From NCBI GenBank assembly GCA_946480175.1, contig CAMLIK010000007.1, positions 1 through 53,996 on the forward strand: a stretch of DNA of 53,996 bases, read 5' to 3'. The DNA is from an uncultured Gilliamella sp. GTDB taxonomy: Bacteria > Pseudomonadota > Gammaproteobacteria > Enterobacterales > Orbaceae. A program made the position numbers and the translations under genes. Within the stretch, counting starts at the first letter, position 1. The number at the start of each line of letters is the position of its first letter. Under the pieces are notes generated by a model, which worked only from the letters and a program-made list of their open reading frames with translations, did not search any database and was not told where the DNA came from. Positions 1 to 53,996 of this stretch are shown here, one piece after another.

Positions 1-76
1 AAAGAATTTCCGATGATTCTCCTGATAAGAATTCATTAGCTATGATAATTTTTAAATCTCGATTATATTTTGACAT
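1..76 (-). CDS. IS3-family transposase OrfA, N-terminal fragment (cut by window edge)
   Basis: An ATG at 76-74 on the minus strand opens a frame that stays open to base 1, giving 25 residues beginning MSKYNRDLKIIIANEF. The pattern of a short basic start, then K-I-x-I-x-x-E-F-L-x-G and small residues, is typical of the first helix of the helix-turn-helix domain of IS3-family OrfA proteins, which bind the element's ends. The gene starts inside the insertion sequence, 42 bases from its terminus and just after the terminal hairpin, as expected. Only the beginning is in the window, so whether the transposase is intact cannot be judged. Confidence 0.6.
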   Translation of the reverse strand, partial: MSKYNRDLKIIIANEFLSGESSEIL

Positions 77-118
77 AAAAAGACCCCCAGTAATTGGTTG
101 TCCAACTATTGGGGGTCA
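1..118 (-). mobile_element. Truncated end of an IS3-family (IS150-like) insertion sequence
   Basis: Read on the minus strand, the element begins at 118 with TGACCCCCAATAGTTGGAC. This resembles the terminal inverted repeats of many IS150-group IS3 elements, which start TG and carry ACCCC..AAGTTGGAC. The terminus folds into a long hairpin (arms 82-97 and 102-117, loop 98-101, one mismatch) followed on the minus strand by TTTTT. The transposase orfA starts right behind it at 76. The element runs off the left edge, so its other end and target duplication cannot be seen. The family assignment rests on the terminus pattern plus the OrfA-like N-terminus. Confidence 0.7.
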
Positions 119-266
119 CTTCATCGTCAAGGTTTTTATTAATATTTTATATTATTGAAATAACATTAACTGCGCCATTTGTAATCTTTTTTATTACATA
201 TCTATTCATTAACTCACTTTTTTATTTTGTGTCATTATCTTTCGCGAGCCATTCTATGAAAGGCAA

Positions 267-287
267 ATTCAGTGCACTGCACTGAAT
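267..287. promoter_or_regulatory. 21-bp perfect palindrome upstream of tail-fibre gene
   Basis: ATTCAGTGC (267-275) and GCACTGAAT (279-287) are perfect 9-bp arms around ACT. No T-run follows, so it is not a terminator. It lies about 90 bases before the start of the phage-like gene and could be an operator or a small RNA hairpin. No regulator can be named. Confidence 0.35.
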
Positions 288-373
288 AAAGTTCTAACAA
301 ACTAAGCATTACAACAATTAACCTTTTCAATTACCTTATTGGTGATTTGAAATTTTATTTTAAGGATGAGTAT

Positions 374-2578
374 ATGAGTGAAAATTTAACTAATCATCAG
401 AGTACGGCCAGTTCTGAAACTAATGCGAAATCACCTACTGATACAACGAAAGTAAGCGCTGACAATACAAAAAAGTGGACGTCAACTATTACTGGTAATA
501 ACGTATCGAATAACCCTCAAAGCGTGAAGCATTATGGCGAAGAAAATCAAAGCATTAGAAATGTTGGGTATCCGATAAGTCCAAAGGATGCTACTAATAA
601 AGATTATGTTTTAATTAATGACATTGTTTCTGATCTAAGTTTAGATTCTAGAAATGTTTGCTATTCACAAAGTAAAAAAATCTTTGTGCCTAAAGGTATT
701 TCAGTAAGATGCAATTTATTACCAACGGATGATGTAAGGAAATTTGTAGGGCAAGGAAATTTATTAACTAAAGATCCTTGGGGTTATGAACACGTTTTTA
801 ATATTGATAAAGCAATAAATGGCTCAAATTTTGGTGTTAAAAATATTATTCATCAAGCGGCTAGTAGAAAAGGCGTATCACCATGTTCGGTAGGCGTGGT
901 TGGGGATTCAATATCTGACGGCGCTTGGGGTAAACAATCGTGGAGAGAAAATCCGAATTCTGGGGCTCCAGATTACAATTTATCTTCAACTAACTACAAT
1001 CATTCGTATGCCGGTGGTAGTCATAGCTGGGCTGCTCATTTTGAACAATCGGCTAAATATATTGCCTCCAGATGGTCACCTTATGCATTTTTAAATTTAT
1101 TTAATATTTCGTTAAATAGTATGAAACTAATCGATGGTTGGGCTTATAGAAATTTTGATTATGGTTTTTTTCAAAATTCAGCATACGGAAATACAGCGCC
1201 TGACTGCTTGCTTATCGCAATGGGATGGAATGATGTACCTAAGGATTTTAATCAATATTTAGATTCATTCGATGCGCTTATAAGGAAAGCATGGGGGTAT
1301 GGTTGCGCGGTAGGTTGTGTGACAGTAAATCAAAATAATGAGCTAAGAAGCGCTTTCGAACAATCCCTTAAATCTACGATTTTTGAAAACTATCCTAAAG
1401 TTGAATATTACGATTTATCTGAATATTTATTTAAAAAAGCATCAAAAAGCATTACAGATAATAGCTTGTTTTATATAAAATCGGATGGTTCTTTTGATAC
1501 GACACATCCTCAAGAATTTGGGCAAGCCGTAATGGGTGATGCGTTCTCTTATGAAATATTTAAAAATTCATATATACCTTCATTTTGCCCAGGAGAAAAA
1601 TTGTTATCAAGCACTGCTCCAAAATTTTGGGATTGCGTAACGTTATCAAATAAACATATTCAATTTAACTTTGTAAAATCCTCAGGAAGTATTGGATTAA
1701 ATCAATTTGGTTATGATGCTGTTGCATCGATTGGCGCCGGCTCTAATGTAACCCTCAACGTATTAGTTTTTTGTGAAAAAGCTAATACTACACTTACAGT
1801 GTTGGAAAGTGGTACTTTTAAATTTACAAACAAAAATAGATATCACAATATTTCAGTGTTTTCAAATACAGGAAAGAGTTTTGGTGATTCAACACGTGAC
1901 AATTTAAGATGTTTGTGTAAAAGAAAAAGGCTTGCCTCTGGTGTATTAAACGTAAGCAAGCCACTTACCACATATGTGTGTAAACTTGAATATGGGTTAA
2001 ACCGGATTGAAATTATTTACGATGGTTCACCATCAGAAATAACATGCCCAATTTTGATTTTTGGCGATTATTCAACCCATGGAATTAAATTTGATAATAT
2101 TCGTTTAGCAAAAAAACCATCCAGTCATGCTCCGTTTGTTGATAATGAAAATATCAATACGATAGGTAGTAACGTTTTTGATGGTTTTCCTTTTTCTAAA
2201 TTACCTAATTGGTTTGCAGATAGTAGATTGTATGCAGGGTATATTTCTGTTAACGAACCGTTAAGTGATAAAACAGGTATTTTATTAAATTACGATTCTG
2301 TATTTAATGATGCGATTTGTATTTATCGCGATGGGGACATATTGAAAGTTGGTACAATGATTAATGAATCTTTAACACTTGAAAATACTCAACTTAAGGG
2401 CGCTGAAACGTTTAACATTTATTCTTATCAATCCGGATCAGAAACTCAAATAGTCATTAATTCTGGAAATGAAACAGTAATAAAAAAATATCCTATAAAT
2501 GGGGGAGTAATTGGTGTTATTAATGATAATAGCTATAATAGGTTTTTTAATTTATCAGCACAATATCAGAAGCTGTAA
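374..2578 (+). CDS. Phage tail-fibre/tailspike-like protein with SGNH (GDSL) hydrolase domain
   Basis: This 734-residue protein is probably a receptor-binding or surface-glycan-modifying phage tail component. The first 60 residues are Ser/Thr/Asn-rich. Residues 61-79 hold NVGYPISPKDATNKDYV, the collar-like motif (NVxxPxxxxDAxxKxYV) common in phage tail fibres. An SGNH hydrolase domain follows: block I GDSISDG at 177-183 (nucleophile Ser179), block III GWND at 284-287, and block V DTTH at 375-378 (Asp375, His378), so the catalytic residues look intact. The remaining 350 residues look beta-rich and are unrecognised. The ATG at 374 has AAGGA seven bases upstream and is preferred over an in-frame TTG at 347. 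No other phage structural genes are visible, so it is an orphan or the edge of a prophage outside the window. The substrate (for example acetylated polysaccharide) is inference. Confidence 0.7.
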   Translation: MSENLTNHQSTASSETNAKSPTDTTKVSADNTKKWTSTITGNNVSNNPQSVKHYGEENQSIRNVGYPISPKDATNKDYVLINDIVSDLSLDSRNVCYSQSKKIFVPKGISVRCNLLPTDDVRKFVGQGNLLTKDPWGYEHVFNIDKAINGSNFGVKNIIHQAASRKGVSPCSVGVVGDSISDGAWGKQSWRENPNSGAPDYNLSSTNYNHSYAGGSHSWAAHFEQSAKYIASRWSPYAFLNLFNISLNSMKLIDGWAYRNFDYGFFQNSAYGNTAPDCLLIAMGWNDVPKDFNQYLDSFDALIRKAWGYGCAVGCVTVNQNNELRSAFEQSLKSTIFENYPKVEYYDLSEYLFKKASKSITDNSLFYIKSDGSFDTTHPQEFGQAVMGDAFSYEIFKNSYIPSFCPGEKLLSSTAPKFWDCVTLSNKHIQFNFVKSSGSIGLNQFGYDAVASIGAGSNVTLNVLVFCEKANTTLTVLESGTFKFTNKNRYHNISVFSNTGKSFGDSTRDNLRCLCKRKRLASGVLNVSKPLTTYVCKLEYGLNRIEIIYDGSPSEITCPILIFGDYSTHGIKFDNIRLAKKPSSHAPFVDNENINTIGSNVFDGFPFSKLPNWFADSRLYAGYISVNEPLSDKTGILLNYDSVFNDAICIYRDGDILKVGTMINESLTLENTQLKGAETFNIYSYQSGSETQIVINSGNETVIKKYPINGGVIGVINDNSYNRFFNLSAQYQKL

Positions 2579-2713
2579 TTTACTATCTATTTGTAATTAT
2601 ATTTCACATACAGAAACATAATATAATTATAAATAGATTTTTGATTTATTATCGCTTTTTGCATTAATCAATGATATTTTTTACAGTATTTGTTTTTCTA
2701 ACTTTTTTCATTT

Positions 2714-2817
2714 TGTCTAATAATTGCTTTATTAATTGTTATAACTTAATCCTGCAAGGAAATTTAATGTGTTAATCAATTCAATATAATTATTAATATT
2801 GAAGCAATTATTAGACA
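2714..2817. repeat. 104-bp segment bounded by perfect 16-bp inverted repeats (MITE-like or long stem-loop)
   Basis: TGTCTAATAATTGCTT at 2714-2729 is exactly reverse-complemented by AAGCAATTATTAGACA at 2802-2817. The pairing continues imperfectly inward, and both outer flanks are T-runs (TTTT to the left, TTTTT to the right). The interior has no reading frame. It could be a miniature inverted-repeat element with a T-rich target duplication, or one long hairpin. No second copy was noticed in the window. Confidence 0.45.
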
Positions 2818-2855
2818 TTTTTGGTAATATAAATTCTCATTAAACTTCGTTTTTA

Positions 2856-2997
2856 ACCCGTCCATATTCTGCTTTTTGATCATGTTGAGTATTTTTGGTT
2901 AATTATTTTTGCTAATAATATAATTAGCTTTCGAAATTAAAGGTTTCTTTTTTACTCATATTATTTAAAGGGGAAATTCATTCTAATATGAACGGGT
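2856..2997. repeat. Near-perfect 13-bp inverted repeat pair
   Basis: ACCCGTCCATATT (2856-2868) and AATATGAACGGGT (2985-2997) are reverse complements with one mismatch, 116 bases apart. Chance is possible in AT-rich DNA, but the GC-containing ACCCGT/ACGGGT ends make it worth recording next to the better repeat at 2714-2817. Confidence 0.25.
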
Positions 2998-3209
2998 GCA
3001 TTTTATCATGATATTAAAAATAGATAGTTTTATATATCATAAACTAAAATATTTTTATGTGAATTTGTGAGATTAATATTGTGAAGTGGATCGCAAAAAT
3101 TAGATATTTTGATATTAAAAATACAAATTTATTGCCGGAAGTTTTACCCCAACAGTTTTTTTAAGGAAATTGCAATTTCTTGTAAGGCTTGTAGAATAAG
3201 ATTTTAAAT

Positions 3210-3286
3210 TGGTACGCCCGGGTGGACTCGAACCACTGACCCCCACCATGTCAAGGTGATGCTCTAACCAACTGAGCTACGGGCGT
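3210..3286 (-). tRNA. tRNA-Val (anticodon GAC)
   Basis: The reverse complement folds as a full tRNA. The acceptor stem is ACGCCCG/CGGGCGT, the D-arm has AGTTGGTTAGA, the anticodon loop is TTGACAT (anticodon GAC, decoding GUC/GUU), the T-loop is TTCGAGT, the discriminator is A, and CCA is encoded at 3212-3210. It closely resembles E. coli tRNA-Val(GAC). The outermost T-stem pair reads A-C rather than the G-U of E. coli, and the anticodon stem has one T-G wobble. It is a single tRNA, not part of a visible cluster. Its 3' end faces the phage-like region, as expected for an integration target. Confidence 0.95.
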
Positions 3287-3305
3287 ATATTTTGAAAACA
3301 CGCAA

Positions 3306-3334
3306 ATATTAGCGGGCAAATAGTTTTGTTTCAA
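3306..3334 (-). promoter_or_regulatory. Sigma-70 promoter for tRNA-Val
   Basis: On the minus strand, TTGAAA (3334-3329) and TAATAT (3311-3306) are separated by exactly 17 bases. The -10 ends about 20 bases before the mature tRNA 5' end, leaving a short 5' leader. The GC-rich run GCCCGC just before the -10 fills the spacer. Confidence 0.65.
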
Positions 3335-3585
3335 GTAAAATAATTAAAAATAGCTGTTTTTTTAATCTGTCGAGCTGAATTGATGATAAAATAAACAAAA
3401 TCATTATTGAAAATTCGAATATTAGTCACATTTTTATAATTCTATTTTCACTAATTCATGTGTTTATTAGAGCTGGATTCTATTTTTATTATAATTTGTA
3501 AGTAGATGTAAATTCACTGTGGTTTGTTGGTTTTAAATTAGCTATACTCCACGTTTTCGTTAAGTTGTTACTGGTTCAGGGTATT

Positions 3586-5415
3586 ATGTCATTTAAAGAT
3601 CAGATTGAAGATGTTCTGCATAATGTTTTTGGCTATAAATCATTTAGGAATCAACAAAAAGAAATTATTGAATCAGTGATTGACGGGCGTGATGTTTTAA
3701 CTATTATTCCGACCGGTGGTGGTAAGTCCCTCTGTTACCAAATTCCGGCGGTAGTTTTGCCTGGTACGGCTTTGGTGATTTCTCCTCTTATTTCTTTAAT
3801 GAAAGATCAGGTCGATCAGTTATTAGTGAATGGTATTCCTGCTGCGTTTTTAAATGCGACTCAAACAGGAATTGAACAGAAAAATGTTATTGAACAGTAT
3901 TTAAGCCACTCGATTAAGTTGTTGTATATTTCACCTGAGCGGTTAGCATTGTCATCGTTTGGAGCTCTGCTTGAACAGCATCCCCCATCTTTAATTGCAA
4001 TTGATGAAGCGCATTGTATTTCACAATGGGGACATGATTTTAGACCTGATTATCGTCAATTGAATCAATTATCAAGGCGCTTTTCCAAAGTACCAATCAT
4101 CGCTCTTACCGCCACTGCCGATAAGATGACGCAACAAGATATTCTTAACCAGCTTAATTTAGCCAATCCGTTGGTTGTCGTTCGCAGTTTTGACCGGCCG
4201 AATATTCGTTATACTGTGGTGGAAAAATTTAATCTTACTGAACAAGTAGTATCATTTATTGAGACGCAAAAAGGTAATAGTGGTATTGTTTATTGTTCTA
4301 GCCGCTCTAAAGTTGAAGATATGACAACAAGGCTTGTTGCACGAGGTTTTTCGGCTATTGCTTATCATGCCGGATTGTCTACAAATGAGCGGCAAAGCGC
4401 CCAGGAGAGTTTTTTAAAGGATAATACCCAAATTATTGTGGCAACAGTTGCTTTTGGTATGGGGATCAATAAGCCTAATGTGCGGTTTGTTGTTCATGCT
4501 GATTGCCCGCGTTCAATTGAAGCCTATTATCAAGAAACCGGTCGTGCTGGTCGTGATGGTGTACCCGCAGAAGCTATGTTGCTATTTAACAGCAAAGATT
4601 TAAATTGGTATCAACGTCAGATCGCCGAAAAGTATGATAATGATCAGAAGCAAGTAGAACTTCATAAAATTCAAGCCATGGAATCGTTTGCGCAATGTCT
4701 GACTTGTCGGCGCATTGTGTTGTTAAATTATTTTGGTGAACAACGTATGGAGCCTTGTAATAACTGCGATATTTGTCTTTATCCACCTGAGCAATATGAT
4801 GCATTGATTGATGCGCAAAAGATTTTGTCTTGTGTATATCGAGTTGAGCAGCGTTATGGTGCTCAATATATTATCGATATTCTACGTGGTTCAGGGCGTT
4901 CGCAAATTAAAGATAATGGTCATGATAAATTGTCGGTCTATGGGATTGGTAAACAGCACTCTTCTGATTACTGGCATAGTGTGATTAGACAGTTAGTTTT
5001 TTTAGGGTATTTGCGACAAAATATTTCTACGTTTACTACTTTGCAGTTGACTGAAAATGCACGAGCAATATTAAAAGGCACGATGGAGTTAAAATTAGCA
5101 AAACCACGATTAGAAATTGTTAAAAAGAGCCGCTTAAATCGTTATGCTCGGGCAATTAATTTAACCACTATTTTATCCTACGAAGAACGGATCTTATTTA
5201 ATAATCTTAAGCGATTACGTAAACAGATTGCCGATATGGACGATATCCCTCCTTATATTGTATTTAGTGATGCTACTTTGCTTGAAATGGTGCAAACCAT
5301 GCCAGAAAGTAAGAATCAACTGATTAATGTGTCGGGTGTCGGTAAAATTAAATTGGAGAAATACGGTGATCTATTTTTAGATGAAATTAATAATTTTATG
5401 ATTAAAGACATATAA
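3586..5415 (+). CDS. recQ: ATP-dependent DNA helicase RecQ
   Basis: RecQ is a 3'-5' DNA helicase that unwinds forks and recombination intermediates, acting with RecF-pathway proteins. With the ATG at 3586 the protein is 609 residues, the same length as the E. coli enzyme. Helicase motif I is PTGGGKS (about 42-48) and motif II is DEAH within IDEAHCISQWGHDFRP. The zinc-binding cysteines (CLTCRR...CNNCDIC, roughly 380-404) precede the winged-helix domain, and a C-terminal HRDC domain spans about 530-600 (GVGKIKLEKYG). An in-frame TTG at 3565 would add seven unconserved residues. The ATG is preceded by CAGGG and fits homologues. The gene stands alone, with a 264-base gap before dnaX. Confidence 0.97.
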   Translation: MSFKDQIEDVLHNVFGYKSFRNQQKEIIESVIDGRDVLTIIPTGGGKSLCYQIPAVVLPGTALVISPLISLMKDQVDQLLVNGIPAAFLNATQTGIEQKNVIEQYLSHSIKLLYISPERLALSSFGALLEQHPPSLIAIDEAHCISQWGHDFRPDYRQLNQLSRRFSKVPIIALTATADKMTQQDILNQLNLANPLVVVRSFDRPNIRYTVVEKFNLTEQVVSFIETQKGNSGIVYCSSRSKVEDMTTRLVARGFSAIAYHAGLSTNERQSAQESFLKDNTQIIVATVAFGMGINKPNVRFVVHADCPRSIEAYYQETGRAGRDGVPAEAMLLFNSKDLNWYQRQIAEKYDNDQKQVELHKIQAMESFAQCLTCRRIVLLNYFGEQRMEPCNNCDICLYPPEQYDALIDAQKILSCVYRVEQRYGAQYIIDILRGSGRSQIKDNGHDKLSVYGIGKQHSSDYWHSVIRQLVFLGYLRQNISTFTTLQLTENARAILKGTMELKLAKPRLEIVKKSRLNRYARAINLTTILSYEERILFNNLKRLRKQIADMDDIPPYIVFSDATLLEMVQTMPESKNQLINVSGVGKIKLEKYGDLFLDEINNFMIKDI

Positions 5416-5452
5416 GGTCGTGAGTTATGATTTTTTAATCAATTTATTAATT

Positions 5453-5479
5453 AAAAAAGTTGAGGAACGGGGTTTTTGA
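5453..5479 (+). repeat. Intergenic 27-bp motif, copy 1 of 3
   Basis: AAAAAAGTTGAGGAACG followed by GGGTTTTTGA, in the recQ-dnaX gap. It is identical over 27 bases to the copy at 16882-16908 and shares all but three bases with 46051-46077. Only here does downstream DNA let GGGGTTTTT pair with AAAAATCCC (5483-5491). Read as codons from 5453 it spells KKVEERGF and a stop. Confidence 0.7.
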
Positions 5480-5679
5480 ACGAAAAATCCCAAGTTGATG
5501 AAGTTAATTATCACATGGTTTGTCAAACTCGTGTTTTTTTATAATAAGAGTTGTTTTTCAAAATATTTTTAATTAACAAAATGTTGTTTATTATTAACTC
5601 GATTATTGGCATCTTAAAGACTAATTTAACTGTTTATGGTATCATTAGTAAAACTTAATAGTAATAAGTAATGGTGATT

Positions 5680-7758
5680 ATGAGTTATCAAGTTTTAGCG
5701 CGTAAATGGCGACCAAAATCATTTTCTGAGGTGGTGGGGCAACAACATGTTTTGAAGATTTTATCTAATGCCCTATCTCTTGGTCGAGTGCATCATGCTT
5801 ATCTATTTTCTGGTACTCGAGGTGTAGGAAAGACGTCAATCGCTCGTTTGTTAGCTAAAGGCTTAAACTGTGATAGTGGTATTACGGCAACACCTTGTGG
5901 TGTTTGTGATAATTGTCGCGATATTGAGCAAGGTCGTTTCGTTGATTTGTTAGAAATCGATGCTGCTTCACGGACTAAAGTCGAAGACACACGTGAAATC
6001 CTAGATAATATTCAATATTTGCCAACCAAAGGGCGTTTTAAGGTTTATTTGATTGATGAAGTGCATATGTTGTCTCGTAACAGTTTTAATGCATTATTAA
6101 AAACCTTAGAAGAGCCACCGGAACACGTTAAATTTTTGTTGGCGACCACCGATCCTCAAAAATTACCTATCACTATTTTGTCTCGATGTTTACATTTGCA
6201 TTTGAATGTGCTTGATAGGTCATTAATTGGTGGTCAGTTAAATCATATTTTGCAATTAGAGCAAATTGAGAGTGAACCAAAAGCCATTCAGTTGTTAGCA
6301 AAAGCCGCTAATGGTAGTATGCGAGATGCATTAAGTTTGACCGATCAGGCTATTGCACTTGGTAATGGTAAAGTTGATGCGGTTTCAGTCGCATCTATGC
6401 TTGGCACCCTAGATAAGGCAATCCCTTTTGCATTAGTTAACGCACTCTATCAAGGGGATGGTAATTCATTAATGCAACAAATTGAAGCGGCGGCAATGCA
6501 AGGAGCTGATTGGGATAACTTATTAGCGGAAAGTATCGCGTTGTTACACCAAATTGCATTATTGCAGGTGGTACCAACCGCTTTAGGCGATTATACAGAT
6601 AGTGAGGAGCAGTTGCGTTTTTTAGCACAATATATGGCTCCAAATGATGTACAATTGTTCTATCAAATTTTATTAATGGGTCGCAAAGAACTTGCGTTTG
6701 TGCCGGATAAAAAGATGGGCGTTGAGATGAGCTTTTTACGTGCGTTAGCTTTTATGCCTAAAGATGAATATTTGACTACTGCTTCTACAGTTAAAGCGTC
6801 TGCAGCGGGGAAACCGACTGCCCCAAAGTCTAGTCCGTCAAAAGTTAAGTCTACACCAGCATTAGAAGCCTCTGCGATAACGTCGCCGATTTCTGCAATA
6901 AAAGACGCAACTTGTTCGTCAGTTGAATCAGCGACTCTACCACAATTATCAGTCAATAATAATGTTAATAAACAAGTCGATCAAAATAATAATGATGTAT
7001 CACCTGTATCTAATCCTACCATGTCGCTGCCTGATGATGCTTCATCCATCACTAAAAATATCCTAGAGATGCGAATGCAGTTAATGAAAGGGGAACAAAA
7101 TCCAAAAAAGCCTGAACAGGTTGGTATCAATCAACCATCAAGCAATATTGTTAACTCGATATTAAACAAGCAGGTTGCCAAATCAGGGGTTAATGCAGTA
7201 GCGGTTGATGCGGTCGAAGATAAAAAGGAAATTACTGCAGAAAATTATCAATGGCAGTCGACAGGGCTGATTGAATCTAAAAATGAGACAGTCATTGATG
7301 CTAAGTCAGTTAGGGAGTCCCTTAAAGTTGATAAAACGCCAGAGATGACCAAAAAATTGATTGAAGAAATGGTTGAAAAAAATGCTTGGAGTGCTGAAAT
7401 TGAAAAGTTGGAAATTGCGCCGTTAATTAAACAAATTGCGATTAATTCGTATCCTGAAATAGTTGATGATAATCGGGTTGTTTTGCATACCCGTTCGGCT
7501 GTTAGGCATCTAACTAAATCATCCGAAAATTGTACTAAGCTGCAAACCGCGATGTCGACTTATCGTCGAAAGCCACTTAAATTAGAGATTGAAATTGATG
7601 ATAGTAACAATATTAGAACACCTTTAGAATTGCGAGAAGATTTATATCAACAAAAGCTTGAGCAAGCTAAACAGACAATTTATGAAGATCCTAAAGTTGA
7701 CACGATTTGTCAATATTTTGATGCTAAGATTGATGAATTGAGTATTCGTCCTGTATAA
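5680..7758 (+). CDS. dnaX: DNA polymerase III tau/gamma subunit (clamp loader)
   Basis: Tau is the ATPase of the beta-clamp loader and the tether between DnaB helicase and the polymerase cores; the frameshifted short form is gamma. It has 692 residues (E. coli 643). The P-loop GTRGVGKT is at about 45-52, the four zinc cysteines are at 64, 73, 76 and 79, a DEVHML Walker B and the ATPase sensor regions follow, then a long Ser/Ala/Asn-rich linker (about 365-560) and the polymerase-binding C-terminus. E. coli DnaX begins MSYQVLARKWRP, so the ATG at 5680 is chosen over an in-frame ATG at 5671. A programmed -1 frameshift site lies at 7104-7110. ybaB follows after 33 bases, and the two are probably cotranscribed. 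Confidence 0.97.
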   Translation: MSYQVLARKWRPKSFSEVVGQQHVLKILSNALSLGRVHHAYLFSGTRGVGKTSIARLLAKGLNCDSGITATPCGVCDNCRDIEQGRFVDLLEIDAASRTKVEDTREILDNIQYLPTKGRFKVYLIDEVHMLSRNSFNALLKTLEEPPEHVKFLLATTDPQKLPITILSRCLHLHLNVLDRSLIGGQLNHILQLEQIESEPKAIQLLAKAANGSMRDALSLTDQAIALGNGKVDAVSVASMLGTLDKAIPFALVNALYQGDGNSLMQQIEAAAMQGADWDNLLAESIALLHQIALLQVVPTALGDYTDSEEQLRFLAQYMAPNDVQLFYQILLMGRKELAFVPDKKMGVEMSFLRALAFMPKDEYLTTASTVKASAAGKPTAPKSSPSKVKSTPALEASAITSPISAIKDATCSSVESATLPQLSVNNNVNKQVDQNNNDVSPVSNPTMSLPDDASSITKNILEMRMQLMKGEQNPKKPEQVGINQPSSNIVNSILNKQVAKSGVNAVAVDAVEDKKEITAENYQWQSTGLIESKNETVIDAKSVRESLKVDKTPEMTKKLIEEMVEKNAWSAEIEKLEIAPLIKQIAINSYPEIVDDNRVVLHTRSAVRHLTKSSENCTKLQTAMSTYRRKPLKLEIEIDDSNNIRTPLELREDLYQQKLEQAKQTIYEDPKVDTICQYFDAKIDELSIRPV
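7087..7115 (+). promoter_or_regulatory. dnaX: Programmed -1 ribosomal frameshift signal of dnaX (gamma subunit)
   Basis: The slippery heptamer A AAA AAG is at 7104-7110 in the right phase (zero-frame codons CCA AAA AAG). An internal Shine-Dalgarno AAAGGGGAA (7087-7095) ends its G-run 10 bases upstream. After slippage the ribosome reads GCC then TGA (7113-7115), giving a gamma of about 478 residues. CCTGAACAGG and GGTTG...CAACC immediately downstream can form weak stems. All three elements match the known E. coli dnaX cassette. Confidence 0.88.
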
Positions 7759-7791
7759 TTACAGACTAATTGTTTTTAAAGAGGAATTATT

Positions 7792-8130
7792 ATGTTTCCA
7801 GGTGGAAAAGGTGGTTTGGGCAATTTGATGAAACAAGCCCAGCAAATGCAAGCGAAAATGCAGCAAGCTCAGGAAGAGATTGCTAAATTAGAGGTTACCG
7901 GTGAGTCTGGTGCGGGCATCGTTAAGGTTACAGTTAATGGTGCACATAGTTGTAAACGAGTCGAAATAGATCCCTCTTTATTGACCGAAGATGATAAAGA
8001 GATGTTAGAAGATTTGATCGCTGCTGCTTACAATGATGCCACTCGTCGTTTGGAAGAAGCTCAAAAAGAGCGTATGGCTCAAGTTACTGGAGGCATGCAG
8101 TTACCACCTGGTTTTAAAATGCCATTCTAA
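7792..8130 (+). CDS. ybaB: YbaB/EbfC family nucleoid-associated protein
   Basis: This 112-residue protein belongs to the small DNA-binding dimer family encoded just after dnaX in most bacteria. The N-terminus is Gly-rich, then [16 protein letters not shown] forms the first amphipathic helix, the core reads [16 protein letters not shown], and it ends in LPPGFKMPF as in E. coli (109 residues). GAGG precedes the ATG by six to eight bases. It sits 33 bases after dnaX and is followed by a strong terminator. recR, which normally follows ybaB, is not here. Confidence 0.95.
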
Positions 8131-8166
8131 GATGAATAATTAACTCTACATTTTCAGATTCGCATT

Positions 8167-8190
8167 GCCGACTTGTGTCGGCACGTTTTT
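8167..8190 (+). terminator. Rho-independent terminator after ybaB
   Basis: GCCGAC (8167-8172), loop TTGT, GTCGGC (8177-8182), then ACG and TTTTT. It closes the dnaX-ybaB unit. Confidence 0.85.
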
Positions 8191-8293
8191 AATTAATTGC
8201 CTGTCTATTTATACAGTTTATCTTTATTAATTTTCTCCTATCAGGTAAACTACAGTTGTTTATTAATTCCCATTAATTTATTAAGGATATATT

Positions 8294-8902
8294 GTGATAG
8301 GTCGTTTACGTGGAATCATTATTGAAAAACAACCACCAAAAGTGTTGATTGAAGTTGGTGGTGTTGGCTATGAAGTTTTTATGCCAATGACCTGTTTTTA
8401 TGAGTTACCTGATAATGGTAAAGAAGTGATTGTGTTAACTCATTTTGCCGTCCGAGAAGATGCTCAAGTATTATATGGTTTTAATTATGAACAAGAGCGA
8501 GAGTTGTTTCGTGAGTTAATTAAAGTTAATGGTGTTGGGCCAAAACTAGCGTTAGCGATTTTATCTGGAATGTCCGCTGGTCAATTTATTAGTGCGGTTG
8601 AACAAAGTGAGATTAAGACCCTAGTTAAATTACCAGGCGTTGGTACCAAAACGGCTGAACGATTGATTGTTGAGATGAAAGATCGTGTCAAACGGTTCAA
8701 TGAAGAGTTAGTAAATGTGAACGCAACTCTAGAGACCGGCAGCGTTAAAAAATCAACAAATCAAATTGAAGGTGAAGCGGCTTCTGCACTTATTGCTCTT
8801 GGTTATAAACCACAAGAAGCGAGTCGTATTATTAGTAAAGTTATGAAGCCAGACATGGATTGTGAAATGCTAATACGTGAAGCATTAAAGTCAGCATTAT
8901 AA
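8294..8902 (+). CDS. ruvA: Holliday junction branch migration protein RuvA
   Basis: RuvA binds four-way junctions as a tetramer and loads the RuvB motor. The 202 residues match E. coli (203): the N-terminal OB domain [15 protein letters not shown], two helix-hairpin-helix motifs ([11 protein letters not shown] about 78-88 and [11 protein letters not shown] about 113-123), an acidic linker and the C-terminal RuvB-binding helices ([11 protein letters not shown]). The start codon is GTG at 8294 with AAGGAT seven bases upstream, and the N-terminus fits homologues exactly. ruvB follows after 17 bases, so the two form an operon; ruvC is absent from the window. Confidence 0.97.
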
Positions 8903-8919
8903 AAAAATAGGGATCGATG

Positions 8920-9924
8920 ATGATTGAAGCAGATCGTTTAATTGCACCACAGGCACAAAAAGAAGAAGAGTCGTTAGATCGAGCTATTCGTCCTAAATAT
9001 TTGGATGAATATATAGGTCAACCACAAGTACGAGAGCAGATGAAAATCTTTATACAAGCTGCCAAGCAACGTAGTGATGCACTCGATCATGTTTTGATCT
9101 TTGGACCTCCTGGACTAGGTAAAACGACATTAGCTAATATTGTCGCTAACGAAATGAATGTTAATCTGCGCACTACATCTGGCCCTGTTTTAGAGAAAGC
9201 TGGCGATTTGGCGGCAATGTTAACAAATTTAGAGCCGAATGATGTGTTGTTTATTGATGAAATCCATCGCTTATCGCCAGTTGTTGAAGAAATCTTATAT
9301 CCTGCAATGGAAGATTATCAACTTGATATTATGATTGGTGAAGGTCCAGCGGCACGTTCAATTAAAATCGATCTTCCACCCTTTACGCTCATTGGCGCAA
9401 CGACTCGAGCCGGTTCGTTAACATCGCCATTACGTGATCGTTTTGGTATTGTGCAACGCCTTGAGTTTTATCGGGTTGAGGATTTGGAATATATTGTAAG
9501 CCGTAGTGCAAAATTTTTAGGAATGGATCTCTCTAAAGAAGGAGCTTACTTAATTGCTAAACGTTCCCGAGGTACCCCTCGAATTGCTAATCGTTTATTA
9601 CGACGGGTTAGAGATTATGCTGATGTGAAATCTAAAGGTGTTATTGATAAACGTATTGCCACTCAAGCTTTAGATATGTTAGATGTCGATAATGAAGGTT
9701 TTGATTATATGGATCGCAAATTACTACTTGCAATCATCGAAAAATTTATGGGGGGACCAGTTGGATTAGATAATATTGCAGCTGCAATAGGTGAAGAGCG
9801 CGAAACCATTGAAGATGTGTTGGAGCCATTTTTGATTCAACAAGGTTATATCCAACGAACGCCAAGAGGACGAATTGCAACACCGCATGCTTATCGGCAT
9901 TTTGGTATTGTTCAAGATAATTAA
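8920..9924 (+). CDS. ruvB: Holliday junction branch migration ATPase RuvB
   Basis: RuvB is the hexameric AAA+ ring that pumps DNA through RuvA-bound junctions. It has 334 residues, with the P-loop GPPGLGKT (about 62-69), Walker B FIDEIHRL, sensor and arginine-finger region [18 protein letters not shown], and the C-terminal winged helix ([13 protein letters not shown]). Two adjacent ATGs exist (8917 and 8920); the second gives MIEADRLI as in E. coli. It is translated from an operon with ruvA and ends at a terminator shared with convergent cysK. Confidence 0.97.
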
Positions 9925-9956
9925 TTGGATTTAATGTTAATTATTCTACATTTAAT

Positions 9957-9982
9957 AAAACACCGCCAAATGGCGGTGTTTT
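9957..9982. terminator. Bidirectional terminator between ruvB and cysK
   Basis: AAAACACCGCCA (9957-9968), loop AA, TGGCGGTGTTTT (9971-9982): a 12-bp perfect stem with A and T runs on both sides, serving the two convergent genes. Confidence 0.92.
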
Positions 9983-9998
9983 GCGTTTTTAGGAGCAA

Positions 9999-10964
9999 TC
10001 AACCAAGTTCTTTTTCAGTAAAAATGCCACTAAATAAATCAGTACTAAGATAACGTTCACCAGAAGAAGGTAATATAACGACGATAGTTTTATTGGTATT
10101 TTCTGGTAATCGCGCTAAGCGGTCTGCGGCAAATACCGCAGCGCCTGATGAAATTCCTGCTAAGATGCCTTCTTTTTCCATTATTATGCGAGCCGTTTCG
10201 ATTGCTTCTTCGTTAGAAACTCTTTCGACCAGATCGATTAAGCTTAAATCCAAATTGCCAGGTATAAATCCAGCGCCAATGCCTTGTATTTTATGCGGTC
10301 CTGGTTTGATTGGTTCGCCGGTCAGTGCCTGAGTGATAACAGGAGAAGTAGATGGTTCAACCGCGACAGCAGTAATGTTTTTACCTTGAGTATTTTTGAT
10401 GTATTTTGTTACGCCAGTAAATGTTCCACCGGTCCCTACGCCAGCAACGAAGATGTCGACTTGCCCATCAGTATCAAGCCAGATTTCTGGTCCTGTGGTT
10501 TTTTCGTGTATTTCCGGATTGGCAGGATTACTGAATTGTTGAAGCATGATATTGTGTTTTGGATTGCTGGCGACGATCTCCTCAGCTTTTTCGATTGCGC
10601 CTTTCATCCCTTTGGCCGTTTCAGTTAATACTAGGTTAGCACCTAACGCTTTTAGAAGTTTGCGACGTTCAATACTCATGCTCTCAGGCATGGTTAAGGT
10701 TAATTTGTAACCACGAGCAGCAGCAACAGCAGCTAATGCAATACCCGTATTACCACTGGTTGGTTCAATAAGTTCAACACCAGAGGTGAGCAAACCTCTT
10801 TTTTCGGCATCCCAAATCATATTTGATGCAATACGACATTTTATGCTGAAGCTAGGATTACGAGATTCGACTTTGGCTAATATGTTACCTTTACCAAAAT
10901 GTTTTAATCGAACTAGAGGTGTGTGGCCAATAGTTTGTGAATTATCATCAAATATCTTACTCAT
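9999..10964 (-). CDS. cysK: Cysteine synthase A (O-acetylserine sulfhydrylase)
   Basis: CysK makes L-cysteine from O-acetylserine and sulfide using pyridoxal phosphate. It has 321 residues (E. coli 323). The PLP lysine is Lys42 in NPSFSIKCR, the substrate loop is [10 protein letters not shown] (about 67-76), the phosphate-binding loop is [10 protein letters not shown], and SSGERYLST is near the end. The identity pattern with E. coli CysK is high throughout, including CysK-specific segments rather than CysM ones. It is monocistronic and convergent with ruvB. No CysB site could be recognised in the long upstream gap. Confidence 0.97.
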
Positions 10965-11468
10965 GCTTGGATCCTTTTATTGCTTAATGACAAATAGCAT
11001 CATTTTGTTAGTGCTAATAAGTAATATCAATTATAAATGTAACGATGAAAGATGGAACTAATTAATAATTATAACAATATGCAATTTGGTAATAAGCAAA
11101 AAAATAATGAGAAAAATTACTGATATCAATGGTGATACATAGCTAATTTGAAAAACTTGCGAGTTGATAAATTCTATTTTCCAGTAATAATAAATCAAGG
11201 TTTTTCATTTAATATGGATTTCTTATTAAGTAAATTGGTCATATTTAAAAATTTGAATTTACACCGTCTCATGTTATGTCTTTTAATGACCATTAGGTTA
11301 ATATACATAACCCATAATTTATGACGAGAATATAAATATTTGTATTATTTTATTATGCTTCTATTACAACATTGGTAATTTTGAAGCGATAATCAAATTA
11401 AAATCGATTACTTATCTATCTGATTGAATAATTGAAACTAATAATTAGCGTTATGGTAACTTTTTAAG
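10965..11468. other. 504-base AT-rich gap between cysK and priC
   Basis: No reading frame with homology or a ribosome site was found here. The gap must contain the cysK promoter at its left end, but no clear -35/-10 pair could be assigned. No terminator with a GC stem is visible for priC at the right end, and no repeats of note were seen. Confidence 0.4.
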
Positions 11469-11996
11469 TTAATCAAGTGTACAATTTTCTATGTCTAACT
11501 CAATCTTTTTTATAGCTTGTTCACAGCGGGATATGCGATTATCTAAGGTGGCTATTTTAGTGTGATCTATCGATTCTGTTGAAAGTTCAAATTCGTATTT
11601 CATTTCTTGTAGTCGTCGCAGATAATCTAAATGTCTAGAGTGTTTTTCAGCTAATGTTTCGTGAATAATATGCTCAGTGGTACGTTTACGTAAATGCCGA
11701 GTAGCAAGTTCACGAGTAAGTGCAGTGATTTGGTCAATTAACTTTTCAGACAAAAATTCGATTTGTGAGTGTTTATATGAGAGCGCTGCATCATTAAGCG
11801 CTCGGTAGGTTTGTTTTATTTTGTCAAGATAGAATTGATTGTTGGTTTCAATTTTGCTGGTGTAAAATAGATGCTCATCAAAATAATGTTCTTGATAAAA
11901 TTGTTGATCAGATAGGCTGATTTGCTGTTCAAGTTCATTGATTTGATTTTTTAATTTTTCCAAAAATTTTTGCATGGATATATCAGTTGTTGTCAT
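11469..11996 (-). CDS. priC: Primosomal replication protein PriC
   Basis: PriC reloads DnaB on stalled forks by contacting SSB and fork DNA. The 175-residue helical protein shows weak overall but diagnostic similarity to E. coli PriC: FDEHLFYT for FDRHLFQT, HLDYLRRLQEMKYEFE for the ERRLREMVAERRARL helix, and the C-terminal LDNRISRCEQAIKKIELDIE for YEARLARCRHALEKIENRLA. It is rich in Glu/Gln/Leu heptads. The ATG at 11996 is preferred to an in-frame TTG at 12005. Its start overlaps the end of yfbV by 14 bases, indicating translational coupling. Confidence 0.75.
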   Translation of the reverse strand: MTTTDISMQKFLEKLKNQINELEQQISLSDQQFYQEHYFDEHLFYTSKIETNNQFYLDKIKQTYRALNDAALSYKHSQIEFLSEKLIDQITALTRELATRHLRKRTTEHIIHETLAEKHSRHLDYLRRLQEMKYEFELSTESIDHTKIATLDNRISRCEQAIKKIELDIENCTLD

Positions 11997-12447
11997 CTTG
12001 TCCAAAGTAATTATCTAAATGAATTTTAGATAAGTTTAAAAGTTTCATTAACGATTCAAAGGTTAATTTTTCATTAGGATTCCTATTTGGACTTAATACC
12101 TTCTTTTCAATTAGTTGTGATTTGATACGATTATAACTATCAACTAAGTTGAGAGGTAATGGTGATTGAGAGCGATAGCCTAACCATAAGATCCCTTGAA
12201 TAGGTAAGCTTAAGGCAAATAAAATAGTAATGAGTGTAACCGCTAATTGTGCAGGTAAATAATATTGCCAAAGAATTAAGCCGATGATGATGGGCGGTAA
12301 AATTTTTTTTGTCATTTTGATGTAGTTAATCACTTTTAATTCCGGAAATGAATAGTATAGCGCCCTGTCTTTTGGGCAAATATCTATATATCTTTGTCCT
12401 GCCTTAAAAATTTTAACTAAGTTCATCTGGTTTGGATTCCTCGACAT
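11983..12447 (-). CDS. yfbV: YfbV (DUF412/UPF0208) inner-membrane protein
   Basis: This is a 154-residue two-helix membrane protein of the family linked in E. coli to Ter-macrodomain insulation. Conserved elements are FKAGQRYIDICPKDR, the hydrophobic pair around ILPPIIIGLILWQYY and LITILFALSLPIQGILWLG, and the RSQSPLP motif. The start at 12447 aligns the N-terminus with E. coli YfbV, but only the in-frame ATG at 12426 has a ribosome site (GAGGAA about ten bases upstream), so a 147-residue form is possible. As in E. coli, it is divergent from ackA. It is coupled to priC downstream. Confidence 0.88.
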   Translation of the reverse strand: MSRNPNQMNLVKIFKAGQRYIDICPKDRALYYSFPELKVINYIKMTKKILPPIIIGLILWQYYLPAQLAVTLITILFALSLPIQGILWLGYRSQSPLPLNLVDSYNRIKSQLIEKKVLSPNRNPNEKLTFESLMKLLNLSKIHLDNYFGQDDNN

Positions 12448-12619
12448 TCACATTTTATTGTCTTAAAATAGTACTATTCAAATTGGGGGCTCTCTTTATT
12501 TTATATCAAAATTCAAGATATCAGAAGTCGCCTTGTATAACACATTGATTATTTAATTATGTGTAGAGTTACCAAGTTTGATTGGTATAAATCTTTTTAT
12601 TTAATTTATAGGAATTACT

Positions 12620-13825
12620 ATGTCATCAAGTAATAATGCTCTTGTTCTGAATTGTGGAAGTTCATCTTTAAAATTCGCTATCATAAACCCTGAAAATGGC
12701 GATGAATTTTTATCTGGCTTAGCTGAATGTTTTCACCTTCCTGATGCCCGTATCAAATGGAAATTAGATGGTGAAAAGCAAGAGGCTTCTTTGGGTTCTG
12801 GCGCTGCGCATAGCGAAGCGATTAGATTTATCGTTAATAGTATTTTTCCACAAAAACCAGAATTATTAGACAGTATTAAATCAATTGGGCACCGTATTGT
12901 TCATGGCGGTGAAAAGTATACCCAATCAGTTGTGATTGATGATTCAGTTTTAAAAGGTATTGAAGAAGCATCAGCTTTTGCTCCTTTACATAATCCAGCA
13001 CATTTAATTGGTATTCGTGAGGCTTTTACTGCATTTCCACATTTAAAAAATAAAAATGTTGCCGTGTTTGATACCGCTTTCCACACTACAATGCCAAAAG
13101 AAGCCTATTTATATGCAATTCCTAACGAATTATATACTAAACACGGCGTTCGTCGTTATGGTGCTCATGGTACTAGCCATTATTATGTAAGTCGTGAAGC
13201 AGCAAAATTATTAAATAAACCTGTTGATCAAACCAATGTGATCACCTGTCACTTGGGTAATGGTGCTTCAATTACTGCTGTGAAAAACGGTAAATGCGTT
13301 GAAACTTCTATGGGCTTAACGCCACTTGAAGGCCTTGTTATGGGCACTCGTAGTGGTGATATCGATCCAGCTATTATGTTCTTCTTACATGACAATTTAA
13401 ATATGTCAGTTGCTGATATTAATAATCTATTAAATAAAAAATCAGGTTTATTAGGCTTAACCGGTGTAAGTAGCGATTGTCGTTATGTAACAGATAATGC
13501 AGATAAAGATGAAAATGCGAAAAATGCTTTAGAAGTATTTGTTCATCGTTTAGTAAAATACATCGGTGGTTATGCAATGTTATTAGATGGCCGTTTAGAT
13601 GCTATCGTGTTTACTGGTGGTATTGGTGAAAATGCTGAAGTAATTCGTCGCAAAACTTTAGAAAAATTAAGCATACTTGGTTTTGAGCTTGATCAAGAAC
13701 GCAATTTAGCGGCACGTTTTGGTAACGGCGGTGTCATCACTAAAGATGGTTCAGCTATCGCAATGGTTATTCCAACTAACGAAGAACTTGTCATTGCACA
13801 AGATGCTGCACGCTTAACAGCTTAA
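12620..13825 (+). CDS. ackA: Acetate kinase
   Basis: AckA transfers phosphate between acetyl phosphate and ADP, making ATP during overflow or fermentative metabolism. The 401 residues match the E. coli length (400). Signatures are [11 protein letters not shown] near the N-terminus, GHRIVHGG (substrate site), the [11 protein letters not shown] loop, [10 protein letters not shown] and the C-terminal [23 protein letters not shown] precedes the ATG. A terminator stands between ackA and pta, so pta expression probably depends on partial readthrough or its own start. Confidence 0.98.
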
Positions 13826-13833
13826 GGATTTTG

Positions 13834-13860
13834 AAACCGCCGATAAGGCGGTTTGTTTTT
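13834..13860 (+). terminator. Terminator (attenuating) between ackA and pta
   Basis: AAACCGCC (13834-13841), loop GATAA, GGCGGTTT (13847-13854), then GTTTTT. It lies in the 67-base gap of an otherwise operon-like pair. Confidence 0.82.
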
Positions 13861-13892
13861 GGATTTAACAAAGAATTAAGAGGAAACTTATT

Positions 13893-16043
13893 ATGTCTCG
13901 TACCATTATGCTTATTCCAACTGGTACCAATGTTGGATTAACAGGTGTAAGTCTTGGTGTTATTCGAGCAATGGAACGTCAAGGTATTAACTTGAATGTA
14001 TTTAAACCAGTTGCTCAACCAAGATCAGGAGGGGATGCACCTGATAATACAACGACTTTAGTTAGTAATAATACATCGATTCCTACTTTAAAACCTTTAA
14101 AAATGAGTCATGTTGAAAACTTATTAGGTTTAAATCAACAAGATGTGTTGATGGAAGAAATCGTTGCGCTTTACGCAGAAAATACTAAAGGTGCTGATGT
14201 TGTTTTAGTTGAAGGGATCGTACCGACCATTGATTATCCATTTGCTAATGAATTAAATAATAATATCGCGAAAACCTTAGGTGCAGAAATTATTTTTGTT
14301 GTCAATATGGGTAAAGATAACCCAGAACAGTTAAAAGATCGTATTGAAATTGCTCGTTCTAATTTTGGTGGCATCAAAAATGATAAAATTATTGGTGTAA
14401 TTGTTAATAAAGTGAACGCACCAGTTGAAGAGCAAAATCTTGCACGTCCAGATGTGGTTGAAATTTATCATACGCCTAAATTTGATGGTAAGAAAATTAC
14501 AATTAAGGATTTAAGTGAGCATAGTCCATTACCGGTACTTGGCTGCATTCCTTGGAATATCGATTTAAGTGCTTGTCGAACTTTTGACATTGCTAACCAT
14601 TTAGAAGCTAAAATTATTAATGAAGGTGGCATCAAAAATCGTCGAATCAAACATGTTTCTTTCTGCTCTCGTAGCGTTCCCAATATCATTAATCACCTTC
14701 AACCAAACGCGTTATTAGTGACCTCTGCCGATCGTGCTGATGTTTTAGTCACTATTTGTTTAGCTGCAATGAATGGTGTTGCAATTGGTGGTGTTCTATT
14801 AACCGGTGGTTACGATATTGATGAAAAAATCTATAAATTATGTCAACCAGCTTTTGATACCGGTTTACCTGTATTTACTGTTAAAACTAATACCTTCCAA
14901 ACTTCAATTAACTTACAACAATTCAATTTAGAAATTCCGGTCGATGATAAAGAGAGAATGGATAATACCCAAAACTTTGTTGCCGATCATATAGATGCAA
15001 ATTGGATAAAATCATTGAACGAAGTAGTTAGTTCAGCTCGTCGATTATCACCTCCAGCATTCCGTTATCAATTAACTGAACTTGCACGTAATGCGAAAAA
15101 AGTAGTGGTGTTACCTGAAGGTGATGAACCTAGAACAATTAAAGCTGCTGCGATTTGTGCTGATCGTCAAATTGCTAAATGTGTGTTAATTGGAAACCCT
15201 GATGAAGTACGCAAAGTAGCGGCTTCTCAAGGTGTTACTTTAGGTGCGGGTGTTGAAATTGTCGATCCAGATCGCATTCGTGATAAATATGTACCGCGTT
15301 TAGTTGAATTACGTAAAAACAAAGGTATGACCGAAGTTATTGCGCGTGAACAATTAGCGGATAACGTTGTACTTGGTACAATGATGCTAGAAGCAAATGA
15401 AGTTGATGGTTTAGTCTCTGGTGCAGTCCATACCACGGCTAATACTATTCGTCCTCCACTACAATTGATCAAAACAGCACCAGGCAGTTCACTTGTGTCA
15501 TCAGTGTTCTTTATGTTGATGCCAGACCAAGTTTATATCTATGGTGACTGCGCAATTAATCCAGATCCGAACGCCCAAGAACTTGCTGAAATCGCTATTC
15601 AATCAGCAGATACAGCTATTGCCTTTGGAATTGAACCACGTGTTGCGATGATCTCTTATTCAACAGGCAGTTCAGGTCAAGGCGCGGATGTTGAAAAAGT
15701 GAAAGAAGCAACTCGCATTGCTCAAGAAAAACGCCCAGATTTAATGATTGATGGACCGTTACAATATGATGCAGCAGTTATGCCTGATGTGGCTAAATCT
15801 AAAGCACCAAATTCTAAAGTTGCAGGTAAAGCGACAGTATTTATTTTCCCGGATTTAAATACTGGTAATACTACTTACAAAGCCGTACAACGTTCAGCTG
15901 ATCTTGTTTCAATTGGGCCTATGTTACAAGGTATGCGTAAGCCTGTTAACGATCTATCTCGCGGCGCTTTAGTTGACGATATTGTTTATACTATTGCATT
16001 AACCGCTATTCAATCCGCACAAGAACAAAATACTGGTAAATAG
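13893..16043 (+). CDS. pta: Phosphate acetyltransferase (long, DRTGG-domain type)
   Basis: Pta interconverts acetyl-CoA and acetyl phosphate, feeding AckA. The 716 residues correspond to the E. coli long form (714). The N-terminal P-loop-like domain starts [23 protein letters not shown], the central DRTGG domain lies around 215-340, and the catalytic PTA_PTB domain covers about 385-710 ([62 protein letters not shown]). AAGAGGAAAC precedes the ATG. The gene ends at a hairpin and begins a long gene-poor stretch. Confidence 0.98.
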
Positions 16044-16063
16044 TTAATTTATCTTCTAATTTA

Positions 16064-16088
16064 TGAGAGGTTTTTTGATAACCTCTCA
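16064..16088 (+). terminator. Terminator-like hairpin after pta
   Basis: TGAGAGGTT (16064-16072), loop TTTTGAT, AACCTCTCA (16080-16088), followed by a short TTTAT. It has a perfect 9-bp stem but a weak U-tract. Confidence 0.65.
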
Positions 16089-17027
16089 TTTATATCTGTT
16101 CAACAAATCTTATCATTTATAAGTGGCGAAATCAGTTAAGGATGATGTAAGTTAAATATCTTTTAGCGCTGTTTCTTATTCAAATCCTATCTATGGTAAA
16201 TTAATCTATTTTAACAAAAGCATCAAAATGGCTATGCCAATAATTAAAATATAAGGTAAATCAACTAATGAATTGGCTTAATGTCTATTCTATTTGAAAA
16301 GTGATATTAACACTATACACCTACAGATAGTTTTCATTACTAATGTTTGGTAAAATGTATGGGGAAAACATGAACGCAAATTAATTAATAAACTAAAAGT
16401 ATTGGTGATTTTATTTAATTCAATAAATCATCAAGCTATTATCATTATCAATTTTGTATAATGTAAAAATATTTTTTTATCACAGCCCCTTTTTCTTCTT
16501 CTACTTAAAAAATCCACTACGTTTAAGCTAAATGTAGCTTGCGAAGTATTGTACCTTTGCATATGCTGACAACTGAGATCATACTTTATATATTTGGTAA
16601 AGCTATTTTTTATGTTTAACAAATAATAGGCGATAAGTTAAAGTTGAACTATGGAGAAAGAAAGTCTCGTACTGATTACTGTGAGGAGAGACAAATAAAT
16701 TTTTCTAAAAAATTGAACATTTGAGCAAAACGGGATGGCCATAAGGGGCCAAGTATCTGAACTGATAGAGTAATTGTTAAAGGTATCGTTAATACCTCTA
16801 ACTCAGAAATTGCCTTCGAAATGAAAAAAACACCCAAGAATTAAATGTCCTAAACGGCGCGGAGCTAAAAATTATGCATTAAAAAAAGTTGAGGAACGGG
16901 GTTTTTGAATAAACACTTAGTTTCTAATATGCTTTGTTCAATGAGTTTATTTAATTCGATTTTTAATTTATAATATTCTGATAATATTATGTATTTTTAT
17001 AAGAACGACAATTAAAAATTGCGGATA
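16089..17027. other. 939-base gene-poor region, possibly decayed coding DNA
   Basis: No intact gene was found. From about 16650 to 16910 composition rises and one plus frame reads, with stops, fragments such as KRDGHKGPSI, TDRVIVKGIVNTSNSEIAFEMKK and, after a frame change, KRRGAKNYALKKVEERGF-stop. This looks like a disrupted HTH-type protein or transposase remnant, but no family can be assigned. Two small hairpins are present (GGCC...GGCC near 16736-16749 and GGTAT...ATACC near 16781-16795). The frame ends in copy 2 of the 27-bp motif. A 63-codon minus frame at 16431-16622 is not convincing. Confidence 0.4.
16882..16908 (+). repeat. Intergenic 27-bp motif, copy 2 of 3
   Basis: AAAAAAGTTGAGGAACG followed by GGGTTTTTGA, identical over all 27 bases to copy 1, with one additional A on its left. 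It is at the end of the degenerate region after pta. Flanking bases differ from the other copies. The same KKVEERGF-stop phase is open leftwards here for about 22 codons. Confidence 0.7.
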
Positions 17028-17723
17028 TTAATTATCAATTATTACACCTCTTTTGTTTAGATTTTGAAAAAAATAATCTGATTTAAGTTTCTCTGATTTT
17101 GCGTCAAAATAATAATCAACCATTTTATCATCTGGACTAAATATATACATAAAGTACCTGTCGTTAGATTCACCTTCTTGATAGCCAACAGCAATAAAAT
17201 GATCTTCATCTAGCCAAAAAATGGCTTCTAAAAATTGTGTCAGACCTAACCAAAGCACAATTCTTTTAGTTTTATTTTTACGATCGATTAAATAAATTTC
17301 TTGGCAATCCGAGTTGCCATAAAAAATATATTTATCAGATTGCGTTTCAGGATAAATATCTAAAAAGCTGATATATTTTTGTTTACTAGGTGAATAGTCA
17401 TATATTTGTGGTATGTAAACATCATCACTAGCAGTTTCAAAACTTTTGGTATAAATGCCCTGATAATTTTTATCAAATGGCCAAGAAGTTTTATTTCCAG
17501 TATAAAAATTTGCTATATCTAAGTGATAATAATCGAGCCAATCTTTAATTAAGGGTTTAATCTTCTTAATTGTGGTATTAGATATTTTGCTTTTATTGCT
17601 ATACGGATCTGATGATTGATTTTTTTGTTGGAGATTAACCGATTTTGGATTATTAGCAGCGATAGCTGTTGATAAATAGCTATTTAACCAAATGAAAGTA
17701 ATAAAAATAAGAATATACTTCAT
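17028..17723 (-). CDS. Unknown exported protein
   Basis: This is a 231-residue protein with a typical Sec signal peptide (MKYILIFITFIWLNSYLSTAIAA, cleavage near residue 23), so it is probably periplasmic. The mature part is rich in Asp, Tyr, Lys and Ser and contains aromatic repeats such as YQGIYTKSFE, YDYSPSKQKYISFLDIYPE and FWLDEDHFIAVGYQEG, suggesting beta-strand segments. No cysteine pair or catalytic motif stands out, and I do not recognise a family. The ATG at 17723 starts a proper signal peptide; an in-frame TTG at 17735 would add four residues. Neither has a good ribosome site. It stands alone, divergent from rnr. Confidence 0.65.
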   Translation of the reverse strand: MKYILIFITFIWLNSYLSTAIAANNPKSVNLQQKNQSSDPYSNKSKISNTTIKKIKPLIKDWLDYYHLDIANFYTGNKTSWPFDKNYQGIYTKSFETASDDVYIPQIYDYSPSKQKYISFLDIYPETQSDKYIFYGNSDCQEIYLIDRKNKTKRIVLWLGLTQFLEAIFWLDEDHFIAVGYQEGESNDRYFMYIFSPDDKMVDYYFDAKSEKLKSDYFFQNLNKRGVIIDN

Positions 17724-17927
17724 GTAATGAACCAATTGATTAGCTGAATTTACAATTACTAATTATTTAACCAAAATGTTAATTAGTTAATTTCCGAAAA
17801 TCATAAATTTAAGATTGTAGTGTAATTAAAATAATATGTATATTGTTAATAATCGGTGGGATGTAGATTTTAAGTTAAGCAACTCTATGTTATCCTAAAC
17901 TCAACATTCGATCACAGGACGCTCCAT

Positions 17928-20378
17928 ATGATAAAAGATCCATTTTACGATCGTGAGGCACAAAAATATGACTCGCCGATCGCCAGCCGTGAACTGATTT
18001 TGGATTATCTTACCCAAGAAGCAAAACCAGCCAGCTTAGAGAAAATAGCTAATGCCGTATCAATCAAATCTGATGAGCAGAAAGAGGCTTTACATCGCAG
18101 ATTGCGGGCAATGGAACGTGATGGTCAGGTAGTGTATACCCGGCGTAAATGCTATGCCTTGCCAGAAAAATTCGATATGGTTAAGGGTAGTGTGATTGCA
18201 CATCGTGATGGCTATGGTTTTCTGCGAGTTGAAGGTAAGCCGGAAGACTATTTCTTGTCACATGAGCAGATGAAAAAGGTTTTACAGGGCGATGTTATAT
18301 TAGCACAACCAATTGGTAGCCAATACCGAGGTAAGACCGAAGCGCGCGTGGTGCGGATTTTAGAACCCCGCACTAATCAAATTGTTGGTCGTTATTTTAT
18401 TGAGCAAGGCGTTGGCTTTGTGGTGCCGGATGACAGTCGCTTGAACTTTGATATTTTAATCGCAGGTAAACCAAATCGCACCGTAAGAATGGGGTCGGTT
18501 GTGGTAGTTGAATTACAACAACGTCCTGAGCGACGTCAAAAAGCGGTTGGCGTGATTAAGGAAGTACTTGGCGAAATTATGGGAACCAATTTAGCTATCG
18601 ATATTTCATTACGTAATCATGAAATCCCTTATGAATTTCCTAAAGTGGTTGAAAAAGAGGCCAGCAAATTTAGTGAACAAGTGCCAGAAAGCGCCAAAAA
18701 AGGCCGTAAAGATCTACGCGAGTTGCCGTTAGTAACCATTGATGGTGAAGATGCGCGTGACTTTGATGATGCGGTCTATTGCCAAAAGAATCGCGGTGGT
18801 GGTTACCGTTTATGGGTGGCGATAGCTGATGTGAGTTATTATGTGCGACCGACTAAAGGGTTAGATAAAGAGGCTTGTTTGCGAGGGACTTCGGTCTATT
18901 TCCCATCGCGGGTGATCCCGATGTTGCCGGAAGTGTTATCCAATGGTCTTTGCTCACTCAATCCGCAAGTGGATCGCTTGTGTTTGGTGTGTGAAATGAC
19001 CGTGTCGAATAAAGGACGTCTAACTGGTTATCAATTCTATGAAGCGGTGATGAATTCACATGCCCGATTAACTTATACCAAAGTAGCCAAAATTTTAGAG
19101 GGCGATAAAGAGCTGCGTGAACATTATCGTGAGTTGGTTCCCCATCTTGAAAATCTTTATGGGCTTTACAAAGTATTAGATAATGCCCGAGTAGCTCGTG
19201 GTGCCATCGGTTTTGAATCGGAAGAGCCAAAATTCATCTTTAATGCGGATAAACGTATTGAGAGCATTGAATTAGTACAGCGAAACGATGCGCATAAGAT
19301 TATTGAAGAGTGTATGATTTTAGCCAATGTTGCAGCAGCAAAATTGGTAATTAATGCTGAGATTCCTTCGCTATTTCGTGTACATGATAGACCGGATGAA
19401 GATCGCATGAACAATTTACGCAGTATTTTAAGTGAACTCGGTTTATCTCTCGGTGGCGGTAATAATCCCAAACCAAAAGATATTGCTAAGTTAATGGTTG
19501 AAGTTGAAGCCCGACCTGACCATGAGATGTTGCAGACGGTGATTTTACGATCGATGAAGCAAGCGATTTACGATCCTGAAAATCGTGGGCACTTTGGGTT
19601 AGCGCTTGAGGAGTATGCACATTTTACCTCGCCAATTCGTCGTTATCCGGATTTGTTATTACATCGCGCGATCAAATGGGTGTTGGCTGATCAGCAGCAC
19701 AAAACCAGTAAAACCGGTGGGCACCGTTATTCCACTAGTGAGATGCTCTATTTTGGTGAGCACTGTTCGATGACTGAGCGCCGTGCGGATGAAGCCGTTC
19801 GTGATGTGGTTGATTGGTTAAAATGTGATTATATGCAAGATCATGTTGGCGAGGTGTTTAATGGAACTATTTCTAGTGTGGTTAACTTCGGCTTTTTTGT
19901 TCGATTAGATGATCTGTTTATTGATGGTCTGGTACATGTTTCGTCGCTAGAAAATGATTATTATATTTATGACGCATCGCGTAATCGTTTAATTGGTGAG
20001 AATACTCGCTTTACATATCGTTTAGGTGATAAAGTTCAAGTAAAAGTCGATAATGTTAACCCAGAAGAGCGTAAAATTGATTTTTCTTTGGTCGGCAGTA
20101 ATAATAAGCCACAACGCCAAGGTAAGACGGCAAGAGATAAAGCTAATAAAGCTGATATAAGTTTTGCTGCTGATTTACCAGTAAAACGCAAAGCTAAAAT
20201 TCAAACAGATAGCAAAAAGAAAAAAGCGAACGCTAAAGTAGCAAATAAAGCAGAAGCTAAAGTAAAAAGTAAAAAGCGCACAAAAGCTAAAGCAAAATCT
20301 AAAGCGGCATCTAAGACTAAATCTAAATCAGCATCGACATCAATATCAAGTAATAAGAGAAAAAAGAGTAATTTATAG
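17928..20378 (+). CDS. rnr: Ribonuclease R
   Basis: RNase R is a processive 3'-5' exoribonuclease that degrades structured RNA and works in rRNA and tmRNA quality control. It has 816 residues (E. coli 813). Order: N-terminal HTH region (about 20-85), two cold-shock domains, the RNB catalytic domain with [12 protein letters not shown] carrying the metal-binding aspartates, an S1 domain ([19 protein letters not shown] about 645-720), and a very basic Lys/Ala/Ser-rich tail over the last 75 residues. It forms an operon with rlmB, whose ATG follows the rnr stop codon with no gap. Confidence 0.97.
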
Positions 20379-21131
20379 ATGAGTGAAACAGTATACGGTA
20401 TCCACGCCATTGAAGCATTGTTAACGCGTGCGCCAGAAAGAATTATTGAAGTTTTTATCGCTAAAGGTCGAGAAGATAAACGCTTGACAGCACTTGTTCA
20501 AGAATTAGAACAGTTAGGTTTAACAGTGAAAGTAACCAATAGACAATATCTAGATGAAAAATCAAAAAATGGTGTTCATCAAGGTATATTAGCGATGGTG
20601 AAACCAAGCCGTGGTTATCAAGAAAATGATATACCATTATTGATGGAACAACATCCCAATCCGGTTATCTTAATTTTAGATGGTGTGACCGACCCACATA
20701 ATTTAGGTGCCTGCATTCGTACCGCTGATGCTGCTGGTGTCAATTTTATTATTGTGCCAAAGGATCGCTCTGCACCACTTAATTCGACAGCGCAGAAAGT
20801 CGCATGTGGTGCCGCTGAGAGTGTGCCAGTAGTTAGGGTAACCAATCTTGCTCGTACTATGCGAATGTTGCAAGATGAATATCAAGTCTGGATTGTGGGT
20901 ACCGCTGGTGAAGCGACAAATACACTTTATCAAACCGATTTTTATAAAAGTTCGAAACCATTACCACTGGCTTTGGTGATGGGCGCAGAAGGTGAAGGTA
21001 TGCGTCGATTGACCAAAGAGCATTGCGATGAGTTGGTGAGTATACCAATGGCAGGAATTGTCTCTTCGCTTAATGTGTCGGTTGCCACTGGTGTTTGCTT
21101 ATTTGAAATTGTTAGACAAAGAAATAGATAG
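20379..21131 (+). CDS. rlmB: 23S rRNA (guanosine-2'-O)-methyltransferase RlmB
   Basis: RlmB methylates the ribose of G2251 in the 23S rRNA P-loop. The 250-residue SpoU/TrmH-family protein has the N-terminal L30e-like domain ([18 protein letters not shown]) and the knotted catalytic domain with motif 1 ([16 protein letters not shown]), motif 2 ([12 protein letters not shown]) and motif 3 ([22 protein letters not shown]). It starts directly after the rnr stop, so translation is probably coupled. rnr-rlmB adjacency is the E. coli arrangement. Confidence 0.97.
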
Positions 21132-21144
21132 TTAGAGCTATAGC

Positions 21145-21768
21145 ATGTTAGGATTTTTGAAAAAATTATTATCAAATACGAAAGAACAGAGAGCCCCAGC
21201 GCTTTCAGAGCGAGATTTGAATGGTCGTAATCATGTCGGTTACCCGACTATGCAATTATCTCGTGAGATTGATAGCTTAGTTAAATCGAAATATGCTCCA
21301 CTTAAACGGATTATTAAAGTATATAAAGATACGCTATTTTTTAAATGGGGACCAAGTATTATCAATAATACGTTGTCTGATGAACAGTTGGCTAATTTGT
21401 CAGGTCGCAACGTTCAAATGGTCTATTTATTGTTGTTCCGCGATATGTTAAGGCATATTTCAGGTTTTGCTAAGTTAAAGCATTTTACCGAAGATTGGCC
21501 AGAACAATTTGCCCAAGAGCTATTAGTTAATTGTAAAATGCTTGGCGATAGTGATGATGTTGATGTGGCCAAAAAAGAGGCTTTATTTGCCACTACTGAG
21601 TTATTTGATGTTGATAATCCCATCGATCCTAAACATCCAGAAAACACAGAAATTCCCGATTGGACAACCCCTTTGGCTGAGTTGATTATGCTCAAACCTG
21701 AGATGATTTATCATTGCCATCGCCCGTTGATGGCGGCGATTTTGAAAAAGAAAAAATCAGCTCGCTAA
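21145..21768 (+). CDS. Unknown conserved-looking cytoplasmic protein downstream of rlmB
   Basis: This 207-residue protein starts 13 bases after rlmB and is probably in the same transcript. It has no signal peptide or membrane helix. The N-terminus MLGFLKKLLSNTKEQ is amphipathic and could associate with membranes. The rest is mixed helix with an acidic middle (GDSDDVDVAKKEALFATTELFDVDNPIDP) and a basic end (KKKKSAR). Motifs worth noting are FKWGPSIINNTLSDEQLANLSGRNVQ and ELIMLKPEMIYHCHRP, the latter with a His-Cys-His cluster. I do not recognise a family. Position behind an rRNA methylase hints at, but does not show, an RNA-related role. Confidence 0.7.
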   Translation: MLGFLKKLLSNTKEQRAPALSERDLNGRNHVGYPTMQLSREIDSLVKSKYAPLKRIIKVYKDTLFFKWGPSIINNTLSDEQLANLSGRNVQMVYLLLFRDMLRHISGFAKLKHFTEDWPEQFAQELLVNCKMLGDSDDVDVAKKEALFATTELFDVDNPIDPKHPENTEIPDWTTPLAELIMLKPEMIYHCHRPLMAAILKKKKSAR

Positions 21769-21792
21769 TAACTTTTATTAAAGTTAATTTAA

Positions 21793-21826
21793 CTGTAAAT
21801 GAGTCATTTTTATGATTCATTTACAG
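21793..21826. other. Perfect 10-bp inverted repeat hairpin after the rlmB operon
   Basis: CTGTAAATGA (21793-21802) pairs with TCATTTACAG (21817-21826). There is no U-tract afterwards (AGAATAATT), so it is either a factor-dependent or weak terminator for the upstream genes or a stabilising 3' hairpin. Confidence 0.45.
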
Positions 21827-21927
21827 AGAATAATTCGCCACTTTTAATTTTTATCCCGCCTGAATAGTTCCCTCATTTTTCTATAATAAAACGGTATCTC
21901 GTATTTAATTACTTAATCAATAATTAA

Positions 21928-21952
21928 TTTTTGCAATGATTTTTTGCAAAAA
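21928..21952. promoter_or_regulatory. Operator-like inverted repeat upstream of the PRD regulator
   Basis: TTTTTGCA (21928-21935) and TGCAAAAA (21945-21952) form a 25-bp dyad about 70 bases before the regulator start. A possible -10 (TATAAT) lies further upstream at 21882-21887. Autoregulation of the operon through this site is inference. Confidence 0.35.
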
Positions 21953-22019
21953 TACCAACTAGGTCTGTCACTATCACTCACTTATACTGAATTTATGAAG
22001 TAAAAAGGTGAATGGTTAT

Positions 22020-24119
22020 ATGCGAACACGAACAATTGAAGTATTTAAAAAATTCATATCGGTTGATTATCCATTAACTATTGATGCATTGTCGGAAGAG
22101 TTTCAAATAAGTGCTCGTACAATGAGAAATGAAATTCAAGAAATTAACGATTTTCTTGAAAAAAAACAGTTGCCGCTTATTTCCTCAATTCGTAATAAAG
22201 GTTTTGTCATCAATGGCACTAATGAGCAAAAACAGTTAGTTCAAACTGCTTTACAAGCATTACCGGTTTCCCCCATTTTAAGTAAAGAAGAACGTCAATT
22301 TGATTTACTATTGTCGATTGCTTTTTCTGTTATACCAACCATTTTAAGCCATAAAGAGAATATCTATTACGTTTCTAAAAGTGTGTTAGACGAAGATATT
22401 CGTAAGCTTAAATTACGTTTAAAAAAATATGATATTGAATTGGTTAGTCAGCCTAAGTTAGGTATGCAATTAGTTGGATTAGAACGTTCAATTCGTTTAA
22501 TGATGTATGAGGTGATTAACCAATATGCAAGTAATCTTGATTATAAAAAACCGTTAAATGAGCTAAGTTTAATTCAACAGCTGTTATTTAATTATATTCC
22601 GCAAACGTTGATTAATAAATTGTTTGAACTGGCAGATCAAACAATGAGTCAAGTTCATGATGAAATTTATAAACAGCAAATTGTTATTTTTACTGCAATT
22701 TGGGTCATCCGTAATCAACAACATCACCATCTCACTAAGATTCGATCCGATTTTAATCATAATGATACTGGCAATATTACCAAATTTATTCGGTTGGTTT
22801 GTCAACATGCTTCTTTACAAATTAGTCGTCAAGAACAGCAATATATTATTTATATGTTAGAAACCTTTAATACGAAGGATATTAATAATTCTATCGATTG
22901 GTTAAATGCGCAATTGTTAGCGATTAAATTGGTCAATTATGTTGAGGAAAAGACTCATATACCGTTTTCCATCAAGCAAGAGCAGTTATATGAAAATTTA
23001 TGTAAGCATTTAGCAGGTTTAATTGCCCGGGTGAGCAATAATATCCATATTATTAATCCGTTATTGGATAATATTAAACAGAATTATGGTGCTATTTATT
23101 CGGCTATTTCACTATTTATACAAAATCTTGAGACTACCCTAAGTAATAAGGTATCTGAAGATGAAGTTGCTTTTTTAACTATTCATTTTTCAGCTTTTGC
23201 CAGCGAGATTAATCAAGAGCGAAGTTACTATTTTAAAGCGGTGGTCATTTGCGATCATGGTATTGCGACGTCTAATCTTTTAGCCCAATCACTTAAAGAA
23301 TTTTTTAATATTGAGATTTTGGCTATTTTGGGTCGTAACGATCAGCATTTATTGAAGCAACTTGATTTTGATTTGATTTTTTCGACTTTTCCATTATCAC
23401 ATTTTGAACATCCTGTTTTAGTGTTAGAACCAATATTAAAAGAAAAAAATCACCCTATTATTACTGACTTTTTAGCTAAACATCGTGATCACCAACGTAT
23501 TGTTAATCACTGCACTAACGCCACTGATCTATTTTATTCCTTAGTTAATTTAATTGAAGAGAGCGGCGGTTTGGTATCGGCGCCCATTTATAACCAGTTG
23601 GAGAAGTGTTTGGCTATTAATAATCTTAAAATCAATAAAAGGAAAATCCAGCCTATGTTGAAAGATATTCTTACCGATGATGACATTATATTGCAACAAG
23701 CTTGCTCTAATTGGCAACAAGCTATCACTTTTGTTGCTCAACCTCTTTTGCATAAAAACTATATTTCAAAAAATTATGTCGATGCCATGATTAGTTCGGT
23801 TGAACAATATGGACCGTATATCGTTATCGGGAAAAATTTGGCTTTGGCGCATGCGCGTCCTGAAGATGGTGTCAATCAACTAGGACTTAGCGTGATGACC
23901 ATGCGTGATCCTGTCGATTTTGGTAATCAAGATATGGGGCCAGTTAAGATCATATTTTGTTTGGCGGCTATCGATTCCTTTTCTCACCTCAATATTATGC
24001 GAAGTTTAATCGAACTGATTAATGATGAATGTAAGCTTGAACGCTTATTAATGTGTAATTGTGTTTCGCAATTTAAAGCGATTTTATTTAATGAACCAAC
24101 CCCAGCTTTAACACAATAA
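22020..24119 (+). CDS. PRD-domain transcriptional regulator with fused PTS EIIB and EIIA domains (MtlR/LicR type)
   Basis: This 699-residue activator-type regulator probably controls the following PTS operon. Domains in order are an N-terminal HTH (MRTRTIEVFKK...SARTMRNEIQEI, 1-60) and a second HTH-like region to about 150, PRD1 and PRD2 (about 160-395, with the conserved FLTIHFSAF histidine), and a galactitol-type EIIB domain (about 400-490) with Cys411 in VVICDHGIATS. Last is an EIIA domain (about 545-690) with the phosphorylatable His611 in ALAHARPEDGV. Such domains are phosphorylated by HPr and EII proteins to signal substrate. The ATG at 22020 has AAGGTG nine bases upstream; an in-frame GTG at 22008 overlaps that site. 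No separate EIIA gene exists in the operon. Confidence 0.85.
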   Translation: MRTRTIEVFKKFISVDYPLTIDALSEEFQISARTMRNEIQEINDFLEKKQLPLISSIRNKGFVINGTNEQKQLVQTALQALPVSPILSKEERQFDLLLSIAFSVIPTILSHKENIYYVSKSVLDEDIRKLKLRLKKYDIELVSQPKLGMQLVGLERSIRLMMYEVINQYASNLDYKKPLNELSLIQQLLFNYIPQTLINKLFELADQTMSQVHDEIYKQQIVIFTAIWVIRNQQHHHLTKIRSDFNHNDTGNITKFIRLVCQHASLQISRQEQQYIIYMLETFNTKDINNSIDWLNAQLLAIKLVNYVEEKTHIPFSIKQEQLYENLCKHLAGLIARVSNNIHIINPLLDNIKQNYGAIYSAISLFIQNLETTLSNKVSEDEVAFLTIHFSAFASEINQERSYYFKAVVICDHGIATSNLLAQSLKEFFNIEILAILGRNDQHLLKQLDFDLIFSTFPLSHFEHPVLVLEPILKEKNHPIITDFLAKHRDHQRIVNHCTNATDLFYSLVNLIEESGGLVSAPIYNQLEKCLAINNLKINKRKIQPMLKDILTDDDIILQQACSNWQQAITFVAQPLLHKNYISKNYVDAMISSVEQYGPYIVIGKNLALAHARPEDGVNQLGLSVMTMRDPVDFGNQDMGPVKIIFCLAAIDSFSHLNIMRSLIELINDECKLERLLMCNCVSQFKAILFNEPTPALTQ

Positions 24120-24137
24120 GCTATAGGAGGATCCCCA

Positions 24138-24440
24138 ATGAGTCAGTTATCTATTTTATTTGTTTGTGGTGCAGGTCTTGGTAGTAGTTTTGCAGCCCAA
24201 ATGGCAACTGAAGATGTGCTAAAAGCTAAAGGTATTGATGCAAAATTAGATCATACTGATATTTCTTCTGCTGCGTCGATGAATGCCGATATTATTATTA
24301 CCGCAGAAAATTTTCGCTCACAATTTGCCAAATTTAATATCAGTGACAATACCTCGATTGTATATCTCAAAAATATCGTTTCGAAGTCTGAAATAGATGA
24401 AAAGCTAAGTCCTGTCTTACAAAAGAAAGGGTTGCTTTAA
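24138..24440 (+). CDS. PTS EIIB component (lactose/ascorbate-type fold)
   Basis: This 100-residue cytoplasmic phosphocarrier passes phosphate from EIIA to the incoming sugar. Its phosphocysteine is Cys10 in LFVCGAGLGSSF, the P-loop-like signature of UlaB/SgaB-type EIIB proteins. AGGAGG just upstream (in TATAGGAGGATCCCC) is a very strong ribosome site. It lies 18 bases after the regulator and 20 bases before the EIIC gene. The sugar cannot be read from sequence; the family includes ascorbate carriers, but the downstream aldolase argues for a hexose derivative. Confidence 0.88.
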   Translation: MSQLSILFVCGAGLGSSFAAQMATEDVLKAKGIDAKLDHTDISSAASMNADIIITAENFRSQFAKFNISDNTSIVYLKNIVSKSEIDEKLSPVLQKKGLL

Positions 24441-24460
24441 TAAGCAAATAGGAGAGCATT

Positions 24461-25750
24461 ATGAATGTAATTAACTTCATTATTGATAATATTTTAACCC
24501 AAGCATCTATCACGATTAGCTTGATTGCAATGCTTGGACTTATTCTGCAAAAAAAATCGGTAGGGCAAACTATATCAGGAACACTTAAGACCTTACTTGG
24601 TTTTCAGGTACTTAATGCAGGTTCAAGTATTATCGTTGGTAGTTTGACCTATTTTGGCCAAATTTTTACAGCTGGCTTTGAGATGCAAGGGATTATTCCT
24701 TCCATTGAAGCTATCAATGGTCAAGCTATGAATCAATTAGGTTTGGGTAGAGATATTGCCTTAACCTTTTTGATGATATTTATTTTTAATATTTTAATTG
24801 CCCGTTTTACTCGCTTTAAGTATATCTTTTTAACCGGTCAGGCTATTCTTTGGATGGCAACTATGACAACCGTATTCGGTAGTTTTGCTGGTCTTTCAGG
24901 TGTGAGTTTGATTTTAGTCGGTGGTGTTATTGGCGCACTTTTTGCCGTCTTTATGCCAGCGATTGCTCAACCTATTATTCGTAAAGTTACTGGTTCGAAT
25001 GATATCGCACTTGGGCATTTTTGTACTATTGGTTATCTGTTCGAGGCGGGTGTTGCTTATGTTGTTGGTGAAAAAGGAGAAAATAAACGCTCAATCGAAG
25101 ATATGAAATTACCAAAATCGTTTGAGTTTTTACAAGATACCTATTTATCAGTTATGGTGGTGATGCTGCCTTTATATATTATCACCGTGCTTTTTGCGGG
25201 TGAAGAATATGCTTCGACACTATCTGGAGGTCAAAACTATATCATTTATGCATTTACTCAAGCAATCATATTTGTAGTTGGTATTTATGTGTTGTTAGCC
25301 GGAGTTAGGTTATTACTGGGTGAAATCGTGCCAGCTTTTAGAGGGATCGCCATGAAGATTGTTCCTAATGCAATACCTGCACTTGATTGCCCTGTGTTTT
25401 TCCCCTATAGCCCTAATGCCGTTATTCTTGGTTTTATTACTACCACTATTGGTACGGTAATTGCGATGTTAACTTTACCTTTCTTTGGCTTAGCAATGAT
25501 TCTTCCTGGCATGCTAACTAACTTTTTTGCTGGTGGTACCGCGGGGATCTTTGGTAATGCCGTAGGTGGACGTCGTGGCGCTTTAATTGGTGGAATAGCC
25601 CATGGGATATTTATCACGCTATTACCCGCGTTGTTAGTCACTATCTTTAATCAAATGGGATTTGTTAATGCTACAGCAACTGATGTGGATACCGTTACGG
25701 TAGCCTTACTATATGCTTGGATTTTAAGTCCTTTATTGAAGAATTTTTAA
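24461..25750 (+). CDS. PTS EIIC permease, UlaA/SgaT family
   Basis: This 429-residue polytopic inner-membrane permease translocates and phosphorylates the sugar together with EIIB. About ten hydrophobic segments are visible. UlaA-like features are KSVGQTISGTLKTLLGFQVLNAGSSI near the N-terminus, FKYIFLTGQAIL in the middle, and the paired PNAIPALDCPVFFPYSPNAVILGF and GMLTNFFAGGTAGIFGNAVGGRRGALIGG segments. It is slightly shorter than E. coli UlaA (465). GGAG precedes the ATG. It lacks any fused EIIA or EIIB. Family membership is clear; substrate is unknown. Confidence 0.88.
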   Translation: MNVINFIIDNILTQASITISLIAMLGLILQKKSVGQTISGTLKTLLGFQVLNAGSSIIVGSLTYFGQIFTAGFEMQGIIPSIEAINGQAMNQLGLGRDIALTFLMIFIFNILIARFTRFKYIFLTGQAILWMATMTTVFGSFAGLSGVSLILVGGVIGALFAVFMPAIAQPIIRKVTGSNDIALGHFCTIGYLFEAGVAYVVGEKGENKRSIEDMKLPKSFEFLQDTYLSVMVVMLPLYIITVLFAGEEYASTLSGGQNYIIYAFTQAIIFVVGIYVLLAGVRLLLGEIVPAFRGIAMKIVPNAIPALDCPVFFPYSPNAVILGFITTTIGTVIAMLTLPFFGLAMILPGMLTNFFAGGTAGIFGNAVGGRRGALIGGIAHGIFITLLPALLVTIFNQMGFVNATATDVDTVTVALLYAWILSPLLKNF

Positions 25751-25763
25751 TTGAGAGGTGACT

Positions 25764-26165
25764 ATGTTTAACTTTTTTAAAAAGAATAAACCATCTGTTC
25801 AAATAGAAGCATCAACTCCAAGAGAGCTTACAGCTGATGAGATTGCTCAAATTGAACATCAGATTAATGAACTCAAACAACAGCTTACCCATACCGATGA
25901 TGTTCAATTATTGGCCAGTTGTAATGAACAAATAGGAATACTGTATAACCAGTTAAGGCGTGTTGATTTGGCTATGGAGTATTTAGAAACTAGCATGCAA
26001 CAAAAGAGATCAATTGGTGAAGGATATAAAATCCTAATGAGTTTGTATAACCATAAACGTGCAGAGGCAGCAAAATCAGGATCAATTACCGATATCGACT
26101 TTTGGATGAATAAAATGGATGAAATGCGCAATATTGCCAAATTAGCTACAATTCAACGAAATTAA
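25764..26165 (+). CDS. Unknown small protein in the PTS operon (TPR-like helices)
   Basis: The ATG at 25764, preceded by GAGAGGTG, gives 133 residues; an in-frame GTG at 25758 lies inside that ribosome site. A basic N-terminus (MFNFFKKNKPS) leads to a predicted helical hairpin array: a Glu/Gln-rich helix (ADEIAQIEHQINELKQQL), then NEQIGILYNQLRRVDLAMEYLETSMQQ, which has the spacing of a tetratricopeptide repeat, then EGYKILMSLYNHKRAEA. No signal peptide or catalytic motif is visible. It sits between the EIIC and aldolase genes with gaps of 13 and 11 bases, so it is translated with them. An adaptor role is a guess. Confidence 0.7.
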   Translation: MFNFFKKNKPSVQIEASTPRELTADEIAQIEHQINELKQQLTHTDDVQLLASCNEQIGILYNQLRRVDLAMEYLETSMQQKRSIGEGYKILMSLYNHKRAEAAKSGSITDIDFWMNKMDEMRNIAKLATIQRN

Positions 26166-26176
26166 AGGAAAAAGTT

Positions 26177-27043
26177 ATGTACACTACACTTAAAGCGGTA
26201 ACCGAATTAGCGACTAAACTTAATTTTACTGTTGGCGCATTTAACACGCATAATTTAGAAATGCTACCCGATATGCTTCGAGCCGCGAAAGAGGTTGGCG
26301 CACCGATAATTATCCAAACAAGTGTTGATACCGCTCGTTATATTGGTTTTAAAGTCTTAGTTAATACCATAAAAGCCATCGCTGAGGAAGAAATTGTCGA
26401 TGCGGTTTTGCACCTCGATCATGCTAAAAATTTTGATGATATCAAACAGGCGATTGATAGTGGGTTTACCTCTGTTATGTTTGATGGTTCATCTTTACCG
26501 TTTAAAGAGAATATACTAAAAACTCGAGCTGTGGTTGAATATGCCCATGCTCGAGGTGTGTCGGTAGAAGGCGAGCTTGGTACTATAGGTGGCACCGAGG
26601 AGGGCATTCACGTTGAAGTTAACGATAAAGTTTACACTAGACCTAGTGATGCTTTGGCCTTTGTACAGGCCACAGGAATTGATGCTTTAGCGGTAGCAAT
26701 CGGGACTAATCACGGTCAGTTTAAATCGAAAACTGAAGTCAACATTCCGTTACTTAAAGAGATACATGCAATGGTTGATATTCCATTGGTTATTCATGGT
26801 GGTACCGGTGTGAAGGAGGAAGATTACCCTGAGCTGATTAACAACGGCATTCGTAAATTCAATGTCGGTACAGAGTTATTAGTTAATTGGACACAAGTTG
26901 CTAAAGATCAGTTTGCTCAAACAGAAGTTAATAAGTCACTAAGGCATAATGTGATTCCAGCAAATCAAGCTGTTAAGAATATTGTTAAACATAAAATGAG
27001 TTTGTTTCTTAATGTGAATAATCGTATTGGTGATCTTATATGA
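26177..27043 (+). CDS. Class II (zinc) ketose-bisphosphate aldolase, GatY/KbaY-like
   Basis: This 288-residue zinc aldolase likely cleaves a ketose 1,6-bisphosphate to glycerone phosphate and an aldehyde phosphate. Family signatures are VGAFNTHNLEM at the N-terminus, the catalytic and zinc-binding HLDHA, the active-site segment VEGELGTIGGTEEG, AVAIGTNHGQF, the zinc ligand in VIHGGTG, and the phosphate-binding GIRKFNVGTEL. Length and the YTRPSDALAFVQATGIDALAVAIGT segment are closer to tagatose-bisphosphate aldolases (GatY/KbaY) than to FbaA (about 359). Its last four bases overlap the kinase gene (ATGA). The substrate is inferred only. Confidence 0.9.
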   Translation: MYTTLKAVTELATKLNFTVGAFNTHNLEMLPDMLRAAKEVGAPIIIQTSVDTARYIGFKVLVNTIKAIAEEEIVDAVLHLDHAKNFDDIKQAIDSGFTSVMFDGSSLPFKENILKTRAVVEYAHARGVSVEGELGTIGGTEEGIHVEVNDKVYTRPSDALAFVQATGIDALAVAIGTNHGQFKSKTEVNIPLLKEIHAMVDIPLVIHGGTGVKEEDYPELINNGIRKFNVGTELLVNWTQVAKDQFAQTEVNKSLRHNVIPANQAVKNIVKHKMSLFLNVNNRIGDLI

Positions 27044-27648
27044 AAAAATATCTGATTTTACTTGCTGGTTGTCCTTGTACGGGAAAGACTCATCTGGTCA
27101 ATTTATTACAGCAACAATTCACTAATAGTTTGCTGTTAACACCTGACGAAGCAAAAGAGATGTATGCTGATTCAGTAGGTTTTAATTCTCTCGCTGAGAA
27201 AAATTCACTTGAGCAAAAAGTTTGGCATTTTTATTATAGTGTATTGCAGCTGTACATGGATGCTGGCAAGAAGATCATTATTTCTGAATATCCATTTAGT
27301 AATAAGCAAAAAAATCAATTAAATGATTTTGCTAATCGCTACCACTATCAGATAACAACGATTCGTTTAGTGGCCAATTTTGATATTTTGTGGAAGCGTC
27401 GATATAAGCGTGATCGCTCTTTAGACCGTCATTTGTCGCATATTATGACGCACTATCATTATGGTGATCAATTAACCGATCGTAATGTAGCCGATGATTT
27501 GATAACTAAACAACAGTTTTATCAAATTTGCCATGATAGACAATATGATAAGTTTGCCTTAGGAACTTTGTTTGAAGTGAATGTAGATGACTTTGGCAAA
27601 GTGAACTATGCCGTTTTATTGGATAAATTAAAAAGGATTATTGTCTAA
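27040..27648 (+). CDS. P-loop (AAA_33-like) small-molecule kinase
   Basis: This 202-residue P-loop NTPase has Walker A GCPCTGKT (residues 10-17), a DEAKEMY segment, the hydrophobic strand KKIIISEYPFS in the place of a Walker B/acceptor region, and an Arg-rich lid WKRRYKRDRSLDRH. This pattern fits the family of small kinases that includes gluconokinase-like and zeta-toxin-like enzymes. It overlaps the aldolase stop by four bases. In context it may phosphorylate the PTS-imported sugar phosphate to the bisphosphate cleaved by the aldolase; no phosphofructokinase homologue is in the operon. The operon has no clear terminator; ygfA converges 31 bases later. Confidence 0.7.
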   Translation: MKKYLILLAGCPCTGKTHLVNLLQQQFTNSLLLTPDEAKEMYADSVGFNSLAEKNSLEQKVWHFYYSVLQLYMDAGKKIIISEYPFSNKQKNQLNDFANRYHYQITTIRLVANFDILWKRRYKRDRSLDRHLSHIMTHYHYGDQLTDRNVADDLITKQQFYQICHDRQYDKFALGTLFEVNVDDFGKVNYAVLLDKLKRIIV

Positions 27649-27679
27649 AGAAATAAGGTGTACAGATTAATTTTATTCA

Positions 27680-28219
27680 TTAAGCGTAAATAATTTCAGG
27701 TAACTTGATGTCCCAAGGTTGGTTGTCTAACTTTGGGACTTTTTGGCAAGCAAAGGCTAATCCAATCGGTAAAATTTGCTGCTTTTGGTAGTGAGCTAAT
27801 GTTCGATCATAATAGCCTCCGCCCATTCCAATTCGATAACCGCGTTCATCAAAAGCCACCAGTGGGGTGAAGATGATATCAAGTTGTTCTATCGCTATGC
27901 TATTAGTTTCATCTATTGCAGGTTCTAAAATGCCAAATTTATTTTTTATTAGTGGTGTATTTGATGTGTAATTTAAAAAGAGTAGTTGGTGTTCACCAAT
28001 TGGTACAGGTAAATAGACGGATTTGTTTTGTTGCCATAGATATTCAATAATTGGTTTAGTGTCGACTTCACCATCAAATGATAAGAATATTGCAATATGC
28101 TGTGCTTGGTTTACAGCGGGGTGGTTTTTGATTTTTTGATAGATGATAGCTTGCGCATTATTGCGTTGTGTTTGTGATAATTCACGTCTTTTTTGACGTA
28201 TTATTTGCCGAATATCCAT
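27680..28219 (-). CDS. ygfA: 5-formyltetrahydrofolate cyclo-ligase
   Basis: This enzyme converts 5-formyl-THF to 5,10-methenyl-THF with ATP. The start is set at 28219 (MDIRQIIRQKRRELSQ), matching E. coli YgfA, and gives 179 residues. A longer frame to 28309 would run into the 6S RNA gene. Family motifs are IAIFLSFDGEVDTKP, PLVAFDERGYRIGMGGGYYDRTL (ATP/folate site) and the C-terminal AFACQKVPKLDNQPWDIKLPEII. It lies directly downstream of 6S RNA as in enterobacteria and is probably read from the same transcript; no own ribosome site is obvious. Confidence 0.95.
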   Translation of the reverse strand: MDIRQIIRQKRRELSQTQRNNAQAIIYQKIKNHPAVNQAQHIAIFLSFDGEVDTKPIIEYLWQQNKSVYLPVPIGEHQLLFLNYTSNTPLIKNKFGILEPAIDETNSIAIEQLDIIFTPLVAFDERGYRIGMGGGYYDRTLAHYQKQQILPIGLAFACQKVPKLDNQPWDIKLPEIIYA

Positions 28220-28245
28220 TAGTTTTGTTTTGAAAATGATAGGGA

Positions 28246-28430
28246 AGAAAGACTCCAAGATGCCGTTACGGGCGTAACCCTTGAACCCGAGGTTCAAGGT
28301 GAATAGCATGTTTTAATTTTTAGGTTTCCTAAATTAATTAGGCATACTCACCAATTAAAAATCACACCATTCTAAATTAAAGATTATCGGCTCAGGGGAC
28401 TAACCCATATCGCGAACATCTCAGAGATGA
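28246..28430 (-). ncRNA. ssrS: 6S RNA
   Basis: On the minus strand the RNA begins near CATCTCTGAGATGTTCGCG. It then has TTAGTCCCCTGAGCCGATAA, the conserved 5' strand of the central bubble, and near the end TTCACCTTGAACC and GGGTTCAAGGGTTAC, and closes with GGCATCTTGGAGTC pairing back to the 5' end. These match E. coli 6S RNA block by block at about the same length (185 against 184), with a diverged, AT-rich apical part. 6S RNA mimics an open promoter and sequesters sigma-70 RNA polymerase. A -10-like TATTAT sits just upstream. The zapA-ssrS-ygfA order is conserved. End points are approximate. Confidence 0.95.
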
Positions 28431-28495
28431 ATAATATAATACAAAATTTAAAAAATCATACAATAGTCTTTGTTGTTTATTTACATTTTATCTGA

Positions 28496-28780
28496 CTAAT
28501 TGTTGGTATTTAAGGCGGAATCAAGTAACTGCTGTAGCATTTTTAATCTATTTGCAAATTCGTCGCTTTTTTCTTTTTCTTTCGTTAGCTCGTAAGAGAT
28601 ATTTAGTGCGGCCGTCATGATCAATTGATCAGTACCAACCTGAGGTGATTTTTCGCGTAAATTTGTTAAGCGTGCATCTAAATCTTTTGCCGCATTTGTA
28701 AGTGCGTCAACTTCCTCGACTGGGCAATTAAACTTTAACGTTCGCCCAAAAATCTGAATAGTGACAGCTTGAGTTTCCAT
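28496..28780 (-). CDS. zapA: Cell division protein ZapA
   Basis: ZapA is a small coiled-coil protein that crosslinks FtsZ protofilaments at the division ring. The 94 residues contain the N-terminal beta region VTIQIFGRTLKFNCPVEE, the helix with DALTNAAKDLDARLTNLRE, the conserved AALNISYELTKEKEK and a C-terminal coiled coil. It is shorter than E. coli ZapA (109) at the C-terminus. It is the first gene upstream of 6S RNA, and dxs lies seven bases away upstream. Confidence 0.95.
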   Translation of the reverse strand: METQAVTIQIFGRTLKFNCPVEEVDALTNAAKDLDARLTNLREKSPQVGTDQLIMTAALNISYELTKEKEKSDEFANRLKMLQQLLDSALNTNN

Positions 28781-28787
28781 ATTTAAC

Positions 28788-30653
28788 CTACAGTTTTATA
28801 AATTTGTTAATTTTATCAATTATATGTTTAGCGTTTAATCCAACCTCATCGCGCATTTCTTGCTGTGAGCCTTGAGGGATAAACATATCTGGCAATCCGA
28901 TATTTAAAATATCACATTTTATTTTTTTCGATAACAAAAATTCATTGACGGCGCTTCCTGCTCCACCTTTGACACTATTTTCTTCGATGGTGACAAGTAT
29001 ATTATGGCTTTGGCTAATGTGCAAAAGGACTTTTTCATCGAGCGGTTTTACAAAACGCATGTCAATCACTGTAGCATTTATTTGCTCAGCTACTTGTAAA
29101 GATTCAGGCAATAATGTGCCAAAATTAAGTAAAACAATATTTTTACCTTCACGACAGAGTTTGGACTGTCCTAGTGGTATGGCTTTTAGTGGCGTTAAGT
29201 GTGCGCCACAGCCTTCACCTCGAGGATAGCGAACTGCTGTTGGTCCGTTATGTAAATAACCGGTATAGAGCATTTGACGGCATTCGTTTTCGTCACTTGG
29301 GGTCATGATAACTAAGTTTGGAATACAGCGTAAGAAGCTTAAATCGAACGCACCTTGGTGGGTTTCCCCGTCTGCCCCGACAATGCCTGCACGGTCGATA
29401 GCAAATAAAACCGGTAAGTTTTGGATAGCTATATCATGAATTACCTGATCATACGCACGTTGTAAGAAAGTCGAGTAGATGGCAACCACCGGTTTTAATT
29501 CGCTAATAGCAAAGCCTGCGGCTAATGTAACCGCATGTTGTTCAGCAATGGCGACATCAAAAAATTGGTCAGGAAATCGGTGAGCAAATTCCGTCATACC
29601 AGAACCTTCACTCATGGCTGGCGTGATTGCCATTAGGCGTTTGTCGTGCTCAGCTATTTCACACAACCAATCACCAAATATTTGGGAATAAGTTGGAGCG
29701 ATTTTATTTGTGCTTGGTAATATTCCTTCATTGGGATTAAATTTAGGTACGCCATGCCATAAGGTTGGGTTTTGCTCAGCTGGAGCGTAACCTTTTCCTT
29801 TTTGGGTGATGACATGCAGTAATTGTGGCCCTTTTAGTTGTCGAACTTTTTGTAGAGTAGTAACTAATGTTTCAACATCATGTCCATCAATTGGACCTAT
29901 GTAGTTGAAGCCTAATTCTTCGAATAAAATAGCTGGGGTGACAAGTCCCTTAAGATGCTCTTCAGTTTTTTTGAATAACTCTTTTAACGGTGGAATATTT
30001 GAAAGCACTTTTTTGCCACTTTCACGAAGTGAGGTATAGGCTTTACTTGATAATATTTGTGCTAAATGTTGATTAAGCGCACCAGTGTTTTCAGAAATGG
30101 ACATATCGTTGTCATTTACGATAACCAACATATCAGGCTTAATGTGCCCGGCATGGTTCATTGCTTCAAAGGCCATGCCTGCGGTTAATGCGCCATCACC
30201 AATGATGGCGGCGACCTTTTGACCTGATTGTCTTTTTTGTTCAGCAAGGGCTATGCCAAGCGCAGCGCTGATTGAGGTTGATGAGTGTCCAGTGGTTAAG
30301 ACGTCATATTCGCTTTCATTACGGTGAGGAAAAGGGTGTAATCCCCCTTTTTGGCGAATAGTTAGCATCTGATCGCGTCGACCAGTTAGAATTTTATGTG
30401 GGTAAGCTTGGTGACCTACGTCCCATATAATTTTGTCCAATGGTGTTTGATAGACGTAATGTAACGCTACCGTTAATTCGACTACCCCAAGGCCAGACGC
30501 TAAATGACCGCTAGATTGACTGACACTGTCTAATAAAAAATGTCGTAATTCCCGACTAATTGCTGGCAATTGCGCGAGCGGGTAGCGCCTAAGATCTGCA
30601 GGTGAATTGATTTGCTTTAATAGGGGAAATTTGTCTAAATTCATTTTTATCAT
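28788..30653 (-). CDS. dxs: 1-deoxy-D-xylulose-5-phosphate synthase
   Basis: Dxs condenses pyruvate and glyceraldehyde 3-phosphate with thiamine diphosphate at the entry of the MEP isoprenoid pathway. The 621 residues match the E. coli length (620). Signatures are [28 protein letters not shown], the thiamine-binding [48 protein letters not shown] and [18 protein letters not shown]. It is grouped with xseB-ispA as in enterobacteria. The alternative start at 30644 (fourth residue, Met) is equally possible; neither has a clear ribosome site. Confidence 0.97.
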
Positions 30654-30665
30654 CTAGTTATTTAG

Positions 30666-31535
30666 TTAACTATTTCGATTAATAATAAAACCAGCAAGGT
30701 CTTGTAATGGTTGGCTATTATAAGGTATTTGCATCAGACTATCGATAGCTTGTTGAGATAACTTGTGCGTCATCTCAATTGCATTTTGTAATCCAATCAA
30801 TGCTGGATAAGTGCTTTTTTCCAGCGCAATATCGGAACCTTTTGGTTTACCCATCAGTTCTTGTTCACCAGTGACGTCTAAAATATCATCTTGGATCTGA
30901 AATGCTAGTCCAATCGCTTGGGCATAGTTGTCTAATAGTTGATAATAAGGTTTAGCCTTGTCACCACTGGCATAGGCACCGAGTCGAACAGCAGCTAGAA
31001 TTAAGGCACCAGTTTTATAGTTATGGATATTTTGTAAATGTTTAAGCGTAACTTTTTGGTGTTCTGCTTGTAAGTCAAGTGATTGGCCCAAACACATTCC
31101 AGCAAGGCCACTTGCACTTGCCAGTTCGGTAATCATATTGATTTTACTTTGGTTATCAATATGTTTATTTTCGCATAACAAGCTAAAAGCTAATGATTGT
31201 AAGGCATCACCAGCGAGGATAGCTTCTGCTTGGCCAAATCGTATATGGCAGGTTGGTTTTCCGCGTCTAAGGTTGTCATTATCCATTGCTGGTAAATCAT
31301 CATGAATTAATGAATAGGTATGCATTGATTCGATGGCTGCGGCAATTGAATCAAGCTTAGTTAAAGAACAGTTGAACATTTGTCCGGTTAAATAGACCAG
31401 AATAGGGCGTATCCGCTTGCCACCAGCAAGCAGGCTGTAACTCATCGCCTGCTGCAAAGTAGAAGGTGCAAACTGCGAAATATATGTTGTTAAATAGTTA
31501 TCAATACGTTCTTGTAATGGTTTTAGGCTATTCAT
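30666..31535 (-). CDS. ispA: Farnesyl diphosphate synthase (geranyltranstransferase)
   Basis: IspA joins isopentenyl diphosphate units to geranyl and farnesyl diphosphate. The ATG at 31535 ([15 protein letters not shown]) gives 289 residues (E. coli 299) and overlaps the end of xseB by eight bases, as expected for this operon; an upstream in-frame start would lie deep inside xseB. The first aspartate-rich motif is DDLPAMDND after YSLIH, the second is DDILD after LAFQIQ, and GGKRIRP and the GQSLDL segment are also present. Twelve bases separate it from dxs. Confidence 0.95.
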
Positions 31536-31767
31536 TATTATCAATAGAAAATTCAGATAATTGTGCATCACTATTCTCAGACAACAAAATTTGGATGCGT
31601 TGTTCAGCTTCATTGAGTTGTTTTTGACCAGAACGAGCTAATTTGATACCTTTTTCGAATTCATTTAGCGCTTCATCTAATGGCAAATCACCATTTTCAA
31701 GTTGAGTAACAATTGCTTCAAGTTGTTTGAGGGTTTCTTCGAAACTGACTTCATTATTTTTTGACAT
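31528..31767 (-). CDS. xseB: Exodeoxyribonuclease VII small subunit
   Basis: XseB pairs with XseA to degrade single-stranded DNA to oligonucleotides. The 79 residues include the family pattern [38 protein letters not shown] and [12 protein letters not shown], forming a helical hairpin. AAGGAG is well placed before the ATG. It is the first gene of an xseB-ispA-dxs unit, the E. coli order. xseA is not in the window. Confidence 0.96.
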
Positions 31768-31821
31768 ATCATACTCCTTCTTGTGTTAAATGAGTATACA
31801 CGTATTTTTTATGATGGTGAA

Positions 31822-33213
31822 TTAACGATTACTAATTTTAATAGCAGCAGGTTTTTCTTCGCCTTTTTCATTTTCACTTTCAAGTTCATCAACTGATAGT
31901 TGTGCGATATCAGGGTTAATCGGTTTTTTTACTTCAACCCCTAATTCTCTAAATCGTTCTATTTGACTAATGACGTTACCACGCCCTTTCGAAAGTTTGT
32001 TCATTGAGTTTTGATAAGTTTGTTGAGCTTTGTTCAAACAGTTACCTAGATTTTCCATATCTTCGACAAAACCGCGTACTTTATCATATAGTTTGCTGGC
32101 TCTATCAGCGATAAGTTCGGCATTACGATTTTGGTATTCAATACGCTATAAATTATGTATGGTTCGTAAGGCAACTTGTAATGTGGTTGGACTAACAATC
32201 ATGATGTTACTTTTTAATGCATCATTAATTAATGACGGGTTTTGATCGATGGCGGATAAAAATGCTGGTTCGACAGGAATAAACATTAAAACGTAATCTA
32301 ATGACCGAATGCCATTTAGTTTATGGTAGTCTTTTTGACTAAGTTGCTTTAAGTGATTACGCACTGCAATTAGATGGTCTGAAATGGCTCTGCTTTTGAT
32401 CTCTTCATTATCACTATTAAAATAACGTTCATAAGCAACTAAGGTAACTTTAGAGTCGATGACCACATCTCTACTTTGTGGTAAGTGAACAATAACATCG
32501 GGTTGCAAACGGCGATTATCTTCATTAGTGAGATTGACTTGGCTGTGATATTCATAACCTTGACGTAATCCGGAATTATCCAAAATTTGACTAAGAATGA
32601 ACTCACCCCAATTACCTTGTGTTTTGTTATTGCCTTTTAAGGCATTGGTTAAATTGGTGGCTTCTTTTGTCATTAGCTCGTTGAGCTGTTGTAAGTTGCG
32701 AATTTCGTGGGTTAGGGTATGGCGTTCTTTGGCTTCTTGTCCAAAGCTGTCTTGAACTTGCTTTTTAAAGCCTTCTAATTGTTGTTTTAGAGGTGAAAGT
32801 AAAAATTCTAAACTCAGTTTATTTCGTTGCTCAATTTTTTTGCCACTGTGTTCAAAAATTCGATTAGCTAAATTTTCAAACTGGGTGGTTAATCGTTGCT
32901 CGCTTTGTTCTAGAACGGTCTGTTTTTCATGAGCGGCATTGATGGTTTCTTCTAAACGAGTTTTTAGTTCACTAATTTTGATACTTTGGGCAACATTTTG
33001 TTGTTGGTATTGATTTAATTCTTGTTCTAACTGGGTAATTTGTGCTATTAAAGTCCGATTTTCTTGTCTTTTTTGATTGAGTTGTAAATCAAACAAGGTA
33101 TGCATGTTATTTGCTTTAAATTGTACTTTTAGTAAGGCAATTAATAAAACAAAAGCGATAGTGGCAATAATTATAGCTGACCATTCACTTAAGCCTAGAG
33201 TTCCTAACATCAT
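31822..33213 (-). pseudogene. rmuC: rmuC, DNA recombination-limiting protein, interrupted by one in-frame TAG
   Basis: RmuC-family proteins have an N-terminal membrane anchor, a long coiled coil and a PD-(D/E)XK nuclease-like core; loss in E. coli raises inversion at short repeats. Translation from 33213 gives 355 residues and stops at TAG (32148-32146). The same frame continues without another stop for 107 more codons (RIEYQNRNAELIADRASKLY...SKGRGNVISQIERFRELGV) and matches the E. coli C-terminus. E. coli has NLWRYE where this reads HNL-stop-RIE, so a single TGG to TAG change explains it. The core motifs (DVVIDSKVTLVAYERYF) precede the stop, so a truncated but partly active protein, readthrough or a base-call error are all possible. 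An internal ATG at 32058 is unlikely to be a real start. Confidence 0.9.
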
Positions 33214-34199
33214 TAAGCCCTATCAAAAGTAAATGAAATCACATCATCTAAATTCATGGCATCAAGTGCTAACATGATTAGACGATCAAGTCCAACGGCA
33301 ACACCCGCACAATCTGGCAAACCAGATTCCATTGCTGCGATTAACTCTATATCGATATTTTGTGGAGGCAAGTTTTGATTTGCGCGATCGATATTATTCT
33401 GTTCAAAACGCATCTTTTGTTCTTGTGGATTGGTTAGCTCTTTAAATCCATTAGCTAGCTCTACACCTTTGTAATAAAATTCAAAACGGCTTGCTACACG
33501 ATGATCTTCAGAACTAATCGCCGCTAAAGCCGCTTGTGAGGCAGGAAAGTTATAAACAGCAATGGGTCTTTCTTGCCCAATATGTGGTTCGACTCCAAAA
33601 CTAAATAGGCATTGTAATAAGGTGTCGCGATCATAATCGTCGGTATTAAGTTCGATATTAAGTTGTTTGATCGCCTCAACTAAGGTTGCATGATCAGCTT
33701 CTAATGGGTCAATGTTAAGATGACGTTGAAACGCCTTTTGGTAAGAGATACGTTCTACTGGTTCACAATCTAAGATGTTTTGCAGTAAATCATCAACTTC
33801 GTTGATCATTTGCATCATATCGAATTGGATACGATACCATTCAAGCATTGTAAATTCTGGGTTATGATAACGGCTCACTTCTTCATGATTACGAAAGCAC
33901 TTACAGATCTGGTAAATAGGACCACTACCAGCAGCTAATAAACGCTTCATATGATATTCAGGACTGGTAATGAGTGACATTTTTTGCCCCTGATGCTCAT
34001 CAGTTTCACCAGGTTTTAAAAATAAAGTATGAAATGAACTAAGATGCACATCTGTTACTGCATATTGGCTTAAGGTTGGCGTTTCGACTTCTAATATACA
34101 GCGATCAGCGAAAAACTGTCTTACTTGAGAAATAATTTTAGCGCGTTTAAGTAAATTATTAATAGATGCAGTAGGTTGCCAAGTCATAAAAATATCCAT
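33213..34199 (-). CDS. epmA: Elongation factor P--(R)-beta-lysine ligase EpmA
   Basis: EpmA (PoxA/GenX) attaches (R)-beta-lysine to a conserved lysine of EF-P, which then relieves ribosome stalling at polyprolines. The 328-residue protein is a class II lysyl-tRNA-synthetase core without the anticodon domain. It has [32 protein letters not shown] (motif 2 region), [22 protein letters not shown] and motif 3 [14 protein letters not shown]. The second Met (34187, MTWQP) is an alternative start. The stop codon overlaps the rmuC start (TAATG). epmB and efp are not in the window. Confidence 0.96.
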
Positions 34200-34216
34200 G
34201 GATTTCGATTAATTAC

Positions 34217-34250
34217 TAAAAGAAGAAATAGGGCATTAAGCCCTATTTCT
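34217..34250 (-). terminator. Terminator after opgH
   Basis: On the minus strand, AGAAATAGGGC (34250-34240), loop TTAAT, GCCCTATTTCT (34234-34224), then TCTTTTA. The 11-bp perfect stem abuts the opgH stop codon, separating it from epmA. Confidence 0.85.
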
Positions 34251-36604
34251 TATTGCTGACGTCCATTTTGCCACAATGTGAACAAATTGTCGTACTTTTC
34301 TTGCTGATGCCAGATGTGACGATGAAGTGCAGAAAGAATAATTGGATCTTCTAAGATCGCTAATTGTTGTTCTTTACTGATTTTTTCTAGATCTACTTGT
34401 CGATAATGCTCAATAAGTTGCTTGCGCAATTGCTGATTTTTTGAGTTAGGTAAATGACGCGAAGTCGATAATGCACACGCTAATGCATTATAAATAGGAT
34501 CGACAAGTGCCATCACAAAACCATGTTCAACAAAAGCTGCTTCGGTTCGAATTAAATAGTCGCCTGTTAGTTTTACTGCGCGTGACGGATGGGTTTCTTC
34601 AGGTGTTAAAAATAATCCCGCTTTTTTGGCTTTCATACCAATGCTTGATAAGCCAGAGACACGAATGACTAGCGGTGAAATTGTTAATGGGATTAATATT
34701 GCTATATACCAATAGGTGAATTGTGGATTTAACCAAATAATCACACACAACCAGACAATACCTAATAGCGATAATGGCCAACAGAAGTAAAATGATTCAC
34801 CCCAAGTTAAAGCATCATCATTTCTTGCTGGTGACTTCCATTGAATTTTACTGCCAAGCCACGCTTTAACCACAAATTTGCTGTGGAAGATCATTCGGAT
34901 TGGTGCAAGAATCATTGACCATACCATTTCGATCAGAATTGATAAAGTCAATTTGAATATTCCACCCACATCTTTTGCACCAGTTCGAGCGATAATAATG
35001 CCGTAACTAAATAGTTTAGGAGCAAAGAGTAATACCATTGTGGTTGATAGTAATTGAATAGCTAATTGTTCGTCCCACCTTGGCCATGTTGGATAGAATT
35101 GGTTAGGTTGGAAGAAGTATTGTGGCTCAGAAATATTGAACACCAATAATAAGAGTGTTGAGAAGACCAAGAAGATCAACCACAATAATGATGAAATGTA
35201 AGCCATTCCACTGGTTAAAAACATCACGCGGTGAGTTAAGGTAATTCCGCTTTTAAAGATTAATCGAAGATTAATCAAATTACCCATACACCAGCGATTA
35301 TCACGTTTAAGATCTTCGATCATATTTCCTGGTAGCTCTTCATAACTACCATTCATATCATACGCAATCCATACGCCATAACCAGCACGACGCATTAAGG
35401 TTGCTTCAACCAAATCGTGTGAGAGTATATGAATGGGACCTTTACGTTTTTGTAAAGGAGATAAAATACAATGCTTGATAAATGGTTTTAAGCGAATCAT
35501 AGCATTGTGGCCCCAATATTGAGCTTCACTTAATTGCCAGAAGTGAGTACCTGAACAAAAAATATCGCTGTATATTTGATTGGCAAATTGTTGGATACGA
35601 CCATATAAAGTTGTCATTCTGACTGATTTAGGTGGTGATTGTAAAATCCCCGCTTTTGGATTCGTCTCCATCATGGCAATCATTTTTAAGATACAATCAC
35701 CTGTCATAATACTATCGGCATCAAGGATCATCATGTATTCATATTCATGTCCCCAGCGGCGGCAAAAGTCATCAATATTACCGCTTTTACGTTTTACCCG
35801 GCGTTTACGGTGGCGGTAAAAAATATTACAACCGTTATCGGCTTTTTTCGCGTTAAATTCAGCCCACGCTTTTAATTCATTGACATAAAGATCAGGTTCG
35901 TTAGTATCACTAAGAATATAAAAATCACAATACTGTGCATGCCCTGTTTCAACTAGCGATTCGTAGGTTGCTTCTAATCCTGCAAATACGCGAGAAACAT
36001 CTTCATTACAAATTGGCATGACTAATGCCGTGCGGTGTTTGGCGTCAATATGGTTAGCTGGATCATTCGGGATAGTAATTGTGTAGCGATCCTTTTTGAG
36101 CACGGCCAAAATTAGTCCCATAACGGCGGTCCAAAATCCAATTGAGATCCAACAAAACAAGATAGCAAATAAGGCAATGATAAATCCTTGTATAATATAA
36201 GGAATAATACTATAAATGGCAAGTTGCGGATTAATATCCCAATTTGCCATAAAATTAATTTTTTGCCAGCTTTGATAAGGTAATAATGTTGATAAGTAAG
36301 TCGTTCCATAATAAGTTTGTACGGCAATAAGTACAAACATAATTAAACGACGAAGTAGTGCGATGATATTAAGACCGTGCTTCGATTCGGGACTATAGTG
36401 TTCATTCCAAATTTGTGGTTGAACCGAAACACGCTCAACTTTAGGGTAAGTTGGTTGTTGTTTTCTTTCATCATTAAAATGATCAGTTTTACCAATTTGA
36501 TTGAGTCGATATTTTAAAAATTCGACATCATCGCTCGGCATATCTTCCGATTTCTGACGCCAATTTTCGACGTCAGACAGGTTTTCGAAATAATCTTTTT
36601 TCAT
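34250..36604 (-). CDS. opgH: Glucan biosynthesis glucosyltransferase OpgH
   Basis: OpgH is the inner-membrane synthase of the beta-1,2-linked backbone of periplasmic (osmoregulated) glucans. It has 784 residues (E. coli 847, longer N-terminus). Two membrane helices near 90-170 precede the cytoplasmic GT2 domain with the aspartates in SDTNEPD and DADSIMTG, the catalytic-base region SHDLVEATLMRRAGYG and RDNRWCMGN (the RW motif), then about six more membrane helices and a C-terminal cytoplasmic tail. It follows opgG by 18 bases in the conserved opgGH order and ends at a terminator. Confidence 0.96.
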   Translation of the reverse strand: MKKDYFENLSDVENWRQKSEDMPSDDVEFLKYRLNQIGKTDHFNDERKQQPTYPKVERVSVQPQIWNEHYSPESKHGLNIIALLRRLIMFVLIAVQTYYGTTYLSTLLPYQSWQKINFMANWDINPQLAIYSIIPYIIQGFIIALFAILFCWISIGFWTAVMGLILAVLKKDRYTITIPNDPANHIDAKHRTALVMPICNEDVSRVFAGLEATYESLVETGHAQYCDFYILSDTNEPDLYVNELKAWAEFNAKKADNGCNIFYRHRKRRVKRKSGNIDDFCRRWGHEYEYMMILDADSIMTGDCILKMIAMMETNPKAGILQSPPKSVRMTTLYGRIQQFANQIYSDIFCSGTHFWQLSEAQYWGHNAMIRLKPFIKHCILSPLQKRKGPIHILSHDLVEATLMRRAGYGVWIAYDMNGSYEELPGNMIEDLKRDNRWCMGNLINLRLIFKSGITLTHRVMFLTSGMAYISSLLWLIFLVFSTLLLLVFNISEPQYFFQPNQFYPTWPRWDEQLAIQLLSTTMVLLFAPKLFSYGIIIARTGAKDVGGIFKLTLSILIEMVWSMILAPIRMIFHSKFVVKAWLGSKIQWKSPARNDDALTWGESFYFCWPLSLLGIVWLCVIIWLNPQFTYWYIAILIPLTISPLVIRVSGLSSIGMKAKKAGLFLTPEETHPSRAVKLTGDYLIRTEAAFVEHGFVMALVDPIYNALACALSTSRHLPNSKNQQLRKQLIEHYRQVDLEKISKEQQLAILEDPIILSALHRHIWHQQEKYDNLFTLWQNGRQQ

Positions 36605-36622
36605 ATTATTTGCTCATTATAA

Positions 36623-38182
36623 TCATTGAGCAGGAAATTGTCCGCTCCAAGTTTCCGACAAGATCTCACTTGTGGTTGCTGATGCTAATTGAAGACGAAT
36701 GTCAGTAGGTTTTTTATTATCTTCAACATTGAATCGCACAATCACTCGCCAACCCTTTGTTACTGAATTGTATTGTGAATCACAGCTAACAATGGAACCG
36801 TTGTTAATACTTGAAATAATTTTAACTGGTTTTTGCTCAGATAAGTTTGGACCAACAAAATCAATTACATATGCATTAGAACCATCAAGTTTACGAATCA
36901 AGTTGGCTTGTTTGATATCACCTAATGATAAGCGTGTGGTTTCAGCTCTTGCTTCATTTTTTGGGTAGCGTTGTTGTTCGTTGAGTGAATAATGTAATCG
37001 ATATTTAACATCTAATACATCACCGGCTTTATATTGTTTTTCTGGCACCCAAAAGGTAACGATATTATCGTTGGTTTCGTCAGCTGTCGGGATTTCAACC
37101 AGTTCTACCCGGCCTTTGTGCCAATCATTCAATATTTCAACCCATACACTTGGACGTAATTCGTAATGATCGTCGAGATCTTGATAGTCATCAAAACCTT
37201 TATCTCGTTGTATTAAGCCAAATGCTTTAGGACTTTCCATGCTGTATGATGAAAAAGATAAGCGTTTAGGGTTGTTTAGAGGGCGCCAAATCCACTCATT
37301 TTTTGTCACGATAGACAGTCCATTTGAATCATGCATTGCTGGACGATAGTTTAACAATGGCGAAGGTTGGTTAGGGCCATATAAGAACATACTAGTAAGT
37401 GGAGCGACGCCCAGTTTTTTGACTGAATCACGGAAGAATACCTTCGCTTCCACAGTTACGGTAGTATCAATACTTGGGACCAATGTAATTTTATAAGCCC
37501 CAGTTACACTTTTAGAGTCAAGTAGCGCATAAATCACTAAGTGTTTTTGATTAGGCTCAGGGCGTTCAATCCAATACTCTTTAAATCGTGGAAACTCTTC
37601 GCCAGACATTTCGCCCGTATCAATCGCAAGTCCACGTGCGGAAAGACCATAACGCTGATCTTTGCCAACCGCGCGGAAGTAGCTACCACCTAGTGCGGTA
37701 AATATTTCGTCATCGGTTTTAGTTGGGTTATTAATTGGATAATGTACTTTGAATCCAGCAAAGCCAAGTTTTTTAGTATCTAAGTTTTCTAAGTGAACTG
37801 GACTTAAATCGAAGTAATCTGGATTAAATTTGATTTCATTAACTTGATTATTGACAATTTCATTAATTTTGACTGGTACGTCGAAATACATGCCTTCATG
37901 ATAAAATTCAAGTTTGAAACGGCTTTTGCGATCATTCCAATATGCTTTGTCATGTTTAAAATAAATTTTTTGATAATCGGCAAATTGTAGTGATGACAAT
38001 TCGCTAGGAATATTTTTTGATGGTTGGACGTAAGCTTTTTTTGATAGTTTTTCTGCTTTTGTTACGACATCGTTAAAGGTAAAAGCCCATGAAGAAAAAC
38101 TCAAACAAGATAGCGATGCAATGCACACAATTTTGCAAGTTAATGTTTTACTAAATCGACTAATAGGAAATAAATTGGACAT
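36623..38182 (-). CDS. opgG: Periplasmic glucan biosynthesis protein OpgG
   Basis: OpgG is needed for branching and maturation of periplasmic glucans. The ATG at 38182 gives 519 residues with a long signal peptide ending SFSSWAFTFNDV (E. coli SSSWAFSIDDV); an in-frame GTG at 38194 would add four residues. The conserved body includes KAYWNDRKSRFKLEFYHEGMYFD, GLSARGLAIDTGEMSGEEFPRFKE, GVAPLTSMFLYGPNQPSP, NEWIWRPLNNPKRL and the C-terminal SETWSGQFPA. It lies between the lipoprotein gene (20 bases upstream) and opgH. Confidence 0.96.
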   Translation of the reverse strand: MSNLFPISRFSKTLTCKIVCIASLSCLSFSSWAFTFNDVVTKAEKLSKKAYVQPSKNIPSELSSLQFADYQKIYFKHDKAYWNDRKSRFKLEFYHEGMYFDVPVKINEIVNNQVNEIKFNPDYFDLSPVHLENLDTKKLGFAGFKVHYPINNPTKTDDEIFTALGGSYFRAVGKDQRYGLSARGLAIDTGEMSGEEFPRFKEYWIERPEPNQKHLVIYALLDSKSVTGAYKITLVPSIDTTVTVEAKVFFRDSVKKLGVAPLTSMFLYGPNQPSPLLNYRPAMHDSNGLSIVTKNEWIWRPLNNPKRLSFSSYSMESPKAFGLIQRDKGFDDYQDLDDHYELRPSVWVEILNDWHKGRVELVEIPTADETNDNIVTFWVPEKQYKAGDVLDVKYRLHYSLNEQQRYPKNEARAETTRLSLGDIKQANLIRKLDGSNAYVIDFVGPNLSEQKPVKIISSINNGSIVSCDSQYNSVTKGWRVIVRFNVEDNKKPTDIRLQLASATTSEILSETWSGQFPAQ

Positions 38183-38201
38183 AAAAAGACTCACTTGAGT
38201 A

Positions 38202-38858
38202 TTATCTAAAAATATTGATGTAATTGATAATATTGTCTTTAGGGCTGCTTAAACATTTTTCCATAAAGTCAGTTCTCATTTCTTGAAGGATACTTGGATT
38301 TTCATCAATCAAAAAGTGAGAGTAATTATCTTTAAGGATTTTTGCTTTTAAAGTGGCCAAATCTTGCACTGACATCTTAAACAAAGGCTGATATCGTATA
38401 GTTATATTATCGATATCATTAGTGTAAACGGCTTCAACAAAATCTGCTGACCATTGACAGTAGTTTTTAACATTACCTTCAGTCGGGTTAATTTTTTTCA
38501 ACTCAATTTTATGTTCGGCTTGATTTTCCTCGATAACTTTTTTGAGTTGAATATCATATTTTAACTTGTAGTATTCGTTAAGATAAAAATTTAACACACA
38601 GGAAGACTGATTGCTGTCATCTTTACAGTTTAAGATACCGTGTTTAGTTATATAGCTGTCGAAGTGATTGTCTCCAACAAGTTGGAGTAATTGTTTTTTG
38701 GCATTTACAACAAATTGGTTATTTTGTTCCGATTGTTGTTTTAAAATCGTTAACTGATCGACTTCAATTTTGCCATCAGTTGAAGACATATTGTTTTTTA
38801 CACAGCCTGCGGCAAGAATAGAGACAATGGCGCATGTAAGGATATTACTTATTTTCAT
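38202..38858 (-). CDS. Unknown lipoprotein upstream of opgGH
   Basis: This is a 218-residue predicted lipoprotein with a signal peptide MKISNILTCAIVSILAAGC, lipobox LAAGC and Cys19 as the lipidated residue; the next residues (VKN) do not include Asp at +2, so outer-membrane sorting is likely. The mature part is helical and Lys/Gln/Asn-rich, with four cysteines that could form disulfides (GILNCKDDSNQSSC, KNYCQWSAD, MEKCLSS). I do not recognise a family. It ends 20 bases before the opgG start on the same strand, so it probably belongs to the opgGH operon and may relate to the envelope glucans. Confidence 0.75.
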   Translation of the reverse strand: MKISNILTCAIVSILAAGCVKNNMSSTDGKIEVDQLTILKQQSEQNNQFVVNAKKQLLQLVGDNHFDSYITKHGILNCKDDSNQSSCVLNFYLNEYYKLKYDIQLKKVIEENQAEHKIELKKINPTEGNVKNYCQWSADFVEAVYTNDIDNITIRYQPLFKMSVQDLATLKAKILKDNYSHFLIDENPSILQEMRTDFMEKCLSSPKDNIINYINIFR

Positions 38859-39026
38859 ATATCAAATTCCATGAACATATTCTTGAGTTGTAATTTCAGG
38901 ATGAGCAACTTAACACTTTTTAGTGAAGTCATAGCGCGAAATTATATACTCTTATTCTTTTAAAAACACTAGATGATTACATTTATTTAATAAAAAACGC
39001 ATTAATTATTCTTTTGTACGTTTATA

Positions 39027-39269
39027 TTAATGTCGACATATTTTTCGAACATCGACAGTAAATTGTGAACCATCAGCTAAAGCAGGCTTAAATTTTCCTT
39101 TTGCCTTTAAAAAGGCAATAAGCTGCTCGGCATTCATATTGGAGTTAGAGCAAGTATGAAATCGGGCCTCTATACCAAATTTTTTATGGATAGCATCAAG
39201 TAAAGATGATTCGGTGTAATCATTTCCATCCATCATATCAAGTACTTCATGGCCGTGAATTGATATCAT
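39027..39269 (-). CDS. yecH: YecH-family metal-binding protein (DUF2492)
   Basis: This 80-residue protein closely follows E. coli YecH: ISIHGHEVLDMM at the start, DAIHKKFGIEARFHTCSNSNM in the middle, AEQLIAFLKAKGKFKP, and a C-terminal KICRH. The His-Gly-His, His-Thr-Cys and Cys-Arg-His motifs are the likely metal ligands. Function is not established. GGAGAGGAAAA precedes the ATG, a strong ribosome site. It is monocistronic. Confidence 0.92.
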   Translation of the reverse strand: MISIHGHEVLDMMDGNDYTESSLLDAIHKKFGIEARFHTCSNSNMNAEQLIAFLKAKGKFKPALADGSQFTVDVRKICRH

Positions 39270-39385
39270 TTTTCCTCTCCAAGTAGCGGTTTAAACTAAC
39301 TTTGTTTTTTATTTTTTTAAGCGGTGAAAGATAGCAGATATTATCAATAAAAAAAAGGGTTTAAATGTTAAAAATATCATTAATT

Positions 39386-39416
39386 TTTTTAACCCTGCTG
39401 ATGATCAGGGTTAAAA
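39386..39416. other. Long AT-capped hairpin downstream of rnb
   Basis: TTTTTAACCCTG (39386-39397) pairs with CAGGGTTAAAAA (39406-39417) around CTGATGAT. The 12-bp stem lies about 40 bases past the rnb stop codon. The U-tract is in the 5' rather than the 3' arm for the minus strand, so it is more a 3'-end stabilising hairpin than a classic terminator. Confidence 0.5.
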
Positions 39417-39453
39417 ATTGACAGTTATAAATTGATTAAACTGGCTAAAGAGT

Positions 39454-41397
39454 TTATGCGTTAGATGCAATCAATTTTACTATTATCGATTGGTTTTCCA
39501 TTCTAACGTTATGAATTGCTATAGTGATGAGATCAGCAAGTTTGTATGCAGTTTCATCTTTGATTTTAATTATTCCTTCTTCCGGATCAGGAGCTATTTC
39601 ATCACGGACGGAATGAATCATTGATAGCGGTAAAAAGCCAAGTGCACCAATATCAGTTAAACGCACTCGTGCACCACCACGATTGATATCCACTATTTCA
39701 GCAGTAAATGTTTGTCCTATTTTATCTAATAAATATTGGCTATAAAGGTTGTCAGCAATATCGCGCTCGGCCAAACGTAACTTTTTGCGTCTATCTGCCA
39801 TGCCATCTAATTGCTCGTTGGCTGGCGGCGTTAATACTTGCGCCTTAAGCGAGGCTTTAAGTAAACGATGGTTTATCATGTCACCATATTTACGAATTGG
39901 TGATGTCCATGTTGCATAAGCTTTGAACCCTAAGCCAAAATGAGGTTCTGGCGTTAATGAAAAATCAGCAGGCGTTTGGAATTTTCGTAATCTTGTAGAT
40001 AAAAAGTCATTATCCTCGATTAATCGACGTAATTTGATATATCCTTCAAATGAGATAAGTGATTCTTTATCAAAATCGGTGATGCCATTATCGGCTAATA
40101 TTTTTAAGATTTGTTCAATGTATTTAGTGTCAAATCCTGAATGGATATTAAACACACCAGTACCTACTTTTTCTTTCAAATACATGGTTAGTGCTAAATT
40201 AGCAATAATCATCACTTCTTCAACGATGTTATTAGCGATACCGCGTGATTCTTTAATGATTGTTTTTACTTGGCGATTATCATCAAGAATGAATCGATAA
40301 TCATTATTTGCTTTGAATACTAACGCATTTTTTTGTCGCCAATTTATACGCGCTTTTGCCAATTCTGATAGCAATTTAAGCTGTTCTTTAATCGTTGCAT
40401 TATTGTTATTTAAGTCACTTCGACCAGCTAAGAAATCAGAAACATTGTTGTAAGAAAGTTTAGCTTTTGATTCAATCCACGCAGGTATAAAACTAATATC
40501 ATCATTAGCAAATTGACCGTTATTATCAATGTTAATTTTACAAACGATGGTTGGTCTTTTTTGATTGGCTTTTAATGAACACAGATCTTCCGCCAACTGT
40601 TTAGGTAACATTGGAATATTAAAGTCTGGTAGATAGGTGGTAAAGTTACGAATTTTAGCAATATTGTCGATTTCACTATCTTGCTCAATATATGCAGTAG
40701 GATCGGCAATGGCGATCATTAGGTTATAGTTACCCATTTCATTTTGTGAAATGGTGATCGCATCGTCCATATCTTCAGTATTTTCACTATCAATCGTAAA
40801 AAATTGAACATCAGTTAAATCTTCTCGATTTTCTTGTTCATTTACTGAAATTATGAAGGACTCAGCTTGAGGTGCTTCATCTTCTAAATCATAACGAGCT
40901 AAGGTTTTAAGCCATAGTTGGTAATTCGAGTCAGAACTGGCGATAAATTTTGTTACCTCAGCAGAAAAATGATTCTTATCTTTTTCTAATGGATGTGATT
41001 GCAAAGTAGCAACAACCCAATCACCTTCTTTTAATTTTTGCTCAACTTGCGGATTAACTTTACAACGTATAGCAAAATTTGTCGGCATATTTTCCGGATA
41101 AATAGCCATCGCACGATCTAAGAAGCCGATTTTACCAATAAATTTACGTAAGCTACTTTCAATTAATATTTCTGGTTCAAATGACTCTTTATCATTGTTA
41201 GTTATGATAGTTCCAGAAACTTTATCACCATGACAAAGCTGTTTCATTTTAGAAATAGAAATAAAATAATTGGTCTTATTATCAACATCTAAAAAACCAA
41301 AACCTTTTTCATGAGCTCGGACGATACCTTCAACACGGGGTTTTTGTTCGTTTAATTCTTGTTTTAGTTTGGCGAGTAATGGGTTATTTTGAAACAT
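39454..41397 (-). CDS. rnb: Exoribonuclease II
   Basis: RNase II is the main hydrolytic 3'-5' exonuclease for unstructured RNA. It has 647 residues (E. coli 644). It starts MFQNNPLLAKLKQEL as in E. coli, has two cold-shock domains (KPRVEGIVRAHEKGFGFLDV), the RNB domain with the metal-binding aspartates in DSENTEDMDDAITIS, the conserved PDFNIPMLPKQLAEDLCSL and FSLTPEPHFGLG...TSPIRKYGDMINHRLL, and a C-terminal S1 domain. The basic tail of RNase R is absent, which separates the two paralogues here. It is divergent from ybfF. Confidence 0.96.
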   Translation of the reverse strand: MFQNNPLLAKLKQELNEQKPRVEGIVRAHEKGFGFLDVDNKTNYFISISKMKQLCHGDKVSGTIITNNDKESFEPEILIESSLRKFIGKIGFLDRAMAIYPENMPTNFAIRCKVNPQVEQKLKEGDWVVATLQSHPLEKDKNHFSAEVTKFIASSDSNYQLWLKTLARYDLEDEAPQAESFIISVNEQENREDLTDVQFFTIDSENTEDMDDAITISQNEMGNYNLMIAIADPTAYIEQDSEIDNIAKIRNFTTYLPDFNIPMLPKQLAEDLCSLKANQKRPTIVCKINIDNNGQFANDDISFIPAWIESKAKLSYNNVSDFLAGRSDLNNNNATIKEQLKLLSELAKARINWRQKNALVFKANNDYRFILDDNRQVKTIIKESRGIANNIVEEVMIIANLALTMYLKEKVGTGVFNIHSGFDTKYIEQILKILADNGITDFDKESLISFEGYIKLRRLIEDNDFLSTRLRKFQTPADFSLTPEPHFGLGFKAYATWTSPIRKYGDMINHRLLKASLKAQVLTPPANEQLDGMADRRKKLRLAERDIADNLYSQYLLDKIGQTFTAEIVDINRGGARVRLTDIGALGFLPLSMIHSVRDEIAPDPEEGIIKIKDETAYKLADLITIAIHNVRMENQSIIVKLIASNA

Positions 41398-41521
41398 AGT
41401 TCTTAATATTAATTGAAAAATTTGTTCTAAATTCTATCATAGTTATGCAATTTAGAGTTATTGAATTGTGTAAGAATGATGATGCAACAGTCTAAATGAC
41501 AATAGATTATAGAGTGGCATA

Positions 41522-42265
41522 ATGAAATTAAATTATAAAATACAGGGTGATAACCAACCAATTTTACTGATACATGGCCTATTTGGTAGCTTAGATAATT
41601 TAAATATGCTAGCGAAAGATCTGTCTAATAATTATCAAACAATTCAGGTTGATTTGCGTAACCATGGTCAATCACCATGGTCAAAAGTGATGAATTATCA
41701 AGTGATGGCCGAGGATGTTGCCGAGTTATGTCTTGATTTACAATTAAAAAATATCGTCTTGATTGGCCATTCAATGGGTGGAAAAGTTGCGTTGCAATTA
41801 AGCCAACTGATCCCTGTTTCTAAAATCTGTGCTATTGATATTGCGCCAGTTAAGTATAATGAAACAATGAATATACCAGTTATTAAAGCGTTAGCGCAAT
41901 GTATCAATCAAAAATTAATTGATAAAAAACAGATTGTAGATGTTATGCAAGAACATGGTTTAACTACCCCAACTATTTTATTTTTGCTTAAATCATTTAA
42001 ACATGAACATTGGCTGTTTAATGCCGATGTGATTATCAATCAATATGACCATATTTGTGATTGGCACACCATTTCACCTTGTGACATAGCGACTTTATTT
42101 ATTCGTGGTGGAAATTCTAACTATATAAATGATAAAGATTATCCAGCTATATTTAGCCAATTCCCAAATACTCAAATAGAAGTAATAGAAGGCGCTAGTC
42201 ATAATGTTCATGCTGAAAGGACGCAACAAGTTTTACAACTTTTGTATACATGGTTAATCAATTGA
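41522..42265 (+). CDS. ybfF: Alpha/beta-hydrolase esterase YbfF
   Basis: YbfF is an acyl-CoA/short-chain thioesterase-type esterase. It has 247 residues (E. coli 254). The oxyanion region is LIHGLFGSLDNL, the nucleophile elbow is GHSMGGK, DLRNHGQSP follows strand 4, and the catalytic His lies in EGASHNVHAE near the C-terminus. A cap domain occupies about 110-185. It is a single gene divergent from rnb, with no strong ribosome site. Confidence 0.88.
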   Translation: MKLNYKIQGDNQPILLIHGLFGSLDNLNMLAKDLSNNYQTIQVDLRNHGQSPWSKVMNYQVMAEDVAELCLDLQLKNIVLIGHSMGGKVALQLSQLIPVSKICAIDIAPVKYNETMNIPVIKALAQCINQKLIDKKQIVDVMQEHGLTTPTILFLLKSFKHEHWLFNADVIINQYDHICDWHTISPCDIATLFIRGGNSNYINDKDYPAIFSQFPNTQIEVIEGASHNVHAERTQQVLQLLYTWLIN

Positions 42266-42556
42266 ACATTAGTAACCTTAAGGTTTAATCGATTTGTAAT
42301 AGTGATTTTTGTTGGTTATTTAAAATGAATTGATACTTATCATTAAATAAAATAACATCTTCAATTACGACTTTAACTTTAGAAAATCAGCCATCGCTAT
42401 TTTGTGTCATAATGGATAAGTTAAGTATCGGCGATGCAATAGCCCTTGCTTTAAGCGCCGAAATTATGCTACTTATTAAATCTTCAAATACTAACGTTAC
42501 AACGATTGGTAATATAAAACGTTTTATGCCAAACAGATAAGGTGTCGCTATGGATA
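42266..42556. other. Intergenic between ybfF and ppdC; possible coding fragment
   Basis: A plus-strand frame is open from 42334 to a TAA at 42538-42540. It contains an ATG at 42412 without a ribosome site and reads DKLSIGDAIALALSAEIMLL, then KSSNTNV. The pattern faintly resembles a TOBE/molybdate-binding domain C-terminus, so this may be a remnant, but I cannot support a gene. No terminator for either convergent unit was found. Confidence 0.25.
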
Positions 42557-42895
42557 TTAATCACATAATAAACGTTGCTGTTTAATCGTTTTATGATGAG
42601 GTGGGGTAATGCTGATAAAAACCATCTGACACGATGTATTATAAGATTGGCTATGAAGTTGATATTGCCAATCATTTGGTATGATTTGATGTACAAAGTG
42701 AGGATAACTATCAAGTAAAGCAAACGCGATTTGCTCCGCTTTGAATTGTTTTTGGAAATAGTGGTGCTGACTAATAATTGCGGTTAAATAACCAATAAAA
42801 CCCAGCATAATGATGGCAAACATCAAGCAAGACAACATAACTTCAACTAGACTAAAACCAGCTATATTTTCACTATTTACAACTTTATTATTCAC
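42557..42895 (-). CDS. ppdC: Prepilin-type minor pseudopilin, PpdC-like
   Basis: This 112-residue protein has a type IV prepilin leader: a short basic leader ending IAG, cleavage before Phe, then FSLVEVMLSCLMFAIIMLGFIGYLTAI, with the required Glu at +5. The remainder is a small globular domain with a Cys pair (TSCQMVF...LLCD). It is the last gene of a four-gene minus-strand operon and overlaps the preceding gene by eight bases. By order and features it corresponds to E. coli ppdC; sequence similarity outside the leader is low, so the symbol is positional. Confidence 0.7.
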   Translation of the reverse strand: MNNKVVNSENIAGFSLVEVMLSCLMFAIIMLGFIGYLTAIISQHHYFQKQFKAEQIAFALLDSYPHFVHQIIPNDWQYQLHSQSYNTSCQMVFISITPPHHKTIKQQRLLCD

Positions 42896-43325
42896 AATCT
42901 ACTATCTTTTTTTCAGGACAATAATCTAACCAATGACCCTTTTCAACGCTGAGTTGGTTATTTTCAAAATGGGTTAACATATAAAGATAATACTCATCAG
43001 CTTGTGTGCGTACTAGGGTATAGTTATCTACTTTTAATCGTGATTTTTTTATACACGCTTTTAATTGATATTTAGCATCAGATAAGCATTGCCACTCATC
43101 AGTCGGTAGTTGCCAAATTTGCTTGGTTGCCCAATTTAAACTTGAGCTTGCTAGATTAAACTGGCGGTAGTGTTGGATTTCAATCAAATAACTCTTTTTT
43201 AACGAATCAATCGTCGCCTGAAAACCAGTTAATAATGTTAGTCCGACGATAGTTAAGATGATTACCATCAACAGAGTGCTAAAGCCAGCGTTCGGTTTTC
43301 TAGTTTCATTAGAATGGATTTTCAT
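42888..43325 (-). CDS. ygdB: Prepilin-like protein, YgdB-like
   Basis: This 145-residue protein starts with a leader ending NAG before FSTLLMVIILTIVGLTLLTGFQ; the +5 Glu is missing, as in the PilX/YgdB class. The C-terminus GHWLDYCPEKKIVDCE closely mirrors GWSDFCPLKERALCQ of E. coli YgdB, including both cysteines, and a further Cys pair lies at WQCLSDAKYQLKACIKK. It overlaps ppdB by 17 bases and ppdC by eight, so the operon is tightly coupled. Confidence 0.8.
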   Translation of the reverse strand: MKIHSNETRKPNAGFSTLLMVIILTIVGLTLLTGFQATIDSLKKSYLIEIQHYRQFNLASSSLNWATKQIWQLPTDEWQCLSDAKYQLKACIKKSRLKVDNYTLVRTQADEYYLYMLTHFENNQLSVEKGHWLDYCPEKKIVDCE

Positions 43326-43872
43326 TTTTGATAATGGTTACCGTTTGATATTTGATTTTTTTGTTTTTCTTTAATTGAGCACTAATGTCTATTTCAAAAT
43401 GGTTATTTTGTTTTTTAATTGAAAATTGGGTTATTTTAATATCATGAGGATCGAATATCTTTTCCCAATTGCTACCTTCACAATTGATTGTTCCGATCTT
43501 ATATTCCAAATTATTGTTATAAAATCGATAAACGAAGATATCGGATTTAGTTGGATTGAATCGATCATAAACCCAATCATTACGGATCTCACTATCATAA
43601 CGAAATATATAGCAGTTTTTTGCTGGGTTGATTTCAATAGGTTGTTGATTCATTTTTTCTGGTTTATTCGCGATAAATCCAGCGCGTTTTAAATCTTTAG
43701 CGATACTAACAACTCCTTGATGAATATTCTTCTGTAAATGAATATTAAGGTTTTGCTCGAGCAAGATAGATTGTAATTTACTGTAAAATACCGTGATGCC
43801 AATAAAAATTAAGCTAGAAAAGGTAATGCTTAACAGCATTTCAAATAGCGAAAAGCCATTTTGTTTCAACAT
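43309..43872 (-). CDS. ppdB: Prepilin-type minor pseudopilin, PpdB/PilW-like
   Basis: This 187-residue protein has the leader MLKQNG then FSLFEMLLSITFSSLIFIGIT with Glu at +5. The globular part has the PilW-like SKDLKRAGFIANKP segment and a Cys pair (KNCYIF...INCEGSN). It overlaps ppdA by seven bases and ygdB by 17. In E. coli this gene set lies upstream of recC. Minor pseudopilins prime assembly of type IV pili or competence pseudopili; no pilus motor or major pilin gene is in the window. Confidence 0.8.
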   Translation of the reverse strand: MLKQNGFSLFEMLLSITFSSLIFIGITVFYSKLQSILLEQNLNIHLQKNIHQGVVSIAKDLKRAGFIANKPEKMNQQPIEINPAKNCYIFRYDSEIRNDWVYDRFNPTKSDIFVYRFYNNNLEYKIGTINCEGSNWEKIFDPHDIKITQFSIKKQNNHFEIDISAQLKKNKKIKYQTVTIIKNENPF

Positions 43873-44342
43873 CGTGGTAATCCTGGCAAATAACTATTTT
43901 TTTTACAAAATCGAATTCGTCCACGATATGAAATGATAATTTGCGTGGTGCCAATGGCGTTATGTAATTCAAATGTACCCGTTTGTGCCATGTTTTTTCT
44001 GCCCCAAAAGGAGATAACCTTTTTATCTGCTAAATCACTTAACTCAACGGAATTATTGGGTTTAATAAAATACGACGAGCCTTCTTGACAGGTGGGTGGT
44101 TTTTCGTCTTTACTAATGCTTAGACACCAAGGTGACAAAAAATAATATACGTGAATGTTCTCGTTGGCGTTATAAGCTTTGGTTTGAACTTCTTCCAAGA
44201 AGTAGGCTAATTGTTTAGTGGTGGCGGTGAGTTCATTACGCAGTTGTAACTCTTGCCAATGTTGAACGCCGATTGAAGCCAAAATAGCACCAATACAGAT
44301 AACAAATAAAAGTTCTATCAAAGAAAACCCACTGTTTTGCAT
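43866..44342 (-). CDS. ppdA: Prepilin-type minor pseudopilin, PpdA/FimT/GspH-like
   Basis: This 158-residue protein has the leader MQNSG then FSLIELLFVICIGAILASIGVQHWQEL, Glu at +5, a classic GspH/FimT start. The C-terminus has the GspH-type pattern GTTQIIISYRGRIRFCKK and ends with LPGLPRC, as is usual for this class. It is the first gene of the four-gene operon. Its promoter must lie in the 217-base divergent region shared with dapD, where a long dyad is found. Confidence 0.82.
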   Translation of the reverse strand: MQNSGFSLIELLFVICIGAILASIGVQHWQELQLRNELTATTKQLAYFLEEVQTKAYNANENIHVYYFLSPWCLSISKDEKPPTCQEGSSYFIKPNNSVELSDLADKKVISFWGRKNMAQTGTFELHNAIGTTQIIISYRGRIRFCKKNSYLPGLPRC

Positions 44343-44441
44343 TATTTTTTGCTGTGAAATTTAATGAGGGTTTAACTTTATCTTCAAATAAAATAACTTT
44401 ATTAAATTTTGTTCAGATTTTGTGAAAGATATTCCAAATTA

Positions 44442-44476
44442 TTTATCGTTTTTGAAAATTTCAATGATACGATAAA
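44442..44476. promoter_or_regulatory. Composite 35-bp dyad between ppdA and dapD
   Basis: TTTATCGT (44442-44449) and ACGATAAA (44469-44476) flank an inner palindrome TTGAAA-A-TTTCAA (44452-44464). A likely dapD -10, TATACT, is at 44504-44509. The position between two divergent promoters fits an operator; the binding protein is unknown. Confidence 0.4.
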
Positions 44477-44559
44477 CCACTTAAAAATAACTGCATATTA
44501 TATTATACTGTTTGCCCTATTAAATTTGCTAACGGACTTAAAGTTAAAGGAAACGAGAA

Positions 44560-45384
44560 ATGCAACAATTACAAACTATTATTGAGGCAGCATTTGAACG
44601 TCGTGCTGAAATTACTCCTTCAAATGTTGATACAGTAACACGTGATGCAATTAATCAATGTATCGCTTTATTAGATAGCGGTAAAATGCGTGTTGCGGAA
44701 AAGATTAATGGTGATTGGGTGACTCATCAATGGTTAAAAAAAGCGGTATTGCTCTCTTTCCGGATTAATGAAAACCAACTTATTGGCGGTGGCGCGACTA
44801 ATTATTATGACAAAGTACCATTAAAATTTGCCGATTATGATCAAGCACGCTTCCAGCAAGAGGGCTTCCGTGTTGTTCCATCTGCGATTGCGCGCAAAGG
44901 CGCTTACGTCGCTCGTAATACAGTGTTAATGCCATCTTACGTGAATATCGGTGCTTATGTTGATGAAGGTACGATGGTTGACACTTGGGTAACCGTTGGT
45001 TCATGTGCGCAAATTGGTAAAAATGTTCATTTATCTGGTGGTGTTGGTATCGGTGGTGTTTTAGAGCCATTACAAGCAAACCCAACTATTATTGAGGATA
45101 ACTGCTTTATTGGTGCGCGTAGTGAAATCGTCGAAGGTGTGATTGTCGAAGAAGGCAGTGTGATCTCAATGGGTGTATTTATTGGTCAAAGTACTAAAAT
45201 TTATGATCGTGCAACCGGTGAAGTTCATTACGGTCGTGTGCCTGCAGGTTCGGTTGTGGTGTCAGGTAACTTACCAACTAAAGATGGTAAATATAGCCTT
45301 TATTGTGCAGTAATTGTTAAAAAGGTAGATGCGAAAACTTTAGGTAAAGTTGGCATTAACGAATTACTTCGTACTATCGATTAA
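44560..45384 (+). CDS. dapD: 2,3,4,5-tetrahydropyridine-2,6-dicarboxylate N-succinyltransferase
   Basis: DapD succinylates tetrahydrodipicolinate in the succinylase branch of lysine and diaminopimelate synthesis. The 274 residues equal the E. coli length. The N-terminal helical domain is followed by the left-handed beta-helix of hexapeptide repeats (about 105-230: [21 protein letters not shown], then [20 protein letters not shown]) and ends [20 protein letters not shown] is well placed before the ATG. It is monocistronic here. A weak GC-rich hairpin at about 45398-45420 follows without a U-tract. Confidence 0.98.
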
Positions 45385-45477
45385 TCTTAATTATAAAGCC
45401 GCCGTAGATATTATGGTGGCAACTTAAAAAGTTGTATAGAATAAGTCATATTTATAACGATTCGAAGAGGAAAATTT

Positions 45478-45969
45478 ATGCCTTCTTTTGATATTGTATC
45501 AGAGATTCAAATGCCAGAGGTTAAAAACGGTGTCGACAATGCGACTCGTGAACTGGCAACTCGTTGGGACTTCAAAAATGTCGAAGCATCTTTTGAGCTC
45601 AATGAAAAAAATGAAACCATCAAAGCAACTAGCCAATCTGATTTCCAAGTCCAGCAGCTATTGGATATTTTACGTGATAAGCTGGCTAAACGTGGTATTG
45701 ATGGTGGTGCGCTAGAAATTCCAGAAGAAATGGAACATAGCGGCAAGTTTTATAGTATTACTGTCAAACTAAAACAAGGCATCGATAAAGAGTTAGCTAA
45801 AAAAATAGTTAAGCTAGTTAAAGACAGTAAACTCAAAGTGCAAGCTCAAGTACAAGGTGAGCAGGTTCGCGTTACTGGTAAGTCGCGTGATGATTTACAA
45901 GCGACCATGGCATTAGTGAAAAACGGTGAATTAGGGCAACCCTTCCAATTTACTAATTTCCGCGACTAA
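45478..45969 (+). CDS. yajQ: YajQ-family nucleotide-binding protein
   Basis: The 163 residues match E. coli YajQ (163), a two-domain ferredoxin-like protein that binds nucleotides; homologues in Xanthomonas bind cyclic di-GMP. Conserved parts are [77 protein letters not shown] and FTNFRD at the end. GAAGAGG precedes the ATG. It ends at a strong terminator. Confidence 0.96.
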
Positions 45970-45991
45970 CCATTTTCAATTCATTATTTTT

Positions 45992-46029
45992 GCCGACGTG
46001 GTTTTAAAGACATTGGTCGGCATTTTTTT
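45992..46029 (+). terminator. Rho-independent terminator after yajQ
   Basis: GCCGAC (45992-45997) pairs with GTCGGC (46016-46021), with a large loop, followed by A and a run of seven T. Confidence 0.82.
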
Positions 46030-46050
46030 ATCTATCTTGCCAAAAATCTG

Positions 46051-46077
46051 AAAAAAGTTGAGGAACGCACTTTTTGA
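46051..46077 (+). repeat. Intergenic 27-bp motif, copy 3 of 3 (variant)
   Basis: AAAAAAGTTGAGGAACG then CAC then TTTTTGA, between yajQ's terminator and bglX. It differs from copies 1 and 2 only in the three bases CAC for GGG. This change lets AAAAAGT pair with ACTTTTT. Read as codons it gives KKVEERTF and a stop. Confidence 0.65.
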
Positions 46078-46207
46078 GGTCTATTTTTTAAGAATAAATG
46101 CTTTTGTCTTTATATTTTGAGGTGTTATTTCTAAATAACGGGATTTTTTTAATTAAATACGTTATGCTATCCACTTGTCTATCCTCTTAAATATAAAAAT
46201 AGTTATT

Positions 46208-48484
46208 ATGATGAAAAAATTGGTTTTATTTTTCGTTTTTTTTATTTTTTCATGTCCTTCATTTGCACAAAATCCCAATAAAGAAGAAAAGAAAGCGTTT
46301 ATTGATAATTTGATGTCAAAAATGTCGATTGAAGAAAAAGTGGGACAACTGCGATTAATTAGTGTGGGTGGTGATCTAACATTAGATAAAGTTCTTGATC
46401 AAATTGAAGCGGGCGAAATCGGTGGTATTTTTAATACCGTAGTTGAGCCAGATCTTTCAAGGATGCAGGAAAGAGCACTAAAGTCAGCAAATAAAATTCC
46501 TGTTTATTTTGGTTTTGATATTGTTCACGGTCATCGCACGGTATTTCCTATTAATTTAGGCATTGCTGCAACATGGGATCGTGATGCGATTGGTAAAGTA
46601 GCTGATGTCTCGTCTGATGAAGCAACTTCCGATGGACTCAATGTGACATGGGCGCCAATGGTCGATATTACTCGTGATCCAAGATGGGGACGAGTATCGG
46701 AAGGCTTTGGTGAAGATCCTTATTTAACATCGGAAGCAGGGCGGATTTTTGTTGAAAAGATGCAAAAACAGTCCCTTGAAGATAAAAAATCATTAGTGAC
46801 AACCGTTAAGCACTTTGCGCTTTATGGTGCGGTTGAAGCGGGTCGTGAATATAACAGCACTGATATGAGTGAACGAAAAATGTTCCAAGAATATCTATTG
46901 CCGTATAAAGCCGCCGTTGATGCCGGTAGCCGAGCTGTTATGGTTGCACTTGTTAGTGTAAATGGTATTCCAGCTACTGCTAACCATTGGTTATTAACTG
47001 AGGTATTGCGTGACCAATGGCATTTTGATGGTGTAGTTGTGAGTGATCACGGTGCTATTCGTGAGTTGATTAATCATGGCGTAGCAAAAGATGCTAAAGA
47101 TGCAGTTCGAATTGCAATCCAAGCTGGTATTGATATTAGTATGAACGATGAGTACTTTTTGCAATTTTTACCAGAATTAGTCAATGAAGGTGCAATTTCA
47201 GAAGATCAACTTAATCAAGCTTGTCGCCGAGTGTTAGAGCTTAAATATGATATGGGATTATTTAAAAACCCTCATCGTAATTTAGATTCTAATTTTGATA
47301 TTGAAACCATGTTCGCCAACGATCGCTTACATCGAGCCGAAGCAAGAGATGTCGCTCGTCGTAGTATTGTATTGTTAAAAAATAAAAATAATATTCTACC
47401 ATTAAGTAAAAATAAAAAAATTGCCGTGATCGGACCACTAGCTGATTCAAAACGCGATATTTTAGGTAGTTGGTCGGGTGCTGGCCGTGCTAATTTAGCA
47501 GTAACACCGTTAGAAGGAATTAAAAATGCGGTAAATAATCCAAAACTAGTTAGCTACGCTTGGGGAGCAAATATCTCGGATGATCCTAATCTTTATAAAT
47601 TCTTAAATTTATATAAGGAGATCACTAAATTTGATAAAAGACCTCCTGAAAAGATGATTGCCGAAGCCGTTGCTCAAGCTAAAAAATCGGATGTTGTTGT
47701 CCTATTTGTGGGTGAAGCAGAAGGTATGGCACATGAATCATCAAGTCGAACCGATCTTAATTTGCAAGTTAGCCAAAAACGGTTAATTAAGGCATTAAAA
47801 GCCACCGGCAAACCACTGATTATCGCATTAATGAATGGGCGTCCACTTACAGTAAAAGAAGAATATCAACAAGCTGATGCTATGCTTGAAACTTGGTTCT
47901 TAGGTACTGAGGGTGGTAATGCTGTTGCTGATGTTCTATTTGGTGATTATAATCCATCAGGTAAATTACCGATGTCTTTCCCTGATAATGTAGGTCAAAT
48001 TCCAGTTTATTATGGTCATTTAAATACAGGGCGACCTCATGGCACGATCAATATGGGTAAATATACCACCTCTTATTTTGACAGCCCGAACGAACCGTTA
48101 TTTCCATTCGGTTATGGTTTGAGTTATACCAATTTTGCAATTGATTTTTCATTATCAAAAACCGAAATGTCACCAAATGGCGAAATTGAAGTTATTGCCA
48201 ATGTGGAAAATATTGGCGACAAAGAAGGGACACAAGTTGTTCAGTTATATTTGCAAGACGTCACTGCCTCAATTAGTCGTCCAGTAAAAGAGTTAGTTGG
48301 ATTTGAAACAATCTCACTCAAACCGCACGAAAAAGGCCAAGTAAAATTTGTTATCAAATATGACATGTTAAAATTCTGGAACGACAAAATGCAATATGTT
48401 GCCGAGCCTGGTAAGTTTAATGTGTTTGTCGGCGCCGACTCTACAACCAAAGAAAAACAAACATTTACTTTACTTGATAAATAA
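46208..48484 (+). CDS. bglX: Periplasmic beta-glucosidase (GH3)
   Basis: BglX hydrolyses beta-glucosides, releasing glucose in the periplasm. The start at 46208 (MMKKLVLFFVFFIFSCPSFA) gives 758 residues with a clean signal peptide; a TTG at 46175 would disturb it. The GH3 N-terminal barrel has KVGQLRLI, FGFDIVHGHRTVFPINLG, WAPMVDITRDPRWGRVSEGFGEDPYL, KHFALYGAVEAGREYNSTDMS and the nucleophile Asp in VVSDHGAIREL. The alpha/beta sandwich domain (VLFVGEAEGMAHESSSRTDLNL) and C-terminal fibronectin-III-like domain follow. Length and segments match E. coli BglX (765). No ribosome site is obvious. It is monocistronic with its own terminator. Confidence 0.95.
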   Translation: MMKKLVLFFVFFIFSCPSFAQNPNKEEKKAFIDNLMSKMSIEEKVGQLRLISVGGDLTLDKVLDQIEAGEIGGIFNTVVEPDLSRMQERALKSANKIPVYFGFDIVHGHRTVFPINLGIAATWDRDAIGKVADVSSDEATSDGLNVTWAPMVDITRDPRWGRVSEGFGEDPYLTSEAGRIFVEKMQKQSLEDKKSLVTTVKHFALYGAVEAGREYNSTDMSERKMFQEYLLPYKAAVDAGSRAVMVALVSVNGIPATANHWLLTEVLRDQWHFDGVVVSDHGAIRELINHGVAKDAKDAVRIAIQAGIDISMNDEYFLQFLPELVNEGAISEDQLNQACRRVLELKYDMGLFKNPHRNLDSNFDIETMFANDRLHRAEARDVARRSIVLLKNKNNILPLSKNKKIAVIGPLADSKRDILGSWSGAGRANLAVTPLEGIKNAVNNPKLVSYAWGANISDDPNLYKFLNLYKEITKFDKRPPEKMIAEAVAQAKKSDVVVLFVGEAEGMAHESSSRTDLNLQVSQKRLIKALKATGKPLIIALMNGRPLTVKEEYQQADAMLETWFLGTEGGNAVADVLFGDYNPSGKLPMSFPDNVGQIPVYYGHLNTGRPHGTINMGKYTTSYFDSPNEPLFPFGYGLSYTNFAIDFSLSKTEMSPNGEIEVIANVENIGDKEGTQVVQLYLQDVTASISRPVKELVGFETISLKPHEKGQVKFVIKYDMLKFWNDKMQYVAEPGKFNVFVGADSTTKEKQTFTLLDK

Positions 48485-48490
48485 ATATTC

Positions 48491-48524
48491 ACCGTCGACT
48501 TTAGTCGACGGTTTTGTTATTTTT
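48491..48524 (+). terminator. Rho-independent terminator after bglX
   Basis: ACCGTCGACT (48491-48500) pairs with AGTCGACGGT (48503-48512), followed by TTTGTTATTTTT. Confidence 0.9.
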
Positions 48525-48731
48525 AATCCATATTACTCATATAACCAGAAGATTTGGTTATCATTTTTTGCTTATTTATCAACTATCATATTTATACCTT
48601 CCGTTTATTATTAAAAATTATTGATTTTACTGCGAAAAATTGAATCTTGTTTATAATCATAATTAAATTATAAAAGCAAGATTGTTTTAATATTAGAATA
48701 TTACTTTAAACAATGGTGATAGGGGATAGAG

Positions 48732-50405
48732 ATGTTGATAATCAGAAAAGGAATTTTATTTAGTGGTTTGTTCATGTTAGCTAGTGTATTTCAAACGCAG
48801 GCTAAAGAAGTTGAGGTCTCGATCTTGGCAACATCTGATGTGCATGGTCGAATGTTACCTTGGAATTATGGGACTGATAAGGAAGATTTGTCAGGATCTT
48901 ATGCTCAAATATCTTCATTCTTAAAGGAGTATCGATCACAACATACCAACGTAATTATGGTTGATGCAGGCGATATTATTCAAGATAATCAAATTGAAAG
49001 ATTCCATAATGAGACAAATCATCCTGCCATTGCAGCACTAAATGTTATGAATTACGACATTATGGTTTTAGGTAATCATGAATTTAATTTTGGTATGTCA
49101 ATTGTGGATAAAATTACGTCTGAATTCAAAGGGAAATCCTTGGCTGCTAATATATTTTATAAAAAATCAGGTAAGCCTTATCTACCAGCCACAACGATTA
49201 TTGAAAAGGAGGGCGTAAAAATAGGCTTTATTGGTGCGACTACGCCATTTGTTCCTGAATATGAGAGTAAGACCGGCTATGTAAATCAAATGGAATTTAC
49301 GCAGCCAATACCTGAAATTAGAAAACAGATCGCAAATCTTAAACAGCAATCTGTTGATGCTATCATATTAGTTACCCACATGGGGCTAGATAATGAAAAT
49401 AATAAAGCGGGTACCGGCGTTGCTGATGTTGCAAATCAACTACCTGAACTAGACGCAATTATCGCAGGGCATAATCATCAAAATATTAGTGAAAAAGTGA
49501 TTAATAACGTTGTTATTACTGAACCGCATCGCTATGGTACGGTTGTATCTGTAGTCGATCTTAAATTTGATGTTGAAGGTGATAAAAGGAGATTAAAATT
49601 TAAAAAGTCTCAAACGCTACCAGTAAAAGATTATCGAGCTGATCCTGAAATCGTAAAAATCTATTCTCCTTATCATCAGCAACTTAGGGAAATTGCTAAT
49701 CAAGTTATTGGTGAAACTGATAGCGATCTTGTTCCACAACAGATAATTAATGGTATACTGGCGGTTTATTTGGAAGAAAGTGGTTTAACAAATTTACTCA
49801 ATACGGTGCAGCTTTATTATAGTGGTGCCGATGTGACTTCAGTTTTAGTTGATAATAAAAAAGCCATCTTAAATAAAGGGGCAATAGCTCGCAAAGATAT
49901 TGCCAACAACTATCAATATACCGCAGGTGAGACTTCAATTTTTGAGGTAACAGGAAAGGATCTCAAAGATTATATGGAGTGGTCTGCTGCTTATTTTGCT
50001 CAAGTTAAACCGACTGACAAAACCTATCAATATGACTCTGTGCGCGGTGCATCTAAATATATGACTTATGATATGTTTGGAGGTGTCAAATATGTTATTG
50101 ACCTTAGCGAACCAGTTGGGCACCGTATCAAAAACTTAACATTATTAAATGGTAAAGCAATTACAGATGATATGAAAATTAAATTTGGTATGAATGCTTA
50201 TCGTTATGAAATGCTGGTAAAAAAAGGTGGTCCATTAGAAGGGCGAAGAGTAGAGCCAATTTGGAATTCTCGGACTGTATTAGGTGATGAAGAAGGTACA
50301 ATTCGTAACATGACCATTAAATACATTACTGACGTGAAGAAAGGTAAAATTACCGATGAGTCAAATCATAATTGGAAAGTGATCGGTATCCGCTCTAATC
50401 CATAG
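48732..50405 (+). CDS. Periplasmic 5'-nucleotidase/2',3'-cyclic phosphodiesterase-family metallophosphoesterase
   Basis: This 557-residue exported enzyme of the UshA/CpdB/YfkN superfamily probably strips phosphate from extracellular nucleotides. A signal peptide (residues 1-24, ending FQTQA) precedes the calcineurin-like domain with metal ligands in ATSDVHGRMLP, VDAGDIIQDN, GNHEFNFG, VTHMGLD and AGHNHQNIS. The 5'-nucleotidase C-terminal substrate domain follows (about 330-545, YSGADVTSVLVDNK and YDMFGGVKYVIDLS). The latter, YDMFGGVKY, is closer to CpdB-type enzymes than to UshA, so 2',3'-cyclic nucleotide 2'-phosphodiesterase/3'-nucleotidase activity is likely. AGGGGAT precedes the ATG. It is monocistronic, convergent with ybbJ. 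Confidence 0.85.
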   Translation: MLIIRKGILFSGLFMLASVFQTQAKEVEVSILATSDVHGRMLPWNYGTDKEDLSGSYAQISSFLKEYRSQHTNVIMVDAGDIIQDNQIERFHNETNHPAIAALNVMNYDIMVLGNHEFNFGMSIVDKITSEFKGKSLAANIFYKKSGKPYLPATTIIEKEGVKIGFIGATTPFVPEYESKTGYVNQMEFTQPIPEIRKQIANLKQQSVDAIILVTHMGLDNENNKAGTGVADVANQLPELDAIIAGHNHQNISEKVINNVVITEPHRYGTVVSVVDLKFDVEGDKRRLKFKKSQTLPVKDYRADPEIVKIYSPYHQQLREIANQVIGETDSDLVPQQIINGILAVYLEESGLTNLLNTVQLYYSGADVTSVLVDNKKAILNKGAIARKDIANNYQYTAGETSIFEVTGKDLKDYMEWSAAYFAQVKPTDKTYQYDSVRGASKYMTYDMFGGVKYVIDLSEPVGHRIKNLTLLNGKAITDDMKIKFGMNAYRYEMLVKKGGPLEGRRVEPIWNSRTVLGDEEGTIRNMTIKYITDVKKGKITDESNHNWKVIGIRSNP

Positions 50406-50474
50406 TAAGGAGTTATATGGCTTAATTTTACTATCGTTTTATTGAATGATATTTATATAACTATTTTATGATGA

Positions 50475-50505
50475 ACAAAAAAATACGAGTCAATGACTCG
50501 TATTT
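50475..50505 (-). terminator. Terminator for ybbJ, shared with the convergent nucleotidase gene
   Basis: AAATACGAGTC (50481-50491), loop AAT, GACTCGTATTT (50495-50505). The minus-strand product ends in a run of seven T (50483-50477); the plus strand has only ATTTAATTT, so it works mainly leftward. Confidence 0.88.
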
Positions 50506-50520
50506 AATTTATCTATTGAA

Positions 50521-50985
50521 TTATTTGTTGAGTGCTTTTACTTTGAGAACTAGGCCCTCAACAGCAATGACTTCAACATGTTGCCCAGCTTCTAAATCTT
50601 GGTTACATTTTGCTGACCATGTGCCATCTTTGATTTTTATGCGACCAGAACCATTAACAATAGCATCGGTAACGATGGTTTTAATACCGATTAATTCTTG
50701 TTGAGGTTGATTTATTTCACCTTTACCTGTTTTGTCTTTACCATGTTTTTTTAACCATACCCACCAAAGGTAAGCAGATATTAAAGTAAAAATAGCAAAC
50801 AAAATCCATAAAATAGGCCAAGATAAAGGTACAACCCAAGCAATTAAACCAACAATAATCGCTGCAATTCCACTCCAAAGCCCATATCCACCGGTTCCTA
50901 ATAGCTCAATAATCAGCAAAATGCCGCCTAAAGCAATAAAAACCCAGTGAGGATTGTCATAAATAACCGTTAAAAAATCAGTCAT
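50521..50985 (-). CDS. ybbJ: NfeD-family membrane protein YbbJ
   Basis: This 154-residue NfeD-like partner of the SPFH protein QmcA has three hydrophobic segments (about 14-75: WVFIALGGILLIIELLG, GLWSGIAAIIVGLIAWV, WPILWILFAIFTLISAYLWWVW). These precede the C-terminal OB-fold (GIKTIVTDAIVNGSGRIKIKDGTWSAKCNQDLEAGQHVEVI). Length and domain order fit E. coli YbbJ. It follows qmcA by 79 bases on the same strand, the usual SPFH-NfeD gene pair. Confidence 0.9.
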   Translation of the reverse strand: MTDFLTVIYDNPHWVFIALGGILLIIELLGTGGYGLWSGIAAIIVGLIAWVVPLSWPILWILFAIFTLISAYLWWVWLKKHGKDKTGKGEINQPQQELIGIKTIVTDAIVNGSGRIKIKDGTWSAKCNQDLEAGQHVEVIAVEGLVLKVKALNK

Positions 50986-51064
50986 TGGTTGTTACCTATT
51001 ATTTATTAAAATATTTTATCTTTCTAACTAATTTAGGTAGGAAGATTTGATTCATTTAAACAGT

Positions 51065-51973
51065 TTACTTAGAATTTTTAATTAATTCAGTAATACCACC
51101 AATGCTACCCATTAGGCTAGAAGCATCAAGAGGCATCATCACGACTTTACTGTTATCTGAAGCACCGATTTGTTGTAACGCTTCAGTATATTTTTGCGCA
51201 ACAAAGTAGTTGATCGCATTAATATTACCAGCTGCAATAGCGTCCGAAACCATTTGTGTTGCTTTAGCTTCCGCTTCGGCAGCACGTTCACGCGCTTCAG
51301 CTTGTAAAAATGCTGCTTGTTTTTCACCTTCTGCTTTTAATATTTCTGACTGTTTTTCACCTTCAGAACGTAAAATAGCGGCTTGACGAATACCTTCCGC
51401 TTCAAGAATTTCAGCACGTTTATTACGTTCAGCTTTCATCTGCGCATTCATGGCTGCGATCAGTTCTGCTGGCGGACGAACGTCACGAATTTCGATACGG
51501 GTAATTTTAATTCCCCAAGGACTAGTCGCATCATCAACAATGCTAAGCAGTTTAGAGTTGATATGATCACGTTGTGATAGCATCTCATCAAGCTCCATAC
51601 TACCAAGTACTGTACGGATGTTTGTCATCATAAGATTAATTACGGCTCGTTCAAGTTGATTAACTTGGTAAGCCGCTCTTGCTGCTTCTTGTACTTGAAT
51701 AAAGCAAACCGCATCAATTTGTACATTTGCGTTATCTTTAGAAATAACTTCTTGAGATGGGATATCAAGAACTTGTTCCATCATATTAATTTTACGACCA
51801 ACACCATCCATAAAAGGAATAATAATGTTCAAACCTGGCTCAAGCGTATGAGTGTATTTACCAAAACGCTCGATGGTATATTGGTATCCTTGCGGAACAA
51901 TGGTGATAGCTTTAAAAACAGTTACAACAGCCAGTAAAACAATTACAATGATTAAAATATAAAATATTGGCAT
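51065..51973 (-). CDS. qmcA: SPFH/Band 7 membrane protein QmcA
   Basis: QmcA is a stomatin/flotillin-like inner-membrane protein forming large assemblies; in E. coli it is a multicopy suppressor of ftsH htpX loss. It has 302 residues (E. coli 305). An N-terminal anchor ([17 protein letters not shown]) precedes the SPFH domain ([32 protein letters not shown] to [23 protein letters not shown]), then a repetitive Ala/Glu coiled coil ([20 protein letters not shown]) and a C-terminal hydrophobic part. It is paired with ybbJ downstream. Confidence 0.95.
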
Positions 51974-52200
51974 AAATCAAAATCTCTAATTTTTATTAAC
52001 AGTTTTAAGGTGTGAGCTATTTTAGTCGGTATTAGGTTATTTGACAAACTATAATTTTTTTAACTATATGAAATTAAAATAACTTTTTGTTATTCCTCTG
52101 TTTAAGTGCATAAAAAATAAGATCCTAATGGAATCGTTTGAATTATATAAATTAGGTAAAAATACAGTTAGATTTTATTTATCGAACATAAAATATTCAC

Positions 52201-52229
52201 TTGACAACACACTAATGAACTAGTTTAAT
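52201..52229 (+). promoter_or_regulatory. trp operon promoter
   Basis: TTGACA (52201-52206), a 17-base spacer and TTTAAT (52224-52229). Transcription would start near 52236, about 25 bases before the leader peptide. The -10 lies inside the TrpR-like operator. Confidence 0.85.
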
Positions 52230-52234
52230 AGTAC
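52217..52234. promoter_or_regulatory. TrpR operator
   Basis: GAACTAGTTTAATAGTAC matches the E. coli trp operator core GAACTAGTTAACTAGTAC at 16 of 18 positions and covers the -10, so tryptophan-bound TrpR would block polymerase binding. The trpR gene is not in the window. Confidence 0.85.
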
Positions 52235-52260
52235 AACATGTTTTTTAAGCAGATATAATA

Positions 52261-52341
52261 ATGATAAATCATCAACCTTTATTAACTTATTGTCAACAAA
52301 CTACCGTTTTGGGTTGGTGGCACATCACTTTTTGCGGGTGA
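52261..52341 (+). CDS. trpL: trp operon leader peptide TrpL
   Basis: This 26-residue leader peptide reads MINHQPLLTYCQQTTVLGWW then HITFCG and a TGA stop at 52339-52341. Tandem TGG codons (52315-52320) are residues 19-20, followed by the 1:2 pause-hairpin arm. Stalling here when charged tRNA-Trp is scarce lets the antiterminator form. It is longer than E. coli TrpL (14 residues), with the Trp pair likewise shortly before the stop. The ribosome site is weak (AAG about 12 bases upstream). Confidence 0.88.
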   Translation: MINHQPLLTYCQQTTVLGWWHITFCG

Positions 52342-52388
52342 TGTGATGATGTCTTATGTTCATAATACCCGCTCAGAGCGGGTTTTTT
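52321..52388 (+). terminator. trp attenuator with alternative 1:2, 2:3 and 3:4 pairings
   Basis: 1:2 pause hairpin: CACATCAC (52321-52328) with GTGATGTG (52338-52345). 2:3 antiterminator: GCGGGT (52334-52339) with ACCCGC (52367-52372). 3:4 terminator: ACCCGCT (52367-52373), loop CAG, AGCGGGT (52377-52383), then T at 52383-52388. Segment 3 is shared, so terminator and antiterminator exclude each other. Confidence 0.92.
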
Positions 52389-52432
52389 AGTTTAAAAAAG
52401 ATAAAAAATAATTTATAAAAAGAGAGTCAACA

Positions 52433-53995
52433 ATGAATAAGCCTACATTAACACAGATAATCAAAACCATTGGTTATTATCAGGATCCGACTCAGGTATT
52501 TTATCAACTTTGTGATAACAAAACGGCAACATTGTTGCTTGAATCGGCCGAAATTGATAATAAACAGGGCATAAAAAGCGTGATGATCGTTGATAGTGCT
52601 TTGACGATTTCGGCACTGAATAACGAAGTGATTTTTCAAGCGTTAACAAGTAACGGTCAAAAATTACTCCCTTTATTGCAACAAGCTTTTCCCGATAACG
52701 TTAGCAAAATCCAATTAGATGAAAATAATCTCAAATTAGTTTTTCCACCGATTGACAGTTTGCAAGATGAAGATTCTCGCTTAAAGTCCCTATCGATATT
52801 TGATGCCTTAAGAACCTTATTAAATATCGTCAATATTCCTCAAGATGCCAGTACTGATGCTGTTTTTGTTGGTGGATTATTTGCCTATGATTTGGTGACG
52901 GGTTTTGAGCATTTACCGATTTTACCAACCGAACAACGTTGTCAAGATTTTCGCTTTTATCTAGCCGAAACGTTATTGGAAATTAATCACAAAGATCGCG
53001 TCTCATTATTAAAAGCAACCGCGTTTACTTCTTGTCCTGATGAAGTTAATCGTTTAAATCGGAGATTGGCTGAATTACAAAATAAGCTCAATCAACCATT
53101 GAACCCAATTAAAACGCAATCATTGGCTAATATAAATGTCTCTTGTAACAAGAGTGATGATGATTTCAATACCATGGTTAAGAAAATGCAAGATGCGATT
53201 CAACAAGGTGAGATCTTTCAAGCTGTTCCATCAAGACGTTTTTCATTACCTTGTCCAGCGCCATTATCCGCTTATCAAGTATTAAAAAATAACAATCCAA
53301 GCCCTTATATGTTTTATATGCAAGATGTAGATTTTGTTCTGTTTGGTGCTTCCCCCGAAAGTGCACTTAAATATAACAAAGCCAATAATCAAGTGGAAAT
53401 TTATCCTATCGCCGGTACCCGTCCTCGTGGTTTAACTGCCAATGGCGAGATTGATTATGATCTTGATAGTAGATTAGAGTTAGAAATGCGTACCGATAAA
53501 AAAGAGTTAGCTGAACATTTAATGCTAGTTGATTTAGCTCGCAATGATTTAGCCCGAATCTGTCAGCCGGGAAGCCGATATACCAAAGAGTTATTAAAAG
53601 TGGATCGTTATTCCTATGTTATGCATTTGGTTTCGCGAATTGTTGGTCAGTTAAGGCAAGATCTTGATGCCTTGCATGCTTATCAAGCCACCATGAATAT
53701 GGGGACATTAACTGGCGCGCCAAAAGTTAGAGCAATGCAGTTAATTGCTGAATCGGAAAAGATAAAACGAGGTAGTTATGGTGGGGCTGTTGGGTATTTT
53801 ACTGCTAATGGTGATCTTGATACCTGTATTGTCATCCGCAGTGCCTATGTGGAAGATGGTATAGCAACCGTACAAGCTGGATGTGGGGTGGTTTTAGATT
53901 CAGAACCTCAAGCAGAATCGGACGAATCACGTAACAAAGCACGTGCTGTTGTTCGCGCGATTATGGCAGCACATAATGTAGAAGGTGTATTCTAA
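52433..53995 (+). CDS. trpE: Anthranilate synthase component I
   Basis: TrpE makes anthranilate from chorismate with glutamine-derived ammonia supplied by TrpG/TrpD, the first committed step to tryptophan. It has 520 residues, the same as E. coli. The tryptophan feedback motif LLLESAEID lies at about 36-44 (LLES element). Catalytic-core motifs are IFQAVPSRRFS, MFYMQDVDFVLFGASPES, IYPIAGTRPRG, ELAEHLMLVDLARNDLARI, MHLVSRIVG and the C-terminal GAVGYFTANGDLDTCIVIRSAY and AGCGVVLDSEP. AAGAGAG precedes the ATG. The stop codon ends one base before the window edge, so trpD/G presumably follows outside. Confidence 0.98.
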   Translation: MNKPTLTQIIKTIGYYQDPTQVFYQLCDNKTATLLLESAEIDNKQGIKSVMIVDSALTISALNNEVIFQALTSNGQKLLPLLQQAFPDNVSKIQLDENNLKLVFPPIDSLQDEDSRLKSLSIFDALRTLLNIVNIPQDASTDAVFVGGLFAYDLVTGFEHLPILPTEQRCQDFRFYLAETLLEINHKDRVSLLKATAFTSCPDEVNRLNRRLAELQNKLNQPLNPIKTQSLANINVSCNKSDDDFNTMVKKMQDAIQQGEIFQAVPSRRFSLPCPAPLSAYQVLKNNNPSPYMFYMQDVDFVLFGASPESALKYNKANNQVEIYPIAGTRPRGLTANGEIDYDLDSRLELEMRTDKKELAEHLMLVDLARNDLARICQPGSRYTKELLKVDRYSYVMHLVSRIVGQLRQDLDALHAYQATMNMGTLTGAPKVRAMQLIAESEKIKRGSYGGAVGYFTANGDLDTCIVIRSAYVEDGIATVQAGCGVVLDSEPQAESDESRNKARAVVRAIMAAHNVEGVF

Positions 53996-53996
53996 T

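Follow-up and report, generated by a model that had tools for sequence, protein, structure and literature searches.

The window analyzed here, a stretch of 53,996 nucleotides from an uncultured Gilliamella sp. (contig CAMLIK010000007.1), carries three plus-strand copies of a directional 27-bp motif, at 5453..5479 between recQ and dnaX, at 16882..16908 in a long intergenic region behind pta, and at 46051..46077 between yajQ and bglX, all of which had been located correctly in the initial annotation of this DNA. The names of the neighboring genes (recQ, dnaX, pta, yajQ, and bglX) were backed by NCBIfam. The central three letters of the motif are GGG in the first two copies and CAC in the third, which is preceded by a sequence that resembles a stem-loop by eye. 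The recurrence was indeed beyond chance, as no match with up to three mismatches was found in 100 dinucleotide shuffles. The motif, in the form hereafter called D2, is the local spelling of a directional DNA element that is spread through Gilliamella. Rfam gave three matches at the gathering threshold in the window, none of which was at a copy of the element. A match to HPnc0260 at 3111-3248 (62.6 bits, compared with a threshold of 59 bits) overlaps a tRNA on the opposite strand and is possibly spurious.

In the genome to which the window belongs (G000; 2.54 Mb, 173 contigs, 86% complete), a search with a 26-base version of the pattern, allowing up to three mismatches, indicated 71 D2 copies, 33 forward and 38 reverse, 18 of them free of mismatches, and the reversed pattern had no copies. 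In an alignment of 64 copies, conservation set in sharply at the A-run and faded after TTTTTGA, followed by a weak A-richness a few bases further on the 3' side. The flanks, which had been noted as unrelated, share this trace, which extends about 5-9 bases past the motif. The center was mostly GGG, and AGG, CAC, TAC, GTC, and GTG were also present among the 18 perfect copies. The suspected intergenic bias was evident in that only 3 of the 69 copies with ORF context overlapped an ORF. Among the 58 copies for which both neighbors were known, 22 were in tandem-sense, 10 in tandem-antisense, 17 in convergent, and 9 in divergent contexts. Many copies lay 5-40 bases past a stop codon, and doublets and inverted pairs also exist. 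Short cores of the motif were enriched in stretches of another genome, G004, that had been picked around copies.

An alignment of the yajQ-bglX region across species exposed a motif that occupies this site and is related to D2 but distinct from it; we call it D1 (~44 bp; consensus TTTTGTnAArAAGTTTCAGgaaannnCTACGTTTnAGTATAAAA). No consensus base pairs were found among 31 D1 copies, and the single strands of the D2 and D1 consensus folded no better than shuffles, with no hairpin. Together with the lack of an Rfam match at the window copies, these results speak against the small structured RNA that had been offered as one reading of the motif. A sequence-only model of D1 had matches in 36 of 44 genomes of the family, with at least 20 matches in 24 of the 35 Gilliamella genomes; the counts near 138 per genome obtained with this model may stand for 138 or more. 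Six genomes (G000, G004, G014, G015, G016, and G021) carried D2, with 18-121 copies of the G000 pattern and one to four D1 matches each, and a pattern fitted to G016 found 96 copies in that genome and one in the reversed control. Few copies of either form (0-9) were present in G008, G025, G028, G031, and G032, of which G031 and G032 are just 59-67% complete; D2 had no match in G008, G025, and G028, and D1 had 0-4. In four other genera, searched for D1 only, one match was found in each of two of nine genomes. A scan of a genome collection with one D2 pattern returned 23 stretches, of which 17 were from Gilliamella; the other 6 had a single match each and came from unrelated taxa. In trees read without support values, the six D2 genomes grouped together for yajQ, and the metG and dnaX trees were mosaic. 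G014, which has D1 copies at metG, grouped with the D1 genomes in the metG tree, and G034, whose dnaX copy is D2-like and decayed, grouped with the D2 genomes in the dnaX tree. The statement that no such element had been described survives within the scope of our database and literature searches; in the latter, which covered mostly non-subscription work, no paper linked Gilliamella to uptake sequences or to repetitive extragenic elements, and a few mentioned it together with repetitive sequences or natural transformation.

Sites that were not preselected were obtained from G026 as 20 evenly spaced 20-kb pieces (400 kb in total). This sample held 20 copies, corresponding to ~140 per genome, with none inside an ORF and none in the reversed control, and no scores fell between 12 and 29 bits, that is, there were no intermediates. 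By eye, these copies exhibited no sense preference. A search of the sample for shared words (12-mers in at least 7 or 14-mers in at least 5 of the 20 pieces) found the element as the sole dispersed repeat, and the same search found nothing in samples of this size from G025 and from G036, which belongs to another genus. These results show that the element is a discrete family that is free of hairpins, lies almost exclusively between genes, and reaches ~70-140 copies in genomes where it is abundant.

We then compared the addresses of the two forms by masking the element and matching both flanks to D1-bearing loci of other species. As a result, D2 was found at the place of D1, in the same orientation and with both flanks matching, at 7 of 60 G000 loci (L007, L009, L015, L052, L055, L079, and L080), a lower bound because the D1 comparison set was limited to available loci. 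L077, another G000 locus, was not counted among the seven: both of its flanks matched a D1 locus, but the distances clearly differed. Five of the 20 unselected G026 sites belong to the in-place set. At the yajQ-bglX place, G011 (L201) carries the D1 form with both flanks matching. Thus, the sequence was changed in place at several loci, one lineage having D2 at an address where D1 stands in others. At L007 and L079, the center GCACT is common to D2 and D1 and the arms differ, which argues against overwriting by copies. The distances from the dnaX start were about -136 or -160 for D1 and -202 and -218 for D2, with no common position, and dnaX was therefore left out of the in-place changes.

The sites also persist to varying degrees. 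The recQ-dnaX copy of the window is identical in G004 at 27 of 27 positions, at the same place, with flanks of 60-75% identity, and so is the yajQ-bglX copy, with flanks of 62-86% identity; at the recQ-dnaX place, G014 and G034 have a decayed D2-like sequence. These two sites thus have counterparts in other species, a point to be added to the initial annotation, and the motif is neither limited to three copies nor devoid of conservation in relatives. At metG, one copy was conserved no better than its flanks (0.886 vs. 0.82-0.94; five genomes) and a second was conserved better (0.958 vs. 0.81-0.89; four genomes). The element was above the cut-off at 14 of 30 dnaX loci (weakly so at four) and at 13 of 29 yajQ loci, and it was below the cut-off at 16 loci in each case.

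In addition to single sites, the element forms arrays. The 11 that we inspected had 3-7 copies at a spacing of 108-394 bases and followed the plan U-E-S-E-S-E-D. Judged by eye, the right boundary was at or within ~15 bases of the 3' end of the element in 8 of the 11, and the left boundary was sharp in 3. Compared with G033, G013, G001, and G014, G034 carries two additional 224-base units at metG, and its extra copies arose by tandem duplication of this unit with breakpoints outside the element. Recombination at the element, which the boundaries seen by eye had suggested, may be a cause of the arrays but was contradicted at metG by these breakpoints. In two blocks that are collinear between G033 and G034, all of the element sites (6 and 2, respectively) are shared, according to coordinate arithmetic on unaligned sequences. 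No pair of empty and filled sites was seen at the loci compared across species. No end of an insertion sequence was recognised, and inverted ends around a transposase were likewise not recognised by eye at the G004 and G015 loci inspected; the genome-wide part of this search covered one transposase family (PF01797). A phage or plasmid origin was rejected, as viral contigs matched neither the strict D1 pattern nor the D2 pattern used, phage records had no D2 match, and plasmids gave only three weak Cytobacillus matches to D1 (E 0.06).

The best reading of the element is, in our judgment, a recognition site for a putative co-evolving DNA-binding factor, a reading in which our confidence and our doubt are about equal. 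A sequence-specific DNA-binding factor would read the element, and its preference may have drifted, with the sites then following through point changes and small deletions. More tentatively, the factor may serve the entire chromosome or DNA exchange in general and not regulate genes one by one, since copies occur in tandem, convergent, and divergent contexts and individual loci gain and lose them. Without a reader common to them, it would be hard to account for many fixed sites that change spelling together across the genus. The function would be dispensable, given that G008, G025, and G028 do almost without the element. The copies are near-complete and lack decayed intermediates, which exceeds what binding specificity should require, and central letters common to many copies within a genome, for example, in G012, fit copy-derived subfamilies; both points count against a reader, as do the dnaX and yajQ loci below the cut-off and the metG copy that is conserved no better than its flanks.

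A special case of the reader is a DNA uptake signal with dialects in naturally transformable Gilliamella, the receptor of which prefers the local form; we regard this special case as rather unlikely. The element resembles the DUS and USS of Neisseriaceae and Pasteurellaceae in being a short directional repeat with lineage dialects. It is free of hairpins, its dialects change in place, as described for USS, which evolve through point mutations (PMC7811141), and its inverted pairs are able to form stem-loops, as described for DUS (PMC3630211). Mosaic loci with foreign-form copies, such as D1 at metG in G014, and the gene trees also fit. ComEC was matched in all 35 Gilliamella genomes, above the cut-off in 34, but the element-poor G008, G025, and G028 are among them, so that this match neither supports nor refutes uptake. 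For DUS genomes, ~940-6000 copies are given, also within genes, with one-mismatch DUS outnumbering perfect ones (PMC3630211), whereas the element has tens to ~140 copies, is nearly absent from genes, has no near-misses in the G026 sample, and forms tandem arrays. An REP-like miniature repeat, once spread by a putative transposase or recombinase, with most copies having since become fixed, deserves tentative consideration as a possibility on the unlikely side. The extragenic all-or-none unit, the central letters shared within a genome, the array boundaries near its 3' end, and its absence from some species are consistent with such a repeat, and the REP/BIME repeats with RAYT transposases are likewise short and extragenic, with species-specific forms and paired and arrayed copies (PMC3733652). 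However, the element has no palindrome, a GTAG/CGTC-tagged hairpin was not seen, and the Y1 transposase PF01797 was present in 1 of 35 genomes, G019, which is not a D2 genome; this absence is to be read with G000 at 86% completeness and G004 as one complete contig. A REP/RAYT system in the strict sense was therefore rejected, and the wider REP-like reading is still live. The collinear blocks of G033 and G034, the metG duplication, and the change of dialect in place also weigh against it.

It is improbable that the element acts at transcript ends, in sense behind genes, by termination, stability, or binding of a protein to RNA. The excess of tandem-sense over tandem-antisense contexts in G000, the positions shortly after stop codons, and the stem-loops seen by eye around the element at metG and in inverted pairs point to such a role, but 9 of the 58 G000 copies are in divergent contexts, the unselected G026 copies have no sense preference, and no structure was found in either form. 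The initial annotation had also read the three copies as KKVEER(G/T)F-stop, which might make the motif the end of a scattered coding sequence that has decayed. This frame is open in the D2 consensus, and one copy, L067, ends an ORF in frame when translated by eye; nevertheless, given the rarity of ORF overlap and the other residues encoded by D1 at the same loci, we consider this origin scarcely credible. The suggestion of a protein-binding or uptake-type signal, on the other hand, survives, and the earlier interpretation is thus supported in part. Integron attC sites were rejected, as the integrase TIGR02249 was over the cut-off in none of the 35 genomes; sub-threshold matches in 34 genomes are presumably XerC/XerD. 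The element is like attC arrays in that repeated sites alternate with longer units, and direct copies can enclose genes, as in G004 and G015; no pair of empty and filled sites and no fold of the D1 copies were found. Its array units, however, are mostly one sequence copied, and at metG, in one array of close species, growth occurred through a duplication whose breakpoints lay outside the element. It also recalls the neisserial dRS3/NIME mosaic arrays, in which a short repeat bounds longer locus-specific repeats; dRS3 is, however, an inverted repeat, and the element is not.

Returning to a co-evolving reader, it may be speculated, as an unlikely extension, that the element represents a new type of all-or-none, dialect-bearing self-DNA signal, in which the spelling of about 100 long-lived addresses would co-evolve with the putative reader, the dialect would partly separate bee-gut lineages in gene exchange, and imported foreign-form copies would decay. 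The reader, if found, would disclose uptake-signal biology in bee-gut symbionts or another chromosome-wide DNA signal, and foreign-form copies may mark exchange between Gilliamella lineages.

With respect to orientation along the chromosome, the 100 of 121 G004 copies that were listed formed long one-way blocks, pointing to the plus side from 0.3 to 0.9 Mb, to the minus side from there to 1.39 Mb, and to the plus side again thereafter, a pattern that did not recur in G026 and recurred in part in G016. In G016, 46 of 60 copies were consistent with replication polarity, with the split chosen post hoc. Among the copies listed, polarity persisted in convergent and divergent contexts in G004 (17 leading and 2 lagging) and was unclear in G026 (3 leading and 2 lagging); with fixed quarters, it was significant in G016 alone (30 of 38) and not in G004, G026, G013, or G001. 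A runs test with clusters collapsed was significant in G004 only. No convincing dif site, as judged by a consensus, was found in the window or the examined loci. Replication polarity is thus not claimed as a general feature, as its strong appearance in G004 and G016 was not upheld across genomes.

Several observations concern the neighbors of the arrays. Direct copies of the element flank a tandem protein family in G004 (L112, L113, L115, L116, and L123) and G015 (L353), the members of which have ~380-530 residues, are probably secreted, and have variable C-termini ending in LC..P; the four members tested had no Pfam match. Element arrays adjoin CRISPR arrays in L347, L348, and L353 (G016 and G015), where Rfam CRISPR-DR4 was above threshold, and in L340 (G026), where it was below. 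Furthermore, copies of the element in G015 and G016 are interspersed in alternation with a repeat that measures up to ~390 bases (L347, 3473-5041; L353, 2346-5053), with Rfam TwoAYGGAY just below threshold (best 41.6 of 43 bits), and a relative is present in G026 (L340, 3978-6159). Outside the core claim, the plus strand of the window at 16561..16855 may hold a decayed copy of the repeat that precedes the element in the G015 and G016 arrays, a weak resemblance in which three short stretches match the G016 unit in collinear order, the best at 64% over 86 bases, found in a search of ~1 kb with permissive scoring.
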